Assembly (NCBI GenBank): GCA_031281155.1
Contig: JAITFT010000207.1
Span: 1 to 34,152, forward strand
Direction: 5' to 3'
DNA length: 34,152 nucleotides
Source of the DNA: Candidatus Fibrimonadaceae bacterium
GTDB lineage: Bacteria; Fibrobacterota; Fibrobacteria; Fibrobacterales; Fibrobacteraceae
The notes below the pieces were generated by a model. It ran no database searches. It saw only the letters and a program-made list of their open reading frames with translations, and was not told the origin of the DNA. Both the position numbers and the translations under genes were made by a program. This document shows positions 1 through 34,152 of the stretch, piece after piece. Position 1 is the first letter of the stretch, and the number at the start of each line of letters is the position of its first letter.

Positions 1-8
1 CATTTCCT

Positions 9-26
9 CTGTTCGTTGCCGAACAG
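9..26 (-). other. Small hairpin next to a possible start codon at the left edge
   Basis: CTGTTCG and CGAACAG form a 7-bp stem with a TTGC loop. On the minus strand it lies just before GAGGAAATG, whose ATG occupies positions 3-1. This could be the leader and start codon of a further minus-strand gene downstream of the acidic protein gene, but only one codon is inside the window. There is no T-run, so it is not a typical intrinsic terminator. Confidence 0.25.
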
Positions 27-68
27 GCAATAAACAAAGGAATCATTAACGAAAATATTCCTAACTTT

Positions 69-287
69 TTACTCATCTTCCTCTTCTTCATAATCCAGTC
101 CCAAGCGACGAAAATGCGGCTTGTCAAAATTTAATTCTTCATCAAGGGCTTCTTCGTCTTCTACAAAGTCATCGTCTTCTTCGTCAATATCTTCGAAGTC
201 GTCCAGTTCATCGTCTGGATCAGCCACAGATAAAAAATCATCACGACCACTGTTTTTCGAGCGGCGATTCATTTGAAAACCATTCAT
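69..287 (-). CDS. Small highly acidic hypothetical protein
   Basis: A 72-residue protein that I do not recognise. It starts with a short basic stretch (MNRRSKNSGR at about residues 6-15). A long run of Asp and Glu covers roughly residues 24-52, and a second acidic tail ends in EEEEDE. There is no signal peptide or membrane segment, and the composition suggests a disordered or nucleic-acid-mimicking polypeptide. A GGGGGTAAAGAT stretch lies before the first ATG, which supports M1, although M6 is possible. It is divergent from tmRNA and has its own TTTTCTATATT promoter element on the minus strand. The acidic bias could make a spurious ORF, but the promoter and Shine-Dalgarno-like sequence argue that it is expressed. 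Confidence 0.6.
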   Translation of the reverse strand: MNGFQMNRRSKNSGRDDFLSVADPDDELDDFEDIDEEDDDFVEDEEALDEELNFDKPHFRRLGLDYEEEEDE

Positions 288-316
288 ATCTTTACCCCCA
301 TTTTAATAACATGCAG

Positions 317-327
317 AATATAGAAAA
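317..327 (-). promoter_or_regulatory. Promoter -10-type element for the acidic protein gene
   Basis: On the minus strand this reads TTTTCTATATT, matching the element found upstream of most units here. The hexamer ends about 29 nt before the ATG at 287, which would give a leader of roughly 20-25 nt carrying the GGGGGT ribosome-binding sequence. Confidence 0.5.
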
Positions 328-340
328 TCGTTTTATAACT

Positions 341-350
341 TTTCTATCTT
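341..350 (+). promoter_or_regulatory. Promoter -10-type element for tmRNA
   Basis: TTTCTATCTT ends 12 nt before the mature tmRNA 5' end at 363. Because this is an RNA gene, the motif cannot be a translation signal, so it anchors the interpretation of the recurring motif as a core promoter. No TTGACA-like -35 is visible 17 bp upstream. Confidence 0.6.
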
Positions 351-362
351 AGCACCAAGCAC

Positions 363-707
363 GGGGGTGCTTTGGTTTCGACAGGATTCCAGATGCGCTA
401 GTTGCATGCCGAGGTGGGCTGGCCTCGTAAAAAGCCCGAAAAAGATAATCGGCAACGATTACGCAATCGCTGCTTAAACAGCAGCGCCGAATTTTCTCCC
501 TCTCCCGCTGGGTGAAGCATTCGGCCGCAATGCGGGATAGAGTCTTGCGCTTGCCTGAACGCAAAGCTCGAAATTCTCAGGCTGGCTTTTGCTCTGCGCT
601 AACCTTTACGGGCGTTTACAAAGGCGAGACTTTAAATGCAAAGGAAACGCATGTATGAGCGAACGCAAACAGAATTTTGGACAGGGGTTCGACTCCCCTC
701 ACCTCCA
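363..707 (+). ncRNA. ssrA: tmRNA (transfer-messenger RNA)
   Basis: tmRNA rescues stalled ribosomes by acting first as an alanyl-tRNA and then as a short message. The acceptor strands GGGGGTG (363-369) and CACCTCC (700-706) pair over 7 bp, with discriminator A707. The T arm is GGGGTTCGACTCCCC, and the GGTTTCGACAGGA block that follows the 5' acceptor strand is the conserved tmRNA 5' signature. GCATGCCGAGGTGGGCTGG and CCTCGTAAAAAGCCC match the conserved helix before the tag region. The tag reading frame is 451-477, giving GNDYAIAA then TAA, preceded by ATAATC where E. coli has ATAGTC. The 3' CCA is not encoded, because GTT follows A707. Length is about 345 nt, normal for a one-piece tmRNA. Confidence 0.96.
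451..477 (+). other. tmRNA proteolysis tag reading frame
   Basis: The codons GGC AAC GAT TAC GCA ATC GCT GCT TAA encode GNDYAIAA; with the charged alanine the tag would be A-GNDYAIAA. The resume codon is Gly. The end is AIAA, where most bacterial tags end ALAA. The frame is fixed by the conserved ATAATC just before it and by the stop after the double alanine. Confidence 0.85.
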
Positions 708-725
708 GTTTTTTAAAATAAACCC

Positions 726-753
726 TAAAGTTTCATTGCGTTGCTGCCGATAT
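726..753 (+). promoter_or_regulatory. Sigma-28 (FliA/SigD)-type promoter of the yjfB-like gene
   Basis: TAAAGTTT (726-733) and GCCGATAT (746-753) are separated by 12 bp. This is nearly the flagellar sigma factor consensus TAAAGTTT-N11-GCCGATAA. It lies 28 bp before the ATG of the small motility protein gene. Confidence 0.75.
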
Positions 754-781
754 TCAAGAGACCTTTAACGGAGAAACAGTC

Positions 782-970
782 ATGGAAATGGATATTGCAA
801 AATTAGCGACAGCTCAAAAGGCTACGCAATTAAACAACGCCGTTGGCATAGCAGTGCTTAAACAAGCCCAGCAAGCTGCCGAGCAAGGAGCCTTAACACT
901 CTTGCAAGCAATGCCCCAAGCTCCGCCTGCTGTAAACGGAATAGGGCAAACTGTGGATGTTTCGGTTTAA
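782..970 (+). CDS. YjfB-family putative motility protein
   Basis: A 62-residue protein resembling the YjfB_motility family: an N-terminal MDIAKLA, an amphipathic helix with Gln and Ala (KATQLNNAVGIAVLKQAQ), then LLQAM, a proline-rich turn and a C-terminal GQTVDVSV strand. The family is linked to motility but its molecular role is unknown. GGAG at 770-773 lies 8 nt before the ATG, which supports M1 over M3. The sigma-28-type promoter upstream is independent support for co-expression with flagellin. The gene is monocistronic and converges on the aldo/keto reductase gene with an 11-nt gap. Confidence 0.8.
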   Translation: MEMDIAKLATAQKATQLNNAVGIAVLKQAQQAAEQGALTLLQAMPQAPPAVNGIGQTVDVSV

Positions 971-981
971 AACCTTGCCTT

Positions 982-2328
982 TTAAACGTCTCGCTTTAAT
1001 TCCTCGGTGAATTTATCAATACGCTGCATTTCCATGGGGATATTAATTCTTTGCGGGCAGTCTTTTACGCAAATTCCGCAACCAGTGCATCTGTTTGCCT
1101 GGCGCCTGGGAGAGACTCTTCGATCTTGCCCAATTAGGAATGCGCGGCGGGCTCTTCGGTAGTCGGCATCTTGCCTATCATCTGGGAAGTTGCCTTCGTT
1201 TAGGCTGCGATTAAAGTGCGTGATTATTTCCGGTATATCTAAGCCGTAGGGGCAGGGCATGCAGTACTGGCAACTTGTGCAGTTTATGTTGCGGTATTCA
1301 ATCGCAATTTGCGCAACCTGCTCAAGCATGGCATGTTCTTTTTCGGTAAGCGAAACGAGTGGTGAGTAGGTGTGTATATTGTCTTGCAGATGCTCCATAA
1401 AAGTCATGCCGCTAAACACCGTAAGCACGTTGGGCAAATCTCCCGCAAAGCGAAACGCCCACGATGCATCGCTGGCGTTTTGGTCGGCTTGCTTCATCAT
1501 GGCTCTTGCCTTGTAGTGCGGCATTGCCAAGCGGCCACCCAAAAGCGGTTCCATAATCATAGCGGGAACATTCCTTTCAGCAAGAATTTCGTACTGGCGC
1601 CTAGCGTTTATGCTGGTACGCCTAGGATTATCAACATGCTCCCAATCCAGATAATTCAACTGGATCATCACAAAATCCCAATCGTACTTGCCAGACATCA
1701 TGTATTCAAAAAAATCACCATCGCCATGAAAAGACCAGCCTAGCTGACGAATACGACCTGCCTTCTTTTCTTCTATCAGAAAATCCAAAATACCGTTGTC
1801 GAGAAAACGCCCTTTAAAATTATCGTGATTACCAACATTATGCACAAGGTAATAGTCAATATAGTCCACCTTCAAATCTTCAAACTGTTTCTCGTACATT
1901 CTAAGCGAGGCTTCTCGGCTCCAATCGCTTTGATTTGACATTTTGGTAGAGACAAAAAATTTGTCGCGCGGGTGGCGACTCAAAGCTATGCCCGTTGCGC
2001 TTTCGGAAAAACCTTTGCAATATCTCGGCGATGTGTCAAAAATATTCACCCCGCGTGCAATGGAGTGATCCACTAATTCGTTAACCATTTCCTGGTCAAG
2101 GTCGTTATCGCCAACCAAAGATTCTCTTTGTGCCCTGGCTACCCGCGGAAGCCTCATCATGCCAAAGCCCAAAAGCGATATTTTGCTACCAGTTTTTTGG
2201 TCGAGCCTATAGGCCATTTCACCGGCAGGTACTGCACGAGTTAAAGAAGAAGCGCTCCGCTCGCACCCGCCCAAAGCAGTCAAAGCAGTGCCAGCGCCAA
2301 CAAGTTTAATAAATTTACGGCGATCCAT
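982..2328 (-). CDS. Tat-type lipoprotein aldo/keto reductase with two 4Fe-4S motifs
   Basis: A 448-residue NADPH-dependent oxidoreductase-like protein. Residues 1-22 (MDRRKFIKLV...ALGGC) carry a twin-arginine and a lipobox with Cys22, so export by Tat and lipidation are likely. The aldo/keto reductase barrel follows, with the catalytic tetrad visible as Asp98, Tyr103, Lys129 and His163. The C-terminus has two ferredoxin-like motifs, CxxCxxCxxxCP (Cys350, 353, 356, 359) and CTGCGICVKDCP (Cys414, 417, 420, 424), as in the known AKR plus 4Fe-4S family. I place the start at 2328 because it gives the signal sequence and lies 9 nt from a promoter element. An upstream in-frame ATG would run back through the palindromic promoter. 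Physiological substrate unknown. The gene is divergent from the GH57-like gene. Confidence 0.88.
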   Translation of the reverse strand: MDRRKFIKLVGAGTALTALGGCERSASSLTRAVPAGEMAYRLDQKTGSKISLLGFGMMRLPRVARAQRESLVGDNDLDQEMVNELVDHSIARGVNIFDTSPRYCKGFSESATGIALSRHPRDKFFVSTKMSNQSDWSREASLRMYEKQFEDLKVDYIDYYLVHNVGNHDNFKGRFLDNGILDFLIEEKKAGRIRQLGWSFHGDGDFFEYMMSGKYDWDFVMIQLNYLDWEHVDNPRRTSINARRQYEILAERNVPAMIMEPLLGGRLAMPHYKARAMMKQADQNASDASWAFRFAGDLPNVLTVFSGMTFMEHLQDNIHTYSPLVSLTEKEHAMLEQVAQIAIEYRNINCTSCQYCMPCPYGLDIPEIITHFNRSLNEGNFPDDRQDADYRRARRAFLIGQDRRVSPRRQANRCTGCGICVKDCPQRINIPMEMQRIDKFTEELKRDV

Positions 2329-2367
2329 ATTGGAATTAATGTAGAAAATTTCTACATTAATTCCAAT
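2329..2367. promoter_or_regulatory. Perfectly palindromic divergent promoter
   Basis: Two 19-bp arms are perfect reverse complements around a single central A. They fill almost the entire 41-bp gap between the two ATGs. Each strand carries TTTCTACATTAATTCC, giving a -10-type TACATT at 2353-2358 (+) and 2343-2338 (-). On each strand a TTGGAA lies 17 bp upstream of TACATT, a plausible -35. The hexamers end 11 nt (plus) and 9 nt (minus) before the start codons, so leaders would be only a few bases long. Confidence 0.65.
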
Positions 2368-2369
2368 CC

Positions 2370-4205
2370 ATGAAACTCGCCCTTGCCCTTTACCCTGTTT
2401 ACGATGTGCATAAAAAAAATGCCCACAGCATTGCCGCAAAGGCTTGGGCAGCAAGGATAATGGGGTTGCTATCGGGGAGGCAGAATTTAAAACTTACCGT
2501 ATTTTTCACTGGGCAAATGCTGGAGGCTTTGAATAAAGAGCATAAAAAAGAAGCAAAACAGTTGAAGAAATTGCTTGCAAGCAGGCAACTGGAGTTTTTG
2601 GGCGGTGCTTACAATGAAGCTGTGCTGCCGTTGTTCCCTGAAAAATTGCAGGAATTGCAATTGCAAAAGCACAGAGAGCTGCTCTCTAATTTTATGGAGC
2701 CATCGGGCTTTTTTTGCTCATCGCACGCTTGGGAAATCGCCCTTATAGAAAGCCTTGAAAAAAGCGGTTTTTTATATGCTCTTATGCCAGATATTTCCGT
2801 TCAAGAAGCCTTGGGTAGAAAGTCTGCGGTGGCGGGTTGGTTTGCCGCAGAATACGGCGGCTCTTTTATGCGAATATTAACCTATTCTCAAAACTTATCT
2901 TTTGTTTGCCAAAATTCAAAAAGAGCAGATATAGTAAATTCGCTGAAAAATGTCAAAAGCTCGAATGGCGTGAATTGCATTCTCTTGAGCATAAATTTAG
3001 ATGAAGCCGTGTCTAACAACGAGTGGTTGCAGGCCGTGGATACGGCAAAAGCAGAGGGTTTAGATATAGAGCATTGCTTGCTTTGCCAAATAATTGAGCA
3101 AAAAGCAACGGGCAAGGTGAATTTAATCAGTTACTCGCTATCTGCGCCCAGCTCTCGCGATATTCTTCTGCGAATGCCTGAGATAAATGTTTTGCATAAG
3201 AGAATTTTGAATGTATATTCCAAAGCCTGCTTGTTAAGTGACTCCGAAACAAAAGAAGAGGTTTTTGAGAGTTTGCTAGAGGCAATGCAGCAGAGCTATT
3301 TCAAAAACACAGCAGATGGAATGCTGCGCGATTCCGTTAGGTTTTACGCAAATCGCTCGGTACTGGAAGCGGAAAAAATTCTGCGAGATTTCGATGCACA
3401 AGAAGGAATTCGCTTTGCGAGAGCGAATTTTTTATTAGATGGAAACCAACAATTAAACTTTAGCAACCCGCATTTAGAATGCTTAATTGAACCTGCTTTT
3501 GGCGGCTATATCCGCTCGCTCTCATACAGGCCCTCTCTCTCGGAACTTGCCTGCTCCATGCGCGACGATGGCGAAGTTTCACCGCTTTTTCTGGAGCATA
3601 TTTGCCCCGTTGAATTTGAAAATATAGCCCAAAGAAATTTATGGATTAGCGATAGGCTAGGCGCATTGCAAAATCCCTACGAAAGCTCCATTAAAAAGCA
3701 AGAGGATAAAATTCAGGTATTAATGGAGAGCGAGCAAAATATATCATATTTGGGCAAAGACTATTCCTTTAAAGCAGAAAAGGTTTTTAGCATAAAAAAC
3801 AGCGAAGCAGATATGACAGCAAGCATTTCCATAACGAATGCTTCTTTCAATGCGCTCAAAGGAGAATTCGCAACGGAGCTTTGCCTAGGTTTTAGAAACG
3901 ATGACCGCGGGCAAACACTTAAAATCGAGGGCAAAAAAATAAAGCTCAAACAAGGCGATGGTTTTTACACCAATGTAAAAAAAATCAATTTTAAAGACAG
4001 GTTTTTGGGCATAGGCGCAGATATTGAAATGAGCAAAAGCGCAAATATTTTATGCGTACCCATTTTAGGGCTTGGCTCACTCGCCACTCCAGACACAGTG
4101 CAAGGGCTTAGGCTCGCCATTTTCCGCAAGGTAAATTTAAAAGGGCAAGAATCTGAAACCTTCCACTTGCGTATTCGCTTGAACGGAGGAGGCTTTTTCT
4201 CATGA
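2370..4205 (+). CDS. GH57/4-alpha-glucanotransferase homologue, probably catalytically inactive
   Basis: A 611-residue protein aligning by eye with the archaeal-type GH57 4-alpha-glucanotransferase family over its whole length. LEFLGGAYNEAVLPLFP (residues 75-90) matches the family's GGxYEPxxxxxP block, LPEINVLHKRILNVYSKA-like sequence around 269-286 matches its PExNxxHKRML block, and LECLIEPAFGG through LSYRP (369-388) matches the DUF1926 beta-sandwich. However, the family nucleophile Glu in TERVW is replaced by Ser118 in SSHAW. The acid/base Asp region (HDDGEKFG) reads SINLDEAV near 207-214, and the N-terminal HxHQP motif is YPVY. It may therefore bind glucan without cleaving it. It overlaps the next gene by 4 bp (ATGA), so the two are probably translationally coupled. 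Confidence 0.72.
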   Translation: MKLALALYPVYDVHKKNAHSIAAKAWAARIMGLLSGRQNLKLTVFFTGQMLEALNKEHKKEAKQLKKLLASRQLEFLGGAYNEAVLPLFPEKLQELQLQKHRELLSNFMEPSGFFCSSHAWEIALIESLEKSGFLYALMPDISVQEALGRKSAVAGWFAAEYGGSFMRILTYSQNLSFVCQNSKRADIVNSLKNVKSSNGVNCILLSINLDEAVSNNEWLQAVDTAKAEGLDIEHCLLCQIIEQKATGKVNLISYSLSAPSSRDILLRMPEINVLHKRILNVYSKACLLSDSETKEEVFESLLEAMQQSYFKNTADGMLRDSVRFYANRSVLEAEKILRDFDAQEGIRFARANFLLDGNQQLNFSNPHLECLIEPAFGGYIRSLSYRPSLSELACSMRDDGEVSPLFLEHICPVEFENIAQRNLWISDRLGALQNPYESSIKKQEDKIQVLMESEQNISYLGKDYSFKAEKVFSIKNSEADMTASISITNASFNALKGEFATELCLGFRNDDRGQTLKIEGKKIKLKQGDGFYTNVKKINFKDRFLGIGADIEMSKSANILCVPILGLGSLATPDTVQGLRLAIFRKVNLKGQESETFHLRIRLNGGGFFS

Positions 4206-4870
4206 GCGAAAAAATTGACTTTGCCATGGAAATTTCAAAGAACGAAACTTTGATTGAGCTTAAGGGGCTTTTAAGAGAAGAGCATTTGCCAGCCGTGCGC
4301 AAGTTGTTGTTTTCTCCGATTGATGGTCTTAATAAAATTTACTTTGTGGATATTGAGCAGGCTAAATTTAGGGATAAAAATTATTTAAATATGTTTTTGG
4401 ATCTTTTGAATTTTGTTAAGGGAAAGGGCACAGAGTTGGTGATTATTTTCCACAACGAAGAGTGCCGAGATTTTTTCAGTCAATTTTTCCATGTATTTAA
4501 AATATACGATTCAAGGGATTCCTACAGAAAAGATTCCGGTTTTTGGGAAAAGCTGAAAGCAACCGGCATAAGTTACCAAAGAAGCACCGGGCTAAGGCTT
4601 GCGCCGGGCATCACCATAGTCTTCCTCTTTTTGTTCGCAGGCTGGATTTTAACGCTATTCTCCATAATATCCAGCCAAGACAAAGATATTCGCGAACGCG
4701 AAAAAAGCCTAAAAGAATTGCAAATCAACTACATGCGCTCAATTCAGGCTTTGGAGCAATTAAAAAATTCCGTTGCTCCGCTTAAAAGCATGGGTTTTGA
4801 TATAGACACTTCCGGAAACTTACCGCTTGGCGCTATAAGCGATTGGCAGGAGTTTTTGCTAAATCCCTAA
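4202..4870 (+). CDS. STAS-like protein with a transmembrane anchor and coiled coil
   Basis: A 222-residue protein. Residues 1-105 alternate strands and helices like a STAS domain (anti-sigma antagonist/MlaB type): IELKGLLREEHLPAV, then IYFVDIEQAKFRDKNYLNMF, then ELVIIFHNEECRDFF. I see no DSSGL-type phosphorylatable serine; the corresponding position reads EQAKF, so a classic partner-switching role is doubtful. A transmembrane segment spans about 135-157, followed by a charged coiled coil at 160-190 and a short C-terminal tail. It is coupled to the GH57-like gene by a 4-bp overlap, so the two products probably work together. Its last 38 bp overlap the 3' end of purN on the other strand. Confidence 0.6.
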   Translation: MSEKIDFAMEISKNETLIELKGLLREEHLPAVRKLLFSPIDGLNKIYFVDIEQAKFRDKNYLNMFLDLLNFVKGKGTELVIIFHNEECRDFFSQFFHVFKIYDSRDSYRKDSGFWEKLKATGISYQRSTGLRLAPGITIVFLFLFAGWILTLFSIISSQDKDIREREKSLKELQINYMRSIQALEQLKNSVAPLKSMGFDIDTSGNLPLGAISDWQEFLLNP

Positions 4871-5396
4871 TTACCTGCCAGTAAGTGTTATGCTCCTCTC
4901 GCAAAACACGCTCGGCTAAACTTTCCGGCGTATCGCTGGGCAGAACAGGCACTGCGGCTTGGGCTATAATGCGGCCAGCATCGTAATCTTTGTTAACGAA
5001 ATGCACGGTTAGGCCCGTAATTTTCACCCCTGCTTCAATTACCTTTTTATGAACGTGCATGCCATAACAGCCTTTGCCGCCAAAGGCGGGCAAGAGCGAT
5101 GGATGGATGTTTATTATTTTGTTTTCAAAATGCTCAAGAACGCTTTCAGAAATTTTTCGCATATAGCCTGACATAACAACCAAATCTGGATTTTCACTCT
5201 GTAGAACCGAAAGCAAATTATCGCCTTCAACCAAGCGAACAGGCACGCTGTACTTATTTGCCACATCTATAGCCTTGCTACCGGCTGGCGTTATAAGGCT
5301 TATGCACTGAGCAACGAGCTCTTTTGAGGCTATGCGTTGCATAATCGCCTCAAAGTTGCTGCCTCTCCCTGCGGAGAGCATTGAGAATTTAAGCAT
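4833..5396 (-). CDS. purN: Phosphoribosylglycinamide formyltransferase
   Basis: PurN transfers a formyl group from 10-formyltetrahydrofolate to GAR, the third step of purine synthesis. This 187-residue protein is of normal length. It shows the phosphate-binding SAGRGSNFEAI (residues 8-18), NIHPSLLPAFGG with Asn96 and His98, and VHFVNKDYDAGRIIAQ with Asp139, the usual catalytic triad positions. The promoter element TTTTTCTACCTT ends 7 nt before the ATG and there is no Shine-Dalgarno, so the mRNA is probably leaderless. It is divergent from the flippase gene and convergent, with a 38-bp overlap, with the STAS-like gene. Confidence 0.93.
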   Translation of the reverse strand: MLKFSMLSAGRGSNFEAIMQRIASKELVAQCISLITPAGSKAIDVANKYSVPVRLVEGDNLLSVLQSENPDLVVMSGYMRKISESVLEHFENKIINIHPSLLPAFGGKGCYGMHVHKKVIEAGVKITGLTVHFVNKDYDAGRIIAQAAVPVLPSDTPESLAERVLREEHNTYWQVIRDLAKTPANRL

Positions 5397-5403
5397 GAGT
5401 AGA

Positions 5404-5424
5404 AAGGTAGAAAAATTCTATATT
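5404..5424. promoter_or_regulatory. Compact divergent promoter, purN / flippase
   Basis: Back-to-back elements: minus-strand TTTTTCTACCTT (hexamer 5409-5404) and plus-strand AATTCTATATT (hexamer 5419-5424). Their centres are 15 bp apart. The hexamers end 7 nt before the purN ATG and 15 nt before the flippase ATG. Neither gene has a Shine-Dalgarno sequence. Confidence 0.55.
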
Positions 5425-5439
5425 ACTTTGCACTAACAA

Positions 5440-6948
5440 ATGACTCCTTCCGAAAACAATAAACGCATTGCCAAGAATACGCTGTTTCTCTATTTTCGCA
5501 GCATATTAACTATGTGCGTAGGGCTTTATACGAGCCGCGAAGTGCTGGCGCAGCTGGGTGTTGAAGATTTTGGAATATACAGCATTGTTGGCAGCGTTAT
5601 AATTCTATTCAGTTTTATTCAAAATGCTATGAACAGCGCAACGAGCAGGTTTTTCACTTTTGATTTGGGAAAAGGCGATTTTGAAAAATTAAAACAAACC
5701 TTTAGCTTGAGTATTATGATTCATGTTTTCACAGCGCTTATAATTTTAATTCTGGGTGAAACTGTTGGCCTTTGGTTTTTAAATACCAAGCTCATTATAC
5801 CTGCTGAAAGAATGGAAGCGGCAAACTTTGTTTATCAATTCACAATTTTCGCTGCCTGCATTGGCATTTTACAAATGCCATATATGGCAGCAATTAATGC
5901 TCACGAACGAATGAAAATTTATGCTTTTACTGGCATTGCTGATTCCATATTTAAACTTGTGATTGTGCTTTCTCTAGCTTTTGTGTCTGTTGATAAACTA
6001 AAAATTTATTCTGTTCTGTTATTTGCAGTTTATGCAATTATGGCTGTTTTTTATATGATTTATTGCCAGAGAAATTTTAAGGAAACGCATTTTAAATGGT
6101 TTTGGAACAAGAAGCTCTTTTTGGAAAGAATGGGATTTAGCGGCTACGAATTTTTAGGGGGCGTTTCTGGAGTATTGGCAGTGCAGGGCGGAGTTGTTTT
6201 GATAAACCGCTTTTATGGAGTTTTGCTGAATGCGGCAAACGGCGTTGCTACGCAAGTGTTAGGTATAGCAAGCCAGTTTATGAGCAACTTTTTTGCGGCA
6301 ATAGCCCCGCAGATAACGAAATTTTTGGCGGCTGGCGAAATGGATTATTTTTATAATTTGGTAATTCGCGCAAGCAAATTCTGCTTTTTGCTTTCTTTTA
6401 TGATTTTGGTGCCTTTGGCTTTGCAAATGGATTATGTTTTGAGTTTATGGTTAAAAATAGTTCCTGACTACGCTGAAATTTTCTGCCAATTGAGCATAGT
6501 AAATGTATTGGTGTATTCTGCTTTTATTCCTGTTTGGCATGGAATAATTGCTTCTGGCAAAAATAAAAGGTTCCGAACTATAGATAGCCTTATGGTTATG
6601 CTTATGTTTCCGCTTATGTATTTCGGTTTGCATTTTTCGCCTATTGGTTATATATGTTCGCATATACTTATAAATATTTTCAGAGTAATTTACGCTGCGT
6701 TTTCGCTTCGCGGGCTTACCGGTTTTTCCATTCGCAGGTTAATCAGCCAATCTTTAATTAAATGTTTTTTAGTTGGAACAATTTCCATTCCGTTGCCGCT
6801 TTACATTAGTTTGAGAATGGATGGATGGCAGGGATTTTTAGCATGTTGCTCTGCTTTTGTAACGGTGTTTGCTGTGAGCGCTTTGTTTTTAGGCTTGAAT
6901 AAAAGCGAAAGAGGCACTTTGTTTTCTTTTGTGAAATCAAAGCTATAG
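5440..6948 (+). CDS. Wzx/MATE-type polysaccharide flippase
   Basis: A 502-residue polytopic membrane protein with about 12 hydrophobic segments. The opening NTLFLYFRSILTMCVGLYTSR and the block QLGVEDFGIYSIVGS are typical of the MOP-superfamily lipopolysaccharide or O-antigen flippases found in Bacteroidetes and relatives. It would move lipid-linked oligosaccharides across the inner membrane. No glycosyltransferase cluster adjoins it, so it looks like a stand-alone family member. It is noticeably AT-rich, and its first ATG follows a promoter element by 15 nt without a Shine-Dalgarno. It ends 9 nt before the stop of the convergent AAA-ATPase gene. The substrate cannot be read from the sequence. 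Confidence 0.82.
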   Translation: MTPSENNKRIAKNTLFLYFRSILTMCVGLYTSREVLAQLGVEDFGIYSIVGSVIILFSFIQNAMNSATSRFFTFDLGKGDFEKLKQTFSLSIMIHVFTALIILILGETVGLWFLNTKLIIPAERMEAANFVYQFTIFAACIGILQMPYMAAINAHERMKIYAFTGIADSIFKLVIVLSLAFVSVDKLKIYSVLLFAVYAIMAVFYMIYCQRNFKETHFKWFWNKKLFLERMGFSGYEFLGGVSGVLAVQGGVVLINRFYGVLLNAANGVATQVLGIASQFMSNFFAAIAPQITKFLAAGEMDYFYNLVIRASKFCFLLSFMILVPLALQMDYVLSLWLKIVPDYAEIFCQLSIVNVLVYSAFIPVWHGIIASGKNKRFRTIDSLMVMLMFPLMYFGLHFSPIGYICSHILINIFRVIYAAFSLRGLTGFSIRRLISQSLIKCFLVGTISIPLPLYISLRMDGWQGFLACCSAFVTVFAVSALFLGLNKSERGTLFSFVKSKL

Positions 6949-6957
6949 AAAACAGGG

Positions 6958-8568
6958 CTACCACGCCCTCTCGCAAAAAACCTCGGCATCGTTTTTGTGA
7001 ACGCCCACTCCAATGATATAAGCAGGCTTCTTTTTGCTTGCGGCAGCGAGGTATTTCTGTTCCTTTATTTGAGCCAAAGCTTCCTTAATTGCCTGCTTTA
7101 TGCCTTTCGCTGTTTTTGAAACCTTGAATTCTATCGCAGCAGTCCATTTCTTGGACTCAATAAACAGATCGTACCGACCAAAACCTGCCGCATTATTAGA
7201 GCGGACATCAAAGCCAAGGGCAACCATTAAGCCCAAAACAAAACCATGGTAGGTCTTTTCCAAGTTATCGTGCAAATCAAAATAAGAAAGCTTGAAAGAG
7301 AGAAGGCGCGTTAATTCGTTGTTAAAATAATCAGCATTATCTATTTTCTCAAAAATTTCCGCCAATTGGCTCTGCTCTTCTTTCTTCACAATGGAGCTTA
7401 GAATATACTCCTCCCAAACCATCATTAATTCTTCATTGGGAACGCACAGCTTGTAAAGCCTCCTTCTGGGATTGCTGCCTGCAGCTTCTTCATCCCATGA
7501 AAGATAGCCTGCCTGCACCGCAAGGGCAAAGTAATATTTATCTGCTTTGTCGGCAAACAGTTCTTTCAGCGAGACTCTTGGATCGAGCTCCGTGGTGAAC
7601 GTGTTGCCAAACTTTTTCACCGCTTCGCCTAGGCACAGAGCTTTGCTCTGCGTAAGCAGATCGCCAAGCAGGTTTATGGTGCCGCTCTGGCCCCAGTAGT
7701 TGGAAACTTCGTTTTCGTATAAAAAATTCATAACGGAGAAAATGTAAAACACAGAAGAATCTCCAACACGGATTCCGTCGTACCATCTCTTGACAATCTT
7801 AAAATCCTTTGGCTCAACAAGGGCTTTAACCTCTTTCTCGGTTAACCCGAAATCCTCATCGAATTCGCTTTTGGCAAATACATCGAAAACTTTAACGTTG
7901 TTCAATTTGCTGAACATGCTTTCTTGGCTAATTCTTAAAATGCCGGTTAGCAAAGCCTTTGACAAACAAGGATTGCCTTTAAAGGTGCTTTCAAACACTC
8001 TGGAAATATAATCTCTTATTTCTTCATAGTTCGGCTTGTGTAAATTATCCATAAGAAGCCGGTCGTATTCGTCAATCAAAACTACGGGAGCTACACCGTA
8101 AACCTCTTTCAAGTTTTCCGATAAAAGCCTAATCGCTCTTTCATCCATATCATTTTCATTTGCAACATATTTTTTAATAAAATCGGACTGTCCTTCTTTT
8201 AAATACTTATTTATATGCTGCAGCACGAAATCTCGCAAATTGCGTTTATAAGCCGAGGGCATAAGCTCTTTGAAATCCAAGTAAATCACAGGATATTTAT
8301 TCAAATGCTTTTTAAATATTTTTCTCTTTTCGATTTTTAACCCTTTGAACAAATGCGCAGAGTTTTTTTTGCAATCCAAAAATTCCGCAAGCATGTTCAT
8401 GTTGAGGCTTTTGCCCATTCTGCGTGGGCGGGTGATTAGGAGAACCTTGCTTGGGTTATCCATAAAATGCTCTATGAACATGCTTTTGTCCACATAGAGC
8501 AATTTATTCTCTATGTAGTGAGCAAACTCGCTGCTGCTTAAATCAATGCGAAGCTTCTTTTTGGGCAT
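6958..8568 (-). CDS. AAA-ATPase-like / PD-(D/E)XK nuclease-like protein
   Basis: A 536-residue protein with the architecture AAA-ATPase_like followed by a C-terminal PDDEXK_9-type domain. Early residues include YVDKSMFI, then the variant Walker A ITRPRRMGKS (45-54). Walker B is VVLIDEYD (162-169). The nuclease-like core is GRYDLFIES with Asp467, then AIEFKVSK with Glu480 and Lys482. The family is abundant and multi-copy in gut Bacteroidetes and Fibrobacter, and its function is unproven. I start at 8568 (MPKKKLRIDL) because a promoter element ends exactly 7 nt before it. An upstream in-frame ATG would place translation across that promoter. All visible active-site residues are intact. Confidence 0.86.
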   Translation of the reverse strand: MPKKKLRIDLSSSEFAHYIENKLLYVDKSMFIEHFMDNPSKVLLITRPRRMGKSLNMNMLAEFLDCKKNSAHLFKGLKIEKRKIFKKHLNKYPVIYLDFKELMPSAYKRNLRDFVLQHINKYLKEGQSDFIKKYVANENDMDERAIRLLSENLKEVYGVAPVVLIDEYDRLLMDNLHKPNYEEIRDYISRVFESTFKGNPCLSKALLTGILRISQESMFSKLNNVKVFDVFAKSEFDEDFGLTEKEVKALVEPKDFKIVKRWYDGIRVGDSSVFYIFSVMNFLYENEVSNYWGQSGTINLLGDLLTQSKALCLGEAVKKFGNTFTTELDPRVSLKELFADKADKYYFALAVQAGYLSWDEEAAGSNPRRRLYKLCVPNEELMMVWEEYILSSIVKKEEQSQLAEIFEKIDNADYFNNELTRLLSFKLSYFDLHDNLEKTYHGFVLGLMVALGFDVRSNNAAGFGRYDLFIESKKWTAAIEFKVSKTAKGIKQAIKEALAQIKEQKYLAAASKKKPAYIIGVGVHKNDAEVFCERAW

Positions 8569-8575
8569 TAGGGGT

Positions 8576-8586
8576 AAGATAGAAAA
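8576..8586 (-). promoter_or_regulatory. Promoter element, leaderless start of the AAA-ATPase gene
   Basis: The minus strand reads TTTTCTATCTT then ACCCCTA then ATG. The hexamer ends 7 nt before the start codon, which puts the expected transcription start on the ATG. Confidence 0.6.
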
Positions 8587-8604
8587 CTTAAGGATTAAAA
8601 TATT

Positions 8605-8637
8605 AAAAAAATCCCCCACCTGAAGGTGGAGGATTTT
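8605..8637 (-). terminator. Intrinsic terminator of flagellin
   Basis: AAATCCCCCACCT and AGGTGGAGGATTT form a long stem with one mismatch and a tetraloop. On the minus strand the stem is followed by T's (complement of A8605-8610). It lies about 70 nt past the flagellin stop and insulates the AAA-ATPase promoter. The A/T arms make it possibly bidirectional. Confidence 0.85.
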
Positions 8638-8655
8638 GCTCGCCTGCTGCGGTAA

Positions 8656-8682
8656 CAGTAGGAAGCAAAATTGCCCCTACTG
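8656..8682. repeat. REP-like palindrome downstream of flagellin
   Basis: CAGTAGG pairs with CCTACTG around an inner GCAA/TTGC stem. Read on the minus strand it has the form CAGTAGGGGCAA...TTGC, similar in style to the GTAGGGG-headed palindromes at 9794-9884. It lies between the flagellin stop and its terminator. Confidence 0.5.
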
Positions 8683-8709
8683 CCCCCTACAAGGAGTTTT
8701 TTCTTAGTT

Positions 8710-9588
8710 TTACGACAGCAGCCCAAGTACGCTCTGCGGTAGCATATTTGCTTGAGCCAACATACTAGTCGCGCTCTGTACCATAATCTGGTTTCGAGTG
8801 AACTTGGTTGTTTCAAGTGCGAAGTTAGTGTCGCGTATGCGGCTTTCAGCGTCTTGAGTATTGAACTCAAGGTTAGCAATGTTATTAATCGTAAATTCCA
8901 AACGATTAATATACACACCAATGCCAGCACGAACACCGCTTATACTCTTGATTTGAGATTCAAGAGAAGCAATGGCATTATTGAAAGTAGCCTGGTTAAC
9001 ATTAGCCATATTGGTAGTATTTATTGAGAAACCGCTGATATGCACATTATAGGAAACCTTAATGGCATTACCAACACCCGTCTGACGTTCATCACCTCTC
9101 ACAGAATTAGGACCTATATGCAAGGTACCAATTTGCGCTGTGTTAATTACGCCATCTCCTGTGCCGAAGCCAAAGCTTGCTAGCATATTTATCGTGTTGT
9201 AGTCGGTTGTGTCTCTTATTCTGTTGATTTCTTTGCCAAGCTGATTGATTTCGTCGGCGATGTATTTGCGTTCTGTGCTTGTTAAAGTATCGTTCGCGCC
9301 CTGAACTGCTAGCTCGCGCTGGCGTTGCAGGATATTCGAGATTTCGGACAAGCCACCTTCAGCAATCTGCAAAGCGGCGATGCCGTCTTGAGCGTTCTGT
9401 TTGGCTTTTCCTAAACCGCGAATTTGACCTCTCATCTGTTCAGACATAGCCAAACCTGCCGCGTCGTCTTGGGCGCGATTGATTCTTAAGCCTGTTGAGA
9501 GTTTTTCTAGTGATTTGCTCATTGCACTATTGTTTGAGTACAGAGCGTGCTGGGTCACCATGGCCCGGACGTTGTTGTTGATGATCAT
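8710..9588 (-). CDS. Flagellin
   Basis: A 292-residue filament subunit. The N-terminal D0/D1 region (MIINNNVRAMVTQHAL through ISNILQRQRELAVQGAND) and C-terminal D1/D0 region (QDAESRIRDTNFALETTKFTR through MLPQSVLGLL) are highly typical of secreted flagellins. The central variable part (about 140-215) is short, so the filament surface domain is small. GGAGGT lies 8 nt before the ATG, a strong ribosome-binding site. Expression is probably driven by the sigma-28-type promoter at 9703-9730, leaving a leader of about 105 nt that contains a stable hairpin. It is monocistronic, with a terminator downstream. Gene naming (fliC/hag/flaA) is left open. Confidence 0.97.
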   Translation of the reverse strand: MIINNNVRAMVTQHALYSNNSAMSKSLEKLSTGLRINRAQDDAAGLAMSEQMRGQIRGLGKAKQNAQDGIAALQIAEGGLSEISNILQRQRELAVQGANDTLTSTERKYIADEINQLGKEINRIRDTTDYNTINMLASFGFGTGDGVINTAQIGTLHIGPNSVRGDERQTGVGNAIKVSYNVHISGFSINTTNMANVNQATFNNAIASLESQIKSISGVRAGIGVYINRLEFTINNIANLEFNTQDAESRIRDTNFALETTKFTRNQIMVQSATSMLAQANMLPQSVLGLLS

Positions 9589-9606
9589 TGTGAGTTACCT
9601 CCGTGT

Positions 9607-9651
9607 AGGGTTCAAAAACTGCGGACTTCCTTGTCTGCAGCGCTAAACCCT
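9607..9651 (-). promoter_or_regulatory. Structured leader element of flagellin mRNA
   Basis: On the minus strand AGGGTT (9651-9646) pairs with AACCCT (9612-9607). Inside it a second helix, CTGC-GAC with GTC-GCAG, pairs 9640-9633 with 9626-9619. The element ends 5 nt before the GGAGGT ribosome-binding site. It may affect mRNA stability or translation. I could not match it to a named riboswitch. Confidence 0.5.
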
Positions 9652-9702
9652 TTCCGACACTCGCCGGCAACCCAGATTCAGCATTTGGCTCTTTAGTCTA
9701 TG

Positions 9703-9730
9703 TTATAGGATTTTTCCAAGGAAAACTTTA
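9703..9730 (-). promoter_or_regulatory. Sigma-28-type promoter of flagellin
   Basis: The minus strand carries TAAAGTTT (9730-9723), 12 bp, then TCCTATAA (9710-9703), against the consensus TAAAGTTT and GCCGATAA. Spacing and -35 are identical to the promoter of the yjfB-like gene at 726-753. The 308-bp gap between flagellin and fliJ (9589-9896) holds this promoter, the leader hairpin and two REP-like palindromes. Confidence 0.65.
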
Positions 9731-9793
9731 GCAAAATTTATTTTTTAGGGAAAATTAGCCGTTTTTTGTGAAATTCCCTATACCCAAGTTGCT

Positions 9794-9884
9794 GGGCAAG
9801 GCTCGCTGCGCCTTGCCCCTACACGCAAAAATTAACAAACAATAAAATTCGCAACCGTAGGGGTAAGGCGTGCACGCCTTACCC
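9794..9884. repeat. Inverted pair of REP-like palindromes
   Basis: Unit A (9794-9822) pairs GGGCAAGG with CCTTGCCC and reads GTAGGGGCAAGG on the minus strand. Unit B (9857-9884) reads GTAGGGGTAAGG on the plus strand and contains a perfect 24-bp palindrome from 9861 to 9884. The two face each other head to head across about 35 bp of AT-rich DNA, and both are bounded by CCCAGC on the outer side. This is the architecture of a REPIN/BIME. No REP-associated transposase (RAYT) is in the window. Confidence 0.7.
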
Positions 9885-9896
9885 AGCGAGGAGAGT

Positions 9897-10328
9897 TCAT
9901 TTGCGAGCGAATCTTTGCGTGGCGGCTTCGTCTGTTAGTTTGGCTTCGGTGCGTTTTTCTGCTAATTTGAATGCGGCTTTTTGTGAGTCTCGCAACGTTT
10001 CGATTGCTTTTTTTTCTTGTGTTTTTTTTAGCAACTCTGCGCGTGCTTTTTCCACTTCTTTTTTTTGCTCGTTTATCGCAATTTTTTTTCTAGCGCTTAA
10101 TTCTTTTAGCCTGTCTGCGTAGTTTACGAAATCTAAAAAGCGTTCAGCATTATTGGTGCTTATGCCGCCCCTGTTTAAAACAAGGCTTTTGTATTCTTCG
10201 AATAAATTTTGGAGCTCGGCTTCGAGAGTCATTTGTTTTTGAACTTCTTTGCCAAGGGCTATTTCTGCGTCTCGCTCCAGAACTTCGCGGTGATTTAAAA
10301 TAGATGCAAGCGAGAACTTGAATTTCAT
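9897..10328 (-). CDS. fliJ: FliJ-like flagellar export chaperone
   Basis: A 143-residue, mostly helical, highly charged protein. The N-terminus FKFSLASILNHREVLERDAEIALGK-like sequence matches the FliJ pattern (hydrophobic start, LxxRE, then a long coiled coil). FliJ stimulates the flagellar export ATPase FliI and handles export substrates. Its ATG overlaps the TGA of zapA (ATGA), so it is translationally coupled to the cell-division genes rather than to other flagellar genes. The C-terminus ends in basic residues (RFARK). FliJ sequences are poorly conserved and generic coiled coils can mimic them, so the call relies on the N-terminal pattern and length. Confidence 0.7.
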   Translation of the reverse strand: MKFKFSLASILNHREVLERDAEIALGKEVQKQMTLEAELQNLFEEYKSLVLNRGGISTNNAERFLDFVNYADRLKELSARKKIAINEQKKEVEKARAELLKKTQEKKAIETLRDSQKAAFKLAEKRTEAKLTDEAATQRFARK

Positions 10329-10642
10329 TTTTTCAGTTGTTCCGAAAAATCGTCCAACCGTCTGTTTAAAACATCGACCGCTGCGAATGCGTCGCTTTCC
10401 ATTTGCTTTAGCTTTCTTACTTCTCGCTTTGTGGAGAAAAGCTCTGCAGCTACATCTAGAAGGGTTATTATAAGCATTTCTGCTTTTCTGTTATCGTCTA
10501 ACCTGCCGGCGGCGCTTTTTTCGTGTTTGCTTAATCGCTCTTCAACGAATGCAACTACGTTTTGCAGAGCCTCCTCTGGCAGAGAGGTGCTTATGTGCAC
10601 AGGCGTTTGCGCTATTATCACTTGCCGGCTTATCTTGCTCAA
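10325..10642 (-). CDS. zapA: ZapA-like cell division protein
   Basis: A 105-residue protein. It has an N-terminal strand pair (QVIIAQTPVHISTSLPEE) followed by helices, including VVAFVEERLSKHE and AEMLIITLLDVAAELFSTKREV, and a C-terminal coiled coil. This matches ZapA, which bundles FtsZ filaments at the division site. The start codon is TTG, preceded by AGAGGT at a normal spacing of 6 nt. It is second in a zapB-zapA-fliJ operon, 12 nt after zapB and overlapping fliJ by 4 bp. Confidence 0.72.
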   Translation of the reverse strand: MSKISRQVIIAQTPVHISTSLPEEALQNVVAFVEERLSKHEKSAAGRLDDNRKAEMLIITLLDVAAELFSTKREVRKLKQMESDAFAAVDVLNRRLDDFSEQLKK

Positions 10643-10654
10643 GCGTTAACCTCT

Positions 10655-10978
10655 TTAAAAAAGTCCTCTGTTTTCGGCCTCTTCTTTTTCCAAGCCAAAT
10701 TCCACATTGAGGGATTTTATGGCCTGCAGAAGAGCACCTTCCGATTCGTTTAATTTTTCGTCTCTTTCGCTGAGAGCCTCTTGCAAGGAACGAATTTCTG
10801 CTTTCAGTTGCTCTGCATTAGCATTAAGTTCGCCTATCTCTCTGTCTTTTTCCTGCAAATTTTCGCGCAATCCATCGGTCATAGCTTCTAAGTCTGCTTT
10901 TTCAGACTTTAAAACGCGCACTGTTTCCAGAGCTTTCTCTATTTTGGCGGTTACCAGCTTTATTGTTTCTTGATTCAT
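10655..10978 (-). CDS. ZapB-like coiled-coil protein
   Basis: A 107-residue protein that is almost entirely coiled coil from about residue 5 to 95, rich in Glu, Lys and Leu heptads. Its length and place directly before zapA fit ZapB, the coiled-coil partner of ZapA in the FtsZ ring. I place the start at 10978 (MNQETIKL), preceded by GTGAGG, because a further-upstream ATG would cross the promoter element at 11005-11015. A coiled coil alone is weak evidence, so the name depends on the neighbour. Confidence 0.6.
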   Translation of the reverse strand: MNQETIKLVTAKIEKALETVRVLKSEKADLEAMTDGLRENLQEKDREIGELNANAEQLKAEIRSLQEALSERDEKLNESEGALLQAIKSLNVEFGLEKEEAENRGLF

Positions 10979-11004
10979 TGCTGCCTCACTAAGGGGTTTG
11001 GGGT

Positions 11005-11015
11005 AATATAGAAAA
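11005..11015 (-). promoter_or_regulatory. Promoter element of the zapB-zapA-fliJ operon
   Basis: The minus strand reads TTTTTCTATATT, a close match to the recurring element. The hexamer ends 26 nt before the zapB ATG, leaving a short leader with a GAGG ribosome-binding site. Confidence 0.55.
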
Positions 11016-11056
11016 AATATTTGCTGTATTTTGAAATAGCGGTAATTCGTCTCCAA

Positions 11057-11067
11057 TTTTCTATTTT
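11057..11067 (+). promoter_or_regulatory. Promoter element of the toxin-antitoxin operon
   Basis: TTTTCTATTTT is a slightly weaker match to the recurring element. It lies 17 nt before the antitoxin ATG, with AGAGGT in between. It is divergent from the zapB promoter. Confidence 0.4.
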
Positions 11068-11084
11068 ATAGCTAGAGGTATCTT

Positions 11085-11333
11085 ATGGATTTAAAAGATT
11101 CGGCAGCAATAGCTTATGTGGCAAAGCCGCAAATGTTTACTATTAGCGTATTGAAAGAAGATGTTCTAGATATTTTAAAGAGCTTGGCTAATATGAAACT
11201 AATAAAATTGGAAGCTGATTTAAGCTACGAGCCTAATACTGAAACTCAAGAAATAATTAAAAAAACAGATGCTGGAATAGATGTTGCCAAATTTAAAAGT
11301 GTTAAAAAATTCATGACAGATTTAAGGAATTAG
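11085..11333 (+). CDS. Putative antitoxin of a YafQ-type module
   Basis: An 82-residue protein preceded by AGAGGT and followed after a single base by the toxin start, the usual antitoxin-first arrangement. The N-terminal part (AKPQMFTISVLKEDVLDILKSLANMKLI) could form a short strand and helices. The C-terminal half is charged and probably folds on the toxin (DVAKFKSVKKFMTDLRN). It is not an obvious DinJ/RelB ribbon-helix-helix, so the antitoxin call comes mainly from size and position. It would normally repress its own operon. Confidence 0.65.
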   Translation: MDLKDSAAIAYVAKPQMFTISVLKEDVLDILKSLANMKLIKLEADLSYEPNTETQEIIKKTDAGIDVAKFKSVKKFMTDLRN

Positions 11334-11334
11334 A

Positions 11335-11598
11335 GTGTTAGATATCGTTCGTTCATCCGCTTTCAAAAGAGAAATTAAAAAAATCAAAGATGAAAGCATT
11401 TATACAGAATTAGAGACTGTTGTTACTTTGCTGGTACAAAGTTTACCTTTGCCAGAAAAATATAAATTGCATCCTTTGAAAGGCAATTATAAGAGTTATA
11501 AGGAATGCCATTTAAAACCAGATGTCTTATTGATTTTTAAAACTACAAAAACCGAATTATATTTATACCGAATAGGCTCTCATAGCAGCTTATTCTAA
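11335..11598 (+). CDS. YafQ/RelE-family mRNA interferase toxin
   Basis: An 87-residue protein, the usual size for YafQ toxins, which cleave mRNA on the ribosome. Matching features are FKREIKKI near the start, KYKLHPLKGNYKSYKECHLKPD in the middle (split here as KYKLHPLKG and ECHLKPD), and the final RIGSHSSLF. Equivalents of the E. coli YafQ active-site residues are His46, His59, Asp63, Arg79, His83 and the terminal Phe87. The Trp that usually follows the Asp is Val64. It starts with GTG one base after the antitoxin stop, so it depends on coupled translation. Confidence 0.85.
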   Translation: MLDIVRSSAFKREIKKIKDESIYTELETVVTLLVQSLPLPEKYKLHPLKGNYKSYKECHLKPDVLLIFKTTKTELYLYRIGSHSSLF

Positions 11599-11654
11599 AA
11601 AACTAAAAAGCTCTCAAAAAGTCGTGTGTCGAAGTCAGGAAATAATAGGAAGTT

Positions 11655-12647
11655 TTAATTCCGCCGCTCTACCATTGTTTCAAAAAAGTCTTTAAGCAAG
11701 GCGGTTATGGAGCTTTGAGGTAGCTTTTCCAAAACTTTTGCAGCCTGCGATAAATGATCGCAAGCAATTGTTTTTGCTTCATCAAAGCAATTTGCTTCCT
11801 TAAGCTTTTTAACAATTAAATCTGCTGTTTTTTGGTCGGTAGCATTTTTTATTAAATGTGCCATTTCGTCTTTCGGATTTTTTTGAAAATAAAGCAGCAT
11901 AGGCAATGTTATTAAGCCGTTTTGCAAATCTTCAAATTTTCTTTTTCCTAAATCCCCGGCCCCAACGCCGTAATCCAAAATATCATCTATAATTTGAAAA
12001 GCTATTCCAAAATGCAAACCTAAATTTCCGCACTCTTCAACAATGTCATCGCTATAGCCGGCTAAAATTGCGCCGCTTTTTGCGCAAGATAAAAATAACG
12101 AAGCAGTTTTACCCTCCACAACTTGCATATAATCTTCAAAAGAAATTTTTGCGCTCCGCTCCAAATCAATTTCCAAAATTTCTCCGGTTGCCAAAGAGCT
12201 TGCGGCAACTGAAAGCGCTCTGAGAATGCGGCGATCTTCTTCGTCTATAACAAAAAGCATTGATTGAGCAAGCATATAGTCGCCTGCCAAAACAGCTATC
12301 TTATTTCCAAAAGCGTGCTGCAGAGTATTTACGCCCCTGCGAAGCTCGCTGCCGTCTATAACATCGTCGTGAACCAAGCTTGCAAGATGCAGCATTTCAA
12401 CGCTTGCTGCGGCACGAGCCACTCGCTCCAAATTCTTTATTTCGCCATTGCTCTGCGCAAGCAAAAAAAGCAGAATTGGCCGAAGTCTTTTCCCTGGCCT
12501 CGCAACGGTCTGCGTTATGCGCTCTCTTAACCCTTGCGGTGAATTTTCCGCAACATTGCGCATTATCTTATCTGAAAGATCCAAGGCCGGTTGAACTAAA
12601 CTTCTTGCTTTTTTTATTGCTTTCTGGTATTTATAAGAAAAAAACAA
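11655..12647 (-). CDS. Trans-polyprenyl diphosphate synthase
   Basis: A 330-residue all-helical prenyltransferase that elongates allylic diphosphates with IPP, probably for the quinone side chain. The first Asp-rich motif is LVHDDVIDGS (Asp94, 95, 98) and the second is IIDDILDY (Asp221, 222, 225). RPGKRLRP (50-57) and EGKTASL (178-184) are the diphosphate-binding segments. The short spacing in the first motif and the overall length fit a long-chain (IspB/octaprenyl-type) enzyme, but product length cannot be read with certainty. The start is TTG, 2 nt after the upstream stop, preceded by AGAGGT, and it is the last gene of the nuoG operon. DLQNGLITLP replaces the common Lys of the DLxxGKxTLP motif. 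Confidence 0.9.
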   Translation of the reverse strand: MFFSYKYQKAIKKARSLVQPALDLSDKIMRNVAENSPQGLRERITQTVARPGKRLRPILLFLLAQSNGEIKNLERVARAAASVEMLHLASLVHDDVIDGSELRRGVNTLQHAFGNKIAVLAGDYMLAQSMLFVIDEEDRRILRALSVAASSLATGEILEIDLERSAKISFEDYMQVVEGKTASLFLSCAKSGAILAGYSDDIVEECGNLGLHFGIAFQIIDDILDYGVGAGDLGKRKFEDLQNGLITLPMLLYFQKNPKDEMAHLIKNATDQKTADLIVKKLKEANCFDEAKTIACDHLSQAAKVLEKLPQSSITALLKDFFETMVERRN

Positions 12648-12649
12648 AT

Positions 12650-14881
12650 TTACCTCTTTTTCGTGAAAATGCTAGGATATTGAATTCTCGAATGTATGCT
12701 GCCTTCCAGTCCCTGTAAAAATCCTTCGCCTAACTCTTTTAAATCGTGTATGGTTAATCCGGAGTCGTCAAGTTGGTTATCAAACATTTTATCTTCTATT
12801 GTTTTTTGTATCATTTTTGAAAGTTCCTCGGGCTTTGCTTTTTGCATTGAGCGGCTTGTTGCCTCTATGGTGTCTGCAAGCATTAGAATAGCCGTTTCTT
12901 TGCTTTGCGGTATTGTGCCTTTGTAACAAAAATCGGAAAATATTATTTCTTTATCTGGGTACATTTCTTTCACCTTATTGTAAAAGAAAAATGCAACGCT
13001 ATTGCCGTGGTGCTCCCTTATGCCCGCTATAACCTGATCGGGAAGATTATGCTCTTGGGCAAATTCTATTCCTCTTTCAATATGAGATCTCAAAATTTTT
13101 ATAGAATCGTAAGGCGATAAACTATCGTGCGGATTAAAATCGAACCTCTGATTTTCAGTAAAGAATTCCGGGCGCATAATTTTGCCAATATCGTGGTAAA
13201 GCGCCATTACCCTAAGCAAAAGCGCATCTGCTCCTATGCGCTTGCATGCTATTTCGCCCAAGTTACCAACAAGAATGCTGTGATGAAAGCTTCCCGGTGC
13301 ATATTCAGATAAACGCCTTAGCAAAGGGTGGTTAAAATCTGATAACTCCGCAAGTTTTAAATTTGTTGTTATTTGGAAAACTCTTTCGAAAACATTGCAA
13401 AATACAGATATAAATGTTACGCATATAAGCAAATTTATTGTGCCTAGCAATAAGTTTTGCGAGTAGCCTGCCAAAGACATGCTGTTTCGCAAAAGCAAAA
13501 CTCCTGCGAGAGCCAAGCTAAACACGAAAAAGCCCGCAAATAAAGCTTGCAAAAACTTAACTCGGTAGCGTATGCGATTAACAATAAGGCACATCACATA
13601 AGATATTAGGTAGGAACTTATGGCCAAAGGCAAATCGTAGCCGGCAAAAATTCCAAACAGCACGGAGCTCCAAATAGCAAGCGCCATTGCGGCCCTCAAC
13701 GGAAATAAAACCGATGTCAAAACGGGCGCAAAAGCAAAGGGATAAAACCAAGCAGAATTCAAATACTCGCTTTGCACAATATCTAAAAAGAAATCGTGAG
13801 CTAATCGAAATAAAATAATCTGCGTTATGGCTATTATAACAATTGCCCACATTTGCAAAGGGCGAATGTTTTTATTTTGGCGAAAATACCAAAGGTTAAA
13901 ACACAATATGGCTATTACCATTAAAAGCAATATGTACTGCCCATAAGGCGCAGAGTATAAAAACCGGGCAGAATCTTTTTTGAGTGCGCTTTGCATTGCT
14001 TCTAATTTTTCCAAAATTTCTTTTGTTATTATAGCTCCCTGCGCAACTATTGCTGTTCCTCTCGGAATCATTCCCTTTGATGGGTTAACTTGGTCGGCAG
14101 CCTCGGCTCTTCGTTTTTCTGTTTCTCTGTCTAGGTAAAATACGTTTGGGGCAGCAAATACATAAAGAATTTCGTAGTATGCGCTTGGTATTCCAATAAT
14201 TGTTTTGTATCTATCTAATACGGCATCTATCAAAAACTCTTTTGGGCGAATAAAAGATGTTTCTACAATGGTATCCTTGCCGTTTTTAATCAAAAGCACT
14301 TCGTTTCTTGAGTATAAAATATGAGGAACAGAGCTTATGTTATGGGTCTCTTCAAATATGCTTACATCACGGCTTCTCTCTGCGATTAAAGTATTTGAAA
14401 TTCCTCGCGCAAGCATTGAATGAAAAATGCTTTTCAAGGTATCAATAGAAAAATCATTTAAAATCAACTGCCTTAGAGCGTTGGCTGAAATTTGGCGGAT
14501 TATGGATTGGTATAAATCTCCTGCGGCGGCCACCTTTTCTTCGTTAGCAGTTTCGCTTGATATTTCTTTTTGCAATTCGTTGTAGGTTTTAATTTGCGAC
14601 ATAAGCAGTTCAAATCTATCTGTGATTCTTTTTGTATCATCATCGTTATATTCAAAAACAGGAAGAACTCTGTCTCTTGCTCTTTTCATTTCTTCTTCGA
14701 GTTCCTGGTGATTTTTTGGAACATCGAAAGACAGTTGCGCAACTATGGAACGCGGGCTGCTTTGCCCAAGCATCGGCAGTTCGGATTTATGCGCAAGCTC
14801 CTTTGAAGGCAGCAAAAGCAAAACGAACAACGTGAATGCTGTTGCGCAAAGCATAAAGTGCATTAAGGATTTGTTATTCAT
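12650..14881 (-). CDS. 7TM-HD domain phosphodiesterase (PgpH/YqfF family)
   Basis: A 743-residue membrane protein. An N-terminal helix (about 8-24) leads to a large external region (about 30-310), followed by seven closely spaced transmembrane helices (about 315-500) and a cytoplasmic HD domain. The HD motif is HHSILVG, then ALYHDIGKI (His563, Asp564), then GIREHHG. The family includes PgpH, which hydrolyses the second messenger c-di-AMP. I place the start at 14881 (MNNKSLMHF), 5 nt past the stop of the exporter gene. A longer in-frame version would overlap that gene by about 90 bp and begin with an unlikely Cys-rich stretch. Its place in an envelope-related operon suggests a link between c-di-AMP and the cell surface, which is inference. 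Confidence 0.88.
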   Translation of the reverse strand: MNNKSLMHFMLCATAFTLFVLLLLPSKELAHKSELPMLGQSSPRSIVAQLSFDVPKNHQELEEEMKRARDRVLPVFEYNDDDTKRITDRFELLMSQIKTYNELQKEISSETANEEKVAAAGDLYQSIIRQISANALRQLILNDFSIDTLKSIFHSMLARGISNTLIAERSRDVSIFEETHNISSVPHILYSRNEVLLIKNGKDTIVETSFIRPKEFLIDAVLDRYKTIIGIPSAYYEILYVFAAPNVFYLDRETEKRRAEAADQVNPSKGMIPRGTAIVAQGAIITKEILEKLEAMQSALKKDSARFLYSAPYGQYILLLMVIAILCFNLWYFRQNKNIRPLQMWAIVIIAITQIILFRLAHDFFLDIVQSEYLNSAWFYPFAFAPVLTSVLFPLRAAMALAIWSSVLFGIFAGYDLPLAISSYLISYVMCLIVNRIRYRVKFLQALFAGFFVFSLALAGVLLLRNSMSLAGYSQNLLLGTINLLICVTFISVFCNVFERVFQITTNLKLAELSDFNHPLLRRLSEYAPGSFHHSILVGNLGEIACKRIGADALLLRVMALYHDIGKIMRPEFFTENQRFDFNPHDSLSPYDSIKILRSHIERGIEFAQEHNLPDQVIAGIREHHGNSVAFFFYNKVKEMYPDKEIIFSDFCYKGTIPQSKETAILMLADTIEATSRSMQKAKPEELSKMIQKTIEDKMFDNQLDDSGLTIHDLKELGEGFLQGLEGSIHSRIQYPSIFTKKR

Positions 14882-14886
14882 AGCGC

Positions 14887-17322
14887 TTACTTTGCCGTCA
14901 TGTACATAACAAGAGGCACCATAAGAGTTGCGGCTGCTTGAACAATGGTGCTGACAGCAGATACAACTTGTGTCCAAACGACTGGTTCAGGCGGTTGTTT
15001 GTAAGGAACAATAATTTCCGAGCCCGGATCTGGTTCCCTTTTCGCTTCGGAGGCTAAGGATACGCTTCCATCTGCATATCGTATCATAATGCGGCTTGCG
15101 TCTCCTGAAAGTTTAACTCCGCCTGCCTGGCTCACATACCAACTTATTTTTGCGCCACTTTTCCAGAGTACATTTGTGACCGCTCCTACTTCTCCTGAAA
15201 CCTTAACAGAAATTGCTTGCTGAGGAATATGAATGCTGTCGCCATCCATTAAACCTACGTTGTGGCGTTTGTCCCTTTTCAGAGCTCTTGGAAAGTCTAT
15301 GCCTATAAGCCCGAACGTTTCGCTTTTCTCAAAACCACCGGCAATCATGGAAGTTCTCCTAAAAAATCTTGCTCCCTCTATATAAGCTTCGTCTAAAAAG
15401 CCGCCAGAGCGATTTAGCAGTTGTTCAATGGTTTCATCGGGATGCTTTAAGCTATAGGTGCCAGGGTTTTTGAAGGCTCCGGCAAGAACTACAAGTTCCG
15501 GTCTATAAGAATTTGAATCGTGAGGAATTTCAACGTGATCCCAAGGAAACAATTTTATTTCTGAGTCTTTTTTATCGTCGTAGCTGCTAGGAACGGAGAA
15601 CGCCATTTTATTAATTGTGCGCTGGTCATCATTTAAACGGCTTATGTATAAAATGGTCTTTTTACTTGTGGTTGAATAACCGCCTGCCATAAGCACTAAA
15701 TCTTTTGCATCCATGCCTTCGTAATACGGAAAGTAACCAGGCCTTGAAACTGCTCCGCCAATGCTAACGGAATCTGGCCTGAACATATTTTTTGAACTGT
15801 AAACTATAAGGGTATCTTGGGGGCTTAAAGCTATGGAATTTTCCTCATTCAAATTTTCGGATAATAGCAGATAACCACCTTGCGGAACAACTCTTAATAC
15901 ATGCACTCTGCCGGAATATCCCTCTTCTTTCAAGCCTCCGGAAATTTCGACAAGCTCTGCAACATTCATATTTTCTTTTAATTCGTAGGTTCCGGGGTAT
16001 TTTATTGAACCTAAAATGGTTGCATTTTGCCTGGATTTTTCCGCCGATTGGAAAACCATCAAGGCATCGCCATTTTGCAGAAGCAATGTATCTTTGCCAT
16101 CTATATAACTATTGGGAGATAAAATTGTTTTAAAATCTCTTCTGCCATTTGGGAAAATTCTCCTTAGCACCATATTTTGCTCTGCGGCATCTGGGTTTAT
16201 TCCACCGGCAAATGAAATTAGCTCTGCAACGCCTTCGCCTTCTTTTAATTCATAAATTGCCGGCCGGCCAACCGCCCCGTCTATCTCGGCCAATATTCTT
16301 GCCCTTGGCAAAAATACTATATCGTCGTCGAATAAAATTGCACGACTCGAATGCCTTCCGTGCATTAAAAAATCGTATAAGTCTATATGGAAAATGCTGT
16401 CTTGGCGGGTAACTTGAACTGAACGAACCGAACCTTCTGCGCTTGGACCGCCTGCCATATAAAGGGCCTGAAAAACCGTTGTGTTTCCATGAAAAATATA
16501 AGCGCCAGGCTTTTCAACTTCGCCTACAATAAAAATTTTTATAGGGCTTAGGCTTTCCAGTCGCAAATTCACAAATGTTTGGCCCCTGTTTATTCCGCTA
16601 TAAACCCTTGAAAGCCTTGTTCTAAGAATGCCCTCTGCGGCAGCCAATGTTGTTCCATGCAAAGAAACCATGCCAATGGATTCTACATTTACCATTCCCT
16701 GATTATTTACTGTGAGTTTGCTTTCTTTCTCAACTGCACCCCAAATTGTAAGCACAAGCTCATCGCCTGGCTTTAGCGGATAATTGCCAGTAACTCCGGA
16801 TGTTGTGCCAGAAAATATGGCAGGATTTGAATTTTTAAAGAAAGTTGTTTCGTATCTTCGCAAAATTTTTACTTCTTTGGGAACTTTCACTCTGCGAAGC
16901 ACAATTCTGCTTTTGCCATCTGGCGTTGTTCTTCTAATTTCTTCTATGTCGTTGTAAAAAAACAAGCTATCAATGCGTATTGTATCTAAAATCATAACAT
17001 AAGATACGGTATCTCTAAGTTCTTCTGGCTTCCCAATTACAGAATCTGTGTTTAAAAATAAATTTGAATTTTCGTTATTAGGCAAGTCTCCCGTTCCGAC
17101 CATTCTTTCCTGCGCAAGAATTTGCTGAATATAAAGCATTTCCGCTGAAGTAGCTGGTGCCATGTTACCGCCTGATAAATGTCCGCTCCTAAGCATTTGT
17201 TGCGTTGCTGGGTCGTTCATCATACTAGATTGCAATTGAGCGAAGCTTGTTTGGACCCCGATGAGCATGATTAAAAGGACAAGCCTATACCCCATACCCC
17301 ATACCCTATACCCTAGTTTCAT
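14887..17322 (-). CDS. Wza-like polysaccharide export protein with six SLBB repeats
   Basis: An 811-residue outer-membrane or periplasmic exporter component. A signal peptide spans about residues 10-29 (ending SFAQ). A Poly_export domain follows at about 183-255 (YPLKPGDELVLTIWG). Then come about six SLBB repeats, recognisable as G(E/A/S)xxxPGxYxxxxGxxxxxxxxxAGG (for example GEVEKPGAYIF, GAVGRPAIYEL, GSIKYPGTYEL, GAFKNPGTYSL). The C-terminus is hydrophobic (VVSAVSTIVQAAATLMVPLV). It probably forms a channel for a capsule or exopolysaccharide. The ATG overlaps the nuoG TGA by 4 bp and follows GAGGAG. Its first 13 codons are built from a 7-bp tandem repeat. No other polysaccharide genes adjoin it. 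Confidence 0.87.
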   Translation of the reverse strand: MKLGYRVWGMGYRLVLLIMLIGVQTSFAQLQSSMMNDPATQQMLRSGHLSGGNMAPATSAEMLYIQQILAQERMVGTGDLPNNENSNLFLNTDSVIGKPEELRDTVSYVMILDTIRIDSLFFYNDIEEIRRTTPDGKSRIVLRRVKVPKEVKILRRYETTFFKNSNPAIFSGTTSGVTGNYPLKPGDELVLTIWGAVEKESKLTVNNQGMVNVESIGMVSLHGTTLAAAEGILRTRLSRVYSGINRGQTFVNLRLESLSPIKIFIVGEVEKPGAYIFHGNTTVFQALYMAGGPSAEGSVRSVQVTRQDSIFHIDLYDFLMHGRHSSRAILFDDDIVFLPRARILAEIDGAVGRPAIYELKEGEGVAELISFAGGINPDAAEQNMVLRRIFPNGRRDFKTILSPNSYIDGKDTLLLQNGDALMVFQSAEKSRQNATILGSIKYPGTYELKENMNVAELVEISGGLKEEGYSGRVHVLRVVPQGGYLLLSENLNEENSIALSPQDTLIVYSSKNMFRPDSVSIGGAVSRPGYFPYYEGMDAKDLVLMAGGYSTTSKKTILYISRLNDDQRTINKMAFSVPSSYDDKKDSEIKLFPWDHVEIPHDSNSYRPELVVLAGAFKNPGTYSLKHPDETIEQLLNRSGGFLDEAYIEGARFFRRTSMIAGGFEKSETFGLIGIDFPRALKRDKRHNVGLMDGDSIHIPQQAISVKVSGEVGAVTNVLWKSGAKISWYVSQAGGVKLSGDASRIMIRYADGSVSLASEAKREPDPGSEIIVPYKQPPEPVVWTQVVSAVSTIVQAAATLMVPLVMYMTAK
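17284..17315. repeat. Heptanucleotide tandem repeat inside the exporter signal region
   Basis: Four consecutive 7-bp units (CCTATAC, CCCATAC, CCCATAC, CCTATAC) plus a partial CCTA. They lie within the first 13 codons of the SLBB exporter gene, starting 5 nt after its ATG. Seven is not a multiple of three, so gain or loss of one unit shifts the frame. Confidence 0.8.
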
Positions 17323-18758
17323 ATTAAAAACTCCTCTGCTGTTTCTTTTGCTGATTTAACTTGCAGTGATTCATTTGTTGGTACTCCTTGCAATTTTTGT
17401 TCCAAGCCTTTGCAGTTGAGCATGGTGCCGGAGCTTTCTAGCCAGTGACGAATGCCTATTGAAAGAGTGGAATTTTTTGCGGTGCTGTTGTTAAAGGGGG
17501 TTAGAGCTATGCGTTTTGGGATTTTGTTCAAGCTGCTTGCTTCTTCTGGATTTTCATCCCACAGGTCTGCGGCAACGGTTAGCAAAAGCTCAAATTCGGC
17601 GGCACGCTTTGAAAGCTCGCCTAAGTTTGTGTTAACGCCCGCCTTTTCAAGGCAGGCTCTGTTTGCAACAGGGTCGCCGGAGCGGGCTATGCCGTCTGCT
17701 GCCTGAACAGGCAGGAATGAGCCGCCAAAAAGCTCTGCCCTTTCGCCAAGCGAAAGAGCGAGCTTTTTGAATGCGGCAATGGTTTCTGCTGTGCATGAAG
17801 CACCCAGAGCTATGGCTATCTTTCCTGTTGTTTCTTTTATAGCCTTTGAAGCAGCGGAAATATCGCCGCTCAACAATCTGTTTTTATGCAATTCTTGCGC
17901 AACATCTCTTGCGGCATTTGAAAGCCAGCTACGGTTTACTTCGGTGTTGCAACGAGGCATGATTCTATACACAATTCCATCTGCGTAGTCTGCCCATATA
18001 TTTGCGCCGAGGGAGTCGCTCATTGAAATGGTTGGAATTCTGCTCAAAGCCCAAACGCGCTTTTTGAAACGAAAGGCTTTGTCGGTTAATGCGCCAACGG
18101 GGCAGATATCGCTTAGGCATCTGTCGTAGGGGTGGTTTAGTTTTTCGCCGGGGAATGTGCTTATGTAGGTGTGGCCGCCCCGCGACATCAATTGCAATTG
18201 CTCGTCTTTTGCAATATGCTGCATAAAACGCACGCACCTGCTGCATTGAACGCAGCGTTCTTCGTCTAGTACTATTCTAGGACCTATATCGATGCATTTT
18301 CCGCCTCTGCATTGCCCTTTGCTGTCAATAGAAGAATGTTCTGGGTTTCCGTGGTATTGCTTGCCGACTTCTGGGCTGAGCCTGCTATTTGTGGCTCCTG
18401 CCATCATGTAGTTATCTTGCAGCATGCATTCGCCCGCTTTATCGCAAATTGGGCAATCTAGGGGGTGATTTACGAGTAAAAATTCCAAAACCGCTTTGCG
18501 AGCCTCTGCAACGCGCGGGCTACTGACAGATGTTGCTACCTTCATGCCTGGGCTAACGGGTGTATAACAGCCAATAGCCAGAGCCATTCCCCTTGGCCCT
18601 TCAATTTCTACCAAGCACTGGCGGCAATTCCCGCAAACAGGCAAATCTTGATGATAACACAAATGCGGCGTTTCTATGCCCACTGCTTTGAGGGCTTCTA
18701 TAAGATTCACGCCACTAGGAACTTGAACTTCCTTGTTATCTACTGTAATGGTTACCAT
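17319..18758 (-). CDS. nuoG: Short NADH-quinone oxidoreductase subunit G
   Basis: A 479-residue iron-sulfur protein of complex I. The N-terminal 2Fe-2S ferredoxin has Cys34, 45, 48 and 64. The His-Cys3 cluster site is HPLDCPICDKAGEC (His98, Cys102, 105, 111). The next 4Fe-4S site has Cys169, 172, 175 and 219. The molybdopterin-like region that follows is much shorter than in E. coli NuoG (about 908 residues), and the site of the extra N7 cluster has no cysteines (RIPTISMSDSLGAN). No other nuo gene is in the window. The start lies 7 nt from a promoter element without a Shine-Dalgarno, so it is probably leaderless. A HoxU- or hydrogenase-type subunit is less likely because a molybdopterin-like tail remains. 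Confidence 0.88.
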   Translation of the reverse strand: MVTITVDNKEVQVPSGVNLIEALKAVGIETPHLCYHQDLPVCGNCRQCLVEIEGPRGMALAIGCYTPVSPGMKVATSVSSPRVAEARKAVLEFLLVNHPLDCPICDKAGECMLQDNYMMAGATNSRLSPEVGKQYHGNPEHSSIDSKGQCRGGKCIDIGPRIVLDEERCVQCSRCVRFMQHIAKDEQLQLMSRGGHTYISTFPGEKLNHPYDRCLSDICPVGALTDKAFRFKKRVWALSRIPTISMSDSLGANIWADYADGIVYRIMPRCNTEVNRSWLSNAARDVAQELHKNRLLSGDISAASKAIKETTGKIAIALGASCTAETIAAFKKLALSLGERAELFGGSFLPVQAADGIARSGDPVANRACLEKAGVNTNLGELSKRAAEFELLLTVAADLWDENPEEASSLNKIPKRIALTPFNNSTAKNSTLSIGIRHWLESSGTMLNCKGLEQKLQGVPTNESLQVKSAKETAEEFLI

Positions 18759-18763
18759 CTATA

Positions 18764-18820
18764 GTAATGTAGAAAAATGCGGGCTGCGATTAATCGCAAC
18801 CCCGCATTTTTCTACATTAC
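18764..18820. promoter_or_regulatory. Large palindromic divergent promoter, nuoG / response regulator
   Basis: Two 20-bp arms (18764-18783 and 18801-18820) are perfect reverse complements. They enclose a second perfect palindrome, TGCGATTAATCGCA (18785-18798). Each arm carries TTTTTCTACATTAC with the -10-type hexamer at 18771-18766 (-) and 18813-18818 (+). On both strands the hexamer ends exactly 7 nt before the ATG. The inner palindrome could bind a dimeric regulator or be a REP-like remnant. Confidence 0.65.
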
Positions 18821-18825
18821 CCCCA

Positions 18826-20037
18826 ATGGCAAAAATCCTGGTAGTAGATGACGAAGAAATCATGCGTGATATGGTGGCAGATACGCTTGAATTGAACGGG
18901 CACCGTTGCTCTGTTGCGGCAAATCCGCAAATTGCGCTTGAGCAAATTTCCGTTATAGACCCAGACCTGGTTATCTCAGATTTCAAAATGCCCGGCATGA
19001 CAGGCATGGATTTATTGAAAGCTATCAAAAAAGACCGGCCATTCCAGCCCTTTTTAATGATGACGGCTTTTGGCTCAATAGAAATAGCGGTGGAAGCATT
19101 GCAAAATGGCGCGGATCATTTTATAGTAAAAGACAATATGCAGCACTCGGAAGTTTTAGAGCATGCTGTTAATATGGTGCTGGAAAAATATCGCATCAAA
19201 AATGAAAACTCTCTTCTTAGAAAGAAATTGTTTGAGAAAAATTTTATAGGAAACGGTGAAAAATACCAAGGTTTGAATGACTTTGTGGAAACAGTCGCTC
19301 CAACAAACGCCACTGTTTTAATAACCGGTGAATCTGGAGTGGGGAAAGAAGTTTTGGCTCGCGCTGTGCATTACCAAAGCCAGAGAGTCGGCGGTCCCTT
19401 TGTTAAGGTAAACTGCGCTGCGCTTCCCGAATCGTTAATTGAAAGCGAGCTTTTTGGGCATGAGAAGGGTTCTTTTACAGGAGCTCTGAAAACGAGGCTC
19501 GGCAAATTTGAATTGGCAGATGGCGGTACCCTTTTATTAGATGAAATCGGCGAAATGCCGCTCACCATGCAGAGCAAATTGCTGAGGGTTTTGCAAGAGA
19601 GAGTTGTTACCAGAGTTGGCGGCGATGGCGAAATTAAAGTAGATGTGCGTTTAATTTGCACAACAAATCGGAATTTGAAAAAAGAAGTTGAGAATGGAAA
19701 TTTCAGAGAAGATTTATATTACCGCCTAAATGTGGTGCCTGTTCACATTCCAACGCTTGCGGAGAGATCCGAGGATATTCCGAATTTGGCAATGCATTTT
19801 GTAAATAAATTCAACGAAGAAAACGGCTATGCAATTCAAGATATAAGCGATGAAGCAATTGAAATGCTGAAAGCTCAAAAATGGCCTGGGAATATACGGC
19901 AATTGGAAAATGCTGTTGAGCGCGCAATGGTGTTTTGCAAAAACGAAAAAAGAATTTTAACTCCAGAAAACTTTGATTTGGAAGATAAAAAAGTCCCTCA
20001 AAAAGAAGCTGAGAAAGCAAAGCCAAAGAAGAAATAG
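18826..20037 (+). CDS. NtrC-family sigma-54 response regulator lacking a DNA-binding domain
   Basis: A 403-residue regulator. The receiver domain has acidic residues Asp8 and Asp9, phosphoacceptor Asp52, Thr80 and Lys102. The AAA+ domain has Walker A GESGVGKE (168-175), the sigma-54 loop GSFTGA (215-220, usually GAFTGA), Walker B TLLLDE (235-240) and the GNFREDLYYRLNV region with arginine fingers. After WPGNIRQLENAVERA the protein ends in a basic tail (KAKPKKK), with no Fis-type helix-turn-helix. It should activate sigma-54 RNA polymerase from solution, as reported for FlgR of Helicobacter pylori. The start at 18826 is 7 nt past a promoter element and gives a normal receiver N-terminus. No adjacent histidine kinase is present. 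Confidence 0.92.
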   Translation: MAKILVVDDEEIMRDMVADTLELNGHRCSVAANPQIALEQISVIDPDLVISDFKMPGMTGMDLLKAIKKDRPFQPFLMMTAFGSIEIAVEALQNGADHFIVKDNMQHSEVLEHAVNMVLEKYRIKNENSLLRKKLFEKNFIGNGEKYQGLNDFVETVAPTNATVLITGESGVGKEVLARAVHYQSQRVGGPFVKVNCAALPESLIESELFGHEKGSFTGALKTRLGKFELADGGTLLLDEIGEMPLTMQSKLLRVLQERVVTRVGGDGEIKVDVRLICTTNRNLKKEVENGNFREDLYYRLNVVPVHIPTLAERSEDIPNLAMHFVNKFNEENGYAIQDISDEAIEMLKAQKWPGNIRQLENAVERAMVFCKNEKRILTPENFDLEDKKVPQKEAEKAKPKKK

Positions 20038-20067
20038 CATCAGCGAACAATAACGCTGAAGTAAAAA

Positions 20068-20078
20068 AATTCTATATT
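20068..20078 (+). promoter_or_regulatory. Promoter element of glucokinase
   Basis: AAATTCTATATT ends 31 nt before the glk ATG. The intervening leader contains AAGGAG, so this unit follows the SD-led layout. Confidence 0.55.
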
Positions 20079-20109
20079 AGCATGCGATAGCTTTAAGGAG
20101 AACTTTAGC

Positions 20110-21204
20110 ATGAACAACTGCAAAAACAAAATGAAATTGAAATGGCATAATAGAGATGCCGAATTTGAACGTCTGGTTTTAGCCGGCGATATAGGCGGAA
20201 CCAATACCAATCTGGCTTTTGTTGGTGAAAAAAACGGAAAATTTTCCATTGTGGTAGAAGCCATTTTCCCATCTGCCGAAATAGATGGCTTAAAAGAGCC
20301 CATACAGGAGCTTTTGAGTGCAGCACGGAGCGAACGCGCCGATTTGGTTACAGATAAAGGATGTATATGCGCAGCAGGCCCTGTTATCAACAATCATTGC
20401 AAGCTTACTAACGTAGTTTGGGATATAGATGGCAACCAGCTTTCAAAAGAACTAGGCATGGACATATACGTTATAAACGATTTCCTAGGCATAAGCTATG
20501 GAATTCCAATTCTAGATGTCAACAACCCAGAGCAAGTCCTAACATTCACGCATACAGACGGCTCACGTCCCGAGCCTAGCAAAGGCATGAAAGCCGTGGT
20601 TGGCCCGGGCACCGGTTTGGGAGTCGGCTTTTTAATTCCTCTTGGCGATAGCTATATTCCAAGCCCTTCCGAAGGCGGGCACCTAACCTTCGCCCCATTC
20701 GACGAAGACAGCCAGGCGTTCAGGGATTATATGGCAAACAAACTGAAAAAAGTCCCAGATGTTGAAATGCTGGTTTCCGGAACAGGCATTCAAAACCTTT
20801 ATGATTGGTGGAAAGATACAAAGGGGCTGCCAAAAAGCGAGCAGTGGGCTGAGATTGAAAATGCAAAGCGAACAGAAAGGCCGCGCTTGATATCCAGGCT
20901 ATCCGATTCCGACCCCGTGGCAGCGGAAATGCTGCGTTTGTTCGTTAAAATGCTTGCGCGCTATGCAAGCGATATTTCAACCTTGCTTTTGCCTTTTGGC
21001 GGCTTGTATTTGGCAGGTGGAGTTGCGCAAAAGGAATCGCGCTGGCTCATCGGTGATAACCTGTTTATGAAATATTTTGAAATGACATGCAACGAAAACA
21101 CCGGCGCGCTTCTAATGCAAATGCCGGTTTATCTAATAAAGGATTATTCTATAAGCTTGTACGGCGCAGCAAATGCGTGTTTAATAATTCATGCAGCAGT
21201 CTAA
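20110..21204 (+). CDS. glk: Glucokinase
   Basis: A 364-residue ATP-dependent glucose kinase of the Glk family (not ROK), feeding glucose into glycolysis. The phosphate-binding GDIGGTNTNLAF is at residues 26-37, and the catalytic Asp is Asp124 in VINDFLG. The adenosine-side VGPGTGLGVGF is at 164-174, and the sugar-contact SEGGH at 187-191. There is an AAGGAG 12 nt before the ATG. The product is slightly longer at the N-terminus (about 20 residues before the first strand) than typical Glk. The last 14 bp overlap the acyltransferase start, so the two genes are cotranscribed. Confidence 0.93.
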   Translation: MNNCKNKMKLKWHNRDAEFERLVLAGDIGGTNTNLAFVGEKNGKFSIVVEAIFPSAEIDGLKEPIQELLSAARSERADLVTDKGCICAAGPVINNHCKLTNVVWDIDGNQLSKELGMDIYVINDFLGISYGIPILDVNNPEQVLTFTHTDGSRPEPSKGMKAVVGPGTGLGVGFLIPLGDSYIPSPSEGGHLTFAPFDEDSQAFRDYMANKLKKVPDVEMLVSGTGIQNLYDWWKDTKGLPKSEQWAEIENAKRTERPRLISRLSDSDPVAAEMLRLFVKMLARYASDISTLLLPFGGLYLAGGVAQKESRWLIGDNLFMKYFEMTCNENTGALLMQMPVYLIKDYSISLYGAANACLIIHAAV

Positions 21205-22264
21205 CCTCCTTTATTTTCCTGCACTTGACTCCGTGCGATTTTTTGCATCGGTCAATATAGTTTTGTTGCATTTTTTATCATCTAATTTGCTTTCTTACTC
21301 AAGAGGAACTTTTATAGAGCCTATAGTAAGAGGGCCCTTCCTTAGCACGAGCATGTTTTTTTTGCTAAGCGGCTTTATTTATTCAATTATATTCGATGAG
21401 CAAAAAAAAGTGCCAAAATTAAAACCATTTATGAAGGAGCGTTTTTTCCGGCTTTATCCTTTGCATATAGTTTGCACCCTGCTCATTTTTGCCATAACAA
21501 TTTACAGAACCAATCTTTTAAACGACACTATTTACGCAATCCAAACTCTTACCTTGCATTTAACGCTTACATGGACTTTTTTTCCAAAGCTCGGCCATCA
21601 TCTGAATCAGCCATCATGGGCTTTATCCGTATTTTTCCTGTGCTATGCCGTAACGCCAGCTTTTTTAAGTTTTTTGAAGAAGCAAAACAAAAGAACTCTT
21701 TGGCTATTGCTTTTAGGTATTTGGGCAATATTGATTTTCTCTGCTGTTTATTTCACAAAACTGCCAAATTACTTTAGGGGCATTAACTTTTTTTCCGGAA
21801 TGGTGCTCGGCAAGCTATTTTTAAATAACGCAATTCGCCTGCCTAAGAGAGCCTTGTTAAACGACTTGCTTTTGCTGCTCGCCGTAATTTTGCTTTTTGT
21901 AAATGTTCGATATTTTAAGGCAATGCATGCGGGGTTGTCTTACCACGTTGTTTCGCCGTTTTTATATTCAACTTTCTTGCTTTTATTATCAAACAACAAA
22001 GGAATCTTTGTAAAAATTCTTTCCGTGTCTTGGCTGCGAATTCTTGGCAAAGCGTCTTATTACCCATATCTTGTACACGCCCTTGTTATAGAGCTTTTGC
22101 ATTTATATTTAGATAAAGTCGCATTGTGGAGATATAATCCTTTTAACAATCCTTTAGCAACGGTTGCAATTGTAGTTTTGCTTTACACTGTTTGCACGGC
22201 ATATAGCTTTAGGGTGAAACTATACCGGTCTATTCGCAGTTTTATTATTAAGCGCATTGAATAA
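21191..22264 (+). CDS. Acyltransferase-3 (OafA/YrhL-type) membrane protein
   Basis: A 357-residue integral membrane O-acyltransferase with about ten hydrophobic segments. The N-terminal FPALDSVRFFASVNIVLLHF has the family Arg16 and His27. A later FRLYPLHIV-like segment (residues 87-95) also matches the family. Such proteins transfer acetyl or similar groups to exported glycans. There is no C-terminal SGNH domain. It overlaps glk by 14 bp on the same strand and ends 22 nt before the stop of the convergent beta-barrel gene; that gap shows no clear terminator. The acceptor is unknown. Confidence 0.85.
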   Translation: MQQSNLLYFPALDSVRFFASVNIVLLHFLSSNLLSYSRGTFIEPIVRGPFLSTSMFFLLSGFIYSIIFDEQKKVPKLKPFMKERFFRLYPLHIVCTLLIFAITIYRTNLLNDTIYAIQTLTLHLTLTWTFFPKLGHHLNQPSWALSVFFLCYAVTPAFLSFLKKQNKRTLWLLLLGIWAILIFSAVYFTKLPNYFRGINFFSGMVLGKLFLNNAIRLPKRALLNDLLLLLAVILLFVNVRYFKAMHAGLSYHVVSPFLYSTFLLLLSNNKGIFVKILSVSWLRILGKASYYPYLVHALVIELLHLYLDKVALWRYNPFNNPLATVAIVVLLYTVCTAYSFRVKLYRSIRSFIIKRIE

Positions 22265-22286
22265 AGGGGGTGTGCCTGCGCCTGCA

Positions 22287-23861
22287 CTACAATTCCACCT
22301 TTCCAACAAAGGAAAATCTTAACGGAAAGCCCTTTCTAAGCTCGCCATTCAGTGGCCAAGAAAAATTTACATGATTGACAATGCCTTGAACATCTTTTGA
22401 CTTTGTGGTCCTTAAACCGATTCCAGCCATGTAAAGCAATTCGCGCGGTTCAAAAGCGTGCAGCCTTTCCGTTGCCTGACCTGCTGTTAAAAATGCGGCA
22501 AAAGATGGAACCAGCGTGAAAATCTCAAAATTTGGAAAATATCTTTGCTCCGCTCTAAAAGCAAAAGTATTTTCTCCTGCCAAATAATAAGACGGAGAGC
22601 CAGGGAAAATATTATTGCCATCTAAATACAATTGGCGTTTGTAGCTTGTTTTTTGCCAGGAATTTATTCTCGCATCCAAAACAGAAGCCCACTCCAAACT
22701 CGGTTTAAAAATATATTCGCCAAACAAGATGCTGTTCATATCTCTGATAATATCGCTGTTATAATAAAAAGAATTTTTTCCCCTAGCATAAAAATTATGC
22801 CCGCCTGCGCCAAGCGATAAACTTATATTATGCTCAAAATACCAATCATCGCTAATTGCTCCTAAATCCTTAAAGTTTTTGGCAATAGTGCTTTTGATAT
22901 GATAACCCCGCTCAACATCTTCCGCCCATTTAACTTTATGCAAATTATATTTTTTATCCAACCGAATACGAGACATTGCAAATGAAAAACCAATACGGGA
23001 ATCTAGCCATTCATCATTCCCTATTTCATGATAATCATACCCCATTCCAAAATACGTTTTAAATGATGCACCGCCAAATGAACGCGAAAGCCACAGCGAT
23101 AAGGAATCTTCCGATAAGCCTTTTATAGAGTCAATAGGAATGGGATTCTTAGGGTTTATGCTTTCGTAAAAGTATTCATCTCTCTTTGACCACAGCATTT
23201 CTGCTTTGTATGCCCATTGGTTTCTTGAGCGGGTGATAAAGGGGTAAGCAAGTTTTAAACTTCTGTCGAAACCATCTGAGTTTTCGCTCCATATAAAGTT
23301 AAAGGAATGATAAGGAATAATAAAATCATTGCTTTTGTAAAGCAGGTATTTTTGGTCTCTTTCTTCCCGTTGTTCATAAAAAAATCCAATGGAATGCCCA
23401 AGCCCAAGCAAATTGCTTTCCAAAAGACCTATGCCCCAAAGCCATTTTTCGCCTGGTTTGCCAAGCGTAATCATTGGAGTGAAAGTCCAGTTATCGCTGG
23501 TTTCTACATATAAATTTGTATTTCCGAGCGAGTCTTGCCTTGCTTCAATTTTGGCATCGGAAATATAAGAAAGGGAACGCAGATTTTTTTCTGCTTCTAG
23601 CATTTCGCTTTGCGAAATTGTGCTGCCCTCGTTGAAAGGAAGCCTCGCTCTTATAACAGCCTCCCTTGTGTTTACATGAAACCAATTTCCGAATCTATAT
23701 ACACTTTCTTCTGCCGAAGTATGGACTACGGCATCTTCGAAAACATCTTTTGAATGAATGTAAATTTTTGAAATTCTCAGCGAATCTTCAGCAAAAACAA
23801 AAGAGGCAAGACAGAGAATCGCTAAAAACGCAAAAGGCACAAGCTTACCAATCTGCCTCAA
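22287..23861 (-). CDS. POTRA-containing outer-membrane beta-barrel protein (BamA/TamA-like)
   Basis: A 524-residue protein with a signal peptide (about residues 1-24, ending FVFA). A POTRA-like domain follows, with INxGxxIS-type sequence FNEGSTISQSEMLEAEKNLRSL and ISDAKIEARQDS. The remainder alternates aromatic and polar residues like a beta-barrel (for example DWYFEHNISLSLGAGG and NWTFTPMITLGKPG). It has one POTRA rather than five, so it is not BamA itself. A small Omp85 relative or a surface-antigen-like protein is likely. The C-terminus (FVGKVEL) lacks a terminal aromatic. The start appears to be TTG inside the 3' end of the VOC gene (17-bp overlap); a GTG seven codons later is an alternative. 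Confidence 0.68.
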   Translation of the reverse strand: MRQIGKLVPFAFLAILCLASFVFAEDSLRISKIYIHSKDVFEDAVVHTSAEESVYRFGNWFHVNTREAVIRARLPFNEGSTISQSEMLEAEKNLRSLSYISDAKIEARQDSLGNTNLYVETSDNWTFTPMITLGKPGEKWLWGIGLLESNLLGLGHSIGFFYEQREERDQKYLLYKSNDFIIPYHSFNFIWSENSDGFDRSLKLAYPFITRSRNQWAYKAEMLWSKRDEYFYESINPKNPIPIDSIKGLSEDSLSLWLSRSFGGASFKTYFGMGYDYHEIGNDEWLDSRIGFSFAMSRIRLDKKYNLHKVKWAEDVERGYHIKSTIAKNFKDLGAISDDWYFEHNISLSLGAGGHNFYARGKNSFYYNSDIIRDMNSILFGEYIFKPSLEWASVLDARINSWQKTSYKRQLYLDGNNIFPGSPSYYLAGENTFAFRAEQRYFPNFEIFTLVPSFAAFLTAGQATERLHAFEPRELLYMAGIGLRTTKSKDVQGIVNHVNFSWPLNGELRKGFPLRFSFVGKVEL

Positions 23862-24255
23862 CTTCGCCGCCGGTTCTTTGCAGGCTTTTCTCTGTGTATT
23901 GATGAACCTCGAAAGCGTTTCCGTCTGGGTCTGTGAGCCAAACTTGATAAGTGTTATCGCACCCTAATTTTTTGCCCGTATGCGAAATACCTTTTACACT
24001 AAGCTCGTCAATAAAAACATCGATATCTTTGCATTCAAGGCAAAAATGCACAATCCCTGCCGTATTCACAGGAGCGTCCATATCTGGGTTTTCAAAAAGC
24101 TCTATATAATGATTAGGGCAAATTTCAAGATAATGCCCATAGTGCTTACCCTGCTTGGTAAATTTAAATCTTGGTTTAAACCCTAGTTTTTGGTAAAAAG
24201 CCATTGAGCGTTCCAGGCTCCTAACATTGAGACAAATATGAGCAAGTGATAGCAT
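23845..24255 (-). CDS. VOC/glyoxalase-family protein
   Basis: A 136-residue vicinal-oxygen-chelate protein built of two beta-alpha-beta-beta-beta modules. Module one runs from LAHICLNVRSLERSMAFYQKLGF to YIELFEN, and module two from GIVHFCLECKDIDVFIDEL to TDPDGNAFEVHQY. Likely metal ligands are His6, Glu52/53, His69/70 and Glu114/115 (numbering by eye). It resembles lactoylglutathione lyase but is too generic for a firm substrate. The start is 7 nt from a promoter element without a Shine-Dalgarno. It is followed by the barrel gene with a 17-bp overlap. Confidence 0.85.
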   Translation of the reverse strand: MLSLAHICLNVRSLERSMAFYQKLGFKPRFKFTKQGKHYGHYLEICPNHYIELFENPDMDAPVNTAGIVHFCLECKDIDVFIDELSVKGISHTGKKLGCDNTYQVWLTDPDGNAFEVHQYTEKSLQRTGGEVEADW

Positions 24256-24262
24256 AGGCGGT

Positions 24263-24284
24263 AATGTAGAAAAATTTCTACCTT
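24263..24284. promoter_or_regulatory. Compact divergent promoter, VOC protein / lytic transglycosylase
   Basis: GTAGAAA and TTTCTAC arms share one short palindrome. The minus hexamer TACATT is at 24268-24263 and the plus hexamer TACCTT at 24279-24284. Each ends exactly 7 nt before its ATG (24255 on minus, 24292 on plus). The whole intergenic region is only 36 bp. Confidence 0.65.
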
Positions 24285-24291
24285 CCTCGCC

Positions 24292-26082
24292 ATGACCGTT
24301 AAATATACCAGCGTGGCACTACTAGCTTGCGTATTATGTCAGTTGTCATCAGCCAGCCCCATTTACCCGCAGGCTACGCCGCAATTGCCAACTGCCATCA
24401 GCTTTGCAGGAACGAGAGAATTGGCAAGCGGGAACGCAGATGCCGCATTGATTGCGATTAAGGCAGATTCACCGTGGGCAGATTCGCAGCTTTGGCTCTA
24501 CAAGTTTGGAGTAATAAACGCCCGTTTGGGCAATACCGCCGAGGCTGTTGAAGCACTTAACACTGTCAGCAGCACCTGCCAAACCCTAAGGCCGCTTGCC
24601 ATGGAGCAAATTGGCGATATAGCTGTTGAGCAGAAGGATTTTCCTCAGGCAATGACTTCTTACAGTTCGGTTCTCGGCGTTGCCGAGTTGCCGGAACAGT
24701 ATCGGCACGAGTTGTTCCGCAAAATTAAATCTGTTATCGGCAATGGCATTGCGTTGCCGCCGAACGCTTCTTGGATTGATGAGTACCATCAGTGGGAGCA
24801 GGAGCAGCAACAGGCACTCACTGCAACGAAGCCTGAAACTGTTTGCGATTCACTCTGTCGAGTGCAGAATACTTTGTGGTCGCGTGCGTGGAATTTGGAG
24901 ATGGCCAATAATTTCAAGGCAGCGATTACAAATTACAGGAGCGTTTTTAACATAAGCGGCAGGCGCACAGAAGAGGCGCACATTCGCCATGCGCTGTGCT
25001 TTTATAAACTCGGTAAATATGATAGCGTTATAGTCCATATCAATACATTCAAGCAGGCGTTTCCGGGCTCAACTTTTTTCTGGGCGGCTATGTTCTGGCA
25101 AGGCAAGGCATACGCTGCGCAAGGCAATACGGAAGAAGCGCACAAGGTTTGGAATCAGATTGCGCGTCTCAACCCATTCGACTATCATGCCCACCGCGCA
25201 ATGCAGCTAATGGGCATGGCCGATAAGGGCACAGGCAAGTACCACGCTGCGCCACCAAATGTGAAGCCTATATCGGAGAACGCGGTGCGGGAATGGCTCG
25301 ACTCCGTGCCACCACCATTGTCAACGCCGCGAAAAGATTTTGCAAAAGCCGACAGCGTTGCCCTGCGGCGCGGTGCGGCTCTGCTATCGGTGGCACAAGC
25401 GAACACCGCCGTATTCTTTCTCGACGATTATCAGAACAACTACCCAGGCAATCTGCTACTGCAGTACGATCTTGCCAGCTCCTATGCAATTGCCGGCAGT
25501 ATCGGGCGAGCCTTTAATGTTGGCCGCCGTTTGGCGTGGCGCATTCCAACAACGCATCGCGAGAATATACCCTTGCAGGTACAGTCTGTGATATACCCGC
25601 CGTTCTATGCGGCAACAATTAGCAAGTACGCAAAGCGTTTCAATGTTGATCCGCTTTTTGTAAGCGCAGTGATGCGCCAGGAGAGCATCTTCGATTCGAG
25701 CCTCGTTTCCATCGCTGGTGCCATCGGACTGATGCAGGTAATGCCAGCCACGGGCAGGAAAATCGCTGCGGAGCTAAAAGAGAAAAACTTTGCGACAGAT
25801 TCCCTGTTCAATACCGATTTAAGTATTCGCTACGGCGTTTATTATCTGCGCAAACGAATGATTCAATTCAACGGCGACTTTGTGCTGGCTCTATGCGCCT
25901 ACAACGCCGGTGCCAACAACGCTATTAAGTGGCGCGACCGAAACCGCAATGTAGATTACGATATTTTCGCCGAAAACATTGCTTTTTTAGAAACGCGCGG
26001 ATACGTCAAAAGGGTTTTAGGAAATTATTGGACATATCAGCGGCTTGTGTCCACGCCTGGGTATGAATATAAGGGGGAGTGA
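24292..26082 (+). CDS. Slt-type lytic transglycosylase with TPR-like repeats
   Basis: A 596-residue periplasmic enzyme that cleaves peptidoglycan to give 1,6-anhydro-muropeptides. A signal peptide spans about residues 1-22. A helical solenoid with TPR-like units fills about 40-420 (for example AEAVEALNTVSSTCQTL, AYAAQGNTEEAHKVWNQI). The C-terminal SLT domain follows, with MRQESIFD containing catalytic Glu464, then GAIGLMQVMPATG and ALCAYNAGANNAIKW. The order matches Slt70. It appears richer in G+C than its neighbours. It is probably leaderless, with the ATG 7 nt after the promoter hexamer. Confidence 0.93.
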   Translation: MTVKYTSVALLACVLCQLSSASPIYPQATPQLPTAISFAGTRELASGNADAALIAIKADSPWADSQLWLYKFGVINARLGNTAEAVEALNTVSSTCQTLRPLAMEQIGDIAVEQKDFPQAMTSYSSVLGVAELPEQYRHELFRKIKSVIGNGIALPPNASWIDEYHQWEQEQQQALTATKPETVCDSLCRVQNTLWSRAWNLEMANNFKAAITNYRSVFNISGRRTEEAHIRHALCFYKLGKYDSVIVHINTFKQAFPGSTFFWAAMFWQGKAYAAQGNTEEAHKVWNQIARLNPFDYHAHRAMQLMGMADKGTGKYHAAPPNVKPISENAVREWLDSVPPPLSTPRKDFAKADSVALRRGAALLSVAQANTAVFFLDDYQNNYPGNLLLQYDLASSYAIAGSIGRAFNVGRRLAWRIPTTHRENIPLQVQSVIYPPFYAATISKYAKRFNVDPLFVSAVMRQESIFDSSLVSIAGAIGLMQVMPATGRKIAAELKEKNFATDSLFNTDLSIRYGVYYLRKRMIQFNGDFVLALCAYNAGANNAIKWRDRNRNVDYDIFAENIAFLETRGYVKRVLGNYWTYQRLVSTPGYEYKGE

Positions 26083-26089
26083 AGATTAA

Positions 26090-28474
26090 CTAAAACAACT
26101 CTTCCATTACTTCATCGATATGCTTAAACATCTTTATTTCAAGCCCGTTTTTAACAATGTCGGGGAGGTCTTCCACATTTTTTTGATTGTCCTTTGGCAA
26201 AAAAAGTTTTTTCACGCCAGAGTCGAAAGCGGCCAAGGATTTTTCTTTTAAACCGCCTATCGCAATTAAACGGCCAACCAAACTTACTTCGCCTGTAAAC
26301 GCAACAAATGGCGAAACAACCTTTCCTGTGAAAACCGAAAGCATGGCTATGGAAATCGCTATGCCGGCAGAAGGACCGTCTTTTGGAGTTGCACCCTCTG
26401 GGAAATGCAAATGAACATCGCATTTGCGGAATTTTTCTTCTGGAATTTTATATTTCTTTGCTCGTTCCCTAATGATAGAAAGGGCTATTTGAGCGGATTC
26501 CTTCATTACATCGCCTAAATGTCCGGTTAATTGCAGCTTTCCCTTGCCAGGCAAAAGCACGCATTCAATATGCAAAACATCGCCGCCAACGGGAGTCCAT
26601 GCCAAGCCTGTTGTAACACCCAAACGCTTTTCGTCTATAAGGCGCGGGCTCGCAAAATCTGGAACGCCCAAGTAAGTTGAAAGATGCTTTTGAGCAATTT
26701 GCGGAGTGAACTTTTTCTTTGAAATTAATTCCATCGCACGCTTGCGAGCCATTGTTTCCAGCTTTCTTTCCAGCTCTCTAACACCCGCCTCTCTTGTGTA
26801 TTCACGCAAAATTCCGTTAATGGCAGAATCTGCAACTTTGAATTGCTTTGCAGTAAGCGAGCTTTGCTTTAAAACTTTCGGTATTAAAAAATCACGCGCT
26901 ATAAATTCTTTTTCAAAATTCAAATAACCCGGTATCCGCACTATTTCCATTCGATCGTAGAGAGGGCCAGGAATGCCGTCTGGCGTGTTGGCGGTTGCAA
27001 CAAAAAATACTCTTGAAAGATCTACGCCAACTTCCATAAAATGATCGTTGAACTCCGTGTTTATTTCAGGATCTAAAACTTCGAGAATTGCGCTTGCGGG
27101 GTCGCCTCTGAAATCTCTCGACATTTTGTCGATTTCATCTAATAGAATGAGAGGGTTCATGCTTTTGGCTTTGCGAAGAGCCTGCACTATGCGCCCCGGC
27201 ATTGAGCCAATGTAGGTGCGGCGATGACCGCGGATTTCTGCATCGTCGTGAACTCCGCCAAGAGATATGCGTGCCAGGTTTCTGTTCATGGCATGAGCTA
27301 TGGACATGGCAAGAGTGGTTTTGCCAACGCCCGGCGGACCTACCAGGCAAAGTATGGGGCTTTTTACATCTGTGTTTTTTTGCTTTTGCGCCAATTGCAA
27401 AACAGCTATATGCTCCAAAATTCTTTCCTTAACTTTTTCCAAACCAAAATGCTTCGAGTTCAAGCTATCCGTTGCTCTTGAAATATCCAAAACATCTTCG
27501 GTATAAGTGCCAAAAGGCAAAGCGAGCAACCAGTCAATGTAGTTGCGAACCACGGTATATTCTGGGTTCATTGGGTTAAGAAGTTTTAGGCGCGCCATTT
27601 CTTCGTCGAATTTTTCTTTTATAGCAGGCGGGAATTTTTGCGACTTGGCTTTCTTTGAAAAATTCTCATTATCTTGGCCGCCGGAATTTATTTCTTCAAG
27701 TTCTTTTTGCAGTTGGGAAATTTGCTCTTGCAGCATCCACTCTCTTTGAGAACGCTGCATTTTCATTTCCGTTTGCTGCCTGTTCAGAGTGATAACCCTG
27801 TAAACTTCCATTGCCGTGGATATTGCCAAATCTATTTTCGCATACATCTCCTCTATGGAGGTGCTTTCCAAAATCTCCTGATGCTCTTCGTCTGGAATTC
27901 TCAGAAAGCTGTGGGCTATAAGGCAACGTTCTTCTGGCGGTATGCTTTTTAAAATATCCCTCAAGTTATCTGGCAGGTTACTTTGCTTCTTTGCATATTG
28001 TTCCATTGAAAGGAGCAGATTCTCAGCCAAGGGCTTTGCCAGTTTTTTATCTTTGAGATCTAAAAGGCGCGGTTGCGCAAAGCCGAAGAAATATTGGTCG
28101 GCATCTTTTTCCATTAAGGAAACGTTGCTTATATCAACGGGCAGAATACCAAATAGATTCACCAGGAGCAGGTTGTTCGGAGTTCCGGAAATACCCTTTA
28201 CATAAGCAAGGATACCAACAGAATGCAGCTCCTCCACTGCCGGCATGCTAACGTCTCTGTTTTTTTGCAGAGTGCAAAGCACAAAGCCTTTTGAATCCTC
28301 TATACGCCTCAGAGCGTTCAGAGTTATTTGTCTATCAAAAGAGAGCCGCGTTCCCATTCTCGGAAACATCACGAATTTCTGCAAAGGCACAATGGGGAAT
28401 CCCTTCTCAAAATCCGGCTGAGGGAACTGAGTATTCTCTTTGCTTATTATATTTTCAGGTTTTTCTTGTGTCAA
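26090..28474 (-). CDS. lon: ATP-dependent protease Lon
   Basis: A 794-residue protein of normal length. The N-terminal substrate-binding LAN domain begins FPIVPLQKFVMFPRMG. Walker A is GPPGVGKT and Walker B ILLDEIDK. The protease domain carries KDGPSAGIAI with Ser702 and GGLKEKS with Lys745, the 43-residue Ser-Lys dyad spacing of Lon. The start is a TTG at 28474 preceded 9 nt upstream by AGAGGA. No in-frame ATG exists before residue 36, where the LAN domain has already begun. It is divergent from the GT9-like gene. I saw no clear heat-shock (CIRCE) element in the 78-bp gap. Confidence 0.97.
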   Translation of the reverse strand: MTQEKPENIISKENTQFPQPDFEKGFPIVPLQKFVMFPRMGTRLSFDRQITLNALRRIEDSKGFVLCTLQKNRDVSMPAVEELHSVGILAYVKGISGTPNNLLLVNLFGILPVDISNVSLMEKDADQYFFGFAQPRLLDLKDKKLAKPLAENLLLSMEQYAKKQSNLPDNLRDILKSIPPEERCLIAHSFLRIPDEEHQEILESTSIEEMYAKIDLAISTAMEVYRVITLNRQQTEMKMQRSQREWMLQEQISQLQKELEEINSGGQDNENFSKKAKSQKFPPAIKEKFDEEMARLKLLNPMNPEYTVVRNYIDWLLALPFGTYTEDVLDISRATDSLNSKHFGLEKVKERILEHIAVLQLAQKQKNTDVKSPILCLVGPPGVGKTTLAMSIAHAMNRNLARISLGGVHDDAEIRGHRRTYIGSMPGRIVQALRKAKSMNPLILLDEIDKMSRDFRGDPASAILEVLDPEINTEFNDHFMEVGVDLSRVFFVATANTPDGIPGPLYDRMEIVRIPGYLNFEKEFIARDFLIPKVLKQSSLTAKQFKVADSAINGILREYTREAGVRELERKLETMARKRAMELISKKKFTPQIAQKHLSTYLGVPDFASPRLIDEKRLGVTTGLAWTPVGGDVLHIECVLLPGKGKLQLTGHLGDVMKESAQIALSIIRERAKKYKIPEEKFRKCDVHLHFPEGATPKDGPSAGIAISIAMLSVFTGKVVSPFVAFTGEVSLVGRLIAIGGLKEKSLAAFDSGVKKLFLPKDNQKNVEDLPDIVKNGLEIKMFKHIDEVMEELF

Positions 28475-28519
28475 AGCGCTTTATCCTCTAATATCCTCTA
28501 CTTAGCAAGGCACGGCAGA

Positions 28520-28542
28520 AATATAGTAAATTTTTCTATATT
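28520..28542. promoter_or_regulatory. Divergent promoter, lon / GT9-like gene
   Basis: The plus strand has TTTTTCTATATT (hexamer 28537-28542), 10 nt before the ATG at 28553. The minus strand has TTTACTATATT (hexamer 28525-28520), giving lon a leader of about 38 nt that includes its AGAGGA. Centres are 17 bp apart. Confidence 0.55.
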
Positions 28543-28552
28543 ACCTTACCAA

Positions 28553-29611
28553 ATGCCTGCTCTGCCGTTTATTAAAAGTTTTCGCTGGTTTCTTATGCGT
28601 TTCCGCTCAGAGCGGTCTATAAGGCGTTGGTTTGAAAAAAAGAGCGGTGGCAGAAATGAAATGTTTAAATATAGCGACGATATTTCAAAATATAAAAGAA
28701 TAGTTGTTTTTTTGCCTGCAGAACAAGATAAATTTTACGCCATATTGCCATTTGCTCTAGCTCTCTTTGAAAAACGGGGCCGAGATAATTTTTTAGCCAT
28801 AACAGATGAAAAAAATCGCTATATATTGAGAGCGCTTTATTTGGAACACGCCTCTCTTTTTTATAATAGCGAAGCAATGCTTTATGGCAACCCAGATTTC
28901 TTTGAAATGGAAAAAAGGCTACAAGAGCAAAAATGGGATTTATGCCTTTTCTTGCAAGAAGATGCCGAACTCCCCTACCTGTACCTGGCAAGGATAACTC
29001 GCGCCTCTTACCGCATGGGAATAAACCCAGATTTTCCTTTTTTGAATATCGCCTTGCAAAATTCTTCAAAGAACAATAACATTTACGCAAACCGAAATTT
29101 TCTCTATAAATCTTTTCTCATAGACCCTGAAAAAGCCGAAAGCGAAAGCATTCTCGCAACTCAGAAAAACGAGAAAATGGTCAGTAGCCAAAAACTCTCC
29201 ACATCGAATACCTTATTGCTGAATTTAGAGCCGCCCGCTGATGGCGAGCCTTGGGCAGAAAGTGAAATCTCAATGCTTTGCAAAGCTTTTCAACCAACTT
29301 GGCGTCTCATAGCCATCGCTGCCGACCCAAAGCGACTTGAGCCTTACTCCAAAATAATGGAAGAATTCGACATACGCAGCAACCCCGTGCTTTTGCACTC
29401 GGAATCCATATTCAGCGTGCTTCGGCAATACCCTGCCATAATAACTCTAAACTCCGTGCACTCGCATTTGTTTTTGAATTTAAGCCGCATAAAAATAATT
29501 ATGCTTGAACAAAACGATACCGATATTCCAAACAACAACAGGTTGCTGAAGTTCGGTCGCGATGGGAATTTTTATTCACTCTCAAGGCTAGCAGCAGATT
29601 TTATAAAATGA
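28553..29611 (+). CDS. Divergent glycosyltransferase family 9-like protein
   Basis: A 352-residue protein with a Rossmann-like outline. YKRIVVFLPAEQDKFYAILPFALALFEK opens the first domain, then KWDLCLFLQED, TLLLNLEPP, WRLIAIAADP and AIITLNSVHSHLFLNLSRIKIIML. The last block resembles the heptosyltransferase segment TxDTGPxHLA, but key residues differ. I start at 28553 because a promoter element lies 10 nt upstream, whereas a longer in-frame ORF would overlap lon on the other strand. It precedes ispH by 16 nt on the same strand. It could also be an unrelated two-domain hypothetical protein. Confidence 0.5.
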   Translation: MPALPFIKSFRWFLMRFRSERSIRRWFEKKSGGRNEMFKYSDDISKYKRIVVFLPAEQDKFYAILPFALALFEKRGRDNFLAITDEKNRYILRALYLEHASLFYNSEAMLYGNPDFFEMEKRLQEQKWDLCLFLQEDAELPYLYLARITRASYRMGINPDFPFLNIALQNSSKNNNIYANRNFLYKSFLIDPEKAESESILATQKNEKMVSSQKLSTSNTLLLNLEPPADGEPWAESEISMLCKAFQPTWRLIAIAADPKRLEPYSKIMEEFDIRSNPVLLHSESIFSVLRQYPAIITLNSVHSHLFLNLSRIKIIMLEQNDTDIPNNNRLLKFGRDGNFYSLSRLAADFIK

Positions 29612-29627
29612 TTCTAGAGGTTGCCAA

Positions 29628-30551
29628 ATGAAGTGCTTTTTAGCAAAGCCCCGCGGCTTTTGTGCAGGAGTTGAACGTGCTATTTTGATGGTGGAAAAAT
29701 CCATAGAGAAATTCGGCAAGCCTGTGTATGTGAGGCACGAAATTGTGCACAATCGTTTCGTAGTTGATAACCTGCGAAAAATCGGCGCTATTTTTATTGA
29801 GGAACTGCCGGAGGTGCCAGAAGGTTCGGTTGTTGTTTTTTCCGCTCATGGCGTTGGCAAAAAAATTTACGAAGAAGCAGAAAGAATGCAATTAAAGGTT
29901 ATAGATGCAACATGCCCCATTGTAGAATCTGTTCATAAGAGCGTTATTAAATACGCAAATTCCGATTGCTTTATAATTTTAATCGGCCACCAAGGGCACG
30001 CAGAAATAGACGGCACAATAGGGCAATTGCCGCCTGGCAGAATACATTTGATAAACTCCGTTGAAGATGTCCAAAATTTGCCAGCTTGCCAAAAAGACGT
30101 TGCTTACCTAACTCAAACCACGCTTTCTACCGAAGAAACCGCAGATATTATATTCGCATTGAAAGAAAAGTACCCACATATCCAAGGTTCAAAAACAGGG
30201 AATGTATGCTATGCCACAACCAACAGGCAGAATGCTATTCGCTCTATATGCAAAAAAGTAGAGCTGCTACTAGTGGTTGGCTCTCAAAACTCAAGCAATT
30301 CAAACCGCCTGCGCGAGCTTGGCGAGGCGCAAGGCGTTAAGAGCATTTTAATAGATTCCGTTGAAGACTTGGGCAAAGATATGTTTGCGAGCATAAGCTC
30401 TGTTGGAATATCCAGCGGAGCAAGCGCGCCAGAGCATTTGGTTTTGGAAATTATAGAATGGCTAAAGGAGCACTTTGGCCTCGAAGAAATTATAGAAGTA
30501 CAGACAGCAGAAGAAACAACAAAGTTCTCGCTACCGCCAGAGTTAGATTAA
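29628..30551 (+). CDS. ispH: 4-hydroxy-3-methylbut-2-enyl diphosphate reductase
   Basis: IspH makes IPP and DMAPP in the last step of the MEP isoprenoid pathway using a 4Fe-4S cluster. This 307-residue protein has the ligands Cys12 (PRGFCAGV), Cys96 (DATCPIV) and Cys194 (GNVCYATTNRQ). It also has the substrate residues His41, His74, Glu126 and Thr167, all in standard positions. AGAGGT lies 7 nt before the ATG. It probably shares the promoter of the GT9-like gene. It ends sharing the four bases TTAA with the stop of the convergent lipoprotein gene. It supplies precursors for the polyprenyl synthase encoded at 11655-12647. Confidence 0.96.
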   Translation: MKCFLAKPRGFCAGVERAILMVEKSIEKFGKPVYVRHEIVHNRFVVDNLRKIGAIFIEELPEVPEGSVVVFSAHGVGKKIYEEAERMQLKVIDATCPIVESVHKSVIKYANSDCFIILIGHQGHAEIDGTIGQLPPGRIHLINSVEDVQNLPACQKDVAYLTQTTLSTEETADIIFALKEKYPHIQGSKTGNVCYATTNRQNAIRSICKKVELLLVVGSQNSSNSNRLRELGEAQGVKSILIDSVEDLGKDMFASISSVGISSGASAPEHLVLEIIEWLKEHFGLEEIIEVQTAEETTKFSLPPELD

Positions 30552-31033
30552 GGAGGCCCTAAGTAAGAAAACTTTTCCGTGGGATAACGCATGGAGTTGG
30601 AGTTATAAAGCGATACTATGGCATCTCCTCTAGGAGTAGCGCTAGTCATAAGCAGTGTTTGCCCAGAATTTTGAATTTGCACTGTTCCATTTCTAACAAA
30701 ATCGTCACAGTCATTGCATCTCAGTTCTATTCTGTCTTGGTTTACTGCCCAAGCACCACCAACACCATAAGTGTTGGCAGGGTTATTAATGTCAAAATCG
30801 CAGTTGCCTTTAAAAGAGTAAACTTCTTTAGTAAAGGTCAATATTCCTGTGCACTCTCTTGTAATGGCATTTGTCGTTATATCTTCTAGTTGCCACCTGC
30901 CCTCAAGGCAACCTTTGCTAGGACCATTGGCGCAAAGCTCTTCACGTGTTAACTCTTTTCCATCATCACCTGAGCAAGCAGACAAAAAAAAGCCGAGAGA
31001 AACAAAAACGAAAAAAAGAAAGGACTTGTTCAT
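30548..31033 (-). CDS. Small lipoprotein, lipocalin-like fold possible
   Basis: A 161-residue protein with a clear lipoprotein signal (residues 1-20, FFLSAC with lipidated Cys20, followed by SGDD). The mature part has six more cysteines and alternating strands: GRWQLEDITT, RECTGILTFTKEVYSFKGNCDFD, DRIELRCNDCDDF and QTLLMTS. This resembles small lipocalin-like lipoproteins of the same phylum, but I do not recognise a named family. The promoter element ends 6 nt before the ATG and there is no Shine-Dalgarno. It is divergent from serS. Confidence 0.8.
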   Translation of the reverse strand: MNKSFLFFVFVSLGFFLSACSGDDGKELTREELCANGPSKGCLEGRWQLEDITTNAITRECTGILTFTKEVYSFKGNCDFDINNPANTYGVGGAWAVNQDRIELRCNDCDDFVRNGTVQIQNSGQTLLMTSATPRGDAIVSLYNSNSMRYPTEKFSYLGPP

Positions 31034-31039
31034 AGGGAT

Positions 31040-31085
31040 AATATAGAAAATTTCAACACAAAAATGCGGCGAATATTTCTATCTT
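31040..31085. promoter_or_regulatory. Divergent promoter, lipoprotein / serS
   Basis: The minus strand has TTTTCTATATT (hexamer 31045-31040) and the plus strand TATTTCTATCTT (hexamer 31080-31085). Both hexamers end exactly 6 nt before their ATGs. Here the two promoters are further apart (40 bp between centres) than in the compact pairs. Confidence 0.6.
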
Positions 31086-31091
31086 CCCTTA

Positions 31092-32360
31092 ATGCTTGAT
31101 ATTAAAAAAATTCGCGAGAACCCAGAGCTTTATCGTTTGGAAACAGAAAAGAGAAATTCCGGGATTAGCATTGATGAAGTTTTAGAGCTTGATATTAAAA
31201 GGCGGGAATTAATTGCCGAAACCGAAAAATTGAAAGCACAGCGAAACGCTGCCTCAAAAAAAATTGGCGAACTGAAAAAAATTGGGCAAAATGCAGATTC
31301 TGCCGTGGAAGAAATGCGGCTCGTTGGTGATAAAATTGCAGAGCTCGATTCTAAAATTCGCCTTATAGACGAAGAGCAAAAAGATAAACTGCTTCGCATT
31401 CCAAATGTGGCGCACTCAGCAACGCCAGAAGGCAAAAGCAGCGAAGACAACGTTGTTGTGCGTTCTTGGGGCGAGCCTCGCCAAATGGATTTTAACGCCC
31501 TTGACCACAAGGCTTTGGGCGAAAAACTCAAAATCTTTGATTTTGAGCGAGGAGCAAAAATCAGCGGCAGCGGTTTTCCGGTTTATAAAGGTTTGGGAGC
31601 AAGGCTTGAACGTGCTTTAATTCAATGGTTTTTGGATTCTCACCGTGAGCGGTTCGGTTTTGAAGAAATAATTCCGCCATATCTCGTTACCCGCCAATCA
31701 ATGATAGGCACGGGGCAGCTGCCAAAGTTCGAAGAAGACATGTATGCCTGCGATAAAGGCGATGATTTATTTTTGATTCCCACCGCTGAGGTTCCTCTAA
31801 CAAATCTTTACGCAGATGAAATTATACCCGAAACAGATTTGCCGCTTAAATTCTGCGCTTACTCCGCCTGCTTCCGCAGAGAGGCCGGTTCTTACGGCAA
31901 AGATACTCGCGGGCTTTTGCGCTTGCACCAATTCAACAAAGTTGAAATGGTTTATTTTTCGCACCCGGAAAAAAGCTACGAAAATCACGAGGAATTGCTC
32001 GCTTTTGCAGAAACGCTTTTACAGGAACTAGGGCTCCCGCATAGAATTATTGCATTATGCAAAGGAGACTTGGGCTTTGCCGCTGCGAAATGCTATGATT
32101 TGGAGGTATTTGCTCCTGTTGAGGAAAAATGGCTCGAAGTAAGTTCGGTTTCAAATTTTGAAGATTATCAAGCACGCAGAGCGAATATTCGCACAAAAAT
32201 AAATGGCAAAAATACTTTTGTGCATACTTTGAATGGCTCCGGCCTTGCCACTCCCCGCATTATGGTTGCCATTTGCGACCATTATCAGCAAGCCGATGCT
32301 TCGCTTGTGATTCCAGAGGTTTTAAGACCATACATGGGAGGGCTGGAGAGGATTGAGTAG
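31092..32360 (+). CDS. serS: Seryl-tRNA synthetase
   Basis: A 422-residue class II synthetase that charges tRNA-Ser. The N-terminal coiled-coil arm spans about 30-100. Motif 2 is CFRREAGSYGKDTRGLLRLHQF (around 258-279; cited here as CFRREAGSYGKDTRG). Motif 3 is NGSGLATPR (around 380), followed by IPEVLRPYMGG at the C-terminus. Length and order match bacterial SerRS. It is probably leaderless. The last 8 bp overlap the TTG start of the next gene, and the end of serS supplies that gene's GGAGAGG ribosome-binding site. Confidence 0.97.
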   Translation: MLDIKKIRENPELYRLETEKRNSGISIDEVLELDIKRRELIAETEKLKAQRNAASKKIGELKKIGQNADSAVEEMRLVGDKIAELDSKIRLIDEEQKDKLLRIPNVAHSATPEGKSSEDNVVVRSWGEPRQMDFNALDHKALGEKLKIFDFERGAKISGSGFPVYKGLGARLERALIQWFLDSHRERFGFEEIIPPYLVTRQSMIGTGQLPKFEEDMYACDKGDDLFLIPTAEVPLTNLYADEIIPETDLPLKFCAYSACFRREAGSYGKDTRGLLRLHQFNKVEMVYFSHPEKSYENHEELLAFAETLLQELGLPHRIIALCKGDLGFAAAKCYDLEVFAPVEEKWLEVSSVSNFEDYQARRANIRTKINGKNTFVHTLNGSGLATPRIMVAICDHYQQADASLVIPEVLRPYMGGLERIE

Positions 32361-33279
32361 AAAATTCCATTTCTTAATAAACCCCATTAGCGGTGGCGGC
32401 AGAGGCAAAGAGGTATTTGATTTTTTGCCGGAAATTATGCGTTCAATGGCTTTTGAGGAAAAGGAATGGGAAAGGGAATTCAGCGTTCGCTCCAACTTTG
32501 AAGGGCAAATTAAAGATGCTTTGGCAGGTTCAGAGTGTTTGATAGCGGTTGGAGGAGACGGCACGGCGGCGGCTGTATTCGGCGTTCTTTTGCAACATTC
32601 GGAATTTAGAAACAGAAATATCGGCATTATTCCTCTCGGAACAGGGAACGATTTGGCGAGAGTTTTAAATATTTACGAAGCATTTGTGAACAGAGGCTTA
32701 TTATATTTGGCTCGCAAGCTTGTGATGGCAAAGGCAAGAGATTTTGATTTATGGAAGGTGAATGGAAAATTTGCGATGGCAAATTATTTTTCCGCTGGCA
32801 TAGATGCCCGCATAGCCCACGATTTTAATCGCGACAGAATTGAAGGAAAAATCACCGGCAACTCCGTGCTCAAAAACAAGCTTCACTATGTTAAAAGTTT
32901 TTTTGCAGACAGAGATTATAGTTTAAAATCAGGCGAGTTGCATATTATTGATGAGTTTAACGAAAAGAAAATTTTTGAACTTAAAAATAACCGCACGATT
33001 ATAGTTGGCAATATTCCAAGCTTCGCAGGCGGCAGCAATCCATTCGGCAAAGCAGACATGGCAGACGGTCTGCTGGAAGTTTTGCGAATTAAATCCATGA
33101 AAAATTTTTTAAGAGCTATTTCCATTGGAGCAAGCAAATTCGTAATTAAAGCCAAAGCAGTTGAAATTCATCTCGACAAAGATGAATTTGTCCAGCTAGA
33201 CGGCGAAGATTTTAGCGGCAAGTTGGAAATGCCTGTTCGCATCGAATTCGGCGGCCAGGTACGTATGTTGTTTTTGTAG
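32353..33279 (+). CDS. Diacylglycerol kinase-like lipid kinase
   Basis: A 308-residue protein of the DAGK_cat/YegS-DgkB family, which phosphorylates lipids such as diacylglycerol at the inner membrane. FLINPISGGGRG (8-18), AVGGDGT (65-71) and IPLGTGNDLARV (93-104) are the nucleotide-binding motifs. The C-terminal beta-sandwich ends LDGEDF, a common family feature. The first residues required for the NPxSGGG strand force a TTG start at 32353, overlapping serS by 8 bp. The first ATG (residue 29) would delete that strand. It is cotranscribed with serS. Confidence 0.9.
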   Translation: MSRKFHFLINPISGGGRGKEVFDFLPEIMRSMAFEEKEWEREFSVRSNFEGQIKDALAGSECLIAVGGDGTAAAVFGVLLQHSEFRNRNIGIIPLGTGNDLARVLNIYEAFVNRGLLYLARKLVMAKARDFDLWKVNGKFAMANYFSAGIDARIAHDFNRDRIEGKITGNSVLKNKLHYVKSFFADRDYSLKSGELHIIDEFNEKKIFELKNNRTIIVGNIPSFAGGSNPFGKADMADGLLEVLRIKSMKNFLRAISIGASKFVIKAKAVEIHLDKDEFVQLDGEDFSGKLEMPVRIEFGGQVRMLFL

Positions 33280-33333
33280 GCACACGCTCTCCCGTTTTCG
33301 TCAATGGGACAGCCAAGCCTAGCTTTTCTGCAT

Positions 33334-34152
33334 TTAGCGCACCGCTATTTTCCTCACGTGTTTGCCGTGTTTTTCGAGATATACGCCCGGAGCGGTAGGT
33401 TTGGTGGTGCCGAGCGGGGTGCCTTTGAGGGTGTAGTAGAGCGGAGGGGATGGACGCGATGAATCGCGTCCGTACGGCGGCAGGATGTGCGTGCTTCCTT
33501 CGCTTGAGCTGCTGCTTGGTGTTTCTTCGCTGGAGCTGCTGCTTTGCGCTTCTTCGCTGGAGCTGCTGCTGGGCGTTTCTTCGCTGGAGCTGCTGCTTGG
33601 CGCTTCTCCGCTGGAGCTGCTGCTTGGCGCTTCTTCGCTTGAGCTGCTTTGTGTTTCGCTGCTGCTGGATTGGTTTGTGCTTGATGATGAGATTGCATCC
33701 CATACGGCGGTTAGCGTTGTGTTGTTGGTGACTATGTCGTTTAGGAAATCCCAGAAATTCTCTAATAATTCGCTAAGCCAGCCCAAGAAGGTGAAGCCTT
33801 CTTTCGTTGGCTCGGCGGGCTCATCAATTTTGCCGCCTTTGGCTATTTTCTGCTCATCTACCGCAGAGCCGCCGTTGCTGTCAAAGGTTATGGTGTAGAT
33901 GGAGCATTCATCGCCTGATAATTGCGGGATTGGGTCGCCGTCAGCTTTACAGCAATCCCATTCTTTTATACCTGCGGTTGTACAGGTTGCGGCTGTTTTT
34001 TCGACTTGCTCGCCTGCGTGTGCGTCGGGGTCTATGGCGATTGTGCGTGTGTCGGTGTGCGTACAGCCATCACGGTTGCACTTGGTGTTCATTGTGCCTT
34101 GTGCTGTGCAGGTGGCGTGGGTTTCTACGTCGTTGTCAACCATTTCGTGGAT
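33334..34152 (-). CDS. Secreted Ser-rich repeat protein with an InlB-type repeat (5' partial)
   Basis: The frame is open to the window edge, so the N-terminus is missing. Visible parts, in order: Cys/His/Asp-rich units (TCTAQGTMNTKCNRDGCTHTD, shown shortened; TAATCTTAGIKEWDC), then an Flg_new/InlB B-type repeat (YTITFDSNGGSAVDEQKI through TLTAVW). A serine-rich linker of repeated SSSSSEE(A/T)P units follows, then a tail APGVYLEKHGKHVRKIAVR. The tail resembles C-terminal sorting domains of surface proteins in Fibrobacter and T9SS bacteria (Gly-Val-Tyr, then Lys-Ile-x-Val near the end). Substrate or adhesive role is unknown. A REP-like palindrome interrupts the coding sequence between linker and tail. 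Confidence 0.8.
   Translation of the reverse strand: MHEMVDNDVETHATCTAQGTMNTKCNRDGCTHTDTRTIAIDPDAHAGEQVEKTAATCTTAGIKEWDCCKADGDPIPQLSGDECSIYTITFDSNGGSAVDEQKIAKGGKIDEPAEPTKEGFTFLGWLSELLENFWDFLNDIVTNNTTLTAVWDAISSSSTNQSSSSETQSSSSEEAPSSSSSGEAPSSSSSEETPSSSSSEEAQSSSSSEETPSSSSSEGSTHILPPYGRDSSRPSPPLYYTLKGTPLGTTKPTAPGVYLEKHGKHVRKIAVR
33452..33471. repeat. Palindrome inside the coding sequence of the secreted protein
   Basis: Perfect inverted repeat of GGACGCGAT and ATCGCGTCC with a 2-bp centre, flanked by GTACG on one side and CCCCT on the other. It is coded through as YGRDSSRPSP, between the serine linker and the sorting-like tail. It looks like a REP-type element that has been accommodated in frame. 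Confidence 0.6.
33506..33650. repeat. 27-bp tandem repeat encoding the serine-rich linker
   Basis: Five full 27-bp units beginning at 33506, 33533, 33560, 33587 and 33614, plus a partial unit at 33641. Each begins GAGCTGCTGCTT or similar on the plus strand. Each encodes nine residues (SSSSSEEAP or SSSSSEETP), so copy-number change keeps the frame. Confidence 0.9.

Follow-up and report, generated by a model that had tools for sequence, protein, structure and literature searches.

The 10-bp element TTTCTAYMTT, which precedes genes throughout a 34,152-nt stretch of DNA (the window, i.e. the whole stretch analysed) from a Candidatus Fibrimonas-like termite-gut bacterium (Fibrobacterota), is very probably the extended -10 of the main sigma70-type promoter of the Fibrobacteraceae lineage, and genes whose start codon lies 6-9 nt behind it are predicted to be transcribed as leaderless mRNAs. 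The putative extended -10 box comprises a T-tract, then C, then the hexamer TA(T/C)(A/C)TT, and would not require a -35 box. RNA polymerase would initiate about 7 nt after the hexamer; with initiation at the 7th base, transcripts of genes with a spacer (nucleotides between hexamer end and ATG) of 6 nt would therefore begin on the A of the ATG, and at spacers of 6-9 nt the mRNA 5' end would lie at the AUG or within about 3 nt of it. The ribosome would read such mRNAs without Shine-Dalgarno pairing. At spacers of 17-45 nt, the same -10 would give mRNAs with a short leader that carries a Shine-Dalgarno sequence.

Distribution of the element

The window contains 14 exact copies of TTTCTAYMTT, whereas 100 dinucleotide shuffles gave 0.61 on average and never more than 3, and the whole genome contains 735 exact copies versus 87 of the reversed pattern (control). 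The element was also recovered by de novo EM, with no prior input, in 54% of the intergenic upstream regions of 0.97 Mb of sequence, and the same core was found in a second member of the genus and in a Fibrobacter-like genome. The original prediction had listed 18 copies upstream of genes in the window; all are present, 14 exact and four with one mismatch. Its further statement that the element marks nearly all units was too broad: about half of intergenic starts have it (~51% in the genome sample, counting starts preceded by 25 nt or more of intergenic DNA), and fliC and ispH in the window have none.

The spacer is 6 nt for a lipoprotein gene (element at 31040-31049, minus strand; start 31033) and for serS (31076-31085, plus strand; start 31092), both predicted to be leaderless. 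It is 7 nt for six genes, i.e. the purN-like gene (5404-5413, minus; start 5396), an AAA-ATPase/PD-(D/E)XK gene (8576-8585, minus; start 8568), nuoG (18766-18775, minus; start 18758; the element forms one arm of a perfect inverted repeat of 20 bp) and a response-regulator gene (18809-18818, plus; start 18826), each predicted leaderless, and the VOC (24263-24272, minus; start 24255) and Slt genes (24275-24284, plus; start 24292), which form the divergent module 24253-24294. Spacers of 9, 10, 11 and 15 nt were measured for the AKR gene (2338-2347, minus; start 2328), the GT9-like gene (28533-28542, plus; start 28553), the GH57-like gene (2349-2358, plus; start 2370) and the flippase-like gene (ATTCTATATT, 5415-5424, plus; start 5440; one mismatch), respectively.

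Genes predicted to be leadered are the antitoxin gene (TTTCTATTTT, 11058-11067, plus; start 11085; spacer 17, GAGG; one mismatch), the small zapB-like gene (11005-11014, minus; start 10978; spacer 26, GAGG), the acidic-protein gene (TTTCTATATT, 317-326, minus; spacer 29), glk (ATTCTATATT, 20069-20078, plus; start 20110; spacer 31, AAGGAG; one mismatch) and lon (TTACTATATT, 28520-28529, minus; start 28474; spacer 45, GAGG; one mismatch). A further copy (TTTCTATCTT, 341-350, plus) precedes ssrA (tmRNA, 363-707). The measured spacers agree with those of the original prediction, including the 17-45 nt given for the Shine-Dalgarno genes; the names purN, flippase, zapB and antitoxin are also taken from it.

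Spacing classes and divergent units

Spacer statistics cover 966 kb, which amounts to about 38% of the genome, with start positions from our own coding-bias gene caller. The element-to-start distances are bimodal, with a sharp peak at 6-9 nt, the position expected for leaderless genes, that has a hard edge at 6 nt (spacers of 6, 7, 8 and 9 nt in 39, 31, 23 and 12 cases; below 6 nt in just 3 of 241), and with the remainder mostly at 17-45 nt. Shine-Dalgarno sequences were found for 79% of the 17-45 nt class, for none of the 94 genes at 5-8 nt and for none of the 35 at 9-16 nt, with the anti-Shine-Dalgarno assumed to be CCUCCUUU because 16S rRNA was sought in the assembly and not found; the zero at spacers of 6-9 nt is partly mechanical, since the G-free element itself occupies the Shine-Dalgarno window.

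Back-to-back 10-bp elements occur in divergent gaps of 33-41 bp, and each half lies at leaderless distance from its start codon in the modules listed. Divergent genes of this genus would share such gaps with two back-to-back promoters, which would be possible because the -10 is compact and the leader is missing. For the AKR/GH57-like pair, the 10-mers are 1 nt apart and lie within a perfect palindrome of 39 bp (2329-2367). The hexamers of close divergent pairs are at least 8 nt apart in 57 of 57 cases (genome sample), with a separate TTTC on either side, and none of these pairs has the shared or overlapping -10 of a symmetric bidirectional promoter. In the first sample no divergent hexamers were 14-21 nt apart; this apparently 'forbidden' range was dropped, as a second genome has such gaps.

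The element might be a real -10 and the translated mRNA at spacers of 6-9 nt nevertheless come from a second, upstream promoter, the proximal start giving poorly translated RNA. A second weak match is present in a few upstream regions, and the start sites are predicted from sequence; however, the divergent modules leave just 33-41 bp between most such genes, so that a second promoter would have to sit in neighbouring coding sequence, and the longer mRNA would have no Shine-Dalgarno to use, which makes this explanation highly improbable. Scarcely credible is also that the palindrome AATGTAGAAATTTCTACATT represents the binding site of a dimeric regulator and not two promoters: it is perfectly dyad-symmetric, its halves at a fixed and minimal distance, with flanking arms that reach 19-20 bp in two window cases, but the element mostly occurs singly, the spacing between halves is variable (8 to 13 and beyond), and in the listed modules both halves have a start codon at the leaderless distance.

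Probable promoter nature and conservation of the element

Untranslated RNA genes are also preceded by the element, which was found upstream of 12 of 19 tRNA/tmRNA genes; in most of these cases 9-15 nt separate it from the mature 5' end. The tmRNA copy had been argued from the outset not to be a translation signal. TTGACA is located exactly 17 nt upstream of the hexamer in 20 cases versus 1-6 at other spacings, as for sigma70-type promoters with a -35 box at about 17 nt in a subset. At this distance, 9 of 94 leadered promoters (~10%) have at least five matches to TTGACA, and several tRNA promoters carry it, whereas a conserved -35 was sought in the leaderless promoters and not found; the view that -35 boxes are mostly unrecognisable thus holds for the leaderless class, and not for these leadered and tRNA promoters. 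In 44 of 110 leadered promoters a pyrimidine-purine (YR) step, the usual setting of a transcription start, falls on base 7 behind the hexamer, whereas positions 3-6 and 11 give about 23, and the base after the hexamer in leaderless promoters is A or C (A54/C29). Together with the 6-nt cut-off and the conserved serS spacing (below), the tRNA genes, the TTGACA linkage and the YR peak argue for the proposed -10 hexamer with a transcript that would start at the AUG. The element would be read by a sigma70-type factor, and the sigma factors found comprise a conserved short sigma of 287 aa that lacks region 1.1, besides two other RpoD-like factors. Sigma region 2.4 reads IIKAINEKAR in the genus, where the Fibrobacter-like counterpart has ITRAIAEKGR.

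An A/U-rich ribosome-binding region (as the non-Shine-Dalgarno sites of Bacteroidetes) within a longer leader transcribed from farther upstream would suit the location near start codons without Shine-Dalgarno and the AT-rich non-canonical sites known from the FCB group (PMC9581028), but this translation-signal reading is very unlikely and was rejected on the tRNA promoters and the -35 linkage; it would explain neither the tmRNA copy, nor the copies at 17-45 nt from the starts of Shine-Dalgarno genes, nor the hard lower limit of 6 nt.

In ten genus-level relatives, a TA..TT element lies about 6-7 nt ahead of the serS ATG, in nearly every case as TTTCTAYATT, and the sequence farther upstream is unrelated. 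Nearly every genus member thus retains the spacing; in one genus-level relative, L002, no element was found at serS. The Fibrobacter serS loci have a TA..TT box farther upstream and a leader with GAGG. As serS is predicted to be leadered and leaderless within one family, the switch itself is open to study.

Four genus members contain 134, 149, 134 and 75 exact copies of TTTCTAYMTT-N6-ATG, compared with 0-2 for the control. The excess of start-adjacent -10 sequences amounts to about 14-15% of sampled starts in two Fibrimonas-like genus genomes; the corresponding figures are about 6% for a Fibrobacter-like genome and ~16% for a further genus of the family, and no such excess was seen in the one order-level outgroup sampled. 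Leaderless use confined to the genus was rejected, since TA..TT at spacers of 6-9 nt is enriched in two other family genomes too; only the strict form TTTCTAYMTT is genus-enriched, and the putative start-adjacent promoter pattern is also present, more weakly, in the Fibrobacter relatives. Orthologues of two genus members gave 6 leaderless-leaderless pairs versus 9 discordant pairs, several of the latter resting on start calls that differ or on weak variants of the motif; pairs with the Fibrobacter-like genome were too few to use.

We regard the chances as even that the Fibrobacteraceae represent a previously unrecognised leaderless lineage, within which the Fibrimonas-like genus uses a stricter, autonomous 10-bp unit (TTTC-TAYMTT, no -35 needed), two of which, abutting exactly (AATGTAGAAATTTCTACATT), can transcribe a leaderless gene in each direction from a gap of 33 bp, possibly read by a sigma factor that diverges fast and has co-evolved with the unit. 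The element would supply a practical rule for start-codon placement in these genomes, and the back-to-back units would provide a very compact bidirectional promoter.

Comparison with known systems

Actinobacteria, Deinococcus-Thermus and archaea are known to transcribe leaderless mRNAs, which are reported to be rare in the FCB group. The leaderless genes of Deinococcus-Thermus and Actinobacteria have an adjacent -10, TANNNT (Zheng 2011 PMC3160421; PMC12340547). As in these phyla, the hexamer lies a few bp before the ORF without Shine-Dalgarno, the -35 is optional, and the element cannot move too close to the start codon; different are the host (Fibrobacterota), the consensus TTTC-TA(T/C)(A/C)TT, in which the fifth base of the hexamer is T and the spacer is rich in C, and a strong Shine-Dalgarno class that shares the same -10. 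Fibrobacterota gave no text match in either paper and are not among the phyla of the 2011 survey, and no report of leaderless mRNAs in Fibrobacterota was found.

The Bacteroidetes sigma-A promoter has a -7 box, TAnnTTTG, and an upstream TTTG at -33, and leaderless or near-leaderless mRNAs account for 3.7-5.5% in the Bacteroidetes studied (PMC7366714, PMC9723704). The TAnnTT core with T-T as its last two positions is common to both; however, the leaderless class described here has no conserved TTTG tail (A/C follows), TTTC is conserved upstream, and TTGACA at 17 nt takes the place of TTTG at -33.

In bidirectional promoters that arise from -10 symmetry, two starts share or overlap one -10, and in E. 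coli the starts lie 18, 10 or 23 bp apart (Warman et al.; PMC12825309). Divergent transcription from one short symmetric stretch of DNA is likewise predicted here, but two full 10-bp elements abut without overlap, and the predicted starts are about 33 bp apart, with both products predicted to be leaderless.

The host genome and its TTTCTAYMTT element

The assembly containing the window (2.57 Mb, 219 contigs) is assigned to the Fibrobacterota, as a genome of the Fibrimonas kind, because its predicted serS protein has 85-90% identity to Candidatus Fibrimonadales/Fibrimonas genomes, compared with mostly 68-77% for the remaining Fibrobacteraceae. The host is presumably of termite-gut origin, as is the genus Fibrimonas.

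Exact TTTCTAYMTT occurs 14 times in the window (0.61 expected) and 735 times genome-wide (reversed pattern as control, 87). All 18 copies of the original prediction are present in the window, 14 exact and four with one mismatch, and its spacers between hexamer (TAYMTT) and ATG were reproduced on measuring from the sequence. A purpose-written gene caller, based on codon bias only and blind to the motif, was run on 966 kb of the window genome, on 392 kb from another member of the genus (G113) and on 400 kb from a Fibrobacter-like member of the family (G001); the regions upstream of the called starts were then subjected to a de novo EM motif search. In the window genome the search recovered the element as (A/T)TTTCTA(T/C)(A/C)TT, present in 54% of the intergenic regions upstream of starts; G113 gave nearly the same matrix, and G001 a weaker variant, (c/t)TATATT, whose T-tract is looser.

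Judged by sequence, the element is a promoter. It precedes 12 of 19 tRNA/tmRNA genes, mostly 9-15 nt upstream of the mature 5' end, and an exact TTGACA is found at a distance of 17 nt from a TA..TT hexamer 20 times, whereas other spacings give 1-6 cases; no -35 was clearly above chance in leaderless promoters. The tmRNA of the window (363-707) carries the ARAGORN tag GNDYAIAA.

Distance to the start codon

Of the 470 starts in the window genome sample that have 25 nt or more of intergenic DNA before them, 241 have the element within 100 nt upstream (false-hit rate in shuffled sequence, 2%). The distances are bimodal, with 39, 31, 23 and 12 cases at spacers 6, 7, 8 and 9, only three below 6, and a second, lower hump at about 27-32 nt. 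The predicted split into near elements without and far elements with a Shine-Dalgarno was borne out: pairing is predicted in 79% of the 17-45 nt class (shuffled controls, 12%) and in 0/94 of the 5-8 nt and 0/35 of the 9-16 nt class, an absence partly forced at the shortest spacers because the element itself occupies the Shine-Dalgarno window. G113 shows the same pattern. In predicted leaderless genes of the window genome sample, the spacer is rich in C (42%) and poor in G (10%), and often reads ACCCCC.

In leadered promoters, where the sequence is free of start-codon constraint, the seventh base past the hexamer shows a sharp rise in purines and the maximum of the pyrimidine-purine step (44/110 versus about 23 at positions 3-6 and 11); with a spacer of 6, the predicted first transcript nucleotide would thus be the A of ATG.

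Conservation and candidate sigma factors

For serS, ten genus-level relatives have a TA..TT element about 6-7 nt before the ATG (TTTCTAYATT in nearly all; TTTACTATATT in locus L009) within otherwise unrelated upstream sequence; one further genus-level locus (L002) is without it, and Fibrobacter loci have a GAGG Shine-Dalgarno with a TA..TT box farther upstream. Orthologue pairs from two genus samples were few and mixed, six concordantly leaderless and nine discordant, so gene-by-gene stability is established for serS only. Four genus members contain 134, 149, 134 and 75 copies of exact TTTCTAYMTT-N6-ATG (control 0-2); the counts are about 2-13 in further members of the family and 0-5 in the remainder of the phylum. 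The excess of TA..TT hexamers at spacer 6-9 above background corresponds to 13.8% and 14.9% of starts in the two sampled members of the genus, to 6.1% in G001, to 16.1% in another genus of the family (G094) and to 0.6% in an order-level outgroup (G092, 67% GC). From these counts and percentages, the predicted leaderless spacing is characteristic of the family, the strict consensus of the genus.

Five proteins with sigma70 region 2 are encoded: three RpoD-like (G000:C204, G000:C77, G000:C130; open frames of about 280-310 aa), one FliA-type and one short. The best principal-sigma candidate (287 aa, without region 1.1; sharing 88-92% identity among genus members, 76% with one sister genus and 49-58% with the other family members) stays a candidate because two other RpoD-like sigmas are present. 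In its region 2.4 the genus has WWVRQNIIKAINEKARLVRIS and the Fibrobacter-like genome WWVRQNITRAIAEKGRMVRIS, a change that may accompany the stronger C before the hexamer and is only a lead. The start-adjacent promoter of the principal-like sigma gene (loci L082 and L225-L232, upstream of that gene) deviates from the TTTCTAYMTT class: it reads TTAAATTTG, lies about 5-6 nt from the ATG and, in several genus members, is preceded by TTGACA or TGACA.

Divergent promoters and known systems

Divergent pairs in the window genome keep a distance of 8 nt or more between their hexamers, most commonly exactly 8 (14 of 57 pairs within 60 nt), which forms the palindrome AATRTAGAAATTTCTAYATT while each promoter retains a separate TTTC; pairs that face each other are almost absent (two). 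TAGAAATTTCTA has 22 copies in the window genome and 4-21 in eleven genus relatives (control 0-2). Modules with an ATG at leaderless distance on both sides number 12 in 966 kb of the window genome (control 1) and seven in 392 kb of G113; 400 kb of G001 and 191 kb of G094 contain none. In most, 33-41 bp separate the two start codons; a -35 region of either promoter, if any, would fall inside the coding sequence of the other gene. The AKR/GH57 divergent promoter lies within a perfect palindrome of 39 bp (2329-2367; arms of 19 nt separated by 1 nt) that takes in sequence past both hexamers, which suggests an origin by inverted duplication. The nuoG and response-regulator promoters (18764-18820) contain a 20-nt perfect inverted repeat, GTAATGTAGAAAAATGCGGG; a second, near-perfect one of 11 nt lies between its arms.

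Leaderless genes adjacent to a -10 box are known in Actinobacteria and Deinococcus-Thermus (PMC3160421, PMC12340547); Bacteroidetes have few leaderless mRNAs (3.7-5.5%; PMC7366714, PMC9723704). Our literature search, of incomplete coverage, found no report of leaderless transcription in Fibrobacter/Fibrobacterota; Fibrobacter may have been classified in large surveys such as GeneMarkS-2. The kind is already known; novelty appears to lie in the lineage, the consensus and the abutting divergent modules. Bidirectional promoters of E. coli use a single -10 for both directions, most often with 18, 10 or 23 bp between the starts (PMC12825309), whereas two full elements abut in the Fibrimonas-like genome.

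Follow-up and report, generated by a model that had tools for sequence, protein, structure and literature searches.

A GH57-derived pseudoenzyme, a STAS-domain membrane protein and a lytic transglycosylase as a conserved gene set of Fibrobacterota with a possible role in cell-wall control

What does a protein built like a 4-alpha-glucanotransferase do once its catalytic residues are gone, when its gene overlaps that of a STAS-domain membrane protein? The question is raised by a 34,152-nucleotide stretch of DNA (the window, i.e. the whole stretch that was analyzed), which is contig C147 in a genome of 2.57 Mb and 219 contigs from the phylum Fibrobacterota. Both open reading frames, with their coordinates and ATGA overlap, were confirmed as they had been described in an earlier note, and the features of the locus are as follows.

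2370 to 4205, plus strand: GH57 pseudoenzyme, 611 aa (open reading frame, Pfam, AlphaFold, structure match, dN/dS)
2478 to 2960, plus strand: GH57 catalytic-barrel match, aa 37-197, PF03065 (Pfam)
2721 to 2723, plus strand: codon for Ser118, at the position of the GH57 nucleophile Glu, E123 of the Thermococcus litoralis enzyme TLGT (profile alignment)
3585 to 4064, plus strand: C-terminal beta-sandwich, aa 406-565, PF09095 AmyA-gluTrfs_C (Pfam)
4185 to 4192, plus strand: Shine-Dalgarno-like GGAGGAGG within the 3' end of the GH57 gene, 9 nt before the STAS start (sequence)
4202 to 4205, plus strand: ATGA stop/start overlap of the GH57 and STAS genes, 4 nt (open reading frames, sequence)
4202 to 4870, plus strand: membrane protein with STAS domain, transmembrane helix and coiled coil, 222 aa (open reading frame, profile matches, model)
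4214 to 4519, plus strand: STAS domain, aa 5-106, predicted cytoplasmic (profile, model)
4613 to 4669, plus strand: transmembrane helix, aa 138-156, N-in/C-out (hydropathy; topology from the positive-inside rule)
4676 to 4789, plus strand: predicted periplasmic coiled coil, aa 159-196 (model helix, heptad test)

Lying inside the end of the GH57 gene, GGAGGAGG reads as a strong putative ribosome-binding motif for the STAS gene. The 41-bp gap upstream of the GH57 start (2370), bounded on its other side by a divergent aldo/keto reductase gene (ATG at 2328, minus strand), is filled by a perfect 39-bp palindrome (19+1+19; 2329-2367), of which no other mismatch-free copy was found in the genome; an inverted repeat was also sought upstream of six same-genus GH57 orthologues, and none was found. 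Either an operator serving both genes or an artefact of an assembly junction could account for the palindrome. At the other end of the pair, a convergent purN-like gene (4833-5396, minus strand) overlaps the final 38 bases of the STAS gene (4833-4870).

The GH57 protein matches PF03065 (E = 1.1e-13) and PF09095 (E = 1.6e-8), each above the Pfam cut-off, and the closest PDB structure to its AlphaFold model (pLDDT 88.5) is the 4-alpha-glucanotransferase TLGT (1K1W/1K1X), which it resembles over the whole chain, C-terminal sandwich included (TM 0.80/0.77, E = 3e-35). The fold assigned in the earlier note is thus upheld, as is the presence of the beta-sandwich, the Pfam identity of which is AmyA-gluTrfs_C rather than the DUF1926 named there. 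Unlike TLGT, the window protein lacks the catalytic apparatus, as judged by profile alignment and fold match, not by coordinate superposition. The TLGT nucleophile, E123 of CSR-3, aligns with Ser118, and in the 45 GH57 proteins belonging to this gene set (hereafter module GH57s) the position is held by Ser (24), Phe (17), Gly (2), Pro (1) or Tyr (1), and by Glu in none. The HxH of CSR-1 reads Y/V in the window protein; the CSR-4 (HDDGEKFG) loop, which bears the acid/base D214 in TLGT, is shortened in module GH57s and holds no conserved Asp; and CSR-5 (YWHGVFGG) is missing from the window protein. Of the hallmarks of an active 4-alpha-glucanotransferase, the barrel and the AmyA-gluTrfs_C domain are therefore present, whereas nucleophile, acid/base residue, CSR-1 and CSR-5 are not, in agreement with the losses of the nucleophile, the acid/base region and HxH that had been claimed from the window alone.

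Families and genera are referred to here by working codes (f1, g1, etc.), of which we infer f1 to be Fibrobacteraceae and g1 a flagellated, Fibromonas-like genus. Among module GH57s, HxH survives only in family f4, whose members (L061, L062) combine it with a WLPGFVWDP variant of CSR-3 and look, from their sequences, as if they were partway through active-site loss. Two unpaired GH57s of family f3 retain all motifs (E, D, HxH and YWHG). The genome of the window has one other GH57 match (G000:C135:13724-14590; L031), in an open reading frame of ~825 codons that keeps the GH57-like motifs HGHFYQP and GMWLAETG, so that an active GH57 is probably still present in the organism.

All 45 module GH57s carry an acidic residue (D/E) at the position of TLGT E79 and a Trp at that of W126, and a WE motif, i.e. 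a Glu after an invariant Trp, is nearly invariant. Such residues, together with a low dN/dS, could point to a re-tooled enzyme that acts on a cell-wall-derived or other glycan by means of, e.g., the E79-position acid and the Glu of the WE motif. These residues are, however, common to canonical GH57s and so do not indicate a replacement catalytic pair, and with the nucleophile absent in 45/45, the acid/base loop shortened and both HxH and YWHG lost, we regard re-tooling as very unlikely. An alternative Glu/Asp pair in the active site, which the earlier note had named as grounds for giving up the pseudoenzyme reading, was sought in the profile alignment and none was evident; the E79-position acid may nonetheless be functional and, with the W126 Trp also kept, the protein may still bind a ligand or have some residual chemistry. 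Values of dN/dS of 0.05-0.18 in six GH57 orthologue pairs indicate purifying selection and show that the gene is not in decay.

A GH57 pseudoenzyme alone is not new, as a '4AGT-like' group of 63 bacterial proteins of ~623 aa, relatives of 4-alpha-glucanotransferases without catalytic residues, has already been described (PMC6037648). The window protein has in common with this group its fold, length, bacterial origin and loss of catalytic residues, and very probably belongs to the class, as judged by the published description of that group. The earlier study classifies sequences, describes no partner genes, membrane protein or transglycosylase, and makes no mention of Fibrobacter in its main text. 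In Fibrobacter succinogenes S85, the GH57 gene Fisuc_0668 is reported to show high, stable expression (PMC6204037) and the GH57 FSU_1169 is listed in an envelope proteome study (PMC6851124); either may or may not be the module gene.

The STAS protein of the window is by itself sub-threshold (TIGR00377, E = 6e-5). PF01740 is matched by 20 of 29 STAS orthologues, the STAS family profile finds SpoIIAA (4e-9), and the predicted model matches SpoIIAA/RsbV, with MlaB structures among its weaker structural matches. The heptad signal of the coiled coil exceeds that of all 2000 shuffles, the model contains a continuous helix from 135 to 196, and the positive residues ahead of the transmembrane helix lead us to predict a cytoplasmic STAS domain and a periplasmic coiled coil. 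Fold match, hydropathy and heptad test together bear out the STAS-like membrane partner proposed from the window. Unlike SpoIIAA/RsbV, it has a transmembrane helix and coiled coil fused to the STAS fold, and the phosphorylatable Ser of anti-sigma antagonists is not conserved: Ser58 of SpoIIAA corresponds to Asn60 in the window protein, so that the claimed loss of this residue stands here, but it is not absolute in the family, where the position is varied, rarely Ser, and one deep orthologue has Ser. No cognate kinase of the RsbW/SpoIIAB type was recognized among the neighbor genes examined. The GH57 protein itself is predicted to be cytoplasmic, since neither a signal peptide nor a transmembrane helix was apparent in a scan of its sequence.

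Whether the two genes are neighbors in relatives had been set beforehand as a check, and the pair proved to be adjacent and on the same strand in 72/72 other genomes checked in which both genes lay on the contig examined, the 4-nt overlap being the commonest junction state across the phylum and the two genes lying 329 bp apart in one genome (G021, L045). Adjacency and purifying selection thus support the functional pair that had been proposed. In relatives outside the genus of the window, a third gene comes after the STAS gene, and in f1 the two usually overlap by ~11 nt. The product of this third gene combines an SLT domain (PF01464, E = 4e-24) with a coiled coil and a short membrane helix at the N terminus, and the catalytic Glu of the ES motif (aligned with QES of Slt) is invariant, as befits an SLT (GH23) lytic transglycosylase. 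The full triple is found in about 63 other genomes, in the order GH57-STAS-SLT and mostly overlapping, in f1 (outside the genus of the window), f2, f4, f9, f10, f12, f13 and f14. The three-gene operon is therefore the norm of the phylum and the bare pair is limited to the genus of the window, in which the SLT gene has moved to a separate locus but is kept, its orthologue lying on a different contig in 12/12 genomes (G000:C121:5123-5797 in that of the window). A second SLT-domain protein encoded in the window (25612-25947, within an open reading frame at 24292-26082) is not an orthologue of the module SLT.

Presence of the STAS and SLT genes was scored at E < 1e-30 for each in 168 genomes of the phylum: both were found in 144, SLT only in 1 (a genome 73% complete), STAS only in 0 and neither in 23, counts that are phylogenetically non-independent and that rest on two or more contrasts between families in joint presence or absence. 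The lineages without the module are f3 and f5, both of the window's class, together with f6, f7, f8 and f11. The best indication that GH57, STAS and SLT act jointly, and are not just neighbors, is that the SLT gene is kept, though unlinked, in the genus of the window. GH57, STAS and SLT are an ancient three-gene set of Fibrobacterota; in one scan of 84,980 genomes, which is blind to f1-type or divergent sequences, the deep-family GH57 motifs P[PSA]FSNWEP and GYTEPF were matched in Fibrobacterota only, including Chitinispirillales, Chitinivibrionales and Fibrobacter.

Near the old active site, the GH57s of the deep families (f9, f10, f12, f13 and f14) carry almost invariant PYKN, GYTEP and FSNWEP motifs, as they might if selection acted on a binding pocket. 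The window's own family, f1, has a fast-evolving GH57 with degraded pocket motifs, a pattern that fits a scaffold as much as a sensor. Five STAS orthologues also give weak matches, below the Pfam cut-off, to the division coiled-coil family DivIC, and the likeness of their membrane segment hints at a link to division, short of establishing one. Both observations would suit a GH57 protein that binds no ligand and serves as a docking platform, tying STAS and SLT to, e.g., the divisome or the elongasome. The invariant residues that the deep families concentrate at the old active site go beyond the needs of a docking platform, though, and we consider this reading unlikely.

The conserved third gene also bears on the role proposed in the earlier note, that of a two-protein sensor of glucan or glycogen, in which the dead GH57 would bind an alpha-glucan and signal through a STAS domain of the anti-sigma-antagonist type. 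The 4-alpha-glucanotransferase fold, the SpoIIAA/RsbV-like STAS fold, and the E79-position acid and pocket Trp (W126) present in all 45 proteins are what such a sensor would have, and alpha-glucan binding by the pseudoenzyme is possible. The constant third partner, however, is a lytic transglycosylase, which acts on peptidoglycan, the phosphorylatable Ser is unconserved, and the distribution of glycogen synthase (GlgA) is discordant: f5 and f7 have it above the curated cut-off and lack the module, while f2 has the module with GlgA-profile matches that are only partial. As full-length glycogen synthase matches fail to track the module, glycogen sensing was rejected, and a two-protein glucan sensor in general appears distinctly improbable to us.

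Most f1 operons extend beyond the SLT gene to genes for a TolC-family outer-membrane protein, MlaC, an uncharacterized membrane protein and a pseudouridine synthase (e.g. L040:3468-5423), and the TolC-MlaC pairing at these loci is of interest in its own right. With TolC-family (PF02321) and MlaC (PF05494) genes continuing the operon in most of f1, and MlaB among the structures resembling the STAS model, the STAS protein might be thought to play an MlaB-like role in envelope lipid transport. MlaB consists of one soluble domain and is bound to MlaF, which counts against such a role, and the TolC and MlaC genes are missing from the operon in f2, f4, f9, f10 and f12-f14, as they are from the SLT locus in the genus of the window. 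The Mla link was set aside since these neighbors are an f1-only extension, and we see hardly any likelihood of a lipid-transport function. A link to flagella was set aside as well: a flagellin gene lies in the window at 8710-9588, ~4 kb downstream of the pair, and flagellin divergently adjoins the module GH57 in two Chitinispirillales genomes (L064:2368-3180; L067:9258-10070), but flagellin is not near the module in most f1 loci, and Fibrobacteraceae are reported to be without flagella (PMC4704652).

Of the known systems, the bactofilin-LmdC module (PMC10945521) offers the closest analogy in function: there, a cytoplasmic protein is genetically linked to a periplasmic wall hydrolase and positions it. 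That module consists of a bactofilin filament and an M23 endopeptidase, whereas the set described here comprises a GH57 pseudoenzyme, a STAS bridge and an SLT protein, and no bactofilin, M23 peptidase or filament-forming protein was seen in the conserved module in the neighborhoods examined across families. OpgH and UgtP (PMC3723540) are likewise relatives of carbohydrate enzymes that couple metabolic state to growth and division, but both are glucosyltransferases acting on division, and neither has a wall-hydrolase partner in a shared operon. A full-text search found no literature joining GH57, a STAS domain and a lytic transglycosylase, and for STAS domain and lytic transglycosylase together it returned only an ncRNA-discovery paper. 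GH57s without catalytic residues are thus known as a class, whereas the literature searched held no description of the three-gene module.

Taken together, we give about an even chance to the reading that the three proteins form a module by which the cytoplasm controls a cell-wall hydrolase in the periplasm. The cytoplasmic GH57 pseudoenzyme would bind a ligand or partner through its barrel, probably through the remodeled pocket of the former active site, and dock onto the STAS domain on the cytoplasmic side. The STAS protein is predicted to span the inner membrane by a single helix, and its coiled coil on the periplasmic side may pair with a similar one in the membrane-anchored SLT protein; the two proteins are built alike, each with a coiled coil after a lone helix on the N-terminal side, the heptad signal of SLT being weak (p about 0.03). 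The resulting complex could then localize or gate peptidoglycan cleavage in response to the state of the cytoplasm, with an effect on the transglycosylase that might be activating, inhibiting or positioning. We put forward more tentatively, as rather less likely than not, the fuller picture of a phylum-specific, membrane-spanning machine of three proteins, in which a dead glucan-processing enzyme is the cytoplasmic sensor for the SLT protein and the STAS-coiled-coil protein is the bridge between them.

Lytic transglycosylases need restraint if cell lysis is to be avoided and, to our knowledge, the control of most of them is poorly known. If the proposed control module is real, a dead carbohydrate enzyme, a STAS bridge and an SLT protein would together make up a new and directly testable control route for these enzymes, and an undescribed path by which an intracellular metabolite or glycan acts on the cutting of peptidoglycan outside the cell. 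Part of the GH57 class that lacks catalytic residues would gain a function as well. Such proteins are annotated as alpha-amylases, e.g. in CAZyme counts of rumen Fibrobacter, and should be left out of counts of starch- or glycogen-degrading enzymes.
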